The position numbers were made by a program, and so were the translations under genes. This document shows, one piece after another, positions 1 to 55,494 of a DNA stretch of 55,494 nt. Each line of letters starts with the position of its first letter. Positions within the stretch are counted from its first letter, which is position 1. Below the pieces are notes generated by a model that saw nothing but the letters and a program-made list of their open reading frames with translations, was not told where the DNA came from and ran no database searches. Location of the stretch: positions 1 through 55,494 of the forward strand of contig CALMYE010000237.1 of assembly GCA_937873425.1 (NCBI GenBank), given 5' to 3'. This DNA comes from an uncultured Sphingopyxis sp. (GTDB lineage Bacteria > Pseudomonadota > Alphaproteobacteria > Sphingomonadales > Sphingomonadaceae).

Positions 1-54
1 CGCCGGTTCGCTGTCGACGATCATCACCATGCGGGTGTCGCGCGCGCTTGCCAT
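1..54 (-). CDS. possible 5' end of an unidentified gene, cut by the window edge
   Basis: An ATG read on the minus strand at 54 opens a frame that stays open to the window edge, giving 18 residues that begin MASARDTRMVMIVDS. A purine-rich stretch lies upstream, but it is not a clear ribosome site. The fragment is too short to assign to a family. It would be divergent from the oxidase subunit gene at 300. Between 55 and 299 I see no other convincing gene. It may be a chance open frame. Confidence 0.3.
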   Translation of the reverse strand, partial: MASARDTRMVMIVDSEPA

Positions 55-299
55 GGTCCCGAACCTGCCCCCTGCTGGCGGCGCCCAAGGCACCGCGATC
101 CGTCGTGGCCGACCGATTTACGCGAGAGGGGTAAAGGCAGGATTAAGGCCGTTCGCGGGTTCGGGCGGTGCCGGGCGACGTAACGCCGCACTTGAGCATC
201 GCAGGAGGCGTGGCTAAGAGCGGCGCGAGGGCCGATTCCGGGGCCGGGCGTGCCGCGCCCGCTGCCCGGTGCAGCGGCCGCAGGCAAAGGGGAAGAGTC

Positions 300-422
300 A
301 TGGCGGAACAGCAGGATATGAAGGCGGCGAACGAATCCTATGCGGGTTTCATCAGCCTGTTCAAAGTGGGCACGATCCTGACCGTGATCGCCACCGCGTT
401 CGTCGTGCTGCTGATCTCCTGA
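300..422 (+). CDS. aa3-type cytochrome c oxidase subunit IV, 40 aa
   Basis: This is a very small inner-membrane protein of the bacterial aa3 oxidase subunit IV family. It has a soluble N-terminus of about 18 residues (MAEQQDMKAANESYAGF) followed by one hydrophobic helix, residues 19-40. Family members are about 40-60 residues and bind the aa3 terminal oxidase without being catalytic. The ATG at 300 follows a GGGGAAGAG ribosome site. An upstream in-frame extension starting near 168 is unlikely because it lacks such a site. The gene ends 10 bases before pntAA, so the two are probably co-transcribed, and this small gene beside pntAA recurs in sphingomonads as far as I recall. Confidence 0.8.
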   Translation: MAEQQDMKAANESYAGFISLFKVGTILTVIATAFVVLLIS

Positions 423-432
423 CCGTTTCGTC

Positions 433-1554
433 ATGCGCATCGCTGTCCTGAAGGAGCTCGCCCCGGGCGAGACCCGCGTCGCCGCGACCCCGGAAACCGT
501 GAAGAAATTCATCGGTCTGGGCGCCGAAGTTGCCGTTGAATCGGGGGCGGGCGTCAGCGCCTCGATCGCCGATGCCGACTATGCCGCCGCGGGCGCGAGC
601 GTTACCAGTCGCGCCGACGCGCTCAAGGGCGCGGGGATCATCCTCGCCATCCAGGGTCCCGACCCCGCGGGGCTGAAGGGCTTTGCCGATGGCGCGTGGC
701 TCGCCGCCGGGCTCAACCCCTTCGGCGAGCGCGGCCGCATCGACGACTATGCGAAGCTGGGACTCGAAGCGCTGGCGATGGAGTTCATGCCGCGCATCAC
801 CCGCGCGCAGTCGATGGATATCTTGTCGAGCCAGGCGAATCTCGCGGGCTACAAGGCGGTGCTGATGGCGGCGAACGCCTATGGCCGCGCCTTTCCGATG
901 ATGATGACTGCCGCCGGCACGGTCAGCGCCGCCAAGGCCTTCGTCATGGGCGTCGGCGTCGCGGGGCTGCAGGCGATCGCGACGGCGCGGCGGCTGGGGG
1001 CACAGGTCAGCGCGACCGACGTGCGCTCGGCGACCCGGGAACAGATCATCTCGCTCGGCGCCAAGCCGATCTTCGTCGAAAGCGTCGCGGGCATCGAAGG
1101 CGAGGGCGCGGGCGGCTATGCCACGGAAATGTCCGAGGAATATCAAAAGGCGCAGGCCGAGCTGGTGTCGAGCCATATCGCCAAGCAGGACATCGTCATC
1201 ACCACCGCGCTGATCCCCGGACGCCCCGCGCCGCGGCTGATCAGCGACGCGCAGCTCGCGACGATGCGCAGCGGCAGCGTGATCGTCGACATGGCGGCCG
1301 AAAGCGGCGGCAATGTCGAGGGCACGGTCGCCGGCGAGACGCGGATGATCCACGGCGTGACCGTGATCGGCGCGCAGAACATCGCTGCGACGCTGCCCGC
1401 CGACACCAGCGCGCTGTTCAGCCGCAACCTGTTCAACTTCCTCTCCGCCTTCTGGGACAAGGAAGCGGGCAAGCCGGTGCTCGACGAGGAGATCGGGAGC
1501 GCCGTGCGCCTGACGCAGGGCGGCAAGGTGGTGCACGAGCGGTTGCTCGCCTGA
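433..1554 (+). CDS. pntAA: NAD(P) transhydrogenase subunit alpha part 1 (PntAA)
   Basis: This is the soluble NAD(H)-binding component (domain I) of the proton-translocating transhydrogenase, which couples the proton gradient to NADPH formation from NADH. The 373 residues are typical of the three-gene form of the enzyme, where alpha is split in two. The N-terminus MRIAVLKELAPGETRVA is the alanine-dehydrogenase/PNT N-domain. The Rossmann motif GVGVAGLQAI lies near residue 173. No membrane segment is present, as expected for the split form. Its partners pntAB and pntB lie 1.2 kb downstream, separated by a repeat and a fasciclin gene, which is unusual because the three genes normally abut. Confidence 0.95.
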   Translation: MRIAVLKELAPGETRVAATPETVKKFIGLGAEVAVESGAGVSASIADADYAAAGASVTSRADALKGAGIILAIQGPDPAGLKGFADGAWLAAGLNPFGERGRIDDYAKLGLEALAMEFMPRITRAQSMDILSSQANLAGYKAVLMAANAYGRAFPMMMTAAGTVSAAKAFVMGVGVAGLQAIATARRLGAQVSATDVRSATREQIISLGAKPIFVESVAGIEGEGAGGYATEMSEEYQKAQAELVSSHIAKQDIVITTALIPGRPAPRLISDAQLATMRSGSVIVDMAAESGGNVEGTVAGETRMIHGVTVIGAQNIAATLPADTSALFSRNLFNFLSAFWDKEAGKPVLDEEIGSAVRLTQGGKVVHERLLA

Positions 1555-1658
1555 CGGGGCCTGCCGGCATTGCTGCAAGGAAGCGGGGGCCGGAGCATCG
1601 GACATTATTTGCTGAGCCTGCGTATATCCGCTCCGGGGGTGGGAAGCGGACTAATGAT

Positions 1659-1790
1659 CCTCCCCACCCCGTGGGGAGGTGGCAGCGCGAAGCGCTGACG
1701 GAGGGGGCTGTCGTCCTCACGCTACGCAGATTGAGGACGATAGCCCCCTCCACCACCTTCGGTGGTCCCCCTCCCCGCAAGCGGGGAGGA
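1659..1790. repeat. composite palindromic intergenic repeat downstream of pntAA
   Basis: Nested inverted repeats are visible. A small hairpin (CCTCCCCACCCCGTGGGGAGG) opens the element. A pair of near-identical 20-base arms, about 1709-1728 and 1732-1751, surrounds a short loop. A closing hairpin (CTCCCCGCAAGCGGGGAG) ends it. The architecture of outer G/C-rich hairpins around a central stem resembles the other large repeats in this window, though the sequence differs. It probably ends transcription after pntAA or belongs to a dispersed non-autonomous element. Confidence 0.75.
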
Positions 1791-2006
1791 TTTTCACGGC
1801 CGCAACCGGTCGAACCCGCTATCATCTCCGCAGGTTTTCAAGCCGCATAATCGCCTTTTCTGCGACGGGACGGGGCGAGCCCGTCGCGGGACGAATGGAG
1901 CCTGCGCGGGGAAAATGGCCGATTTCAGCCTTTTCACGAAACTGACCATGCTTAGTATGCGTTCAGGGTCCATGAACCCTGATTTTCAACAACCGGAGAA
2001 TGATTG
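1791..2006. other. rest of the pntAA-fasciclin gap; possible fasciclin promoter region
   Basis: No coding frame with a ribosome site is seen here. Two small inverted repeats are present. The first has eight-base arms GCGACGGG (1862-1869) and CCCGTCGC (1880-1887). The second is CAGGGT...ACCCTG at about 1966-1981, just before the fasciclin gene. A weak promoter-like pair, CTGACC then TAGTAT, lies near 1942-1958. None of these is a firm assignment. Confidence 0.35.
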
Positions 2007-2642
2007 ATGCTGCGTGCGAAGCTTTTCGCTGTTCCCTTCCTTGCCCTTTCCGCTGCGACCCTGGCTCTCCCGGCCCACGCCTATGGCGACGACGCGGCCG
2101 CTGCCGCCGATGCGATGGAAGATAGCTGGACCATCGTCCAGAATGCCGCCAGCTCGCCCGAGCACAGGATTTTCGCTCAGGCGGTGACCGCCGCGGGCCT
2201 CGCCGAGACGCTGGGCGGCGAAGGGCCGTTCACCGTGTTCGCGCCGACAGACGCCGCCTTTGCCGCGGTGCCGCAGCCGATGACCGACTATCTGATGAAT
2301 CCGGCGAACCAGTGGGCGCTCGAACAGGTGCTGACCTATCATGTCGTCCCCGGTGCGGTGACCGCCGAGGATCTTTATTCAAAGATCGAGGCCGGCGGCG
2401 GCAGCGCGACGCTGACGACCGTCGAGGGCGAGGCGCTGACCTTCACCGAGGTGCAGGGCAATATCAAGGTCGACGGCACGCAGGGCAGCTCGGGCTATGT
2501 CACCAGGGCCGATCTCGATCAGGCGAACGGAGTCATCCATGTGCTCAATGGCGTGCTGATCCCGACGCTGACGCCGCCGGCTGCCGAGCCTGCCGAACCG
2601 GCCGCGGACGCGCCCGCCGCCGAAAGCGAAACGGCCGGATAG
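2007..2642 (+). CDS. secreted fasciclin (FAS1) domain protein, 211 aa
   Basis: An exported protein with one FAS1 fold, a domain used in cell-surface adhesion and matrix proteins. Residues 1-25 form a signal peptide ending LPAHA, so it is probably periplasmic or surface exposed. The two FAS1 signature boxes are present: H1 as GPFTVFAPTDAAF near residue 75, and H2 as NGVIHVLNGVLIP near residue 175. The last 25 residues are a low-complexity Pro/Ala/Glu tail. The ATG at 2007 follows CCGGAG at good spacing; the TTG three bases earlier is less likely. A strong stem-loop terminator follows. The gene is its own transcription unit inserted into the pnt locus. Confidence 0.88.
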   Translation: MLRAKLFAVPFLALSAATLALPAHAYGDDAAAAADAMEDSWTIVQNAASSPEHRIFAQAVTAAGLAETLGGEGPFTVFAPTDAAFAAVPQPMTDYLMNPANQWALEQVLTYHVVPGAVTAEDLYSKIEAGGGSATLTTVEGEALTFTEVQGNIKVDGTQGSSGYVTRADLDQANGVIHVLNGVLIPTLTPPAAEPAEPAADAPAAESETAG

Positions 2643-2670
2643 GCGCCCGGCGCGACATAAAATGTCCCGG

Positions 2671-2714
2671 AAGGCCCGCATGTCGCTGTCAGGCGAACGC
2701 GGGCCTTTCTTTTT
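2671..2714 (+). terminator. rho-independent terminator after the fasciclin gene
   Basis: Perfect nine-base arms, AAGGCCCGC (2671-2679) and GCGGGCCTT (2699-2707), enclose a 19-base loop and run into a T-rich tract, 2706-2714. It lies 28 bases past the fasciclin stop and before pntAB, so pntAB-pntB should need its own promoter between here and 2790. Confidence 0.85.
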
Positions 2715-2789
2715 GCGCGTCTTAGGAGTCGACAGCATCGCAGCGGCGCGGCATTAGGCGCCGACGCGGAATCAGCAGGGGAGCGCGCC

Positions 2790-3071
2790 GTGGATTTCAT
2801 CACCATCATTTCCATTTTCGTGCTGGCGTGTTTCGTCGGCTATTTCGTCGTCTGGTCGGTCACGCCGGCGCTGCACACGCCGCTGATGAGCGTGACCAAC
2901 GCGATTTCGTCGGTGATCATCGTCGGCGCGCTGATCGCGAGCGCCGCGGCGGGTTCGCCGGTGTCGAAATGGCTGGGGCTGGCCGCGGTGGTGATGGCGA
3001 GCGTCAACATCTTCGGCGGCTTCGCGGTCACCGAGCGCATGCTGGCGATGTACAAGAAGAAGGAGCGCTGA
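2790..3071 (+). CDS. pntAB: NAD(P) transhydrogenase subunit alpha part 2 (PntAB)
   Basis: This is the small membrane component of the transhydrogenase and forms the first part of the proton channel (domain II). The 93 residues show three hydrophobic helices, about 3-22, 34-53 and 58-80. The C-terminus is basic (MYKKKER). The start is GTG at 2790, preceded by CAGGGGAG. It ends one base before pntB starts, indicating co-translation. The length and composition match the family. Confidence 0.92.
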   Translation: MDFITIISIFVLACFVGYFVVWSVTPALHTPLMSVTNAISSVIIVGALIASAAAGSPVSKWLGLAAVVMASVNIFGGFAVTERMLAMYKKKER

Positions 3072-3072
3072 G

Positions 3073-4524
3073 ATGAGCCTCTCGCTGCTTCTGGCCGGCG
3101 GTGCCGCCGGCGAAACCTCGCCCGCGCAGTTCTGGGCGGCCATCGCCTATCTGGTCGCGGGCGTCTTCTTCATCCTCGCGCTGCGCGGCCTGTCCTCGCC
3201 CGCCTCGTCGCGGCGCGGCAACCGCTTCGGCATGGCGGGCATGGCGATCGCCGTGGTCACCACGCTGCTGACCCACGAGCTCGCCAATCCGGTCGAGGTG
3301 CTGGGCGCGATCGCCATCGGCGCCGTCATCGGCCTAGTCATGGCGCGGCGGATCGCGATGACCGCGATGCCGCAGCTCGTCGCGGCCTTCCACAGTCTCG
3401 TCGGTCTCGCCGCGGTCGCGGTGGCGGCGGCGGCCTTCCTCAATCCCGGCGCCTTCGGCCTCGTCGATGCCGCAGGACAGATCTTCGCGGTCAGCCGCGT
3501 CGAAATGGGCCTCGGCGTCGCGATCGGCGCGATCACCTTCTCGGGATCGGTCATCGCTTTCCTCAAATTGAACGGCAACATGTCGGGAGCCCCGATCCTG
3601 CTGCCGCTGCGCCATCTGATCAACCTCGGCACGCTCGCGGGCATCCTCGGCCTGATCGCCTGGTTCACCGTCGACCAGTCGCCGTGGGTGTTCTGGACGG
3701 TCACCGGCCTGTCCTTCCTGATCGGTTTCCTGCTGATCATCCCGATCGGCGGCGCCGACATGCCGGTGGTCGTGTCGATGCTCAACAGCTATTCGGGCTG
3801 GGCCGCGGCGGCGATGGGCTTCACGCTGGGCAACAGCGCGATGATCATCACCGGCGCGCTGGTCGGCGCGTCGGGCGCGATCCTGTCCTATATCATGTGC
3901 CGCGCGATGAACCGCAGCTTCGTCAGCGTGATCGCCGGCGGCTTCGGCGCCGACGATGCGGCGGCGGGCGGCGGCGGCGCGAAGGAACAGCGCCCGTGGA
4001 AGCCGGGCAGCGCCGACGACGCCGCCTTCCTGATGAAGCAGGCCGACAGCGTCATCATCGTGCCCGGATACGGTATGGCGGTGGCGCAGGCGCAGCATGC
4101 GCTGCGCGAAATGGGCGACCTGCTGAAGGCCGAGGGGGTCACGGTCAAATATGCGATCCACCCGGTCGCGGGCCGCATGCCCGGCCATATGAACGTGCTG
4201 CTCGCCGAAGCGAGCGTCCCCTATGACGAAGTGTTCGAACTGGAGGACATCAACAGCGAATTCGCCCAGTGCGACGTTGCCTTCGTCATCGGCGCCAACG
4301 ACGTGACCAACCCATCGGCGAAGACCGACAAGTCGTCGCCCATCTATGGCATGCCGGTGCTCGACGTCGAAAAGGCGAAGACGGTGCTGTTCGTGAAGCG
4401 CTCGATGGGCGGCGTCGGCTATGCCGGGGTCGACAACGACGTCTTCTACATGGACCAGACGATGATGCTGCTCGGTGACGCCAAGAAGATGACCGACGAC
4501 ATCGTCAAGGCGCTGGGGCATTGA
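3073..4524 (+). CDS. pntB: NAD(P) transhydrogenase subunit beta (PntB)
   Basis: This 483-residue inner-membrane protein carries most of the proton channel and the NADP(H)-binding domain III. The first 280 residues contain about eight to nine hydrophobic helices. Residues 290-320 form a linker rich in Gly/Ala. The NADP-binding part begins at PGYGMAVAQAQ (near 330) and includes GANDVTNPSA (near 406). The length agrees with the beta subunits of the three-gene enzyme. With PntAA and PntAB it would make the complete complex supplying NADPH, although pntAA is in a separate unit here. Confidence 0.95.
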   Translation: MSLSLLLAGGAAGETSPAQFWAAIAYLVAGVFFILALRGLSSPASSRRGNRFGMAGMAIAVVTTLLTHELANPVEVLGAIAIGAVIGLVMARRIAMTAMPQLVAAFHSLVGLAAVAVAAAAFLNPGAFGLVDAAGQIFAVSRVEMGLGVAIGAITFSGSVIAFLKLNGNMSGAPILLPLRHLINLGTLAGILGLIAWFTVDQSPWVFWTVTGLSFLIGFLLIIPIGGADMPVVVSMLNSYSGWAAAAMGFTLGNSAMIITGALVGASGAILSYIMCRAMNRSFVSVIAGGFGADDAAAGGGGAKEQRPWKPGSADDAAFLMKQADSVIIVPGYGMAVAQAQHALREMGDLLKAEGVTVKYAIHPVAGRMPGHMNVLLAEASVPYDEVFELEDINSEFAQCDVAFVIGANDVTNPSAKTDKSSPIYGMPVLDVEKAKTVLFVKRSMGGVGYAGVDNDVFYMDQTMMLLGDAKKMTDDIVKALGH

Positions 4525-4543
4525 CCCGATTGAAGGGGTTGGA

Positions 4544-5242
4544 ATGCGCAAGATCGGCCTGATCGGGGGAATGAGCTGGGCGGCGACCGAGCTTTACTAT
4601 CGCCACATCAACAAGCAGGTGCAGAAGCGGCTGGGGAGCGCCTGTTCGGCGCCGATCATCCTCGAAAGCCTCAACTATTGCGAATTGTCACGGCTGACCA
4701 CGCCCGAACAGTGGGATCATGCGAAGGGCATATTGATCGCTTCGGCGCAGCGGCTGGAAGCGGCGGGTGCGACCGCGCTGATGATCACCGCCAATTCGAT
4801 GCACAAGGTCGCCGAGGACGTCGGCGCGGCGATTTCGATCCCGATCATCCATATCGTCGACGAAACGGGCGCGAAGATGCGCGCCGACGGGATCAAGGCC
4901 GCCGCGGTGATCGGTACGCGCAACGTGATGACCGAGCCCTGGTTCCGCCAGCGGCTGGTGCGCCACGGGCTGACGCTGGCCCCCTATGACGCGAGCCGCG
5001 CCGACGCGATCGACGCGATCATCTATGACGAGCTGATGCAGGGCAAGGCGACCGAGGATTCGCGCCGCCGCATGCGCACCTTCATCACCGACATCGCCAA
5101 GCAGGACGTCCAGGCGCTGGTGCTCGCCTGCACCGAGCTGGTGATGCTGGTCGATCCCGACGCGAATGTCCTGCCGATCTACGACACGACACGCATCCAT
5201 GTCGCGGCAGGCGTGGACTGGGTGCTGGGCGAGGGCAGTTGA
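4544..5242 (+). CDS. aspartate/glutamate racemase family protein (YgeA/EcL-DER-like)
   Basis: A 232-residue cytosolic, cofactor-independent amino-acid racemase. The family uses two acid/base residues, one from each half of the protein. The C-terminal site is the usual Cys in ACTEL (C196). The N-terminal site, normally Cys in a CNT motif, is Thr82 in ITANSMHK. From memory, a Thr/Cys pair at equivalent positions occurs in the E. coli L-aspartate/glutamate-specific racemase, so the substitution is probably functional rather than a defect. The ATG at 4544 follows AAGGGGTTGG. It lies 19 bases after pntB and is probably in the same transcript. Confidence 0.85.
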   Translation: MRKIGLIGGMSWAATELYYRHINKQVQKRLGSACSAPIILESLNYCELSRLTTPEQWDHAKGILIASAQRLEAAGATALMITANSMHKVAEDVGAAISIPIIHIVDETGAKMRADGIKAAAVIGTRNVMTEPWFRQRLVRHGLTLAPYDASRADAIDAIIYDELMQGKATEDSRRRMRTFITDIAKQDVQALVLACTELVMLVDPDANVLPIYDTTRIHVAAGVDWVLGEGS

Positions 5243-5296
5243 ATCTCCTTCTCTGAAGGAGAGGATAGCAATTCTTCCCGATCATGAAAAAGCCGA

Positions 5297-5380
5297 GTGC
5301 TCCCGCGAAGGCGGGAGCCCATCTCCTGCCGGTGGCATCTTGAACCCACCGGAGATGGGTCCCCGCCTGCGCGGGGACAC
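5297..5380. repeat. 84-bp palindromic repeat, copy 1 of 2 in the window
   Basis: The element has hairpin ends (CTCCCGCGAAGGCGGGAG and CCCCGCCTGCGCGGGG) around a central stem in which CCATCTCC pairs with GGAGATGG. A near-identical copy lies at 49298-49381, 44 kb away. It sits 55 bases past the racemase gene. This is a dispersed REP-like element typical of sphingomonad intergenic regions; no coding capacity is seen. Confidence 0.85.
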
Positions 5381-5508
5381 AGGGCCTTTATGCGTGGGGA
5401 TCGATCAGTCCGAAGCTCGACGCACCCTAATCCACATATGTGTCAGCAAGCGCTTGGCATCCGCCGGCTCTTGTCCCATGCTGCGGGCAAAACAAGGGAG
5501 AGACACGG

Positions 5509-6723
5509 ATGCGATTCCACAGCCTGCGCCACGCGGCGACGCTCTGTTTCGTCGCGGCGGCGGTGGCCGCCGTTCCGGCCGCCGCGAAGACGATTCTGGT
5601 CGAACCCGGCGGCGAAGACGCCAATGAACGGCTGCAGGAGGCGCTGATCCTCGCCGAACCCGGCGATACCGTCGAACTGGCGGCGGGGGTCTGGCAGCTG
5701 ACCGACGGCCTGTCGCTGGCGGTGGACAATGTCACGCTGCGCGGCGCGGGGGCGGGTGAGGGCGGATCGATCCTCGACTTCACCGGCCAGCAGGGCGCGG
5801 GCGAGGGGCTGCTCGTCACCAGCGACGACGTGTTCCTCACCGATTTCGCGGTGATCAACACGAAAGGCGACGGCATCAAGTCGAAGGGCGCCGACCGCAT
5901 CGTCTATCACAAGCTGCGCGTTGAATGGACCGCGGGGCCGAAGGAGACGAACGGGGCATACGGCATCTATCCGGTCGAAAGCAGCGACGTGCTGGTCGAC
6001 AGCGTCTATGTGCGCGGTGCGTCGGACGCCGGCATCTATGTCGGCCAGTCGAAGAATATCATCGTCCGCGATTCGATCGCGACCGAGAATGTCGCGGGGA
6101 TCGAAATCGAGAACAGTTATGACGCCGACGTTCGCGACAATGTCGCGACGAAGAACACCGGCGGCATATTGGTGTTCGATCTGCCCAGCCTGCCGATGCA
6201 GGGCGGGCATAATGTGCGCGTCTTCGGCAATGTCGTCAACGACAACAGCACCCCCAATTTCGCGCCCGCGGGCAATATCGTCGCGAGCGTCCCGACCGGC
6301 ACCGGCGTGCTGATCATGGCGAACCGCAATGTCGAGATATTTGACAATGTCCTCGACGAGAACGGCACCGCCAATGTGATGATCGTCGGCTATCGCTACG
6401 AGCATCAGGACCCCAATTACCAGCCGCTGCCCAAGGCGATTATCGTGCGGGGCAACCAGCACGGCCGGGCGGGTTTCGCGCCGGCCTTTCCGGGCGGGGC
6501 GGAGATCGCGGCGGCGCTGGGCGGGGCGATCCCGCCGGTGCTGTGGGACGGGGCGGGCGATGCGATCGTGCTCGACGAGGTCGGCGTGCTGTCGCTGAAC
6601 CTGCCCGACGTCGCGACCCCGCAGAGCGCGGCGAAGCCGTCGCCGGTCGAGCTGAAGGGGAGGCCGTCCGCCGCGCTGCCGGGCATAACCCTGCCCGAGA
6701 GCATGGAGGCGAAGGTCCGGTGA
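5509..6723 (+). CDS. secreted parallel beta-helix repeat protein (TIGR03805-like)
   Basis: A 404-residue exported protein. Residues 1-26 are a signal peptide ending AVPAAA. After this come successive right-handed beta-helix turns, rich in Val/Ile/Asn/Asp with recurring patterns such as IIVRDSIATENVAGI and VRDNVATKNTGGI. I recall this family occurring in a two-gene pair with the downstream di-heme protein (TIGR03805 with TIGR03806, function unknown), and exactly that pair is present. The ATG at 5509 follows AAGGGAGAG. The stop overlaps the start of the next gene, so the two are translationally coupled. It is probably periplasmic. Confidence 0.85.
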   Translation: MRFHSLRHAATLCFVAAAVAAVPAAAKTILVEPGGEDANERLQEALILAEPGDTVELAAGVWQLTDGLSLAVDNVTLRGAGAGEGGSILDFTGQQGAGEGLLVTSDDVFLTDFAVINTKGDGIKSKGADRIVYHKLRVEWTAGPKETNGAYGIYPVESSDVLVDSVYVRGASDAGIYVGQSKNIIVRDSIATENVAGIEIENSYDADVRDNVATKNTGGILVFDLPSLPMQGGHNVRVFGNVVNDNSTPNFAPAGNIVASVPTGTGVLIMANRNVEIFDNVLDENGTANVMIVGYRYEHQDPNYQPLPKAIIVRGNQHGRAGFAPAFPGGAEIAAALGGAIPPVLWDGAGDAIVLDEVGVLSLNLPDVATPQSAAKPSPVELKGRPSAALPGITLPESMEAKVR

Positions 6724-7733
6724 GACGCGCTTTCGCCGCGCTGGCCGCGGCGCTGCTGTGCGTCAGCGCCGCGCCGCCGCCCGATGGAGGCGCGCCGGAT
6801 CAAGCGGTGATCGACGGCGAGGCGATGCCGCGCAAGCTGTCGGAATTCGGCCTGTTCCGTGCGGGAACAAGCGAGCCTGTGGAAGAGCTGATCCCCTATA
6901 CGCTGCATACGCCGCTGTTCAGCGACTATGCCGACAAGCACCGCCGGATATGGCTGCCGCGCGGCGAAATGGCGTCGATCCACGGCGACGGCCATATCGA
7001 GTTTCCGGTCGGCACGGTGATCGTCAAGAGCTTCGGCTGGCCCGACTGGAACGGCGGGCGGCCGGTCGAGACGAGGCTGCTGATCCACCGCGCAAAGGGC
7101 TGGGTGGCGCTTCCCTATATCTGGGACGCCGACGGGCGTGACGCGACGCTGGCGGTCGGGGGGCGGCGGGTGCCGGTGTCGTTCGCGGCGCCGGACGGCA
7201 GCCGCCACGACATCGCCCATGCGGTGCCGAACATGAACCAGTGCAAGGAATGCCACAATCGTGGCGGACGCATCGTGCCAATCGGGCCGAAGGCGGAGAA
7301 TATCGACTTCGGCGGCGAGGGCGCGAAGCACCCGTCCTTCCTGTTGCCCAAGAACCGGCTCCGTCCGATGCCGCGCTGGGACGATCCGGCGAGCGGCAGC
7401 ATTGCCGCGCGCGCCCGCGCCTATATCGACGTCAACTGCGCGCATTGCCACAATCCCGAGGGCAGCGCGTCGAACAGCGGGCTGTTCCTGCGCTGGACCG
7501 ACGATCCGGCGGGTGTCAATTACGGCATAGGGAAGCGCCCGACCGCGGCGGGGCGCGGCAGCGGGGGGATGGATTTCGCGATTGCGCCCGGCGATCCCGC
7601 GCACAGCTTCCTGATCTATCGCCTCGAAAGCACCGATCCCGGTATCGCCATGCCCGAGGTCGGGCGTTCGACGGTGCATAAGGAGGGGACGGATTTGCTG
7701 CGGCAATGGATATCGGAGATGGATGCCCTGTAG
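6720..7733 (+). CDS. exported di-heme c-type cytochrome, SO_2930/HNE_0200 family
   Basis: A 337-residue exported protein with two CXXCH heme-binding motifs: CKECH at residues 175-179 and CAHCH at 240-244. An N-terminal hydrophobic signal peptide covers about residues 1-18. The start is GTG at 6720, overlapping the last codons of the beta-helix gene by four bases; extensions further upstream would run inside that gene. The family (TIGR03806 as I recall it) is the regular partner of the beta-helix protein. The pair may form a periplasmic redox complex, but its role is unknown. Confidence 0.85.
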   Translation: MRRAFAALAAALLCVSAAPPPDGGAPDQAVIDGEAMPRKLSEFGLFRAGTSEPVEELIPYTLHTPLFSDYADKHRRIWLPRGEMASIHGDGHIEFPVGTVIVKSFGWPDWNGGRPVETRLLIHRAKGWVALPYIWDADGRDATLAVGGRRVPVSFAAPDGSRHDIAHAVPNMNQCKECHNRGGRIVPIGPKAENIDFGGEGAKHPSFLLPKNRLRPMPRWDDPASGSIAARARAYIDVNCAHCHNPEGSASNSGLFLRWTDDPAGVNYGIGKRPTAAGRGSGGMDFAIAPGDPAHSFLIYRLESTDPGIAMPEVGRSTVHKEGTDLLRQWISEMDAL

Positions 7734-7758
7734 GCCGGGACTCGATTTTGCAGCAAAT

Positions 7759-7854
7759 CGTCATTGCGAGGAGCCGAAGGCGACGCGGCAATCCAGAGTA
7801 GCGTAAACCCGCTCTGGATTGCTTCCCCCGGCCTTCGCCGGGGTCGCAATGACG
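7759..7854. repeat. 96-bp palindromic repeat with CGTCATTGCGA ends
   Basis: The ends are an inverted pair, CGTCATTGCGA and TCGCAATGACG, with an inner pair GCAATCCAGAG and CTCTGGATTGC. This is a well-known style of alphaproteobacterial intergenic palindrome. It lies between the cytochrome gene and the isomerase gene. No gene is seen in it. Confidence 0.8.
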
Positions 7855-7909
7855 AGGCTTTGGTTTTCGGAGTCTTGCTAAAGATACCGAACTGACCGTA
7901 GGTCCACCC

Positions 7910-8542
7910 ATGACCTCCCTCGTCCTCCACGATTATTTCCGCTCCTCGGCCAGCTATCGCGTCCGCATCGCGCTCAATCTGAAGGGGCTCGATTATGAGC
8001 GGGTCGAGGTCAGCCTGATCGCGGGCGAGCAGCGCAGCGATGCCTATCTGGAACAGAATGCGCAGGGTTTTGTCCCGATGCTCGTCGTCGATGGCGAACC
8101 GATCATCCAGAGCCTGGCGATCATCGACTGGCTCGACCGCGCCTTTCCCGAACCGCGGCTGATCCCCGACGAGGCCATGCCGCGCGCGGTCGCGCTGGCG
8201 CAGGCGCAGGTCGTCGCATGCGACATCCATCCGCTCAACAATCTGCGTGTGCTCAAATATCTGACCCGCGACCTAGGGCTCAACGAGCAGACCAAGGACC
8301 GCTGGATCGCGACCTGGATATTGCAGGGTTTCGAGGCATTGGAAGCGATGGCGGGCGAGGGGCGCTATCTCGGCGGCGACGCGCCGGGGATCGCCGACTG
8401 CTGCCTGGTGCCGCAGATGTACAATGCGCGGCGCTTCGAGGTGCCGCTCGACGCCTTTCCGCGGCTGGTCGAAATCGACGCGGCCTGCGCCGAGCATGAC
8501 GCCTTCCGGCGCGCGCATCCCGACGCGGTGAAGGGAGCGTGA
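7910..8542 (+). CDS. maiA: maleylacetoacetate isomerase (zeta-class GST)
   Basis: A cytosolic glutathione-dependent enzyme of tyrosine/phenylalanine (homogentisate) breakdown that isomerises maleylacetoacetate to fumarylacetoacetate. The 210 residues match the family. Residues 1-80 are the thioredoxin-like domain, with the zeta signature SSASYRVRIALNLKG at 12-26; the usual SSCS has Ala at position 14 in place of Cys, while both serines are kept. The GSH-binding segment QSLAIIDWL lies near residue 66. The C-terminal helical domain carries CDIHPLNNLRVL. No other homogentisate-pathway gene is next to it. Its end overlaps the receptor gene by four bases. Confidence 0.9.
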   Translation: MTSLVLHDYFRSSASYRVRIALNLKGLDYERVEVSLIAGEQRSDAYLEQNAQGFVPMLVVDGEPIIQSLAIIDWLDRAFPEPRLIPDEAMPRAVALAQAQVVACDIHPLNNLRVLKYLTRDLGLNEQTKDRWIATWILQGFEALEAMAGEGRYLGGDAPGIADCCLVPQMYNARRFEVPLDAFPRLVEIDAACAEHDAFRRAHPDAVKGA

Positions 8543-10635
8543 TCCGGCTGCTGACCGGGATCGCGGCGCTGGCGTTGCCGGCGGCGGCGATGGCGCAGGA
8601 GATGGAGGGCGACGATCCCGACTATTGCCTGTGCAACGTCGGCCAGACGCCGCCCCGGATCATCGTCGTGACCGGCGCCGGGTCGCTGCGCCCTTCCGAC
8701 GGCGACCGGATTCAGGCGTTCGCGGTGCTGCGCGACCTCGATCCGGGTCTCGGCGCGCGCATCGAGAACCGGTTGCGCGACGAAGCCGGGGTGGTGCAGT
8801 TCCGCCGCAGCGACGGCCGCAGCGCGCATCCGACGAGCCAGGGCGTGACGCTGCGCGGGCTCGGCGGCAATGCCTCCAGCCGCGCGCTGGTGACGCTCGA
8901 CGGCGTGCCGCAGGCCGACCCCTTCGGCGGCTGGGTCGCGTGGAGCGCCTATGACGCGGTCGCGCTCGGCGGCATCGTCGTCGCGCGCGGCGGCGGCAGC
9001 GGGGCGGACGGTCCGGGCGCGCTCGCGGGAACGATCGGCCTCCATTCGGAGATGACGCGCGGCATCGCCGCGAGCGCCGCCTCCGGCAGCCGCGACGGCT
9101 GGGACGCGACGCTGAGCGCCGGGACGCGGCTCGGTGGCGGCGAGGTCGCGGTCGATGGCCGCTATAGCCGGGGCGATGGTTTCGCGCCCGTCGCGGCAGG
9201 GCAGCGCGGAGCCGTCGACCGCGCCGCGCCCTATGAGATGGGCGGGCTGGGCGTTCGCCTGCGCTTCGATGCTGGCGCCGCCAGCCGCGTTGAGGCGAGC
9301 CTGCGCGGCTTTTCCGACCGGCGTGACCGCGGTGTCGATTTCACCGCCAGCCGCATCGACGGCGTCGACGCCAGCCTGCGCTTCGTCCGTGACCCGCGCG
9401 CCGGAACGCAGTGGATCGCGCTCGCCTATGTCCAGCTTCGCGACATCGACACCGAATTCGCGAGCGTCGCGGCGGGCCGGGCCAGCGTCGCCCCGGCGCT
9501 CTACCAGCGGGTGCCGGCGACCGGGCTCGGCGCGCGCTTCGAATTGCGGCCCGCCTTCGGGACAGACAATCCGCTGCGCCTCGGCATCGACTGGCGGCGC
9601 ACCGTCGGGCGCACCGAGGAGGATTATTTCTTCGCCGGCCTGATCCCCGGCCGCCACCGCGAGGCGGGCGGGAGCAGCGACACCGCGGGCCTGTTCGCCG
9701 AATGGACGGGAGGCGACGCCGACGCCGAGGGGCTGCTGTGGACCGCGAGCGGGCGCATCGACCGCTGGCGGCTCGGCGAGGGGCATCGCCTCGAGTATAA
9801 TTTCGCCGGGCCGGTGATCGGCGACGATCGGTTCGCCGCGCGCAGCGGCTGGGAGGGCAGCGGGCGGATCGGGCTGCGCTGGAAGGCCGACGCGCTGTCG
9901 CTGCGCGCCGCCGCCTATCGCGGCTGGCGCCTGCCGACGCTCAACGAGCTCTACCGCCCGTTCCGCGTCGGCGCCGACGCGACGGCGGCCAACGAGATGC
10001 TGAAGCCCGAGCGGCTGTGGGGCGGCGAGATCGGCGCCGACTGGGACAGCGGCACGACGAAGGCGTCGGTGACTTTGTTCGTGGGCCGCCTGTCGAACGC
10101 GATCGCCAATGTCACGCTGGGGCAGGGGCCGGGCAATTTCCCCGGCGTCGGTTTCGTCGCGGCGGGAGCGACCTATAGTCGCCGCGAGAATCTCGACGCG
10201 ATCGACAGCAAGGGCATCGAGTTCAGCGCCGAGCAGATCGTCGGGCCGCTGGCGCTGCGCGCGACCTGGGCGTTCACCGATGCGAAGGTCGATGCGTCGG
10301 GACCGGCGGCGGCGCTCGACGGGCGCCGGCCGGCGCAGATCGCGAAGCATGGCGGCAGCCTGTCGCTGCGCAGCCGCGGCGACGGGCCGTTCGGCGGCTT
10401 CGCGACGCTGCGCTACATGGGGCGGCAGAATGAGGACGATGTCGGCCTGCTGGTGCTGGGCGACGCGCTGACGCTCGACGCCGGGCTGTCGTGGCGGCTG
10501 AGCAAGGCAGTCAGCATCGAGGCGCGCGGCGAGAATCTGACCGATGCGCTGGTCCCGGCGGCCATCTCGTCGGCGGGGATCGTCGAACGCGCGGCGCCGC
10601 GCACCCTGTGGGCCGGGGTTCGGCTGTCCTTCTGA
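8539..10635 (+). CDS. TonB-dependent outer-membrane receptor, 698 aa
   Basis: An outer-membrane, energy-dependent uptake channel. A signal peptide covers about residues 1-19 (ends AAMAQ). A plug domain follows, with SQGVTLRGLGGNASSRALVTLDGVPQ-like features near residues 95-120. The rest is a beta-barrel rich in alternating aromatic and charged strands, and the protein ends with the C-terminal Phe (GVRLSF) expected of outer-membrane barrels. The start is GTG at 8539, overlapping the isomerase stop. The substrate is not evident. No fur box or vitamin riboswitch was noticed upstream, because the gene has almost no leader. Confidence 0.9.
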   Translation: MIRLLTGIAALALPAAAMAQEMEGDDPDYCLCNVGQTPPRIIVVTGAGSLRPSDGDRIQAFAVLRDLDPGLGARIENRLRDEAGVVQFRRSDGRSAHPTSQGVTLRGLGGNASSRALVTLDGVPQADPFGGWVAWSAYDAVALGGIVVARGGGSGADGPGALAGTIGLHSEMTRGIAASAASGSRDGWDATLSAGTRLGGGEVAVDGRYSRGDGFAPVAAGQRGAVDRAAPYEMGGLGVRLRFDAGAASRVEASLRGFSDRRDRGVDFTASRIDGVDASLRFVRDPRAGTQWIALAYVQLRDIDTEFASVAAGRASVAPALYQRVPATGLGARFELRPAFGTDNPLRLGIDWRRTVGRTEEDYFFAGLIPGRHREAGGSSDTAGLFAEWTGGDADAEGLLWTASGRIDRWRLGEGHRLEYNFAGPVIGDDRFAARSGWEGSGRIGLRWKADALSLRAAAYRGWRLPTLNELYRPFRVGADATAANEMLKPERLWGGEIGADWDSGTTKASVTLFVGRLSNAIANVTLGQGPGNFPGVGFVAAGATYSRRENLDAIDSKGIEFSAEQIVGPLALRATWAFTDAKVDASGPAAALDGRRPAQIAKHGGSLSLRSRGDGPFGGFATLRYMGRQNEDDVGLLVLGDALTLDAGLSWRLSKAVSIEARGENLTDALVPAAISSAGIVERAAPRTLWAGVRLSF

Positions 10636-10638
10636 GCT

Positions 10639-11547
10639 TCAGCCGGACGCGGGCTTGCGCCACGCTGCGCTGAAACTTGCGCCCGCCATGCCGATCGACA
10701 GGCTGAGCGGGTGGAGCAGGCGCGCCAGCGCCCGCGCCGCTGTCAGTTTCGCCGCGCTCTGTCCCATCGCGGCGCGCGCGGCGCACCAGCGCGCGCCGCG
10801 GTCGGCGCGGTCGATATTCTCCCAGCCGCGGAATGCCCGCACGATCGGCAGCGGATTGACGCCGCGCTGCAGCGGTTCGCGGTGGCCGAGCAGCCGGTCG
10901 GCGGCGCGCGGCCAGTAATTGACCAGCCAGCGGCCCGAATGAACCTCACGCACGGCGATGCGGCTCGCGGTGCCGGAGATGAGCAGCAGGCCGCCCGGTT
11001 TCAGCACACGGCTCAACTCCGCCAGGACCACGGGCAGATGATCGGGCGCGACATATTCGAGCACGCTGATGCACAGAATTACATCGAAATCGCCGTCGGC
11101 GAAGGGCAGACCGCGCGTATCGGCAACGTGGCGCAGGTCGATGCGGTCCGACAGGCCGTGGCGCGCTGCATTGTGGCGGGCGAGCGTGATCGCCTGCGCA
11201 TCGACATCGACGCCGGTCACCCGCGCGCCCATCGCCGCCGCGACGATCGAGCTCGCGCCATAGTTGCAGCCGAATTCGAGCAGCGCGGCGTCTGCAACCT
11301 CGCCGGCATAGGCGGCGAGCAGGTGCCGCACCTCGTTCCAGGCGACGGGGACATAGCCACCGCTCCAGCGGTCGTCGGGGTCGATCCCCATCGCCGCCGC
11401 CTCAGCGCGAAAGGCCGCGTCGGCCGCGGCATCGACCACAGCGGGGGCGACCGCGTCGGGCGCGGTGCGGGCGGGCGCCCGCATGGAATAGCTATGGGTC
11501 GCTTGCATGGTCTGTGCGTCATCCCTAACCGGCAGCCGTGAAATCAT
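10639..11547 (-). CDS. class I SAM-dependent methyltransferase
   Basis: A 302-residue cytosolic protein with the Rossmann methyltransferase fold. Motif I is LLEFGCNYGASS near residue 90, the acidic end of strand 2 is VTGVDVDAQ, and motif IV is FDVILCISVLEYV. The post-motif segment LSRVLKPGGLLLIS is typical of small-molecule or lipid methyltransferases (Methyltransf_11/25 type). The N-terminal 25 residues are poorly conserved in type, and starts at 11547, 11508 or 11484 are all possible; none has a strong ribosome site. It is convergent with the receptor gene. The acceptor is unknown. Confidence 0.82.
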   Translation of the reverse strand: MISRLPVRDDAQTMQATHSYSMRAPARTAPDAVAPAVVDAAADAAFRAEAAAMGIDPDDRWSGGYVPVAWNEVRHLLAAYAGEVADAALLEFGCNYGASSIVAAAMGARVTGVDVDAQAITLARHNAARHGLSDRIDLRHVADTRGLPFADGDFDVILCISVLEYVAPDHLPVVLAELSRVLKPGGLLLISGTASRIAVREVHSGRWLVNYWPRAADRLLGHREPLQRGVNPLPIVRAFRGWENIDRADRGARWCAARAAMGQSAAKLTAARALARLLHPLSLSIGMAGASFSAAWRKPASG

Positions 11548-11643
11548 CCTTAACCGGCGGAAATCGGTGTCTTTCCGGTGGCGGCCTTGCGCCCGCCCGG
11601 CCAGCGGCTAAGGAAGATTCCGCCCCAGAGAAAAGGACGCCCC

Positions 11644-13038
11644 ATGGCAGAGCAATATGACCTCATCATTCTCGGCTCCGGACCCGGCGGCTATGTCGCC
11701 GCGATCCGCGCCGCGCAATTGGGGCTGAAGACCGCGATCGTCGAGCGCGAGCTGCTCGGCGGCATCTGCCTCAACTGGGGCTGCATCCCGACCAAGGCGT
11801 TGCTGCGCTCGGCCGAGATCTATCATTATATGCAGCATGCGGGCGCATACGGGCTGAAGGCGGCGGAAATCAGCGCCGACATCGACGCGGTGGTGAAGCG
11901 GTCGCGCGGGGTCGCGAAACAGCTCAACCAGGGCGTCGCGCACCTGATGAAGAAGCACAAGATCGCGGTGCATATGGGCGAGGGCAAGCTCGTTGCGCCC
12001 GGCAAACTGGAGGTGAAGGGCGAGAAGGGCAGCGAGACGCTGACCGCCAAGAATATCATCGTCGCGACCGGCGCGCGCGCCCGCGACCTGCCCTTCGCGC
12101 CCGCCGACGGCAAGCGCATCTGGACCTATCGCCACGCGCTCGTCCCGCCCGAAATGCCGAAAAAGCTGTTGGTCATCGGATCGGGCGCGATCGGGATCGA
12201 ATTCGCGAGCTTCTACAGCGACATGGGCGCCGAGGTGACGGTGGTCGAGATGCTCGATCGCCTGGTGCCGGTCGAGGATGCCGACGTGTCGGCCTTCCTC
12301 GAAAAAGCGCTGAAGAAACAGGGAATGACGATCCACACCGGCGCAGGCGTCGAGGAATTGAAGGCCAGTGCGAACGGCGTCACCGCCAAGATCAAGGGCA
12401 AGGACGGCAAGACGCAAAGCGCCGAGTATAGCCATGCGATCGTCGCGATCGGCATCGTTCCCAATAGCGAGAATATCGGGCTGGAGGCGCTCGGCGTGAA
12501 GACGACCAAGGGCCATATCGACACCGACGCGATGTGCCGCACCAATGTGCCCGGCATCTGGGCGATCGGCGACGTCACCGCGCCGCCGTGGCTCGCGCAC
12601 AAGGCGATGCACGAATCGATCATCGCGGTCGAGGCGATCGCGGGCAATCACCCGCATGCGATGGACGTGCGCAATATCCCCGGCTGCACCTATTGCCGCC
12701 CGCAGATCGCCAGCGTCGGCCTGACCGAGGCAAAGGCGAAGGAGTTGGGCTACGAGGTGAAGGCGGGAACCTTTCCCTTCATCGGCAACGGTAAGGCGAT
12801 CGCGCTGGGCGAGGCCGAGGGCTTCACCAAGACCGTGTTCGATGCGAAAACCGGCGAACTGCTCGGCGCGCACATGATCGGCGCCGAGGTCACCGAGCTG
12901 ATCCAGGGCTATACGATCGGCAAGACCGCCGAACTGGTCGAGGACGACTTCATCGGCACCGTCTTCCCGCATCCGACGCTGAGCGAGACGATGCACGAAG
13001 GTGTGCTGGCGGCATTCGGACGGCCGCTGCATATTTGA
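11644..13038 (+). CDS. lpdA: dihydrolipoyl dehydrogenase (E3)
   Basis: The FAD flavoprotein that reoxidises lipoamide in the 2-oxoacid dehydrogenase complexes. The 464 residues match the family. FAD motif GSGPGGYVAAIRAAQ lies at 11-25; the redox-active disulfide is C42 and C47 in GGICLNWGCIPTKA; the NAD motif GSGAIGIEFASF is near residue 180. The catalytic His-Glu of the partner subunit is in HPTLSE near the C-terminus. ATG at 11644 has an AAAAGGA site, so longer forms from 11578 are not needed. It stands alone here; no E1/E2 genes are adjacent. Confidence 0.95.
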   Translation: MAEQYDLIILGSGPGGYVAAIRAAQLGLKTAIVERELLGGICLNWGCIPTKALLRSAEIYHYMQHAGAYGLKAAEISADIDAVVKRSRGVAKQLNQGVAHLMKKHKIAVHMGEGKLVAPGKLEVKGEKGSETLTAKNIIVATGARARDLPFAPADGKRIWTYRHALVPPEMPKKLLVIGSGAIGIEFASFYSDMGAEVTVVEMLDRLVPVEDADVSAFLEKALKKQGMTIHTGAGVEELKASANGVTAKIKGKDGKTQSAEYSHAIVAIGIVPNSENIGLEALGVKTTKGHIDTDAMCRTNVPGIWAIGDVTAPPWLAHKAMHESIIAVEAIAGNHPHAMDVRNIPGCTYCRPQIASVGLTEAKAKELGYEVKAGTFPFIGNGKAIALGEAEGFTKTVFDAKTGELLGAHMIGAEVTELIQGYTIGKTAELVEDDFIGTVFPHPTLSETMHEGVLAAFGRPLHI

Positions 13039-13044
13039 AAATTC

Positions 13045-13121
13045 CGTCATCCCCGCACGGGCGGGGATGCAGCTTGGTCAACGCAGAAGAAGCAGGATTC
13101 CCGTTTTCGCTGGAATGACGA
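13045..13121. repeat. palindromic repeat running into the PAP2 gene start
   Basis: The repeat has CGTCAT and ATGACG ends and an internal hairpin CCCCGCACGGGCGGGG. Sequences of this style (CGTCATCCCC...GGAATGACG) are dispersed in sphingomonad genomes. The right end contains the ATG at 13115 that could serve as the start codon of the following gene. Confidence 0.7.
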
Positions 13122-13765
13122 AAGAAGAGAAGGTGGGCGGCGAAACCGGGCGGTTGCTTCTTGTTGCGGCGTTGCTCGTCGCCGTCGTCCTGCTCGGCCT
13201 CGCGGTCGGCGCCGGATGGACGCAGGCCGCCGATCACGTCATCTCGGACGCGCTCGGACTGCGAGCCGGCGAAAGCAGCCCCGCGATGATCGCCTTCATG
13301 CAGGGCGTCAGCTGGGTGGGCGGCGGACTGCCGCGCTGGGGGATCGTCGTCCTGCTGTGCCTGCTCGTCTGGCGCTGGTGCGGGCCGCACTGCGCCGCGG
13401 CGCTCGCGGGGGCGTCGCTGCTGGCGAACCTCGCGTCGAGCCTGCTCAAGCTGGCGTTCGGCGTCGCGCGCCCCGACCTGATCCCGCATCTCGATCATGT
13501 ATCGAGCGCCTCCTATCCCAGCGGCCATGCGACGAGTGCGGCCGTGGTCTATCTGCTGCTCGCCTGGCTCGCGCCGCCGCGCTGGCGCCCGCTTGCCTGG
13601 ACGCTTGCGGGGGCGATGATCGTGTTGAATGGTCTTTCGCGCATCATGCTCGGGGTCCACTGGCCGAGCGATATCATCGGCGGAACCTTGCTCGGCGCGG
13701 CCTTCGCGCTGCTCGGCGTCTGGTGGGTCGGGAGGCCCGCGCGGGGCATCCTAAGGGAATCGTAA
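13115..13765 (+). CDS. PAP2-family membrane phosphatase
   Basis: A 216-residue inner-membrane phosphatase of the PAP2/undecaprenyl-pyrophosphatase type. All three active-site motifs are present: KLAFGVARPD, SYPSGHAT, and SRIMLGVHWPSD with the catalytic His. About six hydrophobic helices are visible. The start is uncertain. The ATG at 13115 lies in the end of a palindromic repeat, while GTG at 13133 directly follows AGAAGAGAAG and would give a 210-residue protein. The substrate could be undecaprenyl pyrophosphate, phosphatidic acid or another lipid phosphate. Confidence 0.85.
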   Translation: MTKEEKVGGETGRLLLVAALLVAVVLLGLAVGAGWTQAADHVISDALGLRAGESSPAMIAFMQGVSWVGGGLPRWGIVVLLCLLVWRWCGPHCAAALAGASLLANLASSLLKLAFGVARPDLIPHLDHVSSASYPSGHATSAAVVYLLLAWLAPPRWRPLAWTLAGAMIVLNGLSRIMLGVHWPSDIIGGTLLGAAFALLGVWWVGRPARGILRES

Positions 13766-13808
13766 GCCCTTTTCGCTAGTCCCGCAGCCAGGAGTGGGAG
13801 TTTCTGTC

Positions 13809-14192
13809 ATGCGCGCTTTCATCGGCTGGCTCTTCGCCCTCGTTCCGGTCGCCTATATCGGCTGGCTGCTCTGGCATTTTGCGGGCGTCGGCGGCGATAC
13901 GATGGAGGGGATCGTCGGCATCGGGCTCGGCCCCACGGTGCTCGGCCTGTCGATCGTCGGGCTGCTGTTCCTGATCGGCCCGCTGGTGAAGATGATCCGC
14001 GTCGCATCGGGCGCCAACAAGGTGCCGGGCGGTGATTTGAAGGTCGGCGACGAGCTGCCCGCGACCGAAGGTTTCGACGCCGACGCCGCGCTCGCCCGCT
14101 ATATGAGCAAGCGCGGCGAAATCCCGGCGACGTCGGACGAGGCTCTCTCGCCGCCCGCTACGCGCCCACAATTCGGACGCAAAGTCGCCTGA
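13809..14192 (+). CDS. small membrane protein of unknown function, 127 aa
   Basis: I do not recognise the family. Two hydrophobic helices are visible, about residues 3-25 and 35-60, followed by a soluble tail of about 65 residues that contains ALARYMSKRGEIPA. The ATG at 13809 follows TGGGAG at eight bases; a GTG at 13794 gives five more residues. It lies 43 bases after the PAP2 gene on the same strand and may be co-transcribed with it. Confidence 0.7.
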   Translation: MRAFIGWLFALVPVAYIGWLLWHFAGVGGDTMEGIVGIGLGPTVLGLSIVGLLFLIGPLVKMIRVASGANKVPGGDLKVGDELPATEGFDADAALARYMSKRGEIPATSDEALSPPATRPQFGRKVA

Positions 14193-14201
14193 CCGGCGAT
14201 T

Positions 14202-14870
14202 TCAATCGAAATTCTGGCTGCGCTTGCCGCGTATCTGCCGCTCGATATCCTTGGCGATCAACGCGTCGATCCGGTCGCCGGTGGCCAGCAGCCTGTCGCG
14301 CTCCGCGGCCAGCTTCTTGCGACGAAGCGGCTTGGGATCGCGCGCGACCTGGGCATAGAATCGCACCGCGCGCACCCAGGGTGCGTCGGCGTCGGGCACA
14401 TCCTCCATCGTTCGTGCAAAGGCGTCCGAAATGACCTGCAGATCGCCATCCTCGCCGCGCTCGAGGAACAACAGCAGCAACATGCCCTCGTCAAAGGCAT
14501 AGCGGTTGCATGCACCGGCAAAGGCATCGGGATTGGCGGCCGCCAGTTCTTCCGGATCGCTCTTCGTCACCGGCACCTCATCTTCGCCGACCCGGCCATC
14601 GACCACGACATAACCCGGCATCGTCAGCGTTTCGGGCAGCGCGGCGCCGTGGATCAGCGTTTCGGGCACAAGCTCGATCACTCCCATGAAATCGTCTTCC
14701 TCGACGGGAAGTGCCCTGCCGACGCGCGCGAGGATGATCGCTTCCGCCGAAGCGGACAGTTCGAGAGTGGTCGGAACCTTGTAGCCGGAGATAAGGCTGC
14801 ACGCTTGTGCGACCGGTGTTGCGGCCAAGCCAGCGAACAGCGCCGATGCAAAAATCATGTGCCTTTTCAT
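14202..14870 (-). CDS. exported protein of unknown function, 222 aa
   Basis: The mature protein is not recognised. Starting at the ATG at 14870, residues 1-23 form a clear signal peptide (MKRHMIFASALFAGLAA...), and the mature part begins near CSLISGYKVPT. The Cys just after the cleavage region is not in a clear lipobox. The C-terminus is charged and helical (KLAAERDRLLATGDR). An alternative ATG at 14900 adds ten residues before the signal peptide. It is convergent with the small membrane protein gene and divergent from the aminotransferase gene. Confidence 0.72.
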   Translation of the reverse strand: MKRHMIFASALFAGLAATPVAQACSLISGYKVPTTLELSASAEAIILARVGRALPVEEDDFMGVIELVPETLIHGAALPETLTMPGYVVVDGRVGEDEVPVTKSDPEELAAANPDAFAGACNRYAFDEGMLLLLFLERGEDGDLQVISDAFARTMEDVPDADAPWVRAVRFYAQVARDPKPLRRKKLAAERDRLLATGDRIDALIAKDIERQIRGKRSQNFD

Positions 14871-14935
14871 CGCCCGGAACTTGTCGCCGATGATCCCCAT
14901 TTGCAAGAGCCGGGGGCGTCGCTAACGTCGCCGTC

Positions 14936-15856
14936 ATGGCCCAAGGAACCCACGACTTCGTCCCCGATCCGCGCAACGACGCGATCCTGATCAACGTCAA
15001 CGGCGCGCTCGTCCCGCGTGCGGAGGCGAGCGTGTCGGTGTTCGACAGCGGTTTCATGCTCGGCGACGGAGTGTGGGAGGGGATTCGCGTTCACAAGGGG
15101 CGCATGGCCTTTCTCGACCAGCATCTGGATCGCCTGTGGGAGGGGGCGAAGGCGATCGCGATGGACATCGGCATTTCGCGCGCCGAACTGGAGCGGCGGC
15201 TCTACGACACGATCGGCGCCAACGGCATGGACGGATGCCATATCCGCCTGATGGTGACGCGCGGCATCCGCTCGACGCCCTATCAGGACCCGCGCGTCGT
15301 CATCTCGCCCGCGACGATCGTCATCATCGCCGAGCATAAGGACCCGCTGCCCGCGACGGTCGAAAAGGGACTGTCGCTGTTCACCGTCCATGTCCGCCGC
15401 GGCGACCCGGCGGTGCAGGACCCCAAGCTCAATTCGCACAGCAAGCTGAATTGCATCACCGCCTGCATCCAGGCGGCGCAGGCGGGCGCCGACGAGGCGT
15501 TGATGCTCGACCCGCACGGCTTCGTCGCGACGTGCAACTCGACGCATTTCTTCATCGTCCGCAAGGGCGAGGTGTGGACGTCGAGCGGCGATTACTGCCT
15601 GGGCGGCATCACCCGCGGCAACGTCATCCGCATCTGCTGCGAGGAGGGCATAACGGTGCATGAGAAGAATTTCTCGCTCACCGACGTTTATGGCGCCGAC
15701 GAGGCGTTCGTGACCGGCACCTTCGCGGGCGTGGTGCCGGCGCACACGATCGACGGGCGCAAGCTGACCGAGGGCAGGGGGCCGATGGTTGAGCGGTTGC
15801 AGGGGCTTTACAAGGCGTTGATCGAGCGCGACGTCGCGGGGCGTGGGCGGCCGTGA
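14936..15856 (+). CDS. class IV PLP aminotransferase (BCAT/D-amino-acid type)
   Basis: A 306-residue cytosolic PLP enzyme of the fold-type IV family. The N-terminal segment contains VFDSGFMLGDGVWEGIR, the usual class IV entry motif. The PLP lysine is K170 in NSHSKLNC, and the Glu/Ala region follows in AQAGADEALMLD. The phosphate-binding GGITRGNV segment is near residue 224. It could act on branched-chain amino acids or D-amino acids; sequence alone does not separate these. It is followed by an inverted repeat and then a sulfotransferase-like gene, a combination that also appears as a fused protein in plants, as I recall. Confidence 0.85.
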   Translation: MAQGTHDFVPDPRNDAILINVNGALVPRAEASVSVFDSGFMLGDGVWEGIRVHKGRMAFLDQHLDRLWEGAKAIAMDIGISRAELERRLYDTIGANGMDGCHIRLMVTRGIRSTPYQDPRVVISPATIVIIAEHKDPLPATVEKGLSLFTVHVRRGDPAVQDPKLNSHSKLNCITACIQAAQAGADEALMLDPHGFVATCNSTHFFIVRKGEVWTSSGDYCLGGITRGNVIRICCEEGITVHEKNFSLTDVYGADEAFVTGTFAGVVPAHTIDGRKLTEGRGPMVERLQGLYKALIERDVAGRGRP

Positions 15857-15863
15857 GGGGCGC

Positions 15864-15952
15864 CATAAATAGGGACAGTCCCTATTTTTCGGGAGCAGTT
15901 GCAGCGATCCTGTCCGCCGTGCCGCGAAAAATAGGGACTGTCCCTATTTATG
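15864..15952. repeat. perfect 28-bp inverted repeat, each arm itself a palindrome
   Basis: Arms at 15864-15891 and 15925-15952 are exact reverse complements across a 33-base spacer. Each arm holds its own 21-base palindrome, AAATAGGGAC-A-GTCCCTATTT. The G-G-G-A-C-A/T-G-T-C-C-C core is widespread near REP-associated tyrosine transposases in other bacteria, as I recall. No transposase is present here, so it may be a non-autonomous copy. It separates the aminotransferase and sulfotransferase genes. Confidence 0.9.
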
Positions 15953-15968
15953 GGAAAGGGCGTTTCGC

Positions 15969-16703
15969 GTGACCCGCTGCATCCGCATCGCCATGTGGTC
16001 GGGGCCGCGCAACCTCTCCACGGCGATGATGCGCAGCTTCGGCAGCCGCCGCGATACGTTCGTCACCGACGAGCCCTTTTACGGCGCCTATCTGAAAGCG
16101 ACGGGCGATCCGCAGCCGATGGCCGAAGCGGTCATCGCCGACATGGACTGCGACTGGGCGAGCGTCGCGCGGACCATGACGGGGCCGTGTCCGGCGGAAA
16201 AGCCCGTCTGGTATCAGAAGCATATGGCGCACCACATGGTCGGCCTCATCGCGCATCACGATCTGCCGGGGCTGCGCCACGCCTTTCTGATCCGCGATCC
16301 CGCGCGGGTCGTCGCCAGCTATGCCGCGAAGCGCGTCGCGGTGCGGCCCGAGCATCTCGGCACCGCCAAACAGGTCGAGTTTTTCGACCGCGAGGCCGAC
16401 CGGATCGGCCATGCGCCGCCGGTGATCGACAGCGCCGACATCCTGCGCGATCCGCCCGCGATGCTGGCGAAGCTCTGCACCGCGCTCGGCATCGGCTGGG
16501 ACCCGGCGATGCTGCGCTGGGAGGCCGGGCTGCGCGACACCGACGGCATCTGGGCCTCGCATTGGTATGACGCGGTGGCGGGGAGCACGGGCTTCGGCGC
16601 GCCCGAGGGAGCGGCGCCCGAACTGACGGCCGAGGCGCGGGCGGTCGCCGATGCGTGCCGGTCGGATTATGAATATCTGGCGGGGCATAGAATCGGAACT
16701 TAA
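15969..16703 (+). CDS. sulfotransferase-like P-loop protein
   Basis: A 244-residue cytosolic protein of the sulfotransferase superfamily. The 5'-phosphosulfate loop is seen as WSGPRNLSTAMMRSF at residues 10-24, and the 3'-phosphate site as LIRDPARVVASYAAKR near residue 113. The C-terminal third contains the LGIGWDPAML region common in this group. The start is GTG at 15969, preceded by a GGGAAAGGG site. Its neighbour is a class IV aminotransferase. The acceptor is unknown, and many of these homologues may not use PAPS. Confidence 0.75.
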   Translation: MTRCIRIAMWSGPRNLSTAMMRSFGSRRDTFVTDEPFYGAYLKATGDPQPMAEAVIADMDCDWASVARTMTGPCPAEKPVWYQKHMAHHMVGLIAHHDLPGLRHAFLIRDPARVVASYAAKRVAVRPEHLGTAKQVEFFDREADRIGHAPPVIDSADILRDPPAMLAKLCTALGIGWDPAMLRWEAGLRDTDGIWASHWYDAVAGSTGFGAPEGAAPELTAEARAVADACRSDYEYLAGHRIGT

Positions 16704-16818
16704 CCCCTCCTCTTCAGAGGAGGGGCAGCGAGACTTACGCGCTTGCGCGTTAGTCGCAGCGGGGTGGTGTTCCTTCGCCGGCGTCCACCACCCCAACCCC
16801 TCCTCTGAAGAGGAGGGG
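16704..16818. repeat. large composite stem-loop repeat (family E), copy 1
   Basis: Outer hairpins CCCCTCCTCTTCAGAGGAGGGG and its mirror form flank an inner part with GCAGCGAGACTT and TAGTCGCAGCGGGGTGG. The whole can fold back on itself. Related copies lie at 30297, 33297, 45346, 47531 and 55382, with a solo hairpin at 43275. It follows the sulfotransferase gene, and the right hairpin is trailed by CTTTTC, so it may terminate transcription. Confidence 0.85.
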
Positions 16819-16906
16819 CTTTTCGGTTGGCGCTGAACTTTCCGCTGTCCTAATTTTCCCGCCTTTGCCATCACATATCCGGGCATCCACAACAGGCGGG
16901 ACGGAC

Positions 16907-18241
16907 ATGCAATCGAGAGTGAAGTTCGGGACTTTTCTGCGGGGAATCGCGTTCGGCGGCGCCGCGCTCCTAGCGGTCTCCGCCGCGACTGCGCAGGCGC
17001 AGGACGGCGCCGGCCAGACCGTCATCACCGCCGCGCGCTACATCGACGTGCTGTCCGGCAGGACGGTCGAGTTTCCCGCGATCTTCGTCGGCGCCGACGG
17101 GCGCATCACCGGCATCGCCGATGCGCGCACGGTGCGCTGGGGATCGGACGTCAGGCATATCGACCTCGGCGAGCGGACTTTGCTCCCCGGCCTGATCGAC
17201 ATGCACGTCCATCTCGACGGGCCGGCCGACATTGGCGGATATGGCGCATTGGGATTCACCGACAGCTTTTGGGGCATGACGGCGGTCAAGAATGCCCGCG
17301 ACATGCTCGACGCGGGCTTCACCACGGTCCGCAACCTCGGGTCGGGCAACCGCAACGATATCGGGCTGAAGCAGGCGATCGATGCGGGCTATGCGGTGGG
17401 GCCGCGCATCGTCCCGGCGGGCTATGCGCTCGGCGCGACCGGGGGACATTGCGACAGCACCTATCTGCCGCCCAGCCTCGAGAAGAAGGACGGCAAGGAG
17501 GAAGGGATCGGCGATTCTCCCGACGAGCTGCGCTATCAGGTCCGCCGCCAGCGCAAATATGGCGCGGAGGTGATCAAGGTCTGCGCGACCGGCGGCGTCT
17601 TTTCGCGCAACACCGAGCCGGGGCAGCTGCAGGTGCCCGAGAACGAGCTGCGCGCCATCGCCGACGAGGCGCATCAATGGGGTGTGCGCGTCGCCGCGCA
17701 TGCGCATGGCACGAGCGGGATCAAGGCGGCGATCGCGGCGGGGATCGACACGATCGAGCATGTCAGCCTGCTCGACGACGAGGGCATCCGCATGGCGCTG
17801 GCGCGCAAGCAGCCGGTGTGGTTCGCGATGGATATCTTCAACACCGAATATACCCAGTCGGAAGGCGCCAGGAACGGCGTTCTGGAGGACAATCTGCGGA
17901 AGGACCGTGAGATCGCGCAGATCCAGCGCGACAATTTCCGCAAGGCGGTGAAGGCGGGCGTGCGAATCGTCTTCGCCTCCGACGCCGGGGTGATGCCGCA
18001 CGGGCAGGTCGGCGGGCAGTTCCGCGTGATGGTCGAATATGGCATGACGCCGCTGCAGGCGATCCAGGCGGCGACCAATGTGGCGGCCGAGGCGCTCGAC
18101 CGCGACAGGGACGTCGGGGCGATCGCGGTCGGCCGCTATGCCGACATCATCGCGGTCGATGGCGACCCGCTGGCGAATGTGCGCGAGCTGGAAAGCGTCG
18201 ATGCGGTGGTGAAGGGCGGGGTGCTGGTGAAGGGCGGGTAA
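16907..18241 (+). CDS. exported metal-dependent amidohydrolase (Xaa-Pro/Xaa-Arg dipeptidase-like)
   Basis: A 444-residue exported hydrolase of the amidohydrolase superfamily, imidazolonepropionase-like branch. A signal peptide covers about residues 1-28 (ends ATAQAQ). The binuclear metal ligands are visible: H100 and H102 in DMHVHLDG, the likely carboxylated K224 in VIKVCATGG, H265 or H267 in AHAHGTSG, H285 in IEHVS, and D359 in FASDAG. Relatives hydrolyse dipeptides with C-terminal Arg/Lys or Pro, or organophosphates. The ATG at 16907 follows GGCGGGACGG. It is convergent with the phosphatase gene, three bases apart. Confidence 0.88.
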   Translation: MQSRVKFGTFLRGIAFGGAALLAVSAATAQAQDGAGQTVITAARYIDVLSGRTVEFPAIFVGADGRITGIADARTVRWGSDVRHIDLGERTLLPGLIDMHVHLDGPADIGGYGALGFTDSFWGMTAVKNARDMLDAGFTTVRNLGSGNRNDIGLKQAIDAGYAVGPRIVPAGYALGATGGHCDSTYLPPSLEKKDGKEEGIGDSPDELRYQVRRQRKYGAEVIKVCATGGVFSRNTEPGQLQVPENELRAIADEAHQWGVRVAAHAHGTSGIKAAIAAGIDTIEHVSLLDDEGIRMALARKQPVWFAMDIFNTEYTQSEGARNGVLEDNLRKDREIAQIQRDNFRKAVKAGVRIVFASDAGVMPHGQVGGQFRVMVEYGMTPLQAIQAATNVAAEALDRDRDVGAIAVGRYADIIAVDGDPLANVRELESVDAVVKGGVLVKGG

Positions 18242-18244
18242 CGC

Positions 18245-19024
18245 CTACACCACCAGCCGATCCACCATCGCCTCGCGCATGTCGGGCGTGAAGTTCAGCA
18301 CCGCCTCGGCATAGGTTGCTACATCGCCATGATCGCGGCGCACCGTCGCGAGCGCGGCGTCGAGATAGGCGGGGTTCACCGACATCAGCGCGCGCACCGC
18401 CTCGTCCTTGATCTCCGCGCCATAGCGCGCGCGGACGTGGGCGGCGCCCTGTGCGATGCGTTCCTCGATCTTGCCGGCGGTGTTGGTCAGCAGATAATCC
18501 TGGATCAGGTCGTCCTCATGCACGCCGAGCAGGCGGTGGACGACCGCGACGGCGAAACCGGTGCGGTCCTTGCCCGCGACGCAGTGGACGAGGCTGGGCG
18601 CGTCATATTCGGCGAGCGCGGCGAGATAGAGGCGCAGCGTCGCGACCAGCGCGGGGCGATAGGGCATGCCCGCATAGGTGTCGATCATCCGCGCCCGCGC
18701 TGTCTCGGCGTCGATTGCGCCGCCCGCGGCCTGGAGGTGCGGGGCGAGGCCCGCCGTGACGCCGCCGGCGAACAGCACGCGCGCCGAGAAATTCTCGCTG
18801 CGGCGGCAGGGGTGGATTTCGCGCTCGTCGTCGCCGCGCAGGTCGATGACGGTTTCGAGGCCGAGCGCGTCGAGCGCGGCGAGGTCGTCGTCGGTCGCGG
18901 TCTCATGATGCGCCGAGCGCCACAGCATGCCGTCCCTGAGGCGCCCGCCGCCCTCGACGTCGTAGCCGCCGTAATCGCGAAAATTGTGGATGCCGGACAG
19001 CGGCAGGACGCGGTCGGCGATCAT
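18245..19024 (-). CDS. tyrosine-protein/lipid phosphatase (Y_phosphatase3, MptpB-like)
   Basis: A 259-residue phosphatase of the atypical dual-specificity family. The P-loop is HCVAGKDRTG with catalytic C148, the extended HCXXGKDRTG form shared with mycobacterial MptpB and Listeria LipA, which can also act on phosphoinositides. NFRDYGGY near residue 14 and VIDLRGDDE near 59 are family landmarks. Its ATG lies two bases after the stop of the crotonase gene upstream, so translation is coupled. Why a phosphatase travels with acyl-CoA genes is not clear. Confidence 0.88.
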   Translation of the reverse strand: MIADRVLPLSGIHNFRDYGGYDVEGGGRLRDGMLWRSAHHETATDDDLAALDALGLETVIDLRGDDEREIHPCRRSENFSARVLFAGGVTAGLAPHLQAAGGAIDAETARARMIDTYAGMPYRPALVATLRLYLAALAEYDAPSLVHCVAGKDRTGFAVAVVHRLLGVHEDDLIQDYLLTNTAGKIEERIAQGAAHVRARYGAEIKDEAVRALMSVNPAYLDAALATVRRDHGDVATYAEAVLNFTPDMREAMVDRLVV

Positions 19025-19026
19025 GG

Positions 19027-19830
19027 TCAGTCTCCTGTGAAAACGGGATCGCGCTTCTCGACGAAGGCGTCGATCGCCTCGCGGTTGTCGGCGGTCTCGT
19101 GGACGATCGCCTGATAGGCGGCGCTGAGTTCGAGGATGTCGCTCATCCGGCTGTGCTGCGCCTCGCGGAGCAGGCGCTTGGTCAGCCGCAGCGCGCGCGG
19201 CGGGTTGCAGACGATGCGCTCGGCGATGGTGATGGCGCGGTCGAGCAGTTCGGCGTCGGGCACCACCTCGGTGACGAGGCCATAGTCCTTCGCCGTCGCC
19301 GCGTCGAAGCGGTCGCCGGTCAGGAACAGCTCGGCGGCGCGCGGATAGCCGAGCACCCTTTGCAGCAGCCACGCCCCGCCGTCGCCGGGAACGATGCCGA
19401 CCTTGATGAAGCTGCACGCGAATTTCGCGCTTTCGGCGGCGATGCGGATGTCGCAGGTGCAGGCGAGGTCGCAGCCGAGGCCGATCGCATGGCCGTTGAC
19501 CGCGGCGATCATCGGCACCTCGCAGTCCATCAGCGCGCGGATCACCGCCTGCACGCCCTTGCGGTAGTTGGCGCGGGTGGAGTCGGGCTGGTCGAGCACA
19601 CCGATGCCGGTGCGGTCCTTCATGCCCTTCAAATTGCCGCCGGCGCTGAACGCCTTGCCGCTGCCGGTCAGGATGATCGCGCTGACGCTACGGTCGTCGC
19701 CGAGGGCGCGCAGCGTCTCGATGATGTCCTGGCAATCTTCGTGGGTGCCGATCGCGTTCATGCTCTCGGGCTTGATCATCGTCAGGATCGCGATCTTGCC
19801 GCGCCGCTCGACGCTCAGAAATTCGCCCAT
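19027..19830 (-). CDS. crotonase-family enoyl-CoA hydratase/isomerase
   Basis: A 267-residue cytosolic crotonase. The first oxyanion segment is AFSAGGNLKGM near residue 60 and the second is NGHAIGLGCDLACTCDIRIA near residue 115. Compared with rat crotonase, the first catalytic Glu is replaced by Asp (GCD) and the second by a non-acidic residue, while an Asp appears in IVPGDGG. The pattern is closer to isomerases or other crotonase reactions than to simple hydration. It lies between a CaiB-like racemase gene and a phosphatase gene on the same strand. Confidence 0.85.
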   Translation of the reverse strand: MGEFLSVERRGKIAILTMIKPESMNAIGTHEDCQDIIETLRALGDDRSVSAIILTGSGKAFSAGGNLKGMKDRTGIGVLDQPDSTRANYRKGVQAVIRALMDCEVPMIAAVNGHAIGLGCDLACTCDIRIAAESAKFACSFIKVGIVPGDGGAWLLQRVLGYPRAAELFLTGDRFDAATAKDYGLVTEVVPDAELLDRAITIAERIVCNPPRALRLTKRLLREAQHSRMSDILELSAAYQAIVHETADNREAIDAFVEKRDPVFTGD

Positions 19831-19885
19831 GATAGTCTCCTTGTCGGCGGCGTCAGGCTACGCCCGCGCGCCGCCGCGTGCAAGT

Positions 19886-21016
19886 TCAGCGCACCGCGCC
19901 GCCGTCGCGCAGCGCCGCGATTTTCTCCGCATCATATCCGAGCGCAGCGAGCACTGCGTCGCCGTCGGCGCCGACCGCCGGCGCCTGTCGCGGTGTGTCG
20001 GCGACCGTCGCCGAATAGCGCGGCGCCGGCGCCGGGTGCGGCACGCCCGCGACGGTGACGAAGGTTTCGCGCGCGACATTGTGCGGGTGGAGCGGCGCCT
20101 CGCTGAGTGACAGGACGGGGGCGAAACAGACGTCGGTCATCTCCATCAGCTCGCACCATTGGTCGCGCGTCTTCGTCGCGAACAGCGCGGCGAGTTTTTC
20201 CTTCTTCGCCGGCCAATTCTCCTGATCGTCCTGCACGTCGAAATCGGGATCGGCGTCGAGCCCGGTCTTGGCGCGCAGCAGCGCATAGAATTGCGGCTCG
20301 ATCGACCCGATCGAGATGAACTTGCCGTCGCTGCACCTATAGGTGTCGTAATAGGGCGCGCCGCCGTCGAGCCGGTTCACGCCCGCCTCGTCCCGGATCA
20401 TCCCGGCGCCGTGGAACCACCAGCTCATCCCCGCGAGCAGCGCCGAACCGTCGGTCATCGCGCAGTCGATCACCTGGCCCTCGCCGGTCTTCGCGGCGTG
20501 AAGCAGCGCGCTCGCCATGCCGAAGGCAAGCATCATCCCGCCGCCGCCGAAATCGCCGACATAGTTGACCGGCGGCACCGGCTTCTCGCCCGCGCGGCCG
20601 ATGGTGTGCAGCACGCCCGACAGCGAAATGTAATTGATGTCGTGGCCCGCCGCCTGCGCATAGGGGCCGAACTGGCCCCAGCCGGTCATGCGGCCGTAGA
20701 CGAGCCGTGGATTGTCGGCGAGCAGCACGTCGGGGCCGAGGCCGAGCCGCTCCATCACGCCGGGACGATAGCCCTCGATGATGCCGTCGGCGCTCCTGCA
20801 CAGGTCGCGCGCGGTCTGCACCGCGTCCGGATTCTTCATGTCGAGCGAGATGGAGGTGCGATTGCGCGACAAGGGATCGCGCGGGTCCATGAAGCCGCCG
20901 GGGCGGTCGATGCGGATGACCTCGGCGCCATGATCGGCGAGCATCATGCCGCAGAAGGGGCCGGGGCCGATGCCGGCGAATTCGATGATGCGGATGCCTT
21001 GAAGCGGTCCTGCCAT
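19886..21016 (-). CDS. CaiB/BaiF family protein, alpha-methylacyl-CoA racemase type
   Basis: A 376-residue family III CoA-transferase fold protein. The start MAGPLQGIRIIEFAGIGPGP and the block GHDINYISLSGVLHTIGR with H125 and D126, then VGDFGGGG with D155, correspond to the His/Asp base pair of alpha-methylacyl-CoA racemases (His126/Asp156 in the mycobacterial enzyme, from memory). The enzyme equilibrates R and S 2-methylacyl-CoA, a step needed before dehydrogenation of branched side chains of steroids or isoprenoids. GGGAGAAGAG precedes the ATG at 21016. It is likely the first gene of a three-gene minus-strand operon. Confidence 0.88.
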   Translation of the reverse strand: MAGPLQGIRIIEFAGIGPGPFCGMMLADHGAEVIRIDRPGGFMDPRDPLSRNRTSISLDMKNPDAVQTARDLCRSADGIIEGYRPGVMERLGLGPDVLLADNPRLVYGRMTGWGQFGPYAQAAGHDINYISLSGVLHTIGRAGEKPVPPVNYVGDFGGGGMMLAFGMASALLHAAKTGEGQVIDCAMTDGSALLAGMSWWFHGAGMIRDEAGVNRLDGGAPYYDTYRCSDGKFISIGSIEPQFYALLRAKTGLDADPDFDVQDDQENWPAKKEKLAALFATKTRDQWCELMEMTDVCFAPVLSLSEAPLHPHNVARETFVTVAGVPHPAPAPRYSATVADTPRQAPAVGADGDAVLAALGYDAEKIAALRDGGAVR

Positions 21017-21113
21017 GTCTCTCTTCTCCCTTGGTTCAGGTGGCCATGCCGGTGCCGGTTGGGCAGGGCAAGGCCAAAACGCTTTGTGTCGGTGGGTGAA
21101 ATCGCCGTGCAGC

Positions 21114-21130
21114 CGCTTTGTCACAAAGCG
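21114..21130. promoter_or_regulatory. 17-bp palindrome in the divergent CaiB-like/PhoX-like intergenic region
   Basis: CGCTTTGTCACAAAGCG is a perfect palindrome around a central C. A second half-site, CGCTTTGTG, lies at about 21080-21088. The region separates the divergent genes starting at 21016 and 21174, so an operator is plausible. The binding protein is unknown. Confidence 0.5.
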
Positions 21131-21173
21131 CGCCTATCGGCTGCGACGAAACCGCATATCGGAGTCGCAGACG

Positions 21174-22511
21174 ATGCTGGATCGCCGGAGTTTCGCCATG
21201 ACCGCGCTCGCCTTCACCGGCCTCGCGCTGCAGAGCCGCGCGGTGGCGGGCGGGATGATGGCGGTCGACCCGGGCTATGGTCCGCTGCAGCGCGACCCGG
21301 CGGGGCTGATCGACCTGCCGCCGGGCTTTTCCTATCGCATCGTCTCGCAGCTCGGCGACGCGATGAGCGACGGGCATCGCGTTCCCGACCGCGCCGACGG
21401 CATGGGCTGCTTCAAGCTGGGCCGCGGCAAAATCGCACTGGTGCGCAATCACGAACTGCTGCCGAAGCATCTCGCTGACGGGCCGCTGGCGCCGGGCGCG
21501 GCAGTGCCGGACGGGGCGTATGACACGATCGGCGGTGCGGCGCTGCCCGGCGGAACGACGACGCTGGTGCTCGACAGCGATACGCTGGCGGTCGAGAAGC
21601 AGTATCTCAGCCTGCTCGGCACGATCCGCAACTGTTCGGGCGGGGTGACGCCGTGGGGCAGCTGGCTGAGCTGTGAGGAAAGCGTTGCCGGTCCCGCCGA
21701 CGGTGTGGGGAAAGCGCATGGCTGGATCTTCGACGTGCCTGCCGACGCCGGAAAGCTGGTGAAGGCCGAGCCGCTCAAGGCCATGGGCCGCTTCAACCGC
21801 GAGGCGGCGGTGGTCGATCCGCGCACCGGCATCGTCTATATGACCGAGGACCGCGACGACAGCCTCTTCTATCGCTTCCTGCCCGACGACGCGGGCGCCC
21901 TGCACAGGGGCGGGCGGCTTCAGGCGCTGGCCTTCGACGACAAATGGCTGCGCGACAGCCGCAACTGGAACGGCTTCAAATGGCCGCCGGGAAGCTGGCA
22001 GTTCGCGCGCTGGATCGACCTCGACAACCCCGAAAGCCCGCTCGACGATTTGCGCGCGCGCGGCGCGAAGAAGGGCGCCGCCGTCTTCGCGCGCGGCGAG
22101 GGCATCCACTGGGGCAAGGACGAGCTCTATTTCACCTGCACCTCGGGCGGGCGGGCCAAGCAGGGGCAGATCATGCGCTACCGCCCCTCGCGCTACGAAG
22201 GCAAAGCCCGCGAAAAGGCGATGCCGGGGCGCATCCAGCTCTTCCTCGAATCGACCGATCCCCGGCAATACAGCTTCGGCGACAATCTGACCGTCGCGCC
22301 GAACGGCCATCTGATCGTCTGCGAGGATCAATATGGCGACACGGTCGACAATCATCTGCGCGGGGTGACTCCCTTTGGCGAGGTCTATGCCTTCGCGCGG
22401 ATACGGACGCAGACCGAACCGGCGGGCGCCTGTTTCTCGCCCGACGGCAGGACGATGTTCGTCAATCTCTACAGCCCGACGAAGACGCTCGCGATCCGCG
22501 GGCCGTTCTGA
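21174..22511 (+). CDS. Tat-exported PhoX/DUF839-family protein
   Basis: A 445-residue exported protein of the PhoX/DUF839 beta-propeller family. The N-terminus MLDRRSFAMTALAFTGLA is a twin-arginine type signal. Landmarks include NHELLPKH near residue 98, TPWGSWLSCEES near 160, YMTEDR near 221, CEDQYGD near 382 and FSPDGRTMFVN near 423, all common in this family. Full PhoX phosphatases are longer, and this is one of the shorter members, so phosphatase activity is not assured. GGAG nine bases before the ATG at 21174 supports this start. It is divergent from the CaiB-like gene. Confidence 0.82.
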   Translation: MLDRRSFAMTALAFTGLALQSRAVAGGMMAVDPGYGPLQRDPAGLIDLPPGFSYRIVSQLGDAMSDGHRVPDRADGMGCFKLGRGKIALVRNHELLPKHLADGPLAPGAAVPDGAYDTIGGAALPGGTTTLVLDSDTLAVEKQYLSLLGTIRNCSGGVTPWGSWLSCEESVAGPADGVGKAHGWIFDVPADAGKLVKAEPLKAMGRFNREAAVVDPRTGIVYMTEDRDDSLFYRFLPDDAGALHRGGRLQALAFDDKWLRDSRNWNGFKWPPGSWQFARWIDLDNPESPLDDLRARGAKKGAAVFARGEGIHWGKDELYFTCTSGGRAKQGQIMRYRPSRYEGKAREKAMPGRIQLFLESTDPRQYSFGDNLTVAPNGHLIVCEDQYGDTVDNHLRGVTPFGEVYAFARIRTQTEPAGACFSPDGRTMFVNLYSPTKTLAIRGPF

Positions 22512-22517
22512 CCGGTT

Positions 22518-22614
22518 CCCCTCCCGCAAGCGGGAGGGGCTAGGGGAGGGCATGTCGAAGCGAGCGCGGACCGGAACAGGCCCTCCCCCGACCCCTCCCG
22601 CAAGCGGGAGGGGA
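22518..22614. repeat. paired hairpin repeat between convergent genes
   Basis: Two copies of CCCTCCCGCAAGCGGGAGGG bracket a short spacer that has its own complementary parts (GGGGAGGGC and GCCCTCCCC). The whole folds as a double stem. It lies between the convergent PhoX-like and thiolase genes and could serve as a two-way terminator. Confidence 0.8.
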
Positions 22615-22624
22615 GAAGACGCGA

Positions 22625-23875
22625 TCAAATCCGCTCGATGACGATCGCCGGGGCCATGCCGCCCGCGGCGCACATGGTGACGAGGCCGTAGCGGCCGCCC
22701 GAGCGTTCGAGCTCGTCGAGCGCGGTGCCGATCAGGATCGAGCCGGTCGCGCCGATCGGGTGGCCGAGCGCGCAGGCGCCGCCGTTGATGTTCACCTTCG
22801 CGCGGTCGAGATCGAGATCGCGGATGAACTTCTCGGCGACCACCGCGAAGGCCTCGTTGATTTCCCAGACGTCGATGTCGTCCTTGGTCAGCCCCGCTTT
22901 TTCGAGCACCTTCTTGGCGGCCGGAACGGGCGCGTTGAGCATCAGCGTCGGATCGTCGCCCTGATTGGCATAGGCGACGATGCGCGCGCGCGGTTTCAGC
23001 CCGTGCTTGTCGGCATAGTCCTTCGAGGTGAGCAGCAGCGCGGCGGCGCCGTCGACGACGCCCGACGAATTGCCCGCATGGTGGACGCCGGTCCACTGAA
23101 GGTCGGGGTAGCGGCGCTGAATCTGCTTGGCGAAGGTGACGCCGCCGCCGAGGTCGAAGTCCTTGAGCGCCTCGAAGCTCGGCTTGAGCGCGGCGAGACC
23201 TTCGGCGGTGGTTTCGGGACGCGGGAATTCCTCGCGGTCGAGTGCGACCGAGCCGTCCTCGTTCAGGACCGGAACCACGCTTTTCGCGAAGCGGCCTTCC
23301 TTGATCGCGACGTCCGCACGGCGCTGGCTTTCGAGCGCGAGCGCATCGACGGCTTCGCGGCTGATGCCTTCGAGCGCCGCGATCGCGTCGCCGCACACGC
23401 CCTGGTGCGACTGCGGATGGAGTTCGTCGAGCGCGGCGTTGCCCGATCCCATGCCGAGCGGCTTGAGGCCGGCATTGGCTTCCTCGGCGCCGATCGTCGC
23501 GGTGTAGCTCATCATCTCGGTGCCGCCCGCGATGACGCAATCCTCCATGCCCGACATGACGGTCGCGGCGGCGAAGTTCACGCTGCTGATACCGCCGCCG
23601 CAGAAGCGGTCGAGCGTCGTGCCCGACGCCTTGGTGTCATAGCCCGCCGCGAGCGCGGCCATGCGGCCGAGGTCGCCGCCCTGCTTGCCCTTCTGCGTCG
23701 AGGTCGACCAGATGATGTCGTCGACGGTCGTGGTGTCGAGGTTGTTGCGCTCCTTGATCGCCTTCAGCACCGTCGCGGCGAGATGCTGCGGGTGCAGGTG
23801 CGACAGCGCGCCCTTGCCGGGCTTGCCGATCCCGCGCGGGGTGCGGACGGCGTCGATGATATAGGCTTCGGACAT
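22625..23875 (-). CDS. acetyl-CoA acyltransferase (thiolase)
   Basis: A 416-residue thiolase II enzyme that performs the CoA-dependent cleavage step of beta-oxidation. The acylated Cys is C92 in LDRFCGGGISS. The other active-site pieces are NEAFAVV (about residue 345), GGACALGHPIGATG (about 375) and the second Cys in CAAGGMA (about 405). ATG at 23875 is preferred over the GTG one codon earlier. It is downstream of an SDR gene and an acyl-CoA dehydrogenase pair in the same direction, giving a near-complete oxidation cycle. Substrate chain is not evident. Confidence 0.93.
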   Translation of the reverse strand: MSEAYIIDAVRTPRGIGKPGKGALSHLHPQHLAATVLKAIKERNNLDTTTVDDIIWSTSTQKGKQGGDLGRMAALAAGYDTKASGTTLDRFCGGGISSVNFAAATVMSGMEDCVIAGGTEMMSYTATIGAEEANAGLKPLGMGSGNAALDELHPQSHQGVCGDAIAALEGISREAVDALALESQRRADVAIKEGRFAKSVVPVLNEDGSVALDREEFPRPETTAEGLAALKPSFEALKDFDLGGGVTFAKQIQRRYPDLQWTGVHHAGNSSGVVDGAAALLLTSKDYADKHGLKPRARIVAYANQGDDPTLMLNAPVPAAKKVLEKAGLTKDDIDVWEINEAFAVVAEKFIRDLDLDRAKVNINGGACALGHPIGATGSILIGTALDELERSGGRYGLVTMCAAGGMAPAIVIERI

Positions 23876-23905
23876 CACACAGGTTCCTTCTCTGAGGGGA
23901 TTCGA

Positions 23906-24688
23906 TTAGCGGGGCGCCATGCGGATCGCGCCGTCGAGGCGCACCGCCTGGCCGTTGAAATAGCTGTTGCGGACCATCTCCATCGCGAGGCTGGCATATT
24001 CCTCGGCCTTGCCGAGCCGCTTGGGGAAGGGAACCGCGGCGCCGAGGCTGGCGAGCACCGGTTCGGGCAGGCCCGCGACCAGCGGCGTCTTGAACACGCC
24101 GGGCATGATCGAATTGACCCGGATGCCGAGGTCCATCAGGTCGCGCGCCATCGGCAGGACGAGGCCGTTCACCCCCGCCTTCGCCGAGCCGTAGATGACC
24201 TGGCCGATCTGCGCGTCCTGCGCGGCGACCGAGGCGGTGAGGATGATCGCGCCGCGCTCGCCGTCCTCGAGTTCGGGCAGCGTCGCCATGCCTTCGGCCG
24301 AGATCGACGCGATGCGGTAGCTGGCGGTCAATATGCCCGCGACGCCATAGGCATAATCCTCGGTCGGTGTGCGGCGGAAGGTGCCGCTCGCCTTGTCGAA
24401 GGCCAGCGTCTTGCCGCGGCGCGAGGTCATCGCGCAGTGGACGCAGATGCGTTCCTGTCCGTGCGCTGCGCGCGCCGTCGCATAGCCGTCGAGGACCGAC
24501 TGCTCGTCGGTGATGTCGACATGGACGAACAGGCCGCCGATCGACGCCGCGACCTCTTCACCGAGCGCGTCGTTGATGTCGAAGATGGCGACCTTGACGC
24601 CCGCCGCCGCGAGCGCCTCGGCGGTCGCGCGGCCGAGGCCGGAGGCGCCGCCGGTGACGACGGCGGCCGTGGTGGAATCGATCTTCAT
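23906..24688 (-). CDS. SDR, 3-hydroxyacyl-CoA dehydrogenase (HSD10-like)
   Basis: A 260-residue classical short-chain dehydrogenase. The cofactor motif is TGGASGLGR at 12-20 with an Asp after strand 2 (FDIND), which favours NAD. The catalytic set is S153, Y166 and K170 (ILTASVA, YGSAKAG). The layout resembles 17beta-HSD10-type 3-hydroxyacyl-CoA dehydrogenases, which suits its place between the acyl-CoA dehydrogenases and the thiolase. ATG at 24688 is preceded by GAGGAGCGCC. The gap to the thiolase gene is 30 bases. Confidence 0.88.
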   Translation of the reverse strand: MKIDSTTAAVVTGGASGLGRATAEALAAAGVKVAIFDINDALGEEVAASIGGLFVHVDITDEQSVLDGYATARAAHGQERICVHCAMTSRRGKTLAFDKASGTFRRTPTEDYAYGVAGILTASYRIASISAEGMATLPELEDGERGAIILTASVAAQDAQIGQVIYGSAKAGVNGLVLPMARDLMDLGIRVNSIMPGVFKTPLVAGLPEPVLASLGAAVPFPKRLGKAEEYASLAMEMVRNSYFNGQAVRLDGAIRMAPR

Positions 24689-24699
24689 GGCGCTCCTCC

Positions 24700-25905
24700 T
24701 CAGGCCGGAATCTGGTTGAACGGCACGCCCTTGTCGGGGCGGTGATCCTGCGGCAGGCCGAGAATCTTCTCGGCGATGGTGTTGAGCAAGGTCTCGTCTG
24801 ACCCGCCCGCGATGCGCCCCGTGGGGGCGTTGATCCAGCTCGCCGTCCAGTCTTCCTTCTGCGAGGCGTGGTCGTCGTAGTGGAAGCCGCCCGACCCCTG
24901 CAGGTCGATCGCGAGTTCGGACAGTTTCTGGCGCGAGCGCACCGCGACCAGCTTGTTGAGCGAGCCTTCGGGGCCGGGCGTCATGCCCGCCTGCATCATC
25001 GCCATCGCGCGCGCAGTGATCGACTGGAGGCCGTTGCGCATCGCATAGTTGCGCGCGATCTGCTGGCGGATGCGGCCGTCCTTGATGGCGGGTTTGCCGT
25101 TGAGGCTGGTTTCTTTCGCCAGATCGACGAACAGGTCGAGGTGCGGGCCGAAACCCGCGCTGTCGGTCGCGACATAGCGTTCGATCATCAGCGTCGCGAT
25201 GGCGACCGCGAAGCCGCCGCCGACCGGCGACATGCGGTGATCGTCGCTGATCTTCACATCGTCGAAGAACACCTCGTTGACGTGGCTGTCGCCGCCGACG
25301 AGCTTGATCGGGCGCACGGTGACGCCCGGCGCCTTCATGTCGACCCAAAAGTAGGTGAGCCCCTTGTGCTTGGGCACATTGGGGTCGGTGCGCACGACGA
25401 TGACGCCATAGTCGCTATACTGCGCCCAGCTCGTCCAGACCTTCTGGCCGTTGATCTTCCAGCCGTTGCCGTCCTGCTCGGCGCGGGTGCGCAGCCCTGC
25501 GAGGTCGGAACCACCCGCGGGCTCGGAGAAGAGCTGGCACCAGATTTCCTCGCCCTTCAGCGCCTTGAGCACGCGGGTCTTCACGAAGTCCTTGTCGCTG
25601 CCGAACTGCATCAGCACCGGGATCGGCATGCCGAGCGAGATGCCGAAATAGAAGCTCGGGAAACCATGCTTCATCTCTTCGGTGTCGAAGGTCACCTTTT
25701 CGAGATGACCAAGGCCCTGGCCGCCATATTCGGTCGGCCAGTTGATCCCGGCATAGCCCGCGTCGAACTTGGCGCGCTGATATTGGCGGGCGAGCGCGAG
25801 GTCGTCGGCTTCGGACAGGCCCTTGCGCGCCTCCTTGCCATAGGTCGGCACCATCGAGCGCAGCCAGGCGTCGGCCTTGGCGCGATAGGCGGTGAGATCG
25901 CTCAT
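24700..25905 (-). CDS. acyl-CoA dehydrogenase, large subunit type (pair 1)
   Basis: A 401-residue flavoprotein. FAD/substrate blocks are CQLFSEPAGGSDLAGL near residue 123 and KINGQKVWTSWA near 150. At the C-terminus the usual catalytic EGT segment is replaced by RIAGGSDETLLN. Instead E242 in MIERY sits where isovaleryl-CoA dehydrogenase carries its base. Such subunits form heterotetramers with a smaller partner in steroid side-chain degradation (ChsE type). The partner gene overlaps by four bases at 25902-25905. Confidence 0.9.
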   Translation of the reverse strand: MSDLTAYRAKADAWLRSMVPTYGKEARKGLSEADDLALARQYQRAKFDAGYAGINWPTEYGGQGLGHLEKVTFDTEEMKHGFPSFYFGISLGMPIPVLMQFGSDKDFVKTRVLKALKGEEIWCQLFSEPAGGSDLAGLRTRAEQDGNGWKINGQKVWTSWAQYSDYGVIVVRTDPNVPKHKGLTYFWVDMKAPGVTVRPIKLVGGDSHVNEVFFDDVKISDDHRMSPVGGGFAVAIATLMIERYVATDSAGFGPHLDLFVDLAKETSLNGKPAIKDGRIRQQIARNYAMRNGLQSITARAMAMMQAGMTPGPEGSLNKLVAVRSRQKLSELAIDLQGSGGFHYDDHASQKEDWTASWINAPTGRIAGGSDETLLNTIAEKILGLPQDHRPDKGVPFNQIPA

Positions 25906-26996
25906 GCCGCTTCTCCCGTCAGGCGGTCGACGAGTATGTCTTCCCAGAACAGCAGATTGCCCTGCTCGATCGCGAGGCTGCGCGCGCGGCGCGTGTGGAG
26001 GTGGAGCCCCAGCTCCCAGGTCACGCCGATGCCGCCGTGGATCTGCACGCAGTCGCGCGATGCCGTGTCATAGGCCTCGGTCGCCGAGATGCGCGCGGCG
26101 GCGGCGGCGGTGACGAAATCGGCCTGGCCTTCGCGCGATGCCGCGTGGATGCAATTGGCGCGGGCGAGCTCGACGAGCCCGTAAAGCTCGGCGATGCGGT
26201 GCTTGATCGACTGGAAGGCGCCGATCGGCTGGCCGAAGGCGCGGCGGGTGACGGCATAGTCGCGCGCGACCTCCATCATCGCCTCGGCGCCGCCGGTCTG
26301 TTCGTGCGCGGTGATCACCGCCTGCAGGGCGAGGATGTGGAGCGCCGCGTCGCGCGCCGCCGCGCCGCCGACGAGCGTTTCGGATGGGGTCTGCGAAAAG
26401 ACGAGGTCGGCGAACAGCCGGCTGTTGTCGAAACTGTCGATCGCCTTGCGCTGGACACTCGCGAGATCGGCGACGACCAGCGCCGGCATGCCGGGACCGT
26501 TGGCGAACACCACGGCGATATCGGCGGCGAGTCCGCCCGAAACGCCGGTCGCCGTGCCGTCGAGCCGGTCGCCGGTCAGCGTTACCGCCGGACGGGCGGG
26601 CAGGGCGTCGGGGCCTGACGCGAAGGCGATGGCGCCGATCGTCTCGCCGCTGGCGAGGCCGGGGAGCCATTTCGCCTTCTGTTCGTCGGTGCCGTAAAGC
26701 TCGATCGCCTTGGCGGCGCCGAAGCTGGCGGTCAGAAAGGGCGCGCCGCTGAGGCTGCGGCCCGCCTGATGCGCGATCAGCCCCAGTTCGACGAGGCCGA
26801 GGTCGAGCCCGCCATAGGCTTCGGGAAGGGCGAGGGCGGTCCAGCCCTGTTCCTTCGCCGTCGTCCAGAAGCCCTCATGCCAGGCGCCGGTGGTTTCGAG
26901 CAGCGGTAGCAGCTCGTCCTTGTTCACCCGGGCTTCGAGCACGCGCCGCGATTCGGTCGCGATCGCCTGCTGCCCCTCGTCGTATAAGATCGACAT
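25902..26996 (-). CDS. acyl-CoA dehydrogenase, small subunit type (pair 1)
   Basis: A 364-residue acyl-CoA dehydrogenase-like subunit that lacks the middle FSEPAGGSD block of full enzymes. It keeps the C-terminal FAD-side region FGQPIGAFQSIKHR and the segment QIHGGIGVTWE. This shape is that of the second subunit of heteromeric steroid-type dehydrogenases, which supply the FAD site completion rather than the base. ATG at 26996 is chosen because the six residues upstream (MRTRRR) lack a ribosome site. It leads the operon that runs to the thiolase, and a palindrome lies 49 bases before its start. Confidence 0.9.
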   Translation of the reverse strand: MSILYDEGQQAIATESRRVLEARVNKDELLPLLETTGAWHEGFWTTAKEQGWTALALPEAYGGLDLGLVELGLIAHQAGRSLSGAPFLTASFGAAKAIELYGTDEQKAKWLPGLASGETIGAIAFASGPDALPARPAVTLTGDRLDGTATGVSGGLAADIAVVFANGPGMPALVVADLASVQRKAIDSFDNSRLFADLVFSQTPSETLVGGAAARDAALHILALQAVITAHEQTGGAEAMMEVARDYAVTRRAFGQPIGAFQSIKHRIAELYGLVELARANCIHAASREGQADFVTAAAAARISATEAYDTASRDCVQIHGGIGVTWELGLHLHTRRARSLAIEQGNLLFWEDILVDRLTGEAA

Positions 26997-27044
26997 GCGC
27001 CTTCGAGTCCTCACCCTTGGTCGTTGGAGTCCATCAACCGGACG

Positions 27045-27060
27045 TTGACGTAAACGTCAA
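27045..27060 (-). promoter_or_regulatory. LiuR-like palindrome before dehydrogenase pair 1
   Basis: TTGACGTAAACGTCAA has seven-base inverted arms (TTGACGT/ACGTCAA) around AA. It lies in the 82-base space between the crotonase gene stop and the dehydrogenase start at 26996, so it should act on the 26996-22625 operon. The form matches, from memory, operators of MerR-family LiuR regulators of branched-chain and fatty acyl degradation. It differs from the palindrome at the other promoters of this island. Confidence 0.7.
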
Positions 27061-27078
27061 GTAGAATTGACGCTACGG

Positions 27079-27879
27079 CTAGCGGACAGTGAATTTCTTG
27101 GCCTTGTCGGCCATCAGCGCGGCGCGGTCGACCTGCGGCACGCCGACGGGATTGCCGATCTGGCAATATTTGAGGCCCTGTTGCAGCGCGACCGAGCGCG
27201 GCAGGTCGAGCGACTGCCAGATCGCCTTGACCGATCCCGCGGTCGCGGCGGGCGGTTTGGCAGCAATCGTCGCAGCCAGTTCCGCGGCGCGCGGCCACAG
27301 ATCTTCGAGCGCGGTGATCTCGCTGACGAGGCCGATGCGCAGCGCGGTTCCCGCGCCGATCCGCTCGTCGTTGCCGAGCAGCACCATGCGCAGCACGTCG
27401 TGCAGCGGCATATGATAGGTCATGCCGATCGGTTCGAGCGCGCTCGTCATGCCATAGGTGACATGCGGGTCGAAGAAGGTCGCCTCTTCGGAGCAGATGA
27501 TGATGTCGCTTTCGTTGAGCCAGTAGAAGGCGCCGCCCGCCGCCATGCCGTGAACCGCGGCGATCACCGGCTTCCAGCAGTTCATCGACTTGGGGCCGAG
27601 ATAATTGCCGGGGTCCTCGCAGTGCCAGATATTCGCGAGATCGACGACCGCCTGACCGGGCTTCTGCGATTCCTTCACATCGACCCCGGTACACCAAGCC
27701 TTGCCCGGCGCGGCGCGCAGGACGCAGCAGTGGATATCGTCCTCCTGCCCGATCCACTTCCACAGATGCTCGAATTCGTTCATCATCCGCCTGGTGAAGC
27801 TGTTCATCGCTTCGGGGCGGTTGAGCGTGATCGTCGCGACATGGTCGGCGACATCGACGAGGATGGTTTCATATTGCAT
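27079..27879 (-). CDS. crotonase-family enoyl-CoA hydratase
   Basis: A 266-residue crotonase. The oxyanion loops are AWCTGVDVKES near residue 60 and VHGMAAGGAFYWLNESDIII near residue 107. The canonical Glu of the second block is not present (GGAFYWLNESD) and the usual position after it carries FFDPHVTYGMTSALEP, with a candidate Glu. Chemistry other than straight hydration is possible. Its start codon at 27879 faces the acyl-CoA dehydrogenase gene at 27969, and the shared operator motif lies between them. GGAGGGG precedes the ATG. Confidence 0.85.
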   Translation of the reverse strand: MQYETILVDVADHVATITLNRPEAMNSFTRRMMNEFEHLWKWIGQEDDIHCCVLRAAPGKAWCTGVDVKESQKPGQAVVDLANIWHCEDPGNYLGPKSMNCWKPVIAAVHGMAAGGAFYWLNESDIIICSEEATFFDPHVTYGMTSALEPIGMTYHMPLHDVLRMVLLGNDERIGAGTALRIGLVSEITALEDLWPRAAELAATIAAKPPAATAGSVKAIWQSLDLPRSVALQQGLKYCQIGNPVGVPQVDRAALMADKAKKFTVR

Positions 27880-27913
27880 GGCCAGCTTCCCCTCCGGGCG
27901 TTTGTCATGGTTG

Positions 27914-27929
27914 ACCTAGTTATACAACT
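27914..27929. promoter_or_regulatory. shared operator motif, site 1
   Basis: ACCTAGTTATACAACT; the core AGTTATACAACT differs by one base from the perfect palindrome found at sites 2 and 4. It lies between the divergent starts at 27879 and 27969. A TTGACC...TATGAC pair, 27911-27916 and 27933-27938, with a 16-base gap surrounds it, so a bound protein would block that promoter. Confidence 0.75.
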
Positions 27930-27968
27930 CGCTATGACATGGATCGCAACATCAGGGCAAGGGCTGCG

Positions 27969-29060
27969 ATGAATTTCGACCTCAGCGATGAACAGAAAAT
28001 GCTCGGCGAGCAAGCCCGCGCGCTGCTTTCGGACCTGTCGTCCTTCGACCGGCTGCGTAGCCTGATCGATTCGGGCGCCGAATGGGACGAGCCGCTGTGG
28101 CGCGCGCTCGCCGACATGGGCTTTCTGGGCGCGGCGATTCCCGAGGCGCATGGCGGGCTCGGGCTCGGCGCGCTCGACCTCGGCGTGATCATGGAGGCGC
28201 TGGGCGGCGCCAATGCCGCGGTGCCCTTCATGAGTTCGATCGTGCTCGGCGCTGAAGCGATCCGGCTGGCGGGCAGCGAGGCACAGAAGGCGGCATGGCT
28301 GCCGAAGCTGGCGAGCGGCGAGGCGGTGGCGACCTTTGCCTATGCCGAGGGACCGGGGCCGGTGTTCGCGAGCGGCGCGAAGCTCGACGGTGGTAAGCTG
28401 AACGGTGCCAAGTCACCGGTCGCCGACGCGGGCATCGCCGACATCGCGGTGGTGCTGGTTTCGGGCGGCGGCTTCGCGCTCGTCGAACTCGACCAGCCCG
28501 GCATTACGCGCACGAAGCTCGACAGCTTCGACCAGCTTCGCCCGCATTACCGGCTCGATTTCGCCGATGCCGCCGCCGAGTCGATGCCGGGCGCGGGCAA
28601 GCTCGACCGGCTGATCGACCAGGCGGCGGTGCAGGCGGCGTTCGAGGCCGTGGGCGCTGCTGAAGCCTGCCTCCACATGGCGCGCGACTATGCGATGGAG
28701 CGGCAGATTTTCGGGCGCCCGCTCGCCGGCTATCAGGCGATCAAGCACAAGCTCGCCGATGTCGCGGTGGCGACCGAATTGGCGCGCTCGAACGCCTATT
28801 ATGGCGGCTGGGCGGCCGAATCCTCGCCCGACGATCTGCCCGCGGCGGCGGCGGCGGCGCGGCTTTCGGGGATCAAATGTCTCGAGATGGCGGCGCGCGA
28901 GAATCTGCAGGTGCATGGCGGCATCGGCTATACCTTCGAGGCGAACTGCCATTTCTATTACCGGCGCGAACGGATGCTCGCCGTGCATCTCGGCGGGCGG
29001 GGCTATTGGGCCGACCGGCTGCTGAACGCGCAACCGGGCAGTCAGGCGAAGGCGGCGTAG
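27969..29060 (+). CDS. acyl-CoA dehydrogenase, small subunit type (pair 2)
   Basis: A 363-residue subunit beginning MNFDLSDEQKMLGEQ. It lacks the FSEPAGGSD block and keeps FGRPLAGYQAIKHKLAD near residue 250 and QVHGGIGYTFEANCHFYYRR near 315, the pattern of the partner chain in heteromeric dehydrogenases. ATG at 27969 is used; an upstream start at 27939 would add ten poorly conserved residues. The stop is one base before the ATG of the large subunit, so the two should be made together. Control is expected from the palindrome 40 bases upstream. Confidence 0.9.
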   Translation: MNFDLSDEQKMLGEQARALLSDLSSFDRLRSLIDSGAEWDEPLWRALADMGFLGAAIPEAHGGLGLGALDLGVIMEALGGANAAVPFMSSIVLGAEAIRLAGSEAQKAAWLPKLASGEAVATFAYAEGPGPVFASGAKLDGGKLNGAKSPVADAGIADIAVVLVSGGGFALVELDQPGITRTKLDSFDQLRPHYRLDFADAAAESMPGAGKLDRLIDQAAVQAAFEAVGAAEACLHMARDYAMERQIFGRPLAGYQAIKHKLADVAVATELARSNAYYGGWAAESSPDDLPAAAAAARLSGIKCLEMAARENLQVHGGIGYTFEANCHFYYRRERMLAVHLGGRGYWADRLLNAQPGSQAKAA

Positions 29061-29061
29061 G

Positions 29062-30285
29062 ATGGATTTCAATGACAGCCCCGAGGAAGCCGCCTTCCGC
29101 GCCGAAGCGCGCGCATGGCTCGCGGCGCACGCCCCTGCGCACGAACTGCCGGCGGGCGTTGCCATGCCCGACACCGAAGAGGCCGATCGCGGCCGCGCCT
29201 GGATGCGCGAGCTTTACGCGGGCGGCTGGTCGGGCCTGACCTTCCCGAAGGCGCTCGGCGGGCGCGGCGCGTCGGGGATCGAGGCGGTGATCTTTGCCGA
29301 GGAGGAAGGGAAATATCGCCTTCCCAAGGGACCCTTCACCTCGATCGGCACCGGCATGGCGCTGCCCGTCATCGCGAAGCACGGCAATGACGAGCAGAAG
29401 GCGCGCTTCATCGAAGCGACGCTGAAGGGCGACATCACCTGGTGCCAGCTTTTCTCCGAGCCCGCCGCCGGGTCCGACCTCGCCGGACTGCGGACCAAGG
29501 CGGTGCGTGCGGACGATGGGTCGGGCGACTGGATCGTCAACGGGCAGAAGGTCTGGTCGAGCTGGGCGCATCTGACCGACTGGGGCATCCTCGTCGTGCG
29601 CACCGACCCGACCGTGCCCAAGCACAAGGGGCTGACCTTCTTCGTCGTCGACATGAAGACGCCGGGGATCGAGACGCGCCCGATCCGCCAGATTTCGGGC
29701 GCGAGCGAGTTCAACGAGACCTTCCTGACCGACGTGCGCATTCCCGATGCCAACCGCCTCGGCGCCGAGGGCGAGGGCTGGGCGTGCTGCATGACGGTGC
29801 TGATGGGCGAGCGGCTGGGGTCGGGCGCGCATCGCAGCGGGATCGAGCCGCTGATCGACTATGCCGCCGCGACCCCCGACGGCCACGGCGGGACGATGCT
29901 CGACGATCGTTCGATCCGCCAGCAACTCGCCGAAGCACTGGCCGAGGAGCAGGGTGAGCGCTTCTTTCAGGCGCGGCTGCGCACCATGGTGTCGAAGGGC
30001 GAGAATCCCGGTGCGCTCGCGGGGATGGTCAAGCTGGCCTATGCGGCGCGCTATCAGAAGACCAACGGCCTGGCGCTGGAGCTGCGCGGGCTGGCCGGGA
30101 TAGCGCCCGAGGCGGGCGATACCGCGACCGGCGACGTGCAGTATGATTACATCTATTCGACCGTGATGCGTATCGCGGGCGGTGCCGACGAGGTTCTGCT
30201 CAACCAGATCGCCGAACGCGTGCTGGGGATGCCCGGCGAAGTGCGGATGGACAAGGATGTGCCGTTCGAGAAATTGAAGGGGTGA
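29062..30285 (+). CDS. acyl-CoA dehydrogenase, large subunit type (pair 2)
   Basis: A 407-residue flavoprotein with CQLFSEPAAGSDLAGL near residue 128 and IVNGQKVWSSWAHLTD near 158. As in pair 1 the C-terminus has MRIAGGADEVLLNQIAERVLG with Ala where SCAD-type enzymes have the base, and E250 in MGERLGSGAH is the likely base by analogy with isovaleryl-CoA dehydrogenase. It should form an alpha2beta2 enzyme with the preceding gene product. Proposed role is alpha,beta-desaturation of a bulky acyl-CoA. Confidence 0.9.
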   Translation: MDFNDSPEEAAFRAEARAWLAAHAPAHELPAGVAMPDTEEADRGRAWMRELYAGGWSGLTFPKALGGRGASGIEAVIFAEEEGKYRLPKGPFTSIGTGMALPVIAKHGNDEQKARFIEATLKGDITWCQLFSEPAAGSDLAGLRTKAVRADDGSGDWIVNGQKVWSSWAHLTDWGILVVRTDPTVPKHKGLTFFVVDMKTPGIETRPIRQISGASEFNETFLTDVRIPDANRLGAEGEGWACCMTVLMGERLGSGAHRSGIEPLIDYAAATPDGHGGTMLDDRSIRQQLAEALAEEQGERFFQARLRTMVSKGENPGALAGMVKLAYAARYQKTNGLALELRGLAGIAPEAGDTATGDVQYDYIYSTVMRIAGGADEVLLNQIAERVLGMPGEVRMDKDVPFEKLKG

Positions 30286-30296
30286 GCCGTTCTTAG

Positions 30297-30421
30297 CCCC
30301 TCCCCTTCAGGGGAGGGGTTGGGGTGGGGGCCAGCGAGATAACGCAAGGCCGACGGCCCCACCCGCTGCGACTAAGCCAGCAAGCTGGCAAGTCTCGCTG
30401 CCCTCCCCTGAAGGGGAGGGA
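30297..30421. repeat. large composite stem-loop repeat (family E), copy 2
   Basis: Hairpins CCCCTCCCCTTCAGGGGAGGGG at the left and its counterpart at the right bracket an inner part with CGCTGCGACTAAGCCAGCAAG and GCAAGTCTCGCTGCC in the opposite orientation to copy 1. It fills the space between two convergent genes (stops at 30285 and 30427) and could end transcription from both sides. Confidence 0.85.
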
Positions 30422-30426
30422 TTAAA

Positions 30427-31917
30427 TCAAGCCGCCCGCCGCCGCGCTTCCGCGGCCTTCGCCAGCGGTTCCGCCAGCTCCTTCTTCAATATCTTCCCGT
30501 TCGGGTTGAGCGGCATCGTGTCCAGCACCACCAGCGTGCGCGGCACCTTGTTGTCGGCGAGATGCTGCTTGCAGAAGGCGAGGATGTCGTCGGCGCTCGC
30601 TTCGCCGCATCCGGGGCGCAGCGTCACCGCCGCCGCGATGTCCTCGCCCAGCACCTCGTGCGGCACCCCGACGACCGCCGCCTGCTGCACCGCCGGGTGC
30701 AGGTGCAGCGCGGTCTCGATCTCCAGCGGGGTGATGTTGTAGCCGCCGCGGATGATCAACTCCTTCGACCGGCCGGCCATGATCAGGTCGCCGTCGGCAT
30801 CGACGAAACCGAGGTCGCCGGTCTTGGTCCAGCCGCCCTTGAAGCTTTCCGCGGTCGCTTGCGCGTCGTTCCAGTAGCGGCGCGGATGTTTCTGCCAACC
30901 ATAGATTTCGCCGACGACACCGGCTTCGGTGACGACATTCCCCGCCTCGTCGCGGATTTGCATGTGCGGCGGCAGCTTGCCGACGCAGCCGGGTTTCATC
31001 ACCTGCGCCTGGCTGGAGGTGCCGAGCCCGACGCCGCCCTCCGACATGCCATAGCTGTTGCGGATGCGCAGGTGCGGCCAGAGTTCCGCCGCGCGCTTCA
31101 CCGAATCGTGCGGCAGCGGCGCGGTGCCGGTCATCAGATATTTGACGTCGGCGAGGTCGTAGTTGCCGGCCTCGGGATGATCGAGGATCAGGCGGAGCAT
31201 CGACGGCACCAGATAGATGAGGTTGGGCTTCTTCTCCGCCGCCAGTTCCAGAAAGCCCTTCGGGTCGAATTTCGGCTGGGTGATCGCGGTTGCGCCGCCG
31301 CGCGCGGGCAGCATGACGATGCCGATATTGCCGCCCGACCCGGTCAGCGGCAGCGCGCTGAGCGTCGAACGCGACCGGTCCATGTTGCGCCCGGTGACGT
31401 TCGTCATCAGGTCGGGGTGCGACACGACGACGCCCTTGATCTTGCCCGTCGTCCCCGAGGTGCCGAGGATTTCGGCATCGGCGTTCGGATCGAGGCTCGC
31501 CTGATCGGGCAGCGCGGCGATGTCGCGCGGCATGGCCTCGGCGTGCCAGCAGCCCGCGAGGTCGAGGTCCTTCACCAGATCGGGCGCGTCGGTGATGCAG
31601 AAGCGTGGTTCGCACAGCGCCGCATAATCGGCGATTTCCCTAGGGTTGAGCCGCGTGTTGATCGGGCAGGCGATGCCGCCCGCGCGGAACACGGCGAACA
31701 CCGCGATCGCCATTTCGACCGCATGCGCGTTGCTGATCGGCAGGAAGACGCGGTCGCCCGGAACGAGCCCTGCCGCCGCCAGCCCGCCGCCCACCTCGTC
31801 GGCCTCGCGGTCCCATTCCGCGAAGCTGATCTGCCGCCTGATATCGTCGTGCGCGATGTCGTCGGCCTGGTGGCTGGCGCGCACCTTCAGCGCATCGCTG
31901 ATGCGGCGAACTTGCAT
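30427..31917 (-). CDS. AMP-forming acyl-CoA ligase
   Basis: A 496-residue adenylate-forming enzyme that activates a carboxylic acid to its CoA thioester. The P-loop LGTSGTTGKIKG lies near residue 155, the A5 region NSYGMSEGGVGLG near 290, the hinge TGDLGFVDADGDLIMAGR near 370, and the catalytic Lys region LNPNGKILKKEL near 475. ATG at 31917 with AAGGGGAT upstream is preferred over the GTG at 31941, which lacks a ribosome site. It is divergent from the MaoC-like gene across operator site 2. The substrate is unknown. Confidence 0.9.
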   Translation of the reverse strand: MQVRRISDALKVRASHQADDIAHDDIRRQISFAEWDREADEVGGGLAAAGLVPGDRVFLPISNAHAVEMAIAVFAVFRAGGIACPINTRLNPREIADYAALCEPRFCITDAPDLVKDLDLAGCWHAEAMPRDIAALPDQASLDPNADAEILGTSGTTGKIKGVVVSHPDLMTNVTGRNMDRSRSTLSALPLTGSGGNIGIVMLPARGGATAITQPKFDPKGFLELAAEKKPNLIYLVPSMLRLILDHPEAGNYDLADVKYLMTGTAPLPHDSVKRAAELWPHLRIRNSYGMSEGGVGLGTSSQAQVMKPGCVGKLPPHMQIRDEAGNVVTEAGVVGEIYGWQKHPRRYWNDAQATAESFKGGWTKTGDLGFVDADGDLIMAGRSKELIIRGGYNITPLEIETALHLHPAVQQAAVVGVPHEVLGEDIAAAVTLRPGCGEASADDILAFCKQHLADNKVPRTLVVLDTMPLNPNGKILKKELAEPLAKAAEARRRAA

Positions 31918-31956
31918 TACGGCTTTATCCCCTTGCGTCACTGTTGAGCATGTATT

Positions 31957-31972
31957 ACCTAGTTATATAACT
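31957..31972. promoter_or_regulatory. shared operator motif, site 2 (perfect core)
   Basis: ACCTAGTTATATAACT with a perfect 12-base palindromic core, AGTTATATAACT, at 31961-31972. It lies between divergent genes starting at 31917 and 31992, only 20 bases before the MaoC-like ATG. A possible -35 (TTGAGC, 31944-31949) sits 16 bases before TATAAC inside the core, so the core may overlap a -10 element. Confidence 0.8.
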
Positions 31973-31991
31973 CGTGACAAGGGAGATAGTG

Positions 31992-33278
31992 ATGGCCGAG
32001 GCGAAAAGCGACATCAAGCAGAGCGATGAGTGGCAAAAGGCCGTCGCTTACGAAATCACGGACGAGGATATCGAGCGGCAACGCAAGCTGCTCGGTTTCG
32101 ACCAGCCGGCGAAGACGCGCGAATATACCACCACCGCGACCGAGGATAATATCCGCAACTTCGCGCACGGTATGGGCGACGACAAGCCGCTCTACACCGA
32201 CCCCAATTATGCGAGGAAGACCCGCTGGGGCAGCGTGATCGCGCCCGGCATGATGGCGGGGATCATCAACAAGCCGCTGAAGGGCGATCCGGTCCCCGAC
32301 GAGATCAAGGCGCTGAAGAAGAGCCTGTTCAAGGGCATCCATGTCTTCGTTTCGGGATCGCAGTGGGATTTCTATCGCCCGATCTTTCCCGGCGACATCA
32401 TCTACAGCTTCAACGGCGACGAATCCTGCGAGGTGAAGCAGTCGGAATTCGCGGGACGGTCGGTCATCGGCGTGCGCCGCGACGTGAAATTCAACCAGCG
32501 CGGCGAGGTCGTCGCGGTCTATCGCATCCTGCGCGTCCTTACCGAGCGCAAGACGGCGGTCAAGAAGGGCAAATATTCGGCGATCGAGCCCGCCACCTAT
32601 ACCGACGAGGAAATGCAGGCGATCGAGGACATCTATGCCGCCGAACGCGTCCAGGGCGCCGAGAAGCGCTGGTTCGAAAAGGTCGAGAAGGGCGATTCGC
32701 TGGGGCTTCAGGCGAAAGGCCCGCTGACCGTCACCGATGTGATCTGTTTCCACGCCGGCGGTTACGGCTTCGTGCCCTATGCGCCGACCGCCAACCGGCT
32801 CGCGCACAAGAACCGCCAGCGCATCCCCGCCTTCTACGTCAAGAACGAGCATGGCATCCCCGACGTCGCGCAGCGGCTGCACTGGGACCCGACCTGGGCG
32901 CAGGCGATCGGCAATCCGATGGCCTATGACTATGGCGTGATGCGCGAGAATTTCCTGTGGCAGTATCTGACCGACTGGGCCGGCGATGATGCGGTCATCA
33001 CCCACATCCACGACGAGGTCCGCAAGTTCAACTATATGGGCGACGTCCAGCGCGTGACCGGCGAGGTGCTCGCGAAGCGCAAGGACGGCAGGCAGAGCCT
33101 GGTCGATGTCGCGGTCAAGTTCACCAACCAGCGCGACGAGGAAACGGTGCGCGCCACCGCGACCATCGCGCTGCCGAGCGAAGAGCGCCCGCTGCCGCTC
33201 TATCCGGAGGTTCCCGAGGAGCTGGCGGAAAAGGCGGTGCGCATGCTGGCGCGCCACCGCGAGCTCGGCGGGGATTGA
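31992..33278 (+). CDS. two-domain MaoC-like (R)-enoyl-CoA hydratase
   Basis: A 428-residue protein with two hot-dog folds. The N-terminal half (residues about 20-190) is FAS1-dehydratase-like, with TTTATEDNIRNFAHGMGDDKPLY and WGSVIAPGMMAG. The C-terminal half has KGPLTVTDVICFHAGG near residue 245 and ends in a thioesterase/dehydratase-like strand set. Full-length two-domain forms hydrate bulky enoyl-CoAs such as steroid side-chain intermediates (ChsH-type function is split over two chains in mycobacteria). The ATG at 31992 follows AAGGGAGAT; an upstream GTG at 31974 overlaps the operator and is unlikely. Confidence 0.85.
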   Translation: MAEAKSDIKQSDEWQKAVAYEITDEDIERQRKLLGFDQPAKTREYTTTATEDNIRNFAHGMGDDKPLYTDPNYARKTRWGSVIAPGMMAGIINKPLKGDPVPDEIKALKKSLFKGIHVFVSGSQWDFYRPIFPGDIIYSFNGDESCEVKQSEFAGRSVIGVRRDVKFNQRGEVVAVYRILRVLTERKTAVKKGKYSAIEPATYTDEEMQAIEDIYAAERVQGAEKRWFEKVEKGDSLGLQAKGPLTVTDVICFHAGGYGFVPYAPTANRLAHKNRQRIPAFYVKNEHGIPDVAQRLHWDPTWAQAIGNPMAYDYGVMRENFLWQYLTDWAGDDAVITHIHDEVRKFNYMGDVQRVTGEVLAKRKDGRQSLVDVAVKFTNQRDEETVRATATIALPSEERPLPLYPEVPEELAEKAVRMLARHRELGGD

Positions 33279-33296
33279 GGACAGGCGTGCGCCAAG

Positions 33297-33461
33297 CCCC
33301 TCCTCTTCAGAGGAGGGGCCTGCGAGACTTGGCAGCTTGCTGCCTAGTCGCAGCGGGGTGGTGGACGAGGCGGGGCGCGTGTCTTCGGGCACCACCCCGC
33401 TGCGACTAGGTCCGGCTGATGCCGAACCAAGTCTCGCTGCCCCTCCTCTGAAGAGGAGGGG
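33297..33461. repeat. large composite stem-loop repeat (family E), copy 3
   Basis: A 165-base element with CCCCTCCTCTTCAGAGGAGGGG at both ends and the inner GCGAGACTTGGCAGCTTGC / CTAGTCGCAGCGGGGTGGTG set on both arms in inverted order. It lies inside what would otherwise be one operon, between the MaoC-like gene and the first crotonase gene, so downstream genes may have reduced or separate expression. Confidence 0.85.
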
Positions 33462-33518
33462 TTGAGCGGAGGCGGCCGCAGTCCCAAAGCGGACGTCCGC
33501 GATTGCCGGGGAGGAATG

Positions 33519-34316
33519 ATGAGCGAAATATTGATCGACGATGATGCGGGCGTCCGCACCATCACCCTCAACCGGTCCGACCGGCTCAATGCGCTGACGG
33601 GTTCGATCATGGCGCCGCTTGCCGACGCCTGCGCCGATGCGGCGCGTGATGCGTCGGTCGGCTGCGTCGTGGTGACCGGCGCGGGGCGCGGCTTCTGCGC
33701 CGGCGGCGACATCAAGGCGGGCGGTGCCGACAAGGCGGTCGTGCCAGCCAATGCCGAGGTCGGCAGCCGCACCGAACAGGGCTTCGCACGGCTGCGCGGC
33801 TATATGGAAACCGCGCGCCTGCTCCACGAAATGCCCAAGCCGGCGATCGCGATGGTGAATGGCCCCGTCGCGGGCGCGGGCATCGGCATCGCCGGGGCGT
33901 GCGACCTGCGCTTCGCGGCGAAGAGCGCGACCTTCCTGACCGCCTTCGACCGCATCGGCGCGAGCGGCGATTTCGGATCGACCTGGTTCTGGACGAAAAT
34001 CGTCGGCACCGGCGTCGCGCGCGAGATATTCTTCCTCGGCGAGAAACTGTCGGCGGAGGAAGCCTTCGCCAAGGGGCTCTATACGCGCCTGTTCGACGAC
34101 GAGCTATTGCGCGCCGAGACGATGAAGGCCGCCCGCCGCCTCGCCGACGGCCCGCGCATGGGCTATCGTTACATGAAGGCGAACCTCAACAATGCCGAGG
34201 ATTGGGCCTTCGAGGCCGCGCTCGACGCCGAGGCGCTCAATATGGGTCTGTCGACCAGCGCCACCGCGACGATCTGGCGCGAGAAGAAGAAGCAGGAAGA
34301 GCAGAGCGGTGGCTGA
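33519..34316 (+). CDS. crotonase-family protein
   Basis: A 265-residue crotonase fold enzyme. FCAGGDIKAGG near residue 65 is the first oxyanion block and NGPVAGAGIGIAGACDLRFA near 112 the second. Both canonical hydratase Glu positions are non-acidic here; an Asp occurs in IGASGDFGSTWFW. That arrangement suggests isomerase or C-C bond chemistry rather than hydration. ATG at 33519 is chosen because GGAGG lies four bases before it; a tandem ATG at 33516 is too close to that site. It overlaps the following crotonase gene by eight bases. Confidence 0.84.
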   Translation: MSEILIDDDAGVRTITLNRSDRLNALTGSIMAPLADACADAARDASVGCVVVTGAGRGFCAGGDIKAGGADKAVVPANAEVGSRTEQGFARLRGYMETARLLHEMPKPAIAMVNGPVAGAGIGIAGACDLRFAAKSATFLTAFDRIGASGDFGSTWFWTKIVGTGVAREIFFLGEKLSAEEAFAKGLYTRLFDDELLRAETMKAARRLADGPRMGYRYMKANLNNAEDWAFEAALDAEALNMGLSTSATATIWREKKKQEEQSGG

Positions 34317-35106
34317 GTTCGCGCATATCCGCGTCGACCGCCACGACGGCGGCATCGCGGCGGTTGTGGTCGCGCGCGCCGACATCGGCAACGCGTCGTC
34401 GCCCGAGATGCTCGGCGAGATTCGCGATGCCTTCACGGCCCTGTCCGCCGACCGCGACGTGCGCGCGATCCTCTTCGCGGCCGAGGGCAAGCATTTCTCG
34501 GTCGGCGCTGATTTCGCCTTTCTGCAGAAATTGACCGGGATGGCGGCGAGCGAGATCAAGGACACGGTCTACGCCAATTTCCAGGGCGCGGCGCGGGCTA
34601 TCTATCGCTGCCCCAAGCCGACGCTCGCGCTGGTGCAGGGCGCGGCGGTGACCGTGGGCTGCGAGCTCGCGCTCGCCTGCGATTTCCGCATCGCCGCCGA
34701 CAGCGCGATGTTCCAGGAAAGCTGGATCAGACTCGGGATCATGCCGCCGCTCGGCGGGACCTTCCTGCTCCCGCGCATCGTCGGGCTCGGCCGCGCGATG
34801 GAGATGTGCCTGCGCGGCAAGCAGGTCCGCGCCGAGGAAGCGCTGAGCATCGGCCTCGTTAGCGAGGTGGTCGTGAAGGACGCGCTTGCGGTGCGCGGGA
34901 TGGAACTGGCGCGCGAACTCGCCGCTTCCGCGCCGCTCGCTTATGCGACGGTCAAGCAGTCGATCCAGCGCGCGCTCGAAAGCAGCATGGAGGCCGAATG
35001 GCAGGCGAACCTGCCCAACCAGGCGCTGCTGCTCGGCAGCAAGGACCATCGCGAGGGCCTGGCGGCGGTGACGGAGAAGCGCGCGCCGCAATTCCGGGGC
35101 GAATGA
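34309..35106 (+). CDS. crotonase-family enoyl-CoA hydratase/isomerase
   Basis: A 265-residue crotonase starting at GTG 34309 inside the end of the previous gene. The first loop is HFSVGADFAFLQK near residue 63; the second, VQGAAVTVGCELALACDFRIA, keeps the first canonical Glu (GCEL). The second Glu position is Trp (FQESWIRLG). With one Glu kept it could still isomerise or hydrate. The tandem layout of two crotonases with different acid/base sets suggests consecutive steps or a heteromeric enzyme. Confidence 0.85.
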   Translation: MAEFAHIRVDRHDGGIAAVVVARADIGNASSPEMLGEIRDAFTALSADRDVRAILFAAEGKHFSVGADFAFLQKLTGMAASEIKDTVYANFQGAARAIYRCPKPTLALVQGAAVTVGCELALACDFRIAADSAMFQESWIRLGIMPPLGGTFLLPRIVGLGRAMEMCLRGKQVRAEEALSIGLVSEVVVKDALAVRGMELARELAASAPLAYATVKQSIQRALESSMEAEWQANLPNQALLLGSKDHREGLAAVTEKRAPQFRGE

Positions 35107-35128
35107 CCGGCGACCGAAGGGAGAGGCT

Positions 35129-35977
35129 ATGACGCAGGACCGCAAGATTGCCTTCGTCACCGGCGCGAGCCGCGGGATCGGCAAGGCGATCGCACTGGCG
35201 CTCGCCGAAATCGGCCATGACCTCATCCTCTCCGCACGCACGAGGACGCCGGGCGAAGCGCGCGACAATTCGCTGAGCGTCCACAAGAGTGATACCCGCC
35301 CGCTCCCCGGTAGCCTCGCCGAAACGGCGGCGGAGGTGGAGGCGCTCGGGCGCCGCGCGCTTCAACTGCCCTTCGACCTGACCGACCGTGCGTCGGTCGG
35401 GGCGGCGGCACAGCACATTCTCGACCAGCCCGACTGGCGCGACGTGTCGGTGATCGTCCACAACGGCCGCTATATCGGGCCGGGGCTGATGGACGTCTTC
35501 ATGGACACACCGCTCGATGCCTATGGCCGGTTCGTCGAGGCGCATCTGGTCGCGCCGGTGATCCTGACGCGCATGCTGCTGCCCGCGATGCTCGAGCGCG
35601 GCGGCGGAACGGTCGTCACCATCACCTCGAGCGCGGGCTATCAGGTGCCGCCGGCGCCCGCCGGGCAGGGCGGCTGGGGCCTCGCCTATGCTGTCGGCAA
35701 GGCGGCGGGGCATCAACTCGCCGGCACATTGCACGCCGAATATGCGGCGCGCGGAATAAGGGCGTTCAACGTCCAGCCAGGCTTCGTCGCGACCGAGCGC
35801 AACCACATCGCGGTGGCAGACTATGGCAAGGAATTGCGCGGCGCCGCGCCGCCGGCGGCGATCGGCGCGGTGATCCAATGGCTGCTGACCAGCGACGAGG
35901 CGGCGGCGCATGCGGGCGCCAATATCGAGGCGCAGCAATTGTGCCGCGAGCGCGGCCTCCATCCGGCCTGGGACTGA
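35129..35977 (+). CDS. short-chain dehydrogenase/reductase, 282 aa
   Basis: A classical-type SDR with TGASRGIGKA at 11-20, a serine in TITSSAGY near 167, and Y187/K191 in YAVGKAAG. An insertion around residues 40-62 (after SARTR) is longer than usual, and the NNAG motif is replaced by HNGR. The start ATG at 35129 follows GAAGGGAGAGGC. It probably oxidises or reduces a hydroxy/keto group of a CoA-linked intermediate. It lies 22 bases after the second crotonase gene in the same operon. Confidence 0.85.
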   Translation: MTQDRKIAFVTGASRGIGKAIALALAEIGHDLILSARTRTPGEARDNSLSVHKSDTRPLPGSLAETAAEVEALGRRALQLPFDLTDRASVGAAAQHILDQPDWRDVSVIVHNGRYIGPGLMDVFMDTPLDAYGRFVEAHLVAPVILTRMLLPAMLERGGGTVVTITSSAGYQVPPAPAGQGGWGLAYAVGKAAGHQLAGTLHAEYAARGIRAFNVQPGFVATERNHIAVADYGKELRGAAPPAAIGAVIQWLLTSDEAAAHAGANIEAQQLCRERGLHPAWD

Positions 35978-35991
35978 AAGGGAGAGACGGC

Positions 35992-36786
35992 ATGGACCTC
36001 GGCATCAGGGGCAGGGTCGCGATTTCGGGCGGCGGCAGCAAGGGCATGGGCCGCGCGATTTCGGAGGAACTGGCGCGCGAGGGCTGCCGCGTCGTCGTCG
36101 CGGCGCGCGGCCGCGAGGCGGTCGACGCGGTCGTTGCGAAGATCCGCGCCGATGGCGGCGAGGCGGTGCCCGCCTATGCCGACATGGCGCGCAAGGAAGG
36201 GATCGAGGCGGCGGTGCGCGTCGCCACCGAAAGCTGGGGCGCGCCCGACATCGCGGTCGGCAATGTCTATGGCCCGCAGCACGGCCGCTGGGAGGAGACG
36301 AAGGACGAGGATTTCCGCGACGCTTTCGAGGATATGGTGATGAGCCAGGTCCATCTGCTGCGCGCGGTGACGCCGGCGATGAAGGAAAGGGGATGGGGGC
36401 GCATCGTCCTCATCAATTCGATCTCGTCGAAGGAACCGCACAAGGAACTGCCGCTGGTCACCGCCAACGTCACGCGCGTCGCGGCGACCTCGCTCAACAA
36501 GAGCGCGGCGAACGAACTCGGCGAATATGGCATCACGATCAACACCATCGGAACCGGCGGCTTCGCAACCGACCGCTACACCAGCTATATGCGCCGCACG
36601 ATCGAGGCGCAGGGCCATGATTATGACGAGCGCGAGGCGAAGCGGCGCAGCGAGGTGCCGGTCGGTCGCCTCGGCGAGCCCGAGGAGATGGCGGCGGTCG
36701 TCGCCTTCCTCTGCTCGGCGCGCGCCAGCTATGTCACCGGCCAGTTCATCGTCGTCGACGGCGGCCGCGTGAAGGCGCTCATGTAG
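35992..36786 (+). CDS. atypical SDR lacking the Tyr-Lys pair
   Basis: A 264-residue SDR-fold protein. The cofactor motif is SGGGSKGMG at 12-20. The place of the catalytic YXXXK reads NVTRV (N159 to V163), and NNAG reads GNVYG, though the serine-rich SISS near 143-146 is kept. Such SN/TR-type SDRs are known as a subgroup whose chemistry is poorly defined, as I recall. ATG at 35992 has the GGGAGAGACGG leader typical in this region. Its 3' end overlaps the convergent thioesterase gene by eight bases. Confidence 0.8.
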   Translation: MDLGIRGRVAISGGGSKGMGRAISEELAREGCRVVVAARGREAVDAVVAKIRADGGEAVPAYADMARKEGIEAAVRVATESWGAPDIAVGNVYGPQHGRWEETKDEDFRDAFEDMVMSQVHLLRAVTPAMKERGWGRIVLINSISSKEPHKELPLVTANVTRVAATSLNKSAANELGEYGITINTIGTGGFATDRYTSYMRRTIEAQGHDYDEREAKRRSEVPVGRLGEPEEMAAVVAFLCSARASYVTGQFIVVDGGRVKALM

Positions 36787-37591
36787 CGGGCGCGGCGTGC
36801 GGTGGCAGGCCGCTGCCCGGCGCGACGAAGATCGTCTGGGTGCCCTTCGCATAGACGCCGTCCGCGTCGGCAAAGATGTTCTGCGCCACCGCATGGCCGT
36901 TGCCGGCGCCCTCGGTGAAGCTGTCGAGCAGGAACCATAAACCGCGCGGCTTGCGGAAGAAGTGGATCGAGATGTCGAGATTGGCGTAGCTCCATTGCTC
37001 GGCATGGGTCGCGCTGCCGACGCCGTTGCCGAAATCGGCGAACAGGCACGCTTTGGCGAAGGGCGAGGCGAGGGTGCCGAGCACCACCTCGCCGTCCATG
37101 CACAGCCAGACGACGCCGCGCCCCGGCTTGCGCGCCTCGCCCAGGACCGGCCGCGTCCGGATCGCGCCCGCCATCGTCGCGCCGACGAGGAAGCTGCGTT
37201 CCTCCACCTCTTCCGGCGCCGGGTGCGGCTGCGGTGCCGGGCAGGGCGGAGTGTCGAGATGGCGCGCGAGCAGCAGATGCGCCTGCGTCACCAACCGGTC
37301 GCCCGCGAGCAGTTCGATGCGGTGAAGCTGCGCCTGCCGTCCCTGCCGCACTGGCACGATGCGCGGGGTCAGCGGCACGTGCGGCACCACGCCCAATATG
37401 TCGATCGTCAGGCGGCAGATTTCGAGCGCTGGGTCGAACCCCGCCTCCTCGACAAGCTGCCCGATCAGCGCGGCGATCGGTCCGCCCGCCACCGCATTGG
37501 CGAACCAGGGGTTGCGGGCAAGCCCGGACGGCGCGAAGGCCTCTCCGTCTCGGACGAAATAATGCGGGATGGGGCGGTCTTGCTCGGTCAT
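36779..37591 (-). CDS. acyl-CoA thioesterase-like protein (4HBT_3/TesB-like)
   Basis: A 270-residue protein of the double hot-dog thioesterase family. The N-terminal half contains LARNPWFANAVAGGPIAALIGQ near residue 19, the substrate-entry region of this group. The C-terminal half has ANLDISIHFFRKPRGLWFLLDS near residue 200. It would release free acid and CoA from a stalled CoA thioester. The gene is divergent from acyl-CoA dehydrogenase pair 3 across operator site 3, so it should belong to the same regulon. Confidence 0.82.
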   Translation of the reverse strand: MTEQDRPIPHYFVRDGEAFAPSGLARNPWFANAVAGGPIAALIGQLVEEAGFDPALEICRLTIDILGVVPHVPLTPRIVPVRQGRQAQLHRIELLAGDRLVTQAHLLLARHLDTPPCPAPQPHPAPEEVEERSFLVGATMAGAIRTRPVLGEARKPGRGVVWLCMDGEVVLGTLASPFAKACLFADFGNGVGSATHAEQWSYANLDISIHFFRKPRGLWFLLDSFTEGAGNGHAVAQNIFADADGVYAKGTQTIFVAPGSGLPPHAAPAT

Positions 37592-37634
37592 GCCGGCCTC
37601 CTATCCGCGCCGCGCCTGTCGCACAACATGTTTG

Positions 37635-37650
37635 ACGTAGTTATATAAGT
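37635..37650. promoter_or_regulatory. shared operator motif, site 3
   Basis: ACGTAGTTATATAAGT; the core at 37639-37650 differs from the perfect palindrome by one base. It lies between divergent starts at 37591 and 37688. TTGACG (37632-37637) followed after 17 bases by CATAGA (37655-37660) makes a promoter-like pair for the plus strand around it. Confidence 0.75.
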
Positions 37651-37687
37651 CAGGCATAGATTCGGCGAAGACGAGGGAGAGCGAGCG

Positions 37688-38899
37688 ATGGATCTGAGCT
37701 ATGGCGAAGCCGCCGAGGCCTTTCGCGGCGAAGTCCGTGCCTTTCTGTCGCTGCACTGGCCGCCGCCGTCGGATACGCGCGGCGCCGACCTCAAGGCATT
37801 CATCCGCACCTTTCGTGCGCTCGCGACCGAGCAGGGCTATCTCTATCGCGCGATTCCGAAGTGCTACGGCGGATCGGAGCAGCCGGTCGACGTCGTCAAG
37901 GCGCAGGTGATCCGCGAGGAGTTCCAGCGCGCCCGCGCGCCGATGGAGGTCGGCGGCAACGGCATGAACATGACCGTGCCGACGCTGCTGGAAAAGGGAA
38001 CCGACGAACAGAAGGAGCTTTTCATCCGGGGAACGGTGGAAGGCGACTATATCTGGGGGCAGGGCTATTCCGAACCCGGATCGGGCAGCGATCTCGCGAG
38101 CGTTCGGACCAAGGGCGAATTGTCCGCCGACGGTGGCAAATGGATCATCAACGGGCAGAAGATCTGGACGTCGCAGGGGATGCAGGCGACGCACATGTTC
38201 ATGCTGGTGCGCACCGAGCCCGACGCACCCAAGCATGACGGCATCACTTACCTGCTGATCGACCTCGACCAGCCCGGCGTCACCCGCCGCCCCATCCGCC
38301 AGATGACCGGCGAGGAGGGCGACCATACGTTCTGCGAATTCTTCTTCGACAATGCCGAAACCCCGGTGAGCTGGCAGGTGGGGGAGCGCGGGCAGGGCTG
38401 GTATGTCAGCCGCACGACGCTGAAGCACGAACGCGCGGCGATCGGCGGCGCCGATGGGCTGGGCAGGCAGTTCGCCAAGCTGGTCGATCTGGCGAAGGAG
38501 GTCGGGCGCATCGATGAACCGATGATCCGCGACCGGCTGGCGCAGATCGAGGGCTTTGTCCTGTCGCACCGCTATTCGAGCTACCGCATCTTCAGCAACG
38601 CGATCGCGGGCGAGGATGCCGGGCCGGTGCAGCTGATGATGAAGCTGCTGCTCACCGAGATCGGCCACGACATGGCATTGCTCGCGCAGGAACTGATCGG
38701 CGAGCATGGCTTCGTCGAGCCGGCGGGCGCGGGCGGGCGCGGCAATCGCGGGCCACGCGGGCCGGAGAAATGGCTGGACCAGATCATGGGCAGCCTCGGC
38801 AATTCGATCGCGGGCGGCGCATCGAACATCCAGCGCAACATCATCGGCGAGCGCGGCCTCGGCCTGCCGCGCGACCTCGCGATGAGCGGGGAGCGCTGA
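37688..38899 (+). CDS. acyl-CoA dehydrogenase, large subunit type (pair 3)
   Basis: A 403-residue flavoprotein. GQGYSEPGSGSDLASV near residue 124 and IINGQKIWTSQGMQATH near 153 mark the FAD/substrate domain. The C-terminal segment NSIAGGASNIQRNIIGERGLG has Ala where the usual base sits, and E248 in LKHERAAIGG matches the isovaleryl-type position. Closest in layout to the large chains of steroid-type heteromers. ATG at 37688 follows GAGGGAGAGCG. It is first in a plus-strand operon of five genes to 43268. Confidence 0.9.
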   Translation: MDLSYGEAAEAFRGEVRAFLSLHWPPPSDTRGADLKAFIRTFRALATEQGYLYRAIPKCYGGSEQPVDVVKAQVIREEFQRARAPMEVGGNGMNMTVPTLLEKGTDEQKELFIRGTVEGDYIWGQGYSEPGSGSDLASVRTKGELSADGGKWIINGQKIWTSQGMQATHMFMLVRTEPDAPKHDGITYLLIDLDQPGVTRRPIRQMTGEEGDHTFCEFFFDNAETPVSWQVGERGQGWYVSRTTLKHERAAIGGADGLGRQFAKLVDLAKEVGRIDEPMIRDRLAQIEGFVLSHRYSSYRIFSNAIAGEDAGPVQLMMKLLLTEIGHDMALLAQELIGEHGFVEPAGAGGRGNRGPRGPEKWLDQIMGSLGNSIAGGASNIQRNIIGERGLGLPRDLAMSGER

Positions 38900-38900
38900 C

Positions 38901-39896
38901 GTGCATTTTCATCTGACCGGGGAACAGGCGGCGATTCAGGACGCGGTGCGCGGGACGCTGGCCGACACATGGCCGATGGAGCGGCTGCATGCCTTCGCCG
39001 ATGGCGAGGATGATTTCGACAAGGGAAGCTGGGACGCGCTGATGGCGCTCGGTCTCGGCGGCATGCTGGCGCCGGACAGCGGCATGGGCCTGCTCGACGC
39101 GGTGCTGGTTGCCGAGGTCGTGGGCGAAGCGGCCGCGCCGGGGCCGCTGATTGGCCAATTGCTTACCGTCGCCGCGGTCGCGCGTGGCGGCAATGCGGCG
39201 GCAGGCGAATATCTTGACACGCTGACGAGCGGCGAAACCGTCGCAACGCTGGTTCACGGCGGCAGCGCGTTCGTCCCTTGCGCGCGCGCCGCCGACCTCT
39301 TCCTGATCGTCGATCGCGACGCCGGCGTGCGGCTGGTCGCGGCCAGCGACGCCGAGGTCGAGGCGGTTCGGGCCACCGACCGCAGCCGGCCGGTGTCGAA
39401 GGTCGCGTTTCCCCCCGATGCGGGCGCACGGCTGTTTTCGGGCACGGATGCGATGACCGCGCGGCTCGCCGACGCGGCGCTCGTCCTCGTCGCCGCCGAC
39501 GCGCTTGGCGGGGCGCAGAAGGTGACCGACCTGAGCGTCGCCTATGCCAAGGAGCGCGAACAGTTCGGCCAGCCGATCGGGCGCTTTCAGGGCCTGAAGC
39601 ACCAGCTTGCGCATATGGCGCTCGACGTCGAGCCGGCGCGCGCGCTCGTCTGGTATGCCGCCTATGCCTGGGATGCCGGGTTGCCCGACGCGCTGCGCGC
39701 GGCGGCGATGGCGAAGGCCCATCTGTGCGATGTCTACGTCAGGACGACCCGCGCGGCCATCGCCGCGCATGGCGGCATCGGTTACACTTGGGAATATGGA
39801 CTCCATTACTGGTTTCGTCGCGCGGCTTTTGACCGGGCGTGGCTCGGAAGCCCCGCCGCGCATCGCGCGCGGGCGGCAGCGCTTGCGGGCTGGTGA
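38901..39896 (+). CDS. acyl-CoA dehydrogenase, small subunit type (pair 3)
   Basis: A 331-residue partner chain, shorter than those of pairs 1 and 2. The start is GTG at 38901, one base after the large-subunit stop. FGQPIGRFQGLKHQLAH lies near residue 216 and AHGGIGYTWEYGLHYWFRR near 290. The middle domain is cut down, as in small chains of heteromeric dehydrogenases. Its last five bases lie just before the GTG of the acyltransferase gene, so the operon continues. Confidence 0.88.
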   Translation: MHFHLTGEQAAIQDAVRGTLADTWPMERLHAFADGEDDFDKGSWDALMALGLGGMLAPDSGMGLLDAVLVAEVVGEAAAPGPLIGQLLTVAAVARGGNAAAGEYLDTLTSGETVATLVHGGSAFVPCARAADLFLIVDRDAGVRLVAASDAEVEAVRATDRSRPVSKVAFPPDAGARLFSGTDAMTARLADAALVLVAADALGGAQKVTDLSVAYAKEREQFGQPIGRFQGLKHQLAHMALDVEPARALVWYAAYAWDAGLPDALRAAAMAKAHLCDVYVRTTRAAIAAHGGIGYTWEYGLHYWFRRAAFDRAWLGSPAAHRARAAALAGW

Positions 39897-39900
39897 GGCG

Positions 39901-41271
39901 GTGAGCGAGGCGCTCGATCCGTTGCAACTCGTCCCCGGCGTGCGGCGGCTGCGCCCCGACGATCATTTCATGATCCTGTCGGAAACCGACGCTTCGCCGA
40001 TGCATGTCGGCGCGCTGATCCTGCTCGACGTGCCGGAGGAAGCGCAGGCGGGCTTCGCCGATGCCATACGCCGCCAGTTCGCCGAGCGCCTGCCCGCGAC
40101 GCCGCTGCTCGTGCGGCATCAGGAGGCGCCCGACGGGTTCGATTCGGACGTCTGGGCCGATCTCGCTTCGTGCAATCTCGACGCGCTGGTCGCGGTCCAG
40201 CCGCATCCCGGCGCGTGGAGCGAGGCCGAGCTTTACGCGGCCGTCGCGGCGCTCAACATGCGCCGCCTCGACCTCGAAGGCCCGCCCTTCGCGGCGCATG
40301 TCTTCGAACGGCTCGCGGAGGGCGGCAGCGCCCTCTATCTCAAGATGCACCACAGTGTAGCCGACGGCATCGGCTTCCAGACCGTCCTCGGCCTGCTCAG
40401 CGACGCCGCGCCGCCTGCGCCGCCGCGCGAGGGCGATGCGGTGCTGCCCGACGCGGGGACGTGGCGTGTGCTCGCGCAGACGCGCTTCGCCGATCAGGCC
40501 GACCTGCGCGCCGAACAGTCGGCGCGGCGCAAGGATGCGCTCGCTGCGCTCGAAGCCTTTAAGGGCGACCGCGAACCGACGCCGCAACTGGGGCTGTCCG
40601 GTCCGACCTCGGCGCGCCGCCTTTATGCGACGATCAGCCTGCCGCTCGCGCGGGTGAAGGCAGTGGGCAAGGCGCTGGACGCCACGGTCAACGACATCTT
40701 CCTGACGCTCGCCAGCGGCGCGATCCGCAACTATCTGATCGAGATCGGCGATCTTCCCGATACACCGATCGTCGTCAATTCGGCGCGTTCCTATCGTCGC
40801 CCCGAACATGGCGATTTCGGCAACCGCATCGTCGCGCTGCACCCGCATCTCGCGACGCATCTGACGGGTCCGGTAGAGCGGCTGCGCGCGATCCAGGCGT
40901 CGATGGCCGCCGAGATGCGCCGCACGCCACACGACGAGGCGCTGCTCGACGCCGCCGACAAGCCGTTCGGCGCCAAGGACCGCCGCACCGCCTTCGCCGA
41001 GCGCATGGCGGGCGGCAAAAGGCTGCTGCCCGGCAATCTGACGCTGTCGAACGTCCCCGGCCCGGCCGAGGCGCGCAGCTACGCCGGCTTTCGCCAGCTT
41101 CACAATTACCCGGTGCCGATCATCGGCTCGGGCCGCTTTCTCAACATCACCTCGCGGCGCAGCGGCGACAATCTCGACATGGGCCTGATCGTCGATGCCG
41201 AAAAGATCGCCGACGCGGGGCGTATCGCGGCACTGTTCACGGCCGCGCTCGACGAACTGGAGGGGCTTTAG
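39901..41271 (+). CDS. wax-ester synthase/diacylglycerol acyltransferase (WS/DGAT)-like
   Basis: A 456-residue acyltransferase. The catalytic motif HHXXXDG is present as MHHSVADGIG with H150/H151 and D155. The C-terminal part has the LTLSNVPGP motif near residue 383, usual in the family. WS/DGATs move acyl groups from CoA to alcohols or diacylglycerol. GTG at 39901 gives MSEALDPLQLV, a typical N-terminus; an ATG at 39796 would need 100 bases of overlap with the dehydrogenase gene. Its place in a degradative operon is unusual; it may esterify the substrate or an intermediate for storage. Confidence 0.87.
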   Translation: MSEALDPLQLVPGVRRLRPDDHFMILSETDASPMHVGALILLDVPEEAQAGFADAIRRQFAERLPATPLLVRHQEAPDGFDSDVWADLASCNLDALVAVQPHPGAWSEAELYAAVAALNMRRLDLEGPPFAAHVFERLAEGGSALYLKMHHSVADGIGFQTVLGLLSDAAPPAPPREGDAVLPDAGTWRVLAQTRFADQADLRAEQSARRKDALAALEAFKGDREPTPQLGLSGPTSARRLYATISLPLARVKAVGKALDATVNDIFLTLASGAIRNYLIEIGDLPDTPIVVNSARSYRRPEHGDFGNRIVALHPHLATHLTGPVERLRAIQASMAAEMRRTPHDEALLDAADKPFGAKDRRTAFAERMAGGKRLLPGNLTLSNVPGPAEARSYAGFRQLHNYPVPIIGSGRFLNITSRRSGDNLDMGLIVDAEKIADAGRIAALFTAALDELEGL

Positions 41272-42330
41272 ATGACCGACGATCTGGCGTTCAGGCCGGA
41301 GGATGACCGCTATCACCAGCTGTCCGACGATCCCTATGAAACCGAGACCAACTGGTGGTCGTTCAACATCCCCGAACGCAAGATCGGCTGCTGGATTCAC
41401 GCGCCATATTATCCCAACCGCAAGGCGGTGACGTGGCGCATCTTCGCGTGGGATGACGAAGGTTATGATCCGGCGCGCATGGCCTATTACCGCAAGGTCG
41501 ACGAGGCGCCGATGCCCGATGCGCCCGACCTGACCGACATCACCTTTCCCGGCGACGGCAATGGTCCGGGCTACAGCCTGAAAATGATCGAGCCGGGCAT
41601 GAAATATCATCTGGAATATGACGATCCGGCGCGCGGCTTCGCGCTCGACTTCACCCACACGGGACTTCATCCGCCGCACCGCTTCCCGCCGGGCAAGCCG
41701 CCCTTCATGGCGACCCCGCATTACGACCAGCTCGGCCATGTCGAGGGCTGGATGACGCTGCGCGGCGAGCGCATCCGCATCGACGGCATCGGCGTGCGCG
41801 ACCGCACCTGGGGGCCACGCGGCGGCCCCTATGCGGCGAGCCCGAAAGTCTATGCCAGCGACATGGAGCGGGTGAAGCGCCCCGGCGGCGCGCGCTGGCG
41901 CGAGATCGAGCGCGAGCGCGGCCGCGGGCGCATCCAATATATCTTCGGCCACCGCCGCGACGGCACCGGCTTTCTGGGCTTCGCGCGCGTGCAGGACGGC
42001 GACGCCGACGGCTGGTCGCCGATGAACGCCGGCTGGATTCGCCGCGACGGCCAGTTCGGCAGCCTCGACGCGGCGCGCTCCCGGATGCGCGTCTTCCGCA
42101 GCCCGACGACCGGGTGGAGCACGCATATGCAGGTCGAACTCGTCGACGAGCAGGGCCGTGAGATGAAGAGCGAGGGCTTCACCGTCAGCACGATGAGCGA
42201 GGCCGGCTATGGCGTGAACCAGCTGATGCGCTGGGACATTGACGGCGGTATCGGCTGGGGCGAGGATCAGGACGTATGGAATCCGGTTCACTTCGTCCGC
42301 ATGCTCGACGCGCTCAAGGCGACCGCCTGA
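41272..42330 (+). CDS. CrtC/AttH-like (DUF7064-type) protein, 352 aa
   Basis: A soluble protein with no signal peptide or membrane helix. The family resemblance is to AttH/CrtC-like double-lipocalin proteins: WWSFNIPERKIGCWIHAPYY near residue 27 and GIGVRDRTWGPRGG near residue 182 (G-X-G-X-R-D-R-T-W-G) are the clearest marks. Relatives include carotenoid 1,2-hydratase, but most have no known role. The ATG directly abuts the stop of the acyltransferase gene. It may bind or hydrate a hydrophobic substrate. The family call is from memory and moderate in certainty. Confidence 0.65.
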   Translation: MTDDLAFRPEDDRYHQLSDDPYETETNWWSFNIPERKIGCWIHAPYYPNRKAVTWRIFAWDDEGYDPARMAYYRKVDEAPMPDAPDLTDITFPGDGNGPGYSLKMIEPGMKYHLEYDDPARGFALDFTHTGLHPPHRFPPGKPPFMATPHYDQLGHVEGWMTLRGERIRIDGIGVRDRTWGPRGGPYAASPKVYASDMERVKRPGGARWREIERERGRGRIQYIFGHRRDGTGFLGFARVQDGDADGWSPMNAGWIRRDGQFGSLDAARSRMRVFRSPTTGWSTHMQVELVDEQGREMKSEGFTVSTMSEAGYGVNQLMRWDIDGGIGWGEDQDVWNPVHFVRMLDALKATA

Positions 42331-42335
42331 CCGCG

Positions 42336-43268
42336 ATGCTGTCCAGCCTGTCGTTGCCGCTGATGTGCGCGCCGATGAGCTTCGCCTCGTCGGTGCCGCT
42401 CGCCACCGCCTGTTGCCGCGCCGGGGTGATCGGCGGGTGGCAGGGCGGAACGGTGACGCCATTCGACGCCTTTGCCGATTATCTGGCTGCGCTCGACGCG
42501 GTCGAGGGCGGCGCGCCGCCGATCGTCAACATGCCCGCGCGCTGGGGCAGCGATCCCGCCGCCGCCGACCGCCTCGACCTGCTCGAACGCCACCGCGTGC
42601 CGCTGGTGCTCTCCAGCCTCGGCGACCCGTCGGCGCTGATCGAGCGGGTGCATGGCTGGGGCGGGCGCCTCGTCCATGACGTGACGACGATGAAGCATGC
42701 CGAAAAGGCGATCGCGGCGGGCGCCGACGGGCTGATGCTGACCTGCGCCGGAGCGGGCGGGCATACGGGGTTCCTGACGCCGATGGCGTTCGTTCCGGCG
42801 GTAAGGCGGATGTTCGGTGGGCTGCTGATCGTCGCGGGCGGTATTGCCGATGCGCACGGTATTGCCGCTGCGCTGGCGCTCGGCGGCGACATCGCTTGCA
42901 TGGGGACGCGCTTCATCGCGACACTCGAAAGCGGCGTGGTCGAGGGACACCGGGCGATGATCCCCGCCGTCGGCGCGGACGATATCGTCGCCTCGGCAGC
43001 GATGAACGGGGTTCTGGCGCACTGGATGCGCCAATCGATCGAGGCGGTGGGGCTGGATGCGAAGGCGCTGCCGAGCGTTCGCTCGCCGATGCCCGAGGGG
43101 GTAATGCCGTGGCGCGACATATGGAGCGCGGGGCAGAGCGTCGGGCTGATCGACGCGGTTGAGCCGGTGGCGGAACTGGTGGCGCGCATGAAGGGCGAGT
43201 TCGAGGCGCTGCCGGGCGGGCTGGATTGGCGGGCGCGGTTGGCCGAGGTGACGGCGGAGTGGGCATGA
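42336..43268 (+). CDS. nitronate monooxygenase-family flavoprotein, 310 aa
   Basis: An FMN TIM-barrel protein. The start MLSSLSLPLMCAPMSFAS and TCAGAGGHTGFL with H143, the usual His of the family, are present, as are the phosphate-binding blocks IVAGGIADAHG and CMGTRFIATLES. Members act on nitronates or as FMN-dependent reductases/dehydrogenases of CoA esters. It starts five bases after the previous gene and ends the operon, followed by a hairpin. It is divergent in sequence from the second family member at 44359, so the two probably have separate roles. Confidence 0.85.
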   Translation: MLSSLSLPLMCAPMSFASSVPLATACCRAGVIGGWQGGTVTPFDAFADYLAALDAVEGGAPPIVNMPARWGSDPAAADRLDLLERHRVPLVLSSLGDPSALIERVHGWGGRLVHDVTTMKHAEKAIAAGADGLMLTCAGAGGHTGFLTPMAFVPAVRRMFGGLLIVAGGIADAHGIAAALALGGDIACMGTRFIATLESGVVEGHRAMIPAVGADDIVASAAMNGVLAHWMRQSIEAVGLDAKALPSVRSPMPEGVMPWRDIWSAGQSVGLIDAVEPVAELVARMKGEFEALPGGLDWRARLAEVTAEWA

Positions 43269-43274
43269 ACCAAA

Positions 43275-43296
43275 CCCCTCCCCTTCAGGGGAGGGG
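43275..43296. terminator. solo family-E hairpin between convergent genes
   Basis: CCCCTCCCCTTCAGGGG plus AGGGG forms a 22-base stem-loop followed by CTTTAA. It lies in the 30 bases between the stops at 43268 and 43299 and is well placed to end transcription of both genes. Its sequence equals the outer hairpin of the larger repeats, suggesting one half of that element was kept. Confidence 0.7.
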
Positions 43297-43298
43297 CT

Positions 43299-44291
43299 TT
43301 AATCGCCCATCACCAGCACCACACGCCCCGCGCTCTTGCCCGCCGCCGCATCCGCCATTGCCGCGCGGAATTCCTCCAGCGGATAGGTGCGCGCCACCGC
43401 CGGACGCAGCTTGCCCTCCGCCGCCAGCGCGAACACCGCATCGCGGTTCGCTTCGCTCTTCTCGGGCTCGAAAATCCCGAACTGGCGGATATCGACCCCG
43501 ACCAGGCTCGCGCCCTTGAGCAGCGGCAAATTGGTCTTCAGCGCCGCGATGCCGCCGGGGAAACCGATCACCAGATGCCGCCCGTTCCACGCGAGCGAGC
43601 GGAAGGCCGGATCGGTCGCCTCGCCGCCGACCGGATCGAACACCACATCGACGCCCTTGCCGCCGTTCGCCGCCTTGACCTGATCGCGCCAGTCGCCGCC
43701 GCGCGCGTCGATCGCCGCATCCGCGCCGCCCGCCAGCGCCAGCGCGCGCTTTTCCTCGCTCGACGCCGAGCCGATCACGCGCGCGCCGAGATGCCGGCCG
43801 ATCTGCACCGCCGCATAGCCCGTCGCGCCGCCCGCACCGAGCACGAGCAACGTTTCCCCGGCCGTCAACTGCCCCCGATCGACCAGCGCGTGCCATGCCG
43901 TCGCATAGCTGACCGGGAACACCGCCGCCTCCTCGAACGACAGCGCCTCGGGCATCCTGCGCACCACCCGCGCGGGTAGGTTCACCGCCTCGGCGAACAT
44001 CCCGCCCCAACCGCTCGCCACCACCTTGTCGCCGACCGCGAGGTCGCTCACCTCGGAGCCGACGGCCTCGATCACGCCCGCGCATTCGCTGCCGGGAATG
44101 AAAGGCACCGGCGGCTTCACCTGATAGCCGCCGCCCGCTGTCAGCACATCGACGAAGCTGATCCCCGCCGCCCTGATAGAAATCCTTACTTGAGTGGGCG
44201 AGGGCGGACCCGGATCATGATCGACGAGCGCGTAATTTGCCGGCGGGCCGAGTTCATCGGCACGGACGGCACGGGGCAGGGGAGCGGTCAT
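43299..44291 (-). CDS. NADPH:quinone oxidoreductase-type MDR enzyme
   Basis: A 330-residue medium-chain reductase without the zinc-binding Cys set of alcohol dehydrogenases. The nucleotide motif GAGGATGYAAVQIG lies near residue 150, and PPVPFIPGSECAGVIEAVG near residue 60 is typical of quinone-reductase-like members. These can reduce enones, quinones or enoyl-CoAs. It is divergent from the flavoprotein gene at 44359 across operator site 4, which points to a role in the same pathway. Confidence 0.88.
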   Translation of the reverse strand: MTAPLPRAVRADELGPPANYALVDHDPGPPSPTQVRISIRAAGISFVDVLTAGGGYQVKPPVPFIPGSECAGVIEAVGSEVSDLAVGDKVVASGWGGMFAEAVNLPARVVRRMPEALSFEEAAVFPVSYATAWHALVDRGQLTAGETLLVLGAGGATGYAAVQIGRHLGARVIGSASSEEKRALALAGGADAAIDARGGDWRDQVKAANGGKGVDVVFDPVGGEATDPAFRSLAWNGRHLVIGFPGGIAALKTNLPLLKGASLVGVDIRQFGIFEPEKSEANRDAVFALAAEGKLRPAVARTYPLEEFRAAMADAAAGKSAGRVVLVMGD

Positions 44292-44326
44292 CGGACACCT
44301 CTTGTCAGCACAGGTTTAGAAGTATA

Positions 44327-44342
44327 ACCAAGTTATATAACT
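44327..44342. promoter_or_regulatory. shared operator motif, site 4 (perfect core)
   Basis: ACCAAGTTATATAACT, with the perfect 12-base core at 44331-44342. It sits 17 bases before the ATG at 44359 and 36 bases from the divergent start at 44291. A TATAAC at 44323-44328 just upstream could be the -10 element, placing the core over the start of transcription. Confidence 0.8.
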
Positions 44343-44358
44343 ATTGGAGGATGGGCAG

Positions 44359-45339
44359 ATGGGTTTCAAGACGCGGATCACCGAAATGCTGGGCATCGAA
44401 CATCCGATCGTCCAGGGCGGTATGCAGGCGGTCGGCACCGCCGACATGGCGAGCGCGGTGTCGAATGCCGGCGGCCTCGGCATCATCACCGCGCTGACCC
44501 AGCCGAGCCCGGAAGCGCTGCGCGACGAGATCGAGCGCTGCCGGTCGATGACCGACAAGCCCTTCGGCGTCAACCTGACCGTCTTTCCGACGATCAACTC
44601 GCCCGACTATAACGCCTATGCCGACGCGGTCGTCGAGAGCGGCGTTAAGATCATGGAGACCGCCGGCACCCCCGCGGTGCGCGAGATCTGGGCACGGGTG
44701 AAGCCGCACGGCGTCACCATCCTCCACAAATGCACCGCGGTGCGCCACGCGCTCTCGGCCGAGAAAGCCGGCTGCGACATCATCTCGATCGACGGCTTCG
44801 AATGCGCCGGACATCCGGGCGAGGATGATATCCCGGGCCTGATCCTGATCCCCGCCGCCGCCGACAAGGTGAAGATCCCGATGCTCGCGAGCGGTGGTTT
44901 CGGCGACGGCCGCGGGCTGATCGCCGCGCTGAGCCTCGGCGCCGAGGGCATCAACATGGGGACGCGCTTCTGCGCGACCAAGGAAGCACCGATCCACGAC
45001 AATGTGAAGCAGGCCTATGTCGAGAATGACGAGCGCGGCAGCTTCCTGATCTTCCGCAACTTCAAGAACACCGCGCGCGTCGGCAAGAGCGAAGTCAGCG
45101 AAGAGGTCGTCCGCCGCCTCGCCGAGCCCGACGCCAAATTCGCCGACGTGCAGGAACTGGTCGCCGGCACCGCGGGACGCGAGCTGCTCAAGACCGGCGA
45201 CCTGTCGAAGGGCGTCTTCTGGGCCGGCATGGTGCAGGGGCTGATTCACGATATTCCGACCTGTCGGGAATTGATCGACCGGATCATCAGCGAGGCCGAG
45301 GCGATCCTCGATCAGCGGCTGGCGGGGTTTCGCACCTGA
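44359..45339 (+). CDS. nitronate monooxygenase-family flavoprotein, IpdC-like
   Basis: A 326-residue FMN TIM-barrel protein. The N-terminal GIEHPIVQGGMQAVGTADM, the catalytic-type H152 in FECAGHPGEDDIPG, and ASGGFGDGRGLIAAL then GTRFCATKEAP mark the family. The FECAGHPGEDD block recalls mycobacterial Rv3553 (IpdC), an FMN protein of steroid C/D-ring breakdown; that likeness is from memory. GGAGG eight bases before ATG 44359 fixes the start, and the TTG at 44344 is unlikely. It is a single-gene unit followed by a family-E repeat. Confidence 0.87.
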   Translation: MGFKTRITEMLGIEHPIVQGGMQAVGTADMASAVSNAGGLGIITALTQPSPEALRDEIERCRSMTDKPFGVNLTVFPTINSPDYNAYADAVVESGVKIMETAGTPAVREIWARVKPHGVTILHKCTAVRHALSAEKAGCDIISIDGFECAGHPGEDDIPGLILIPAAADKVKIPMLASGGFGDGRGLIAALSLGAEGINMGTRFCATKEAPIHDNVKQAYVENDERGSFLIFRNFKNTARVGKSEVSEEVVRRLAEPDAKFADVQELVAGTAGRELLKTGDLSKGVFWAGMVQGLIHDIPTCRELIDRIISEAEAILDQRLAGFRT

Positions 45340-45345
45340 ATAAAA

Positions 45346-45471
45346 CCCCTCCCCTTCAGGGGAGGGGCAGCGAGACTTGGCAGCTTGCTGCCTAGTCGCA
45401 GCGGGGTGGGCATCGAACGCTGCGCAAGGCCGCGAACCCCCACCCCAAACCCCTCCCCTGAAGGGGAGGGG
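45346..45471. repeat. large composite stem-loop repeat (family E), copy 4
   Basis: Left hairpin CCCCTCCCCTTCAGGGG..., then GCAGCGAGACTTGGCAGC, CTAGTCGCAGCGGGGTGGG, and a right hairpin mirror. It fills the gap between convergent stops at 45339 and 45473, ending two bases before the latter, and probably terminates both transcripts. Confidence 0.85.
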
Positions 45472-45472
45472 C

Positions 45473-46219
45473 TTATCTCTGCCCGCCATCGACCCGCACC
45501 AGCGCGCCGGTGGTGTAGGACGACGCCGGGCTCGCCAGCATCAGCGCCGCCGTGACGATCTCCTCCGGCCGTCCGGGCCGCCCCAGCGCGACCGGCTGCG
45601 TCTCGCGCTTTCGATCGTCCCATGCGTCGGCGATATCGGTCAGAAAGGGACCGGGGCTGATCGTGTTGACGCGCACCTTCGGCGCATATTCGCGGCTCAG
45701 CGACACGGTCATCGCGTTGAGCGCCGCTTTGGCCGAGCCATAGGGGACGACCATCGGCAGCGCCATCAGCGCGCCGGTCGAGCTGATGTTGATGATGCAG
45801 CCGCCGTCGCCCCGGCTCATCCGGTGCGCGACCTGGCTGGCGAGGCGGAACGGCCCCTTGAAATTGAGGTTCATCACCGAATCGAAAAGGCTTTCGGGCA
45901 TTTCGTGGCTGGGGCAGGGCGGCGACATGCCGGCGTTGTTGATGAGAATGTCCACGCGTCCATATTCGCCATAGGCCGCGTCGATCAACGCATCGATCTC
46001 GTCCCAGCGCCCGCAATGGACGCCGTGCGCCAGCGCCCTGCGGCCGAGCGCGCGGCATTCGGCGGCGACCTCCTCGCACTTGTCGAGCTTGCGGCTCGCG
46101 ACGATGACGTCGGCGCCGCGCTCCGCGAGCGCCTTGACCATGCGATAGCCGAGCCCGCGCGAGCCGCCGGTGACGAGCGCGACCTTGCCGGTGAAATCGA
46201 ACAGCGGATCGGGGGTCAT
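45473..46219 (-). CDS. classical SDR, 248 aa
   Basis: A short-chain dehydrogenase with TGGSRGLGYRM near residue 17, NNAG intact, a serine in NISSTGAL and YGSAKAA as the YXXXK site. The C-terminus GALVRVDGGQR is typical of this size class. Its ATG overlaps the stop of the dehydrogenase gene upstream by four bases (ATGA). Placed after a kinase and an ACAD11-like enzyme, it could oxidise the 3-hydroxy or 4-hydroxy intermediate of that module. Confidence 0.88.
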   Translation of the reverse strand: MTPDPLFDFTGKVALVTGGSRGLGYRMVKALAERGADVIVASRKLDKCEEVAAECRALGRRALAHGVHCGRWDEIDALIDAAYGEYGRVDILINNAGMSPPCPSHEMPESLFDSVMNLNFKGPFRLASQVAHRMSRGDGGCIINISSTGALMALPMVVPYGSAKAALNAMTVSLSREYAPKVRVNTISPGPFLTDIADAWDDRKRETQPVALGRPGRPEEIVTAALMLASPASSYTTGALVRVDGGQR

Positions 46220-47511
46220 GCAGCATTCCTTTCGCGGATCGCGGCGAGGCGGGTCGGGATATGCTCGCTGGGGAACAACCCGGGCGCCGGTGTGGCGTTC
46301 CGCAGATACGCCTTGGCGACCTGAACCTTGTGAACCTCGGTCGGGCCGTCGGCGAGCGCCATCGCGGGCAGCCCCATCCACATGTCGGCCAGCGGCAGTT
46401 CGAGGGTCATGCCCAGGCTCCCGTGCAGCTGGATCGCGCGCTGGACGATGTCGTGATAGACTTTCGCCATCTGCACCTTGCACATCGCGATATGGGTGCG
46501 CGACGCGCCGTGCGGCATGCGCCCCGCCTCGACCTCGTCGATGATCCACGCGGTCTTGAGCACCAGCAGGCGGAATTGTTCGAGCTCGATGATCGAGTCC
46601 GCGATCGCGCCCTGCACGAACTGGTGCTCGCTGAGCATCCTGCCCTGCGTGCGGCGCGACACCGCGCGTTCGAGCATCATGTCGATCGCGCGCTGGCATT
46701 TGCCGACGGTGCGCATCGCATGATGCACACGCCCGCCGCCGAGCCGCGCCTGCGCCACCTTGAAGCCCTCGCCGGGCGCGCCGAGCATCGCGTCCAATGG
46801 CACGCGCACCTTGTTGTAGCGGATATAGGCGTGGGTGCCGTCGTCCTTACCCTTGCTGTCGCCCATCGTCTGCGAATGGCGGATATATTCGACGCCGTGC
46901 GTGTCGGTCGGGACGATCAGCATCGACATGCGTTCGTGCGGCGGATTGTCGGGATTGGTCACGACCATCACGATCAGGAAGGCAGCGAAGCGGGCGTTCG
47001 ACGAGAACCATTTTTCGCCGTCGATCACCCATTCATCGCCTTCCTGCCACGCGCGGCAGGTGAATTCCTTAGGATCGGCGCCCGCCTGCGGTTCGGTCAT
47101 CGAAAAGGTCGAGACGATCGTGCCGTCCATCAGCGGCTGGAGATATTTCGCCTTCTGCTCGTCGGTGCCGAACATCGCGAGGATCTCGCTGTTGCCCGTG
47201 TCGGGCGCCGCGGTGCCGAAGACGGTCGGCGCCCAATAGCTGCGCCCGAGAATCTCGTTCATCAATGCAAGCGTGAGCTGGCCGTAACCCGGCCCGCCGA
47301 GTTCGGCGCCGAGGTGGCAGCCCCACAGCCCCTGCGCTTTCACCCGATCCTGCAGCGGCTTCATATAGGCGCGCGATTCCGCGTTCGCGACGTCATAGGG
47401 CGCGCCGTGACCGGGGAAGAGCATGTCCATCGGCTCGCATTCTTCGCGGACGAACTTGGCCATCCAGTCGAGCTTCGCCTGCAATTCGGGTTCGATGCGG
47501 AAATCGATCAT
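46216..47511 (-). CDS. acyl-CoA dehydrogenase, ACAD10/11-like
   Basis: A 431-residue dehydrogenase distinct from the three paired enzymes. STFSMTEPQAGADPKEF near residue 135 and WVIDGEKWFSSNA near 165 mark the FAD domain; ARLGGGRVHHAMRTVG near residue 255 and ALADGPTEVHKVQVAK near 395 are the blocks I associate with the dehydrogenase half of ACAD10/11. In ACAD11 and in bacterial levulinate degradation this enzyme removes phosphate from a 4-phosphoacyl-CoA made by an APH-fold kinase, which is encoded just upstream here. AGAGGAAG precedes the ATG at 47511. Confidence 0.87.
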   Translation of the reverse strand: MIDFRIEPELQAKLDWMAKFVREECEPMDMLFPGHGAPYDVANAESRAYMKPLQDRVKAQGLWGCHLGAELGGPGYGQLTLALMNEILGRSYWAPTVFGTAAPDTGNSEILAMFGTDEQKAKYLQPLMDGTIVSTFSMTEPQAGADPKEFTCRAWQEGDEWVIDGEKWFSSNARFAAFLIVMVVTNPDNPPHERMSMLIVPTDTHGVEYIRHSQTMGDSKGKDDGTHAYIRYNKVRVPLDAMLGAPGEGFKVAQARLGGGRVHHAMRTVGKCQRAIDMMLERAVSRRTQGRMLSEHQFVQGAIADSIIELEQFRLLVLKTAWIIDEVEAGRMPHGASRTHIAMCKVQMAKVYHDIVQRAIQLHGSLGMTLELPLADMWMGLPAMALADGPTEVHKVQVAKAYLRNATPAPGLFPSEHIPTRLAAIRERNAA

Positions 47512-47530
47512 ATGTTGCTTCCTCTCACCA

Positions 47531-47706
47531 CCTTCCCCCTTGATGGGGGAAGGATACGGAGCCTTGCCGCGTAGCGGCTAGGCGAAGTTGGATAGGGGTG
47601 ATGGTGCGTCATCGCGCTGTCGCTCCAGTCCGAGAGCACACCCCCACCGCTGCGATTAAGCCAGCAAGCTGGCAAGTCTCGCTGCCTCCCCCATCAAGGG
47701 GGAGGG
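47531..47706. repeat. large composite stem-loop repeat (family E variant), copy 5
   Basis: The outer hairpins here are CCTTCCCCCTTGATGGGGGAAGG and CTCCCCCATCAAGGGGGAG. Inner parts include GCTGCGATTAAGCCAGCAAG and GCAAGTCTCGCTGCC, as in copy 2. It lies inside the MarR-kinase-dehydrogenase-SDR gene string, between the kinase stop at 47728 and the dehydrogenase start at 47511, and may split it into two transcripts. Confidence 0.8.
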
Positions 47707-47727
47707 AGATGGGAAATCGAGACAGCA

Positions 47728-48795
47728 TTACCCGATCAGCCGGATGAGCTTCTCGGCCTCGGCGAAATTGCCGCGCACCAGCCGGTCGAAGAAGCGCCCG
47801 GTCTCGGCGCTCAAAATGCCCTTCGCCGCCTGTGCGACCTTGTACTCGAGGATGCAGCCGCCCTTGAACATGGCGAGGATCAGATAATAGTCGAAGCTGT
47901 CCATGCCGCGCCCGGTGCCCGCGGCATAATGCGCCATCAGTTCCTGCCGGCTCGGCCAGTCGCCGACATTGTAGAGCGCCTTTTCGGGGACATGGCCGGG
48001 GAAGCGCTCGTCGCATATGCCGTTGCAGAACCAGGCGAGATCGAGCAGCGGATCGGCGATCGTCGACAGCTCCCAGTCGATCAGCGCGGTCAGCCGGCAC
48101 GGCGGATCGAAGGCGAAAAGCGCGTTGGGCGTACCGACGTCGCCGTGGATGATGCCGGGGCGGAAATCGCCCGGAATATTTGCGCGCAGCCAGTCGCGGG
48201 TCAGCGCATAGCCGGGCAGCTCGCGCCACTCGAAATCGTAAAGCTGCTTGTAGCTTCTGATCTGGCCTTCCCAGCGGTCGACCTGCCGTTCGAGGAAATT
48301 GTCGGGACGCCCGAAATCTTCGAGACCCACCGCCCGATAATCGACATTGGCGAGCGCGATCAGCCCGTCGACCATCGCGAAGGGGACTTGGCGGGCATGC
48401 GGCGGCTTGTCGAAGGGCGGGCGGTCGTGGATTTTTCCGTCGCGCAGATCGGCGGGCCAGCCCTCGACCAGTTCCATGACATAGAAGGGCGCGCCGATGA
48501 CGCCCGGATCGGCGCAGCTGCCGTGGCAGACCGGATGCGGCACGGCGGTGCCGTTCAGCGCGGTCAGCACGCGCGCTTCGCGTAAGACGCTCTTTTCGCT
48601 GCCCGGCGGCGGCACGGCGGGCGGGCGGCGCAGGATCAGCGTCTCGCCGCCGCGGTTCAGCGACAGGATAACGTTCGACGTGCCGCCGTGGATCTTCTCG
48701 ATGATCAGCGGCCCCGCGCCGAGCGCGGGGATGTTCGCATCGAGCCACGCGGCCAGCCGTTCGGGGTCGGCCAGTGCCTTGACATCGTCGCTCAT
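47728..48795 (-). CDS. APH-fold phosphotransferase (ACAD10/11 kinase half-like)
   Basis: A 355-residue kinase-like protein. The nucleotide-binding N-lobe has IEKIHGGTSNVILSL near residue 32. The catalytic loop is HGDVGTPN (H217, D219, N224) and the metal-binding segment IDWELSTIADPLLD carries D240. Relatives called phosphotransferase family proteins phosphorylate 4-hydroxyacyl-CoAs (human ACAD10/11, bacterial LvaA, from memory). The stop of MarR overlaps its ATG by four bases, so both are co-translated. The dehydrogenase partner lies 217 bases downstream. Confidence 0.87.
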   Translation of the reverse strand: MSDDVKALADPERLAAWLDANIPALGAGPLIIEKIHGGTSNVILSLNRGGETLILRRPPAVPPPGSEKSVLREARVLTALNGTAVPHPVCHGSCADPGVIGAPFYVMELVEGWPADLRDGKIHDRPPFDKPPHARQVPFAMVDGLIALANVDYRAVGLEDFGRPDNFLERQVDRWEGQIRSYKQLYDFEWRELPGYALTRDWLRANIPGDFRPGIIHGDVGTPNALFAFDPPCRLTALIDWELSTIADPLLDLAWFCNGICDERFPGHVPEKALYNVGDWPSRQELMAHYAAGTGRGMDSFDYYLILAMFKGGCILEYKVAQAAKGILSAETGRFFDRLVRGNFAEAEKLIRLIG

Positions 48796-49250
48796 CCGTC
48801 GCGCTCCCGCAAATGGGCTTCGATTTCGGTGCGGATCGCGTGCATCCGCGTCGCGGCGTCGGCAAAGGCCTCCGCATCGACGCGCGCGAGCACAGCGCGG
48901 GTGACGGCTTCGGCGCGTTTGTGGTCGGCCGCCTTCAATGCGCGGCCCGCCTCGGTGGCGACGATCAGCGACGCGCGCTTGTGCTCGGGATTGTCCGTAA
49001 ATTCGATCAGCCCGAGTTCGGCGAGCCGGTTCGCGGCGCGCTGCACCACCTGCCGGGGGTGCCCCAGGCTGCGGCCGATCTGCGCGACAGTGGGCGGCGC
49101 GGCGGCGTTCACCACCGCGGTCAGCACGGTCAGCTCCATCTCGGCAAGGCCGCTCTCCGCGCGCGTATCGGCATAAAGCGCCCGCATCCGCCCGCGCAGC
49201 CGCGCGACCTCGTCGGCGAATCGTTCGAACTCGGGGAAGCGGTCAGGCAT
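48792..49250 (-). CDS. MarR-family transcriptional regulator
   Basis: A 152-residue winged-helix regulator. The recognition region TVAQIGRSLGHPRQVVQRAANRL is at about residues 54-76, followed by the wing LIEFTDNPEHKRASLIVAT and two long dimerisation helices at the termini. It leads the operon with the kinase, and a perfect palindrome lies eight bases before its ATG, so autoregulation is likely. Effectors of MarR proteins in such loci are often CoA thioesters. Confidence 0.9.
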   Translation of the reverse strand: MPDRFPEFERFADEVARLRGRMRALYADTRAESGLAEMELTVLTAVVNAAAPPTVAQIGRSLGHPRQVVQRAANRLAELGLIEFTDNPEHKRASLIVATEAGRALKAADHKRAEAVTRAVLARVDAEAFADAATRMHAIRTEIEAHLRERDG

Positions 49251-49257
49251 GGAACTT

Positions 49258-49276
49258 TGATGTCAAAATGACATCA
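49258..49276. promoter_or_regulatory. palindromic operator candidate before marR-type gene
   Basis: TGATGTCA-AAA-TGACATCA is a perfect inverted repeat, eight-base arms with a three-base spacer, starting eight bases upstream of the MarR ATG at 49250. A TTGACA (minus strand, 49279-49284) lies next to it. The form fits a MarR dimer site. It differs from the AGTTATATAACT motif, so this MarR protein is probably not the regulator of the wider island. Confidence 0.78.
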
Positions 49277-49297
49277 TAGTGTCAATTATAAAACCCT

Positions 49298-49381
49298 GTG
49301 CTCCCGCGAAGGCGGGAGCCCATCTCCGGTCGGCGCCATCTCGAACCCACCGGAGATGGGTCCCCGCCTTCGCGGGGACAC
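49298..49381. repeat. 84-bp palindromic repeat, copy 2 of 2
   Basis: Near-identical to 5297-5380, with the same CTCCCGCGAAGGCGGGAG hairpin, the CCATCTCC / GGAGATGG stem, and a closing CCCCGCCTTCGCGGGG hairpin. It lies between the MarR promoter and the end of the SnoaL-like gene. Confidence 0.85.
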
Positions 49382-49398
49382 GGCGGTGGTCTTTAAAA

Positions 49399-49821
49399 TC
49401 AGCGCGTCGCCATCCGTTCGAACAGCGACCCCTCAGCCTGCCAGTCGATCCGCACCCGCCGGTGCGCGAAGCGCCAGCCGTCGGCGGTGCGGATCAGCCG
49501 ATCGTCATAGGTGCCGCTGTGATCGGGTCCGAAATTGCTGTGGACGGTGAAATAGCTGCGCGCCGTCGCCGTATCGCCCTCGACCGCGATCAGCGGGTTG
49601 GTGATATGGTGGCGGACGAAGGTCAGCCGCGCATCGCGCGTCCCCGACGCCAGCGCCGCCGCTATCGCCGCCGGTCCTTGCGGCGCCTTCCCCAGATATT
49701 CGAGGATGCCGTCCTCGGCGAAACAGGCGGTCATCGCGTCGAGCCTTCCGCGGTCGCCATTATAGGTATAGCGCGCGAGCAGGTCGCGGATCGCGTCGCG
49801 ATCTGTGGCAAGGTCAGCCAT
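49399..49821 (-). CDS. SnoaL-like (NTF2-fold) protein, 140 aa
   Basis: A small cone-fold protein. RDAIRDLLARYTYNGDRGRLDAM near residue 8 and the C-terminal strand DGWRFAHRRVRIDW mark the SnoaL_4 group. Members include polyketide cyclases, steroid isomerases and ring hydroxylase-related proteins, and many remain unassigned. ATG at 49821 lies inside the end of the SMP-30 gene (eight-base overlap), so the two are coupled. A role in isomerising or opening a ring intermediate is possible. Confidence 0.8.
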   Translation of the reverse strand: MADLATDRDAIRDLLARYTYNGDRGRLDAMTACFAEDGILEYLGKAPQGPAAIAAALASGTRDARLTFVRHHITNPLIAVEGDTATARSYFTVHSNFGPDHSGTYDDRLIRTADGWRFAHRRVRIDWQAEGSLFERMATR

Positions 49822-50677
49822 TGTAGCAAAGCTCCAGTCCGGGTTCGTCCCAGCGCAGCTTCGCAAGCCGTCCGGAGGTCGAAAGGGTGATCCAGGCGTC
49901 GCGCATGTCGGCGCCGCCGAAGGCGATGTTGGTGACATAGCGTTCGCCGCCGATGGCGAACCGGCTCAGATGCCCATCGGGCGTGATCGTCGTGATCCCG
50001 CCCTCGAAAAGCGTCGCGACGCAGATGTTGCCGGCCGCGGTCACCGCGAGGCTGTCGAAGCCGACCGGACCCGATGCGGTCGCGACCCATTCGGGCTTCT
50101 GCGCCGCGACCTTTCGTTCATACCGCCACAACCGTGCCTGATGCGTGTCGGCGACATAGACATGGGCGCCGTCCGGGGACAGGCCGATGCCGTTGTACGA
50201 CACCGCGTGGCGATTGATCGCGGTGATCGACGACCCGTCGGGCAAGGCGGAAAACAGGCCGCTCGCGGTCCGGATGCCGTCGTGACTCTTACCCAGGTCG
50301 GTGAACCACATTCGCCCCTCGGCGTCGAAAACCATGTCGTTCGGCGCTTCCAGAGGAATGCCGTCGCACGCCTCGTAAACCCGCTCGAACTTGCCGGTCG
50401 CCAGATCGACGCGCTCGATGCGCCCTTCATGGCCCGGCCCGCGCGCATTCCGGAATCTCGCGAGGTCGAGTCCGCCATTATTGCACACATAGAGCGCGCC
50501 GTCGGGGCCGATCGCGGCACCATTGGGGCCGCCGCCGATGTCGCAGACCGTCTCCTTGCGCCCGTTGCAGCAGCGCGTGATGCGGCCGCCCGCCAGCTCG
50601 ACGACGATCACCGACCCGTCGGCCATCACCACCGGCCCCTCGGGAAAGGCGAGGCCGTCCGCGACGATCTCCATCAT
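49814..50677 (-). CDS. SMP-30/gluconolactonase-family lactonase
   Basis: A 287-residue six-bladed beta-propeller of the SMP-30 family, which hydrolyse lactones with a divalent metal. Likely metal ligands are the Glu in AFPEGPVV near residue 13, Asn in EAPNDMVF near 110, Asn in SYNGIGLSPDG near 160, and Asp in GFDSLAV near 205. No signal peptide. The ATG at 50677 follows AGGAGAGCGTG; GTG at 50680 and ATG at 50674 are alternatives. It is divergent from the SDR gene across operator site 5. Confidence 0.87.
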   Translation of the reverse strand: MMEIVADGLAFPEGPVVMADGSVIVVELAGGRITRCCNGRKETVCDIGGGPNGAAIGPDGALYVCNNGGLDLARFRNARGPGHEGRIERVDLATGKFERVYEACDGIPLEAPNDMVFDAEGRMWFTDLGKSHDGIRTASGLFSALPDGSSITAINRHAVSYNGIGLSPDGAHVYVADTHQARLWRYERKVAAQKPEWVATASGPVGFDSLAVTAAGNICVATLFEGGITTITPDGHLSRFAIGGERYVTNIAFGGADMRDAWITLSTSGRLAKLRWDEPGLELCYNG

Positions 50678-50693
50678 CACGCTCTCCTGTATA

Positions 50694-50709
50694 ACCTAGT
50701 TAGTCATGT
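50694..50709. promoter_or_regulatory. shared operator motif, site 5 (degenerate)
   Basis: ACCTAGTTAGTCATGT matches the left half of the motif exactly (ACCTAGTTA) but only 7 of 12 core bases overall. It lies between divergent starts at 50677 and 50759. Next to it is a second small palindrome, CATGTCTTGACATG, at 50705-50718, whose inner TTGACA could be a -35 element. It may be a weak site or bind a different protein. Confidence 0.5.
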
Positions 50710-50758
50710 CTTGACATGCGAAGGGGGTCGGCGCAACCTTGAAGGCAGGGAGAGACAC

Positions 50759-51640
50759 TTGCCGGTTCCAGCACATCATATCGTGGCGATGCCGCCGCCG
50801 TTCGACGCGCCGCCTTATCCGAACGACATTTTCGAAGGCCGCACCGTGCTCGTCACCGGCGGCGGATCGGGCATGGGGCTCGCGATGGCGAAGGCCTTTG
50901 CGCAGGGCGGGGCGAGCGTCGCGGTGATGGGCCGCAGCATCGAGCGCGCGCAGGGCGGCGCCGACGAGATCGCGAAGCTCGGCGTGAGCACCCATGCGAT
51001 GAGCTGCGACGTGCGGCTGCCCGAAGCGGTCGCCGCGGCCTTCGACGAGGCGGAAGAGGCGCTCGGCCCGATCAGCCTGCTCGCCAACAATGCCGGCGCC
51101 AATTTCCCGGTGCTGGCCGAGGCTATCTCGCCCAACGCGTGGAACGCAGTGACGCGCATCGCGATCGACGGCACCTTCCTCTGCTCCGCCGAATTCGCCC
51201 GCCGCCGCATCGCGCGCGGAGAGGGCGGAGCGATCGTCAACAACAGCGCGCAATATATCTGGACCGGTTTTCCCGGCGACGCGCACAGCGCTGCCGCCAA
51301 GACCGCGCAGGCGACGATGACGAAGAAGCTCGCCGCCGACTGGGCGCCACACGGCATCCGCGTCAACGCGGTGGCGGCGGGTTTCTTCCCCCACGCAGAC
51401 TCGGTGTCGGGCCGCCGCGACGAGGGGATCGAACCCCTGCAGGCGATGATCCCCGCCGGACGCACCGGCAGCATCCGGGAATTCGGTTGGTTGTCGGCGA
51501 TGACCTGCACGCCGCTGTTCGGCGGCATGACCGGGCAGGTTATCGTGCAGGACGGCGGCGAAAGCCTGCGCCGCTCGCTGATCATGCCCGACTTCGTCCC
51601 ACCGCGCGAACGCGCCGACGGGCCGTGGGGGTGGCAATGA
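50759..51640 (+). CDS. SDR similar to 2,4-dienoyl-CoA reductase
   Basis: A 293-residue SDR. TGGGSGMGLAMAKAF near residue 35, NNAGANFP near 107, and HSAAAKTAQATMTKKLA near 175, where the usual YXXXK is replaced by H-S-A-A-A-K as in peroxisomal-type dienoyl-CoA reductases. That enzyme reduces 2,4-dienoyl-CoA to 3-enoyl-CoA with NADPH. The TTG at 50759 has GGGAGAG at ideal spacing (the same leader style as other genes here); the ATG at 50789 has no ribosome site. Stop overlaps the next ATG. Confidence 0.82.
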   Translation: MPVPAHHIVAMPPPFDAPPYPNDIFEGRTVLVTGGGSGMGLAMAKAFAQGGASVAVMGRSIERAQGGADEIAKLGVSTHAMSCDVRLPEAVAAAFDEAEEALGPISLLANNAGANFPVLAEAISPNAWNAVTRIAIDGTFLCSAEFARRRIARGEGGAIVNNSAQYIWTGFPGDAHSAAAKTAQATMTKKLAADWAPHGIRVNAVAAGFFPHADSVSGRRDEGIEPLQAMIPAGRTGSIREFGWLSAMTCTPLFGGMTGQVIVQDGGESLRRSLIMPDFVPPRERADGPWGWQ

Positions 51641-52140
51641 GCGGCTGGCTGACCGGCAAGCGTGCGCGCGTCGAGGGCGACAGCCCGGTGATCAGGGCCG
51701 CGCTCGGAGCCGCCGGCGCGACGCTGGTCGGCGAAGGCGATTCCGACATCTGGGTCCATATCACACCGCCGCCTGCGGCAAAGCCCGCGCACGAGCTGAC
51801 CCACGCCGAATGGCGTGCTAGCCTCGACGCCGGGCTCGATCGCCGCTTCCTCGGCGCAAAGGACTTTGCCGAGGCATGCCGCGCGCGCGGGCAGGGCGGG
51901 GCGGTCCTGTTCGTCGGCGCGCCCGAACAGGCGCTCGGCGCCGATCAGGCCGCCGCGGCGGGCGCGCTCGGCAACCTCACCAAGACGCTCGGCGTCGAAT
52001 GGGCGCGCGACGGCATCCGCGTGAACAGTGTCCTGACGTGCGAGACGGGCGATACATTGGGCCGTCTCGCCGCCTATCTGGTCAGCGACTATGCCGCCTA
52101 TGTCACCGGCGCGGTGATGGGCATTGCCCTCGATGACTGA
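51637..52140 (+). CDS. degenerate SDR-like mini-protein, 167 aa
   Basis: A short protein with SDR-like C-terminal features: GALGNLTKTLGVEWARDGIRVNSVL near residue 110 and YVTGAVMGIALDD at the end. The N-terminal Rossmann glycine motif and the YXXXK site are missing. It is translationally coupled on both sides (ATGA overlap upstream, eight-base overlap downstream), and codon usage looks like the neighbours, so it is not an obvious pseudogene. It may be a non-catalytic subunit paired with one of the flanking SDRs. Confidence 0.72.
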   Translation: MSGWLTGKRARVEGDSPVIRAALGAAGATLVGEGDSDIWVHITPPPAAKPAHELTHAEWRASLDAGLDRRFLGAKDFAEACRARGQGGAVLFVGAPEQALGADQAAAAGALGNLTKTLGVEWARDGIRVNSVLTCETGDTLGRLAAYLVSDYAAYVTGAVMGIALDD

Positions 52141-52993
52141 CCGCATCCGCCTCGACGGACAGGCGGCGTTCGTCACGGGGGGCGGGGGCGGCATCGGGCG
52201 GGCGATCGCGATCCGGCTTGCCGAGGCCGGAGCGGATGTCGCCATTTTCGACATATTCCCCGAACGCGCCGAAGAGGCGGCGGCGCGCGTGCGCGAGGCC
52301 GGACGGCGCGCGCTGCCGGTCGCCGGCGACGTGATGGACGGGGACGCGCTGCGCGCCGCGATCGACCGCACCGCATCCGAATTCGGCCGCCTCGACATCC
52401 TCGCCAACAATGCCGGCGGCGTCTCGGCGCGCCCGTTCCTCGAACAGAGCGAGCGCAGCATGCGCAAGCATATCGACATCAACCTGATGTCGATGCTGAT
52501 CGCGACGCAGGCCGCGGCGAAGCATATGGTCGCGGGGAAGCGCGGCGGTTCTATCGTCAATGTCGCGAGCATCGAGGCGAGCCGCGCGGCGCCCAATTTC
52601 GCCGTCTACGCCGCATGCAAGGCGGGGATGCTCAGCTTCACCAAGTCGATGGCGGTCGAATTTTCGGGCCACGGCATCCGCGTCAACTGCATCGCCCCCG
52701 ACCATACGGTGACGCCGGGCAATCAGGGCAATCGCGCCGGGCCGGTCGATCCTGTGACGTGGAAACGGCATGCGCCCGAAACCGTCGACGCGATGAACCG
52801 CCTGATCCCGCTCGGGCGCGAAGGCGTCGACATGGAATGCGGCGACGCCGCGGTCTTCCTGTCGAGCGCGATGGCGAGCTACATCACCGGCGTGCTGCTG
52901 CCCGTCGACGGCGGCACCTGGGCGTCGTCGGGTTGGGTGCGCGCGCGCGACGGCAAATGGACGCTGAACGAAGGATTGTCTTTTGGCGCCTAA
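52133..52993 (+). CDS. classical SDR, 286 aa
   Basis: TGGGGGIGRAIAIRL near residue 16, NNAG intact, a serine in NVASIEAS and YAACKAG as YXXXK. The Asp after strand 2 (IFDIFPER) favours NAD(H). A C-terminal extension of about 25 residues follows the DGGTWASSGW block. ATG at 52133 overlaps the previous gene. It likely acts on a hydroxy- or keto-acyl intermediate. Confidence 0.88.
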   Translation: MTDRIRLDGQAAFVTGGGGGIGRAIAIRLAEAGADVAIFDIFPERAEEAAARVREAGRRALPVAGDVMDGDALRAAIDRTASEFGRLDILANNAGGVSARPFLEQSERSMRKHIDINLMSMLIATQAAAKHMVAGKRGGSIVNVASIEASRAAPNFAVYAACKAGMLSFTKSMAVEFSGHGIRVNCIAPDHTVTPGNQGNRAGPVDPVTWKRHAPETVDAMNRLIPLGREGVDMECGDAAVFLSSAMASYITGVLLPVDGGTWASSGWVRARDGKWTLNEGLSFGA

Positions 52994-53100
52994 ACGGAGG
53001 AAATCGCCGCAACATTGCGGGGTTGCGCCAAAGGCCCTAAAGGCGCAGCTAGAGTAATGACGAATTAAACATGCCGGGGACAGGGGCAGGATTTGTGAAC

Positions 53101-53871
53101 ATGGAAAATGGCAGCGCGCGCATCCGGGTGCCCAAGACGTCGGAACTGGTCGCCGATCAGATCCGCGCCCAGATCGTCCGGGGCGACCTCAAGGAGGGGG
53201 ATTCCCTGCCGCCCGAAGGGACGCTGATGGCGACGCTCGGCATCTCGCGCCCGACGCTACGCGAGGCGTTCCGCATCCTCGAGGCCGAAAATCTGATCAG
53301 CGTCGTGCGCGGTTCGCGCAGCGGCGCGCGCGTGCATCAGCCCTCGACCGACCTCGTGTCGCGCTATGCCGGCTATGTGCTGGAATCGCAGGGCACGACG
53401 ATCGCCGACCTCTATACCGCGCGTCTCGCGATCGAGCCGACCGTGGTGCGCTGGCTCGCGACCGCCAAGGGCCAGACGCCCGGTTTCGCCAGGGTCAAGC
53501 AGATCCTCGCCGATTTCGACGAGATGCTGAAGACCGACCGCTATCTCGAATTCGTCGACAATGTCTCGCACTTCCACCAGACGCTGGTCGAGGCGACGGG
53601 CAACAAGACGCTCAGCTTCATGAACCGCATGCTGCTGAACCTCGGCCGGCATCACCAGAACGACTATCAGCGCCGCCATCCGCGCAACAGCGAAGACAAG
53701 CTCAAGAGCCTGCGCGCGGGCTTCAAGTCGTTCGAGAAACTGGTCGCGCTGATCGAGGCGGGCGACGTCGAGGGTGCGGTGTCGCACTGGCGTCTCCACC
53801 TGCGCAACGCGAACGAGACCTGGGCGGCGCGCGGCGAGGGCGAACGGACCGTCGACTCCCTGCACGCATGA
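53101..53871 (+). CDS. GntR-family regulator, FadR/FCD type
   Basis: A 256-residue regulator. The winged helix spans about residues 10-75 with SRPTLREAFRILEAENLI as recognition helix and following strand. The C-terminal helical FCD domain contains YTARLAIEPTVVRWLA and HFHQTLVEATGNKTL, with His residues suited to metal or ligand binding. The start could also be ATG 53071 or GTG 53095; 53101 follows GGGGCAGGA. It overlaps the acyl-CoA ligase gene by four bases. It is one candidate for the protein that binds the shared motif, though no clear copy of the motif precedes its own gene. Confidence 0.87.
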   Translation: MENGSARIRVPKTSELVADQIRAQIVRGDLKEGDSLPPEGTLMATLGISRPTLREAFRILEAENLISVVRGSRSGARVHQPSTDLVSRYAGYVLESQGTTIADLYTARLAIEPTVVRWLATAKGQTPGFARVKQILADFDEMLKTDRYLEFVDNVSHFHQTLVEATGNKTLSFMNRMLLNLGRHHQNDYQRRHPRNSEDKLKSLRAGFKSFEKLVALIEAGDVEGAVSHWRLHLRNANETWAARGEGERTVDSLHA

Positions 53872-55379
53872 CGCCGACCTTCATCGAGGCGATGCGCGCC
53901 GCATCGGCTCGGGCTCCGGATGCGGCGCTGACCGTCGTGTCCGACACCCGCCCCGGCACCGCGACGCTCGCCGAGGTTGTCGCTGCGGGGCGCCGCATGG
54001 GCACGCGCCTGACCGCCGCCGGCATCGTGCCCGGCGACATTATCGCCTGCATGCTGCCCAACTGGCGCGAATGGTGCGTCGTTGCGGTCGCGGCGGCGCA
54101 GGCGGGGGCGGTGATGCTGCCCGTCGTCACCATCTATGGCGCGAAGGAGGTCGGCTTCATCCTGCGCCAGTCGGGCGCGAAATGGCTGTTCACGCCCGAC
54201 CATTTTCGCGGGGTCGATTATAGTGCCCTCGTTGCCGGGTGCGGCGAACCGCGCGCGCTCGAACGCCATGTCGCCGCCGGTCCCGACTTCGACGCGCTCG
54301 AAGCCGAAGGCCCGATCGCCGATCCCGCACCGCGTGGCGCGGACGATCTCGCGCTGCTCGTCTATACCTCCGGCACCACCGCCGATCCCAAGGGGGTGAT
54401 GCACAATGCGCGTTCGATCCTCGCCGAACTGCAATCGATGCGCGACATGCGCGGCGGCAGCGACGACGAGGCGGTGATCTCGCCCTGGCCGCCGGGGCAT
54501 GTCGCGGGCGCGCTGTCGATGTATCGCTTCCTCTGCCAGGCGACGCCGCTGGTGCTGATGGACCAGTGGGACGCCGCGGTCGCCGCCGAGCGGATCGCGC
54601 GGCATCGCATCGCCTTCACCTCGGGCACGCCCTTCCACCTGTCGGGGATGCTCGCGGCGGCCGACGCGCATGGTCATGACCTGTCGTCGCTCCGGCACTA
54701 TATGGTCGGCGCCGCGCCGGTGCCGCCGTCGCTGATCGAGCGCTGTCAGGCACAGGGTCTCGCGGTCTTTCACTGCTACGGGTCGAGCGAGCATCCGACG
54801 GTGACGTCGGGCGTCGCCGAGGACCCGCTCGCCAAGCAGCTCGATACCGAGGGGCGGGTGATTGCAGGGTCGGAGCTGCGCTTCGTTGATGACGACGGCA
54901 ACGATGTGCCGCCGGGCGAGGACGGCGAGATCTGCACGCGCGGGCCGGAGCTGTTCATGGGCTATCTCGACTCCGAACTCAACGAGCGCGCCTTCCTGCC
55001 CGGCGGCTGGTATCGCAGCGGCGACATCGGACGGCTCGACGCCGACGGTTATCTGCTGATCACCGACCGCAAGAAGGACATCATCATCCGCGGCGGCGAG
55101 AATATCTCGTCGAAGGAGGTCGAGGCGCTGCTGCTTGCGCATCCGAAGATCGCCGATGCCGCGGCGGTGGCGGCGCCCGACGAGCGCATGGGCGAGGTGG
55201 TGCGCGCCTGCGTGGTGCTGGCGCCGGGGACGGAGCTGACGCTGGAGGAGCTGCGCGCCTATTTCGCCGGGGCGGGGATGGCGAAGCAGAAGACGCCCGA
55301 GCGGCTGACGATATTGGCGGAATTGCCGCGCAATGCGTCGGGTAAGGTGCTGAAGCACCAGTTGCGAGGGGCTTCCTAA
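53868..55379 (+). CDS. AMP-forming acyl-CoA ligase (cyclohexanecarboxylate-CoA ligase-like)
   Basis: A 503-residue adenylate-forming enzyme. P-loop YTSGTTADPKGVMH begins at residue 166; HCYGSSEHPT near 303 is the A5 block; WYRSGDIGRLDADGYLLITDR near 380 holds the adenylation and hinge residues; RGGENISSKEVE follows; and NASGKVLKHQL near the C-terminus carries the catalytic Lys. The general look recalls ligases for alicyclic acids, but the substrate is not certain. It is coupled to the GntR gene and ends at a family-E repeat. Confidence 0.9.
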   Translation: MTPTFIEAMRAASARAPDAALTVVSDTRPGTATLAEVVAAGRRMGTRLTAAGIVPGDIIACMLPNWREWCVVAVAAAQAGAVMLPVVTIYGAKEVGFILRQSGAKWLFTPDHFRGVDYSALVAGCGEPRALERHVAAGPDFDALEAEGPIADPAPRGADDLALLVYTSGTTADPKGVMHNARSILAELQSMRDMRGGSDDEAVISPWPPGHVAGALSMYRFLCQATPLVLMDQWDAAVAAERIARHRIAFTSGTPFHLSGMLAAADAHGHDLSSLRHYMVGAAPVPPSLIERCQAQGLAVFHCYGSSEHPTVTSGVAEDPLAKQLDTEGRVIAGSELRFVDDDGNDVPPGEDGEICTRGPELFMGYLDSELNERAFLPGGWYRSGDIGRLDADGYLLITDRKKDIIIRGGENISSKEVEALLLAHPKIADAAAVAAPDERMGEVVRACVVLAPGTELTLEELRAYFAGAGMAKQKTPERLTILAELPRNASGKVLKHQLRGAS

Positions 55380-55381
55380 AG

Positions 55382-55458
55382 CCCCTCCCCTTCAGGGGAG
55401 GGGTTGGGGTGGGGCCATCGGCCTCGCGCAAGGCCGATGGCCCACCCCGCTGCGACTA
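55382..55458. repeat. large composite stem-loop repeat (family E), truncated copy 6
   Basis: The left hairpin CCCCTCCCCTTCAGGGG..., the inner arm GGCCATCGGCC / GGCCGATGGCC and the segment CACCCCGCTGCGACTA match other copies, but then the sequence departs from the expected AAG...CAAGTCTCGCTGCC and right hairpin. The element seems cut after CTA at about 55458. Confidence 0.75.
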
Positions 55459-55494
55459 GGCTCAGGACTCATTAATCCAGAATAGGCAGATGCA
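55459..55494. other. possible mobile-element end inserted in the repeat
   Basis: The last 36 bases begin GGCTCAGGACTCATTAATCC and show no similarity to the part of the repeat that should follow. Breaking right after CTA is what insertion of an IS with a TA- or CTAG-type target would give. No transposase frame is visible before the window ends, so this is only a suspicion. Confidence 0.3.

Follow-up and report, generated by a model that had tools for sequence, protein, structure and literature searches.

Regulators of the FadR subfamily of the GntR family recognise the consensus TKGT-N2/3-ACMA, to which BioR and NanR are published exceptions (PMC4494728, PMC8012715). The BioR site (TTATMKATAA, of the form TTAT..ATAA) and the GGTATA repeats of NanR are atypical precedents within the subfamily (PMC4494728, PMC8012715). 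In Agrobacterium fabrum a catabolic cluster is repressed by the FCD-GntR protein Atu1419, whose sites (ATGTATACAT) lie over the -10/-35 regions of several promoters, its own among them (PMC7797058). EdcR of Caenibius tardaugens is a local repressor of a sphingomonad steroid-type cluster which belongs to the TetR family and has palindromes at promoters, with the operator TnnCnnTACnAnTnGTAnnGnnA (PMC8700777).

The element described here was found in a 55,494-nucleotide contig of an uncultured Sphingopyxis sp. (CALMYE010000237.1; the whole stretch is referred to as the window). It deviates from the FadR-subfamily consensus in that its GT and AC are 6 apart (PMC4494728). Unlike the Atu1419 site, it combines this spacing with an asymmetric extension, and its cluster is much the larger of the two (PMC7797058). 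The likeness to the BioR and NanR sites is one seen by eye only, and both genes and spacing differ. EdcR differs in family and in operator, and its pattern TACnAnTnGTA was seen by eye in none of the nine own-genome sites.

Identification of the sites in the window

The preliminary description had placed five related elements at 27914, 31957, 37635, 44327 and 50694, all between divergent genes; the coordinates and sequences were found to be right, and the gene calls of this analysis give the same divergent placement. All five putative operator sites are given on the plus strand. Site ACCTAGTTATACAACT (27914..27929) lies between an enoyl-CoA hydratase (ECH) family gene (27079..27879, minus strand; PF00378) and two acyl-CoA dehydrogenase genes (27969..30285, plus strand), while site ACCTAGTTATATAACT (31957..31972) separates an acyl-CoA ligase gene (30427..31917, minus; PF00501) from genes for a MaoC-type dehydratase, two enoyl-CoA hydratases and two SDRs (31992..36786, plus). 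Site ACGTAGTTATATAAGT (37635..37650) is flanked by an acyl-CoA thioesterase-family gene (36779..37591, minus; PF20789, PF13622) and by an acyl-CoA dehydrogenase pair with WS/DGAT, DUF7065 and NMO genes (37688..43268, plus). At site ACCAAGTTATATAACT (44327..44342) a zinc-type alcohol dehydrogenase gene (43299..44291, minus; PF00107; the gene caller favours a start at 44147) faces an NMO-family gene (44359..45339, plus; PF03060). The weak site ACCTAGTTAGTCATGT (50694..50709) stands between an SMP-30/gluconolactonase-family gene (49814..50677, minus; PF08450) and SDR genes (50789..52993, plus), which are followed on the same strand by the gene for the regulator GntR2. Domains were assigned by a Pfam scan of chosen genes of this genome, which in the window lie beyond position 22624 and on contigs C56 and C259 include all but a few.

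The 16-mer precedes the plus-strand start by 39, 19, 37 and 16 nt at sites 27914, 31957, 37635 and 44327, respectively; at site 50694 the gap is 79 nt by the gene caller, or 49 nt with the TTG at 50759 taken as start. With up to two mismatches the 12-mer matched four times in the window, whereas 100 dinucleotide shuffles averaged 0.07 matches and never gave four. The fifth site (50694) was detected solely with the 16-mer, at five mismatches, and is nearer the consensus in some relatives.

Form of the element

The conserved unit is the asymmetric 16-mer ACNTAGTTATAYAAST. A 12-base palindrome had been proposed as the unit, and it does form part of the element, but as the unit itself it is ruled out by near-invariant columns that extend over the 16-mer (A1 C2 T4 A5 G6 T7 T8 A9 A11 A13 T16, as obtained with a PWM threshold of 24, which favours likeness to the training sites). 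Within the 16-mer the sub-parts ACNTAGTTA and TATAAST were named, and in the consensus of 113 unique contexts the GT and AC of AGTTATATAACT lie six apart. Two symmetry axes may be drawn: one in ATAT gives 5.06 of 6 pairs and one in GTT/ATA 4.24 of 8, while the variants of genera g38 and g73, judged by eye, favour the GTT/ATA axis.

Distribution in the genome

Allowing one mismatch, AGTTATATAACT has 8 matches in the 4.34-Mb draft genome, all on three contigs with a combined length of 91 kb, roughly 2% of the genome, and all at promoters, namely those of acyl-CoA-type catabolic genes, a TonB receptor and a GntR regulator. The count of 12-mers is by itself not special, since the reversed pattern gives similar or higher numbers over the whole genome (8 vs 6 with up to one mismatch, 20 vs 67 with up to two); the special feature is the confinement of all eight to three contigs and to promoters. 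The earlier claim that the motif recurs only in the five regions has to be amended: four sites with at most one mismatch lie beyond the window, on C56 (three) and C259 (one), and weaker ones occur at C255:4034 and C56:2969 (minus strand), on contigs which map to the same island in relatives.

Twelve matches have exactly two mismatches; the contexts of five were viewed (C255, C153, C234, C131 and C278), and C255:4038 was the sole one of these that resembles a member of the regulon. The looser pattern ACNTAGTTANNTAAST was not enriched in this genome at up to two mismatches (18+9 vs 23+14 for the reversed pattern), but each of its seven exact matches falls on an island contig (C56, C237, C255 or C259).

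Conservation in related genomes

The strict 16-mer ACNTAGTTATATAAST matched 101 times in 22 of 80 Sphingopyxis genomes, while the reversed pattern did not match at all. All strict matches lie on one contig of more than 3.7 Mb in seven of the motif-positive genomes, and in G014, G015, G026, G034, G061 and G064 a total of 30 strict matches fall within 68-71 kb. The motif contigs of the present genome correspond to a single 65-75 kb island in six Sphingopyxis relatives. The two strict matches of G025, in contrast, are 890 kb apart. None of 116 strong PWM sites (score at least 24) was inside a gene, in 1.65 Mb of fetched stretches of which about 80% is coding by gene calls.

Orthologous upstream regions carried a site at shuffle P ≤0.01 in 8 of 11 cases for 27914, 12 of 13 for 31957, 10 of 12 for 37635, 4 of 8 for 44327 (all four in Sphingopyxis) and 11 of 13 for 50694. 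In other genera the spacing of the conserved sites is near-constant, above all for 31957 and 37635. A reading of the sites as chance or non-functional A/T-rich repeats could draw on the 12-mer counts, which are near or under those of the reversed control, but against 101 strict matches to none across the genus, the placement at promoters and the conservation with near-constant spacing, it is scarcely credible. The regulon suggested in the preliminary description is supported, as the motif is nearly restricted to the promoters of one gene set, which is one island, was at a promoter in every genome-wide match with up to one mismatch, and is conserved upstream in relatives.

The catabolic island and its possible substrate

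Judged from sequence, the element is most likely the regulon signal for about eleven operons of one island of ~70 kb, in Sphingopyxis and some relatives. The island encodes ChsH2-like OB-fold proteins, lipid-transfer-type thiolases, paired acyl-CoA dehydrogenases and a TonB receptor, a content which gives no more than a hint that the substrate is steroid-like or otherwise bulky and lipophilic. Among the genes scanned, none scored at the cut-off of a steroid-specific NCBIfam model, the single cut-off result listed being a general thiolase, and neither DUF2889 nor the gene set led to useful literature. No report of the operator was found in searches of PMC open text, where the papers matching the site strings were, by title and start of abstract, not on bacterial operators.

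About eleven operons of a sphingomonad CoA-dependent catabolic island, of which no prior description was found, would be tied into one regulon, with two regulators named as candidates. The 16-mer could serve as a precise query with which to locate the island, and pieces of it that are missing, in draft genomes; as an operator it would be a further one that deviates from the FadR-subfamily consensus. The inducer, if found, would give a lead to the substrate.

Position and orientation of the sites

Sites lie about 9-80 nt from the start codon, a distance which varies between promoters, and 32 of 37 tandem sites are oriented along the gene; two of the nine strong sites in this genome (C56:9559 and C56:17094) are not in a divergent arrangement. 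The along-gene orientation is not required of a symmetric repressor site and counts against repression. Together with the asymmetry, the A/T-richness and the closeness to start codons, it would fit a promoter element (e.g. the -10/-35 region of a special sigma factor) rather than a repressor operator, and one sigma-70-like match (44369-44340, minus strand) overlaps the end of site 44327. However, this was one of only two such matches in 27800-45000, where 1.4 were expected, and none was on the plus strand; furthermore, the distance to the start is far from constant (9 to about 80 nt), and at the C255 site a Shine-Dalgarno-like GGGAG abuts directly on the 3' side. A promoter element is thus regarded as highly improbable. 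No known RNA element, such as a riboswitch or thermometer, was detected by Rfam at gathering score in window positions 27000-53500.

Candidate regulators

Two regulators encoded with the regulon are of the FCD-GntR type; the preliminary description had put no name to a regulator. GntR2 (53071..53871, plus strand; the gene caller favours a start at 53101) has both the GntR HTH (PF00392, 5.9e-17) and the FCD domain (PF07729, 1.5e-18). GntR1 (C56:15068-15835) has an FCD domain (PF07729, 9.8e-9) and an HTH below the cut-off (PF00392, 3e-5; 24.0 vs 27 bits).

GntR2 is the best candidate for the protein that binds the element, a prediction from sequence and co-occurrence. At an identity of at least 76% it was present in all 22 motif-positive Sphingopyxis genomes, and among the other 58 the only hits above 44% (E ≤1e-30) were in G012 (74%) and G013 (71%), both of which have PWM sites. 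In the family draw, a GntR2 relative (E ≤1e-55) was found in 12 of 13 motif genomes compared to 13 of 384 others (Fisher test, 2.4e-15), although such co-occurrence fits a binder and a marker gene of the island alike, and related genomes are not independent. Within those 13 exact-motif-negative genomes, G417, G422, G270 and G432 had no site scoring at least 13 within 1.5 kb of the gene. In the genera g38 and g73, 9 of 11 loci with a GntR2 relative of 46-50% identity carry a variant site (score 14-21, lower than the scores covered by controls), situated in front of the gene that immediately precedes that for the regulator. On plasmid NZ_CP032828.1 of Sphingomonas paeninsulae a variant scoring 17.4 precedes a 54% relative by 56 nt, and variants upstream of the relative also occur in G392 and G369; the promoter of GntR2 itself has no clear site in Sphingopyxis. 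Separate contigs carry the site and the GntR2 relative in G116, G419 and G396 (in the last with no site of at least 18.5 in the 40 kb around the relative), and G266, which has a single site, contains a partial relative of 33% and nothing closer.

We infer that a GntR2 dimer would bind the 16-mer at about eleven promoters of the island and keep them repressed, and that the protein would be released by a metabolite of the pathway, which is probably a carboxylic acid or CoA thioester. Repression is deduced from position: the sites are about 10-80 nt from start codons and so most likely lie over the core promoter. That the element is the operator of such an island-specific regulator is, in our assessment, the probable reading, held with some reserve. 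GntR1, a paralog whose FCD domain is degenerate, would be under the same operator and may bind the element too.

Two further regulators were considered and rejected as binders, using sets of 20 genomes chosen from those with the motif or GntR2, all 20 of which have a GntR2 relative. A MarR-family regulator (48792..49250, minus strand; PF12802) was present in 7 of 20 (E ≤1e-12), and its upstream sequence has other repeats in place of such a site. A TetR regulator on C56 was present in 13 of 20, and was not found in G044, G419, G116, G198, G256, G298 and G396.

GntR1 could be the sole binder, as an autoregulated local repressor of the island. All 21 Sphingopyxis orthologs carry the site in their promoter (up to two mismatches; 14 exact), and so do 5 of the 6 homologs that are more distant, the one in G012 being without a clear site. 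Orthologs of at least 68% identity occur in 21 of the 22 motif-positive genomes (the exception, G044, is a fragmented assembly) and in none of the 58 motif-negative Sphingopyxis, and homologs of 52-56% in all five genomes of other genera with at least two exact sites and in G012, compared to 0 of 11 exact-motif-negative controls. However, the motif is kept in the absence of a GntR1 hit in G013 (five PWM sites scoring at least 22) and in G419, G116, G198, G256 and G396, which contain GntR2 relatives and no GntR1 hit at E ≤1e-20, and the GntR1 HTH scores under the Pfam cut-off; we consider this reading unlikely.

Both paralogs may instead read the operator, GntR2 in general and GntR1 differently gated and placed under GntR2, an arrangement which overlaps with the main reading and which we put forward as possible, though on the doubtful side. 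The helices SRPTLRQA and SRPTLREA, which we take to be the recognition helices, are near-identical, the GntR1 promoter bears the site, and every GntR1 genome found (27 genomes) also has GntR2; against this, GntR proteins commonly resemble each other in this helix. The histidines of the FCD domain are kept in five aligned GntR2-type sequences and missing in four GntR1 sequences. A more specific scheme, in which the His-bearing GntR2 and the His-lost GntR1 read one operator, GntR2 controls the GntR1 gene and the patchily distributed island would be opened only in the presence of two different metabolites, is offered tentatively, as a rather improbable one. By sequence, the best-scoring solved structure for both GntR2 and GntR1 is that of NanR.

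Recurrence of the motif in the genome of origin

Re-reading of the sequence confirmed the positions of the five elements assigned by the preliminary description to divergent promoters of the window (27914, 31957, 37635, 44327 and 50694), and a search of the window for the 12-base palindrome with up to 2 mismatches returned 4 matches versus 0.07 expected. When no more than one mismatch was allowed, the whole draft assembly (4,344,726 bases in 337 contigs) contained 8 sites, of which 4 are located in the window, 3 on contig C56 and 1 on contig C259; as the draft is only 92% complete, further sites may lie in the absent sequence. The count by itself is unremarkable, since the reversed pattern gave 6 matches versus 8 at this stringency and 67 versus 20 at 2 mismatches. 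What sets the motif apart is its placement, as all 8 sites found by the genome-wide scan are located in promoters of related catabolic genes. The proposal that the palindrome recurs only in the divergent regions of the window was therefore too narrow by four sites, while its association with catabolic promoters extended to all eight.

The additional sites were found upstream of a TonB-dependent receptor gene (C56:9564), between an amidohydrolase gene and GntR1, an FCD-type GntR regulator gene (C56:15034), upstream of a lipid-transfer-type thiolase gene with a ChsH2-like OB-fold protein (C56:17099) and upstream of an acyl-CoA ligase gene (C259:4952). Weaker sites were observed upstream of another OB-fold/thiolase pair, facing another amidohydrolase gene (C255:4034), and upstream of an enoyl-CoA hydratase gene (C56:2969, minus strand); with these two and 50694, the members in this genome total eleven. 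The gene families suggest that a bulky lipophilic compound, possibly steroid-like, is degraded by a CoA-dependent route. Multicopper-oxidase and CopB-type copper genes adjoin the acyl-CoA ligase gene (L018:6982-9599, on C259), and no counterpart of these was found in the fetched stretches of relatives.

Form and placement of the element

A weight matrix (PWM) trained on nine sites from this genome was applied to 1.65 Mb of fetched sequence from eight Sphingopyxis relatives, the more distant genomes G012 and G013, and other genera, and recovered sites at orthologous promoters. None of the 116 sites scoring at least 24 lay inside a gene, though approximately 80% of the sequence is coding according to our own gene calls (made with a codon-usage script written for this analysis rather than taken from annotation). 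Of these sites, 76 were divergent; in tandem arrangements 33 were oriented along the gene and 5 against it, and of the remaining two, one was convergent and the other at an edge. The reversed sequence gave 5 hits in this 1.65 Mb at a lower threshold of 18.5.

Across 113 unique contexts at the same score, columns A1, C2, T4, A5, G6, T7, T8, A9, A11, A13 and T16 were near-invariant, with C or G in column 15 and T or C in column 12. The element is thus asymmetric, and the 12-base palindrome forms its right-hand part. Sites were located 9 to about 80 nt upstream of start codons, where a bound protein would obstruct RNA polymerase; repression is for this reason the likely effect, by analogy with the FCD-GntR repressor Atu1419, whose mode of action is described in PMC7797058.

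Conservation among relatives

The strict pattern ACNTAGTTATATAAST gave 101 matches in 22 of 80 Sphingopyxis genomes (reversed control, 0). In seven genomes all strict matches fell on a single contig of more than 3.7 Mb; the 30 matches of six of these (G014, G015, G026, G034, G061 and G064) were confined to 68-71 kb, and the seventh, G025, had two matches 890 kb apart. Sites orthologous to those of C237 (the window contig), C56 and C259 spanned 65-75 kb in G034, G014, G061, G018, G031 and G068; they were divided between two contigs in G001, and the G025 stretch was partial.

Conservation at these positions was also borne out in upstream regions of orthologs (at least 58% identity; shuffle P ≤0.01 counted as conserved): 27914 was conserved in 8/11 (misses G392, G012, G013), 31957 in 12/13 (miss G001), 37635 in 10/12 (misses G369, G428), 44327 in 4/8 (misses G440, G428, G392, G134) and 50694 in 11/13 (misses G428, G134). 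Because protein identity for the eight Sphingopyxis relatives is already 87-97% in this comparison, it is G012, G013 and the other genera that are informative here. Site 50694, weak in the window, scored higher in G014, G031, G025, G012 and G440 and was therefore taken as a genuine member.

Candidate regulators

Four regulators were located near sites among the genes scanned: GntR1 and a TetR gene on C56, and GntR2 (53071-53871) and a MarR gene (48792-49250) in the window. GntR1 orthologs (at least 68% identity) were present in 21 of the 22 Sphingopyxis genomes with the motif and in none of the 58 without it; in all 21 the GntR1 promoter itself carried a site with at most 2 mismatches. GntR2 (at least 76%) was present in all 22 motif-positive genomes, and at 74% and 71% in G012 and G013, both of which carry PWM sites; G013 had no GntR1 match.

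The pattern ACNTAGTTATAYAAST matched 13 of 397 genomes drawn from the family, and a GntR2 relative (E ≤1e-55) was found in 12 of these 13 versus 13 of the 384 others (Fisher P = 2.4e-15, kinship ignored). When 24 chosen genomes were searched for both proteins (E ≤1e-20), GntR1 was found in 7 and GntR2 in 17. Genomes with at least 2 exact sites, and G012, carried both; the single-site genomes G419, G116, G198, G256 and G396 had GntR2 relatives without GntR1 (site and relative on separate contigs in G116, G419 and G396), and single-site G266 had a partial GntR2 match at 33%. In another chosen set of 20 genomes, MarR was present in 7, TetR in 13 and a GntR2 relative in all 20. On balance, motif presence nests within GntR2 presence (G266 excepted), with GntR1 in a subset, and GntR2 is therefore favoured as the candidate binder.

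The recognition helices of GntR1 and GntR2 are almost identical in alignment, which is compatible with both being binders, as they may be. GntR1 (L017:2568-3338) and its homologs lack the FCD-domain histidines, presumably metal-binding, that GntR2 retains (4 GntR1 and 5 GntR2-type sequences aligned). Contig C205 of genome G000 (L196) encodes more FCD-GntR relatives in two places, with 42% and 35% identity to GntR2.

Comparison with known systems

The element does not match the usual FadR-subfamily operator TKGT-N2/3-ACMA; published exceptions include BioR (TTATMKATAA) and NanR (repeats of TGGTATAW) (PMC4494728). NanR was the top-scoring solved structure by sequence for both GntR1 and GntR2. 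No prior account of this operator or regulon was found in open PMC text, and the regulators of steroid catabolism that the sources consulted name for sphingomonads, namely EdcR of the TetR family (PMC8700777) and TetR, AraC, LuxR or Lrp/AsnC genes of Caenibius and Sphingobium (PMC12882949, PMC12239570), differ in kind from the GntR/FCD candidate. For these two reasons the element is rated as marking a putative GntR/FCD-type regulon of local scope whose operator is atypical, the operator and regulon being apparently new and the kind of circuit known.

Remote relatives

Within 40 kb around the GntR2 relative (46-50% identity) in G396 and three genomes of another genus (g38), few island genes besides the regulator had counterparts. 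A variant element, such as CACTTAGTTAGATAAGTG, preceded the gene directly 5' of the regulator gene at 9 of 11 loci in g38 and a further genus, g73 (7/7 and 2/4, respectively); its scores of 14-21 are weaker than those of the main set and reach below any control-tested threshold. G270 had no variant before that gene, and the G218 locus was cut by a contig end. In several g38 genomes CACCTAGTTATATA[AT]GTCA was located approximately 6 kb from the regulator gene, upstream of an enoyl-CoA hydratase gene. Of the 13 genomes that have a GntR2 relative but lack the exact motif, 4 had no site within 1.5 kb of the gene encoding that relative.

A recognisably similar cluster with a 54% GntR2 relative was identified on the Sphingomonas paeninsulae plasmid NZ_CP032828.1, where AACTAGGTTATATAACC, scoring 17.4, lies 56 nt upstream of the relative; the 100 kb scanned also contain 2 further sites with scores of approximately 19, versus 1 reversed-control match. 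FCD-GntR relatives (40-43%) and relatives of the island MaoC protein (51-61%) are also encoded on betaproteobacterial and actinobacterial plasmids, including those of Massilia putida (L199) and Mycobacterium branderi (L200); in these two, the 40 kb scanned of each contained no site scoring at least 18.

The MarR neighbourhood

Upstream of the MarR gene, TGATGTCA/TGACATCA repeats (49250-49290), which are unlike the motif studied, are probably the operator of the MarR regulator itself. The interval separating the MarR gene from its neighbour also contains an inverted repeat (49298-49381) whose 36-nt arms are 86% complementary and which looks like a REP/MITE-type repeat.
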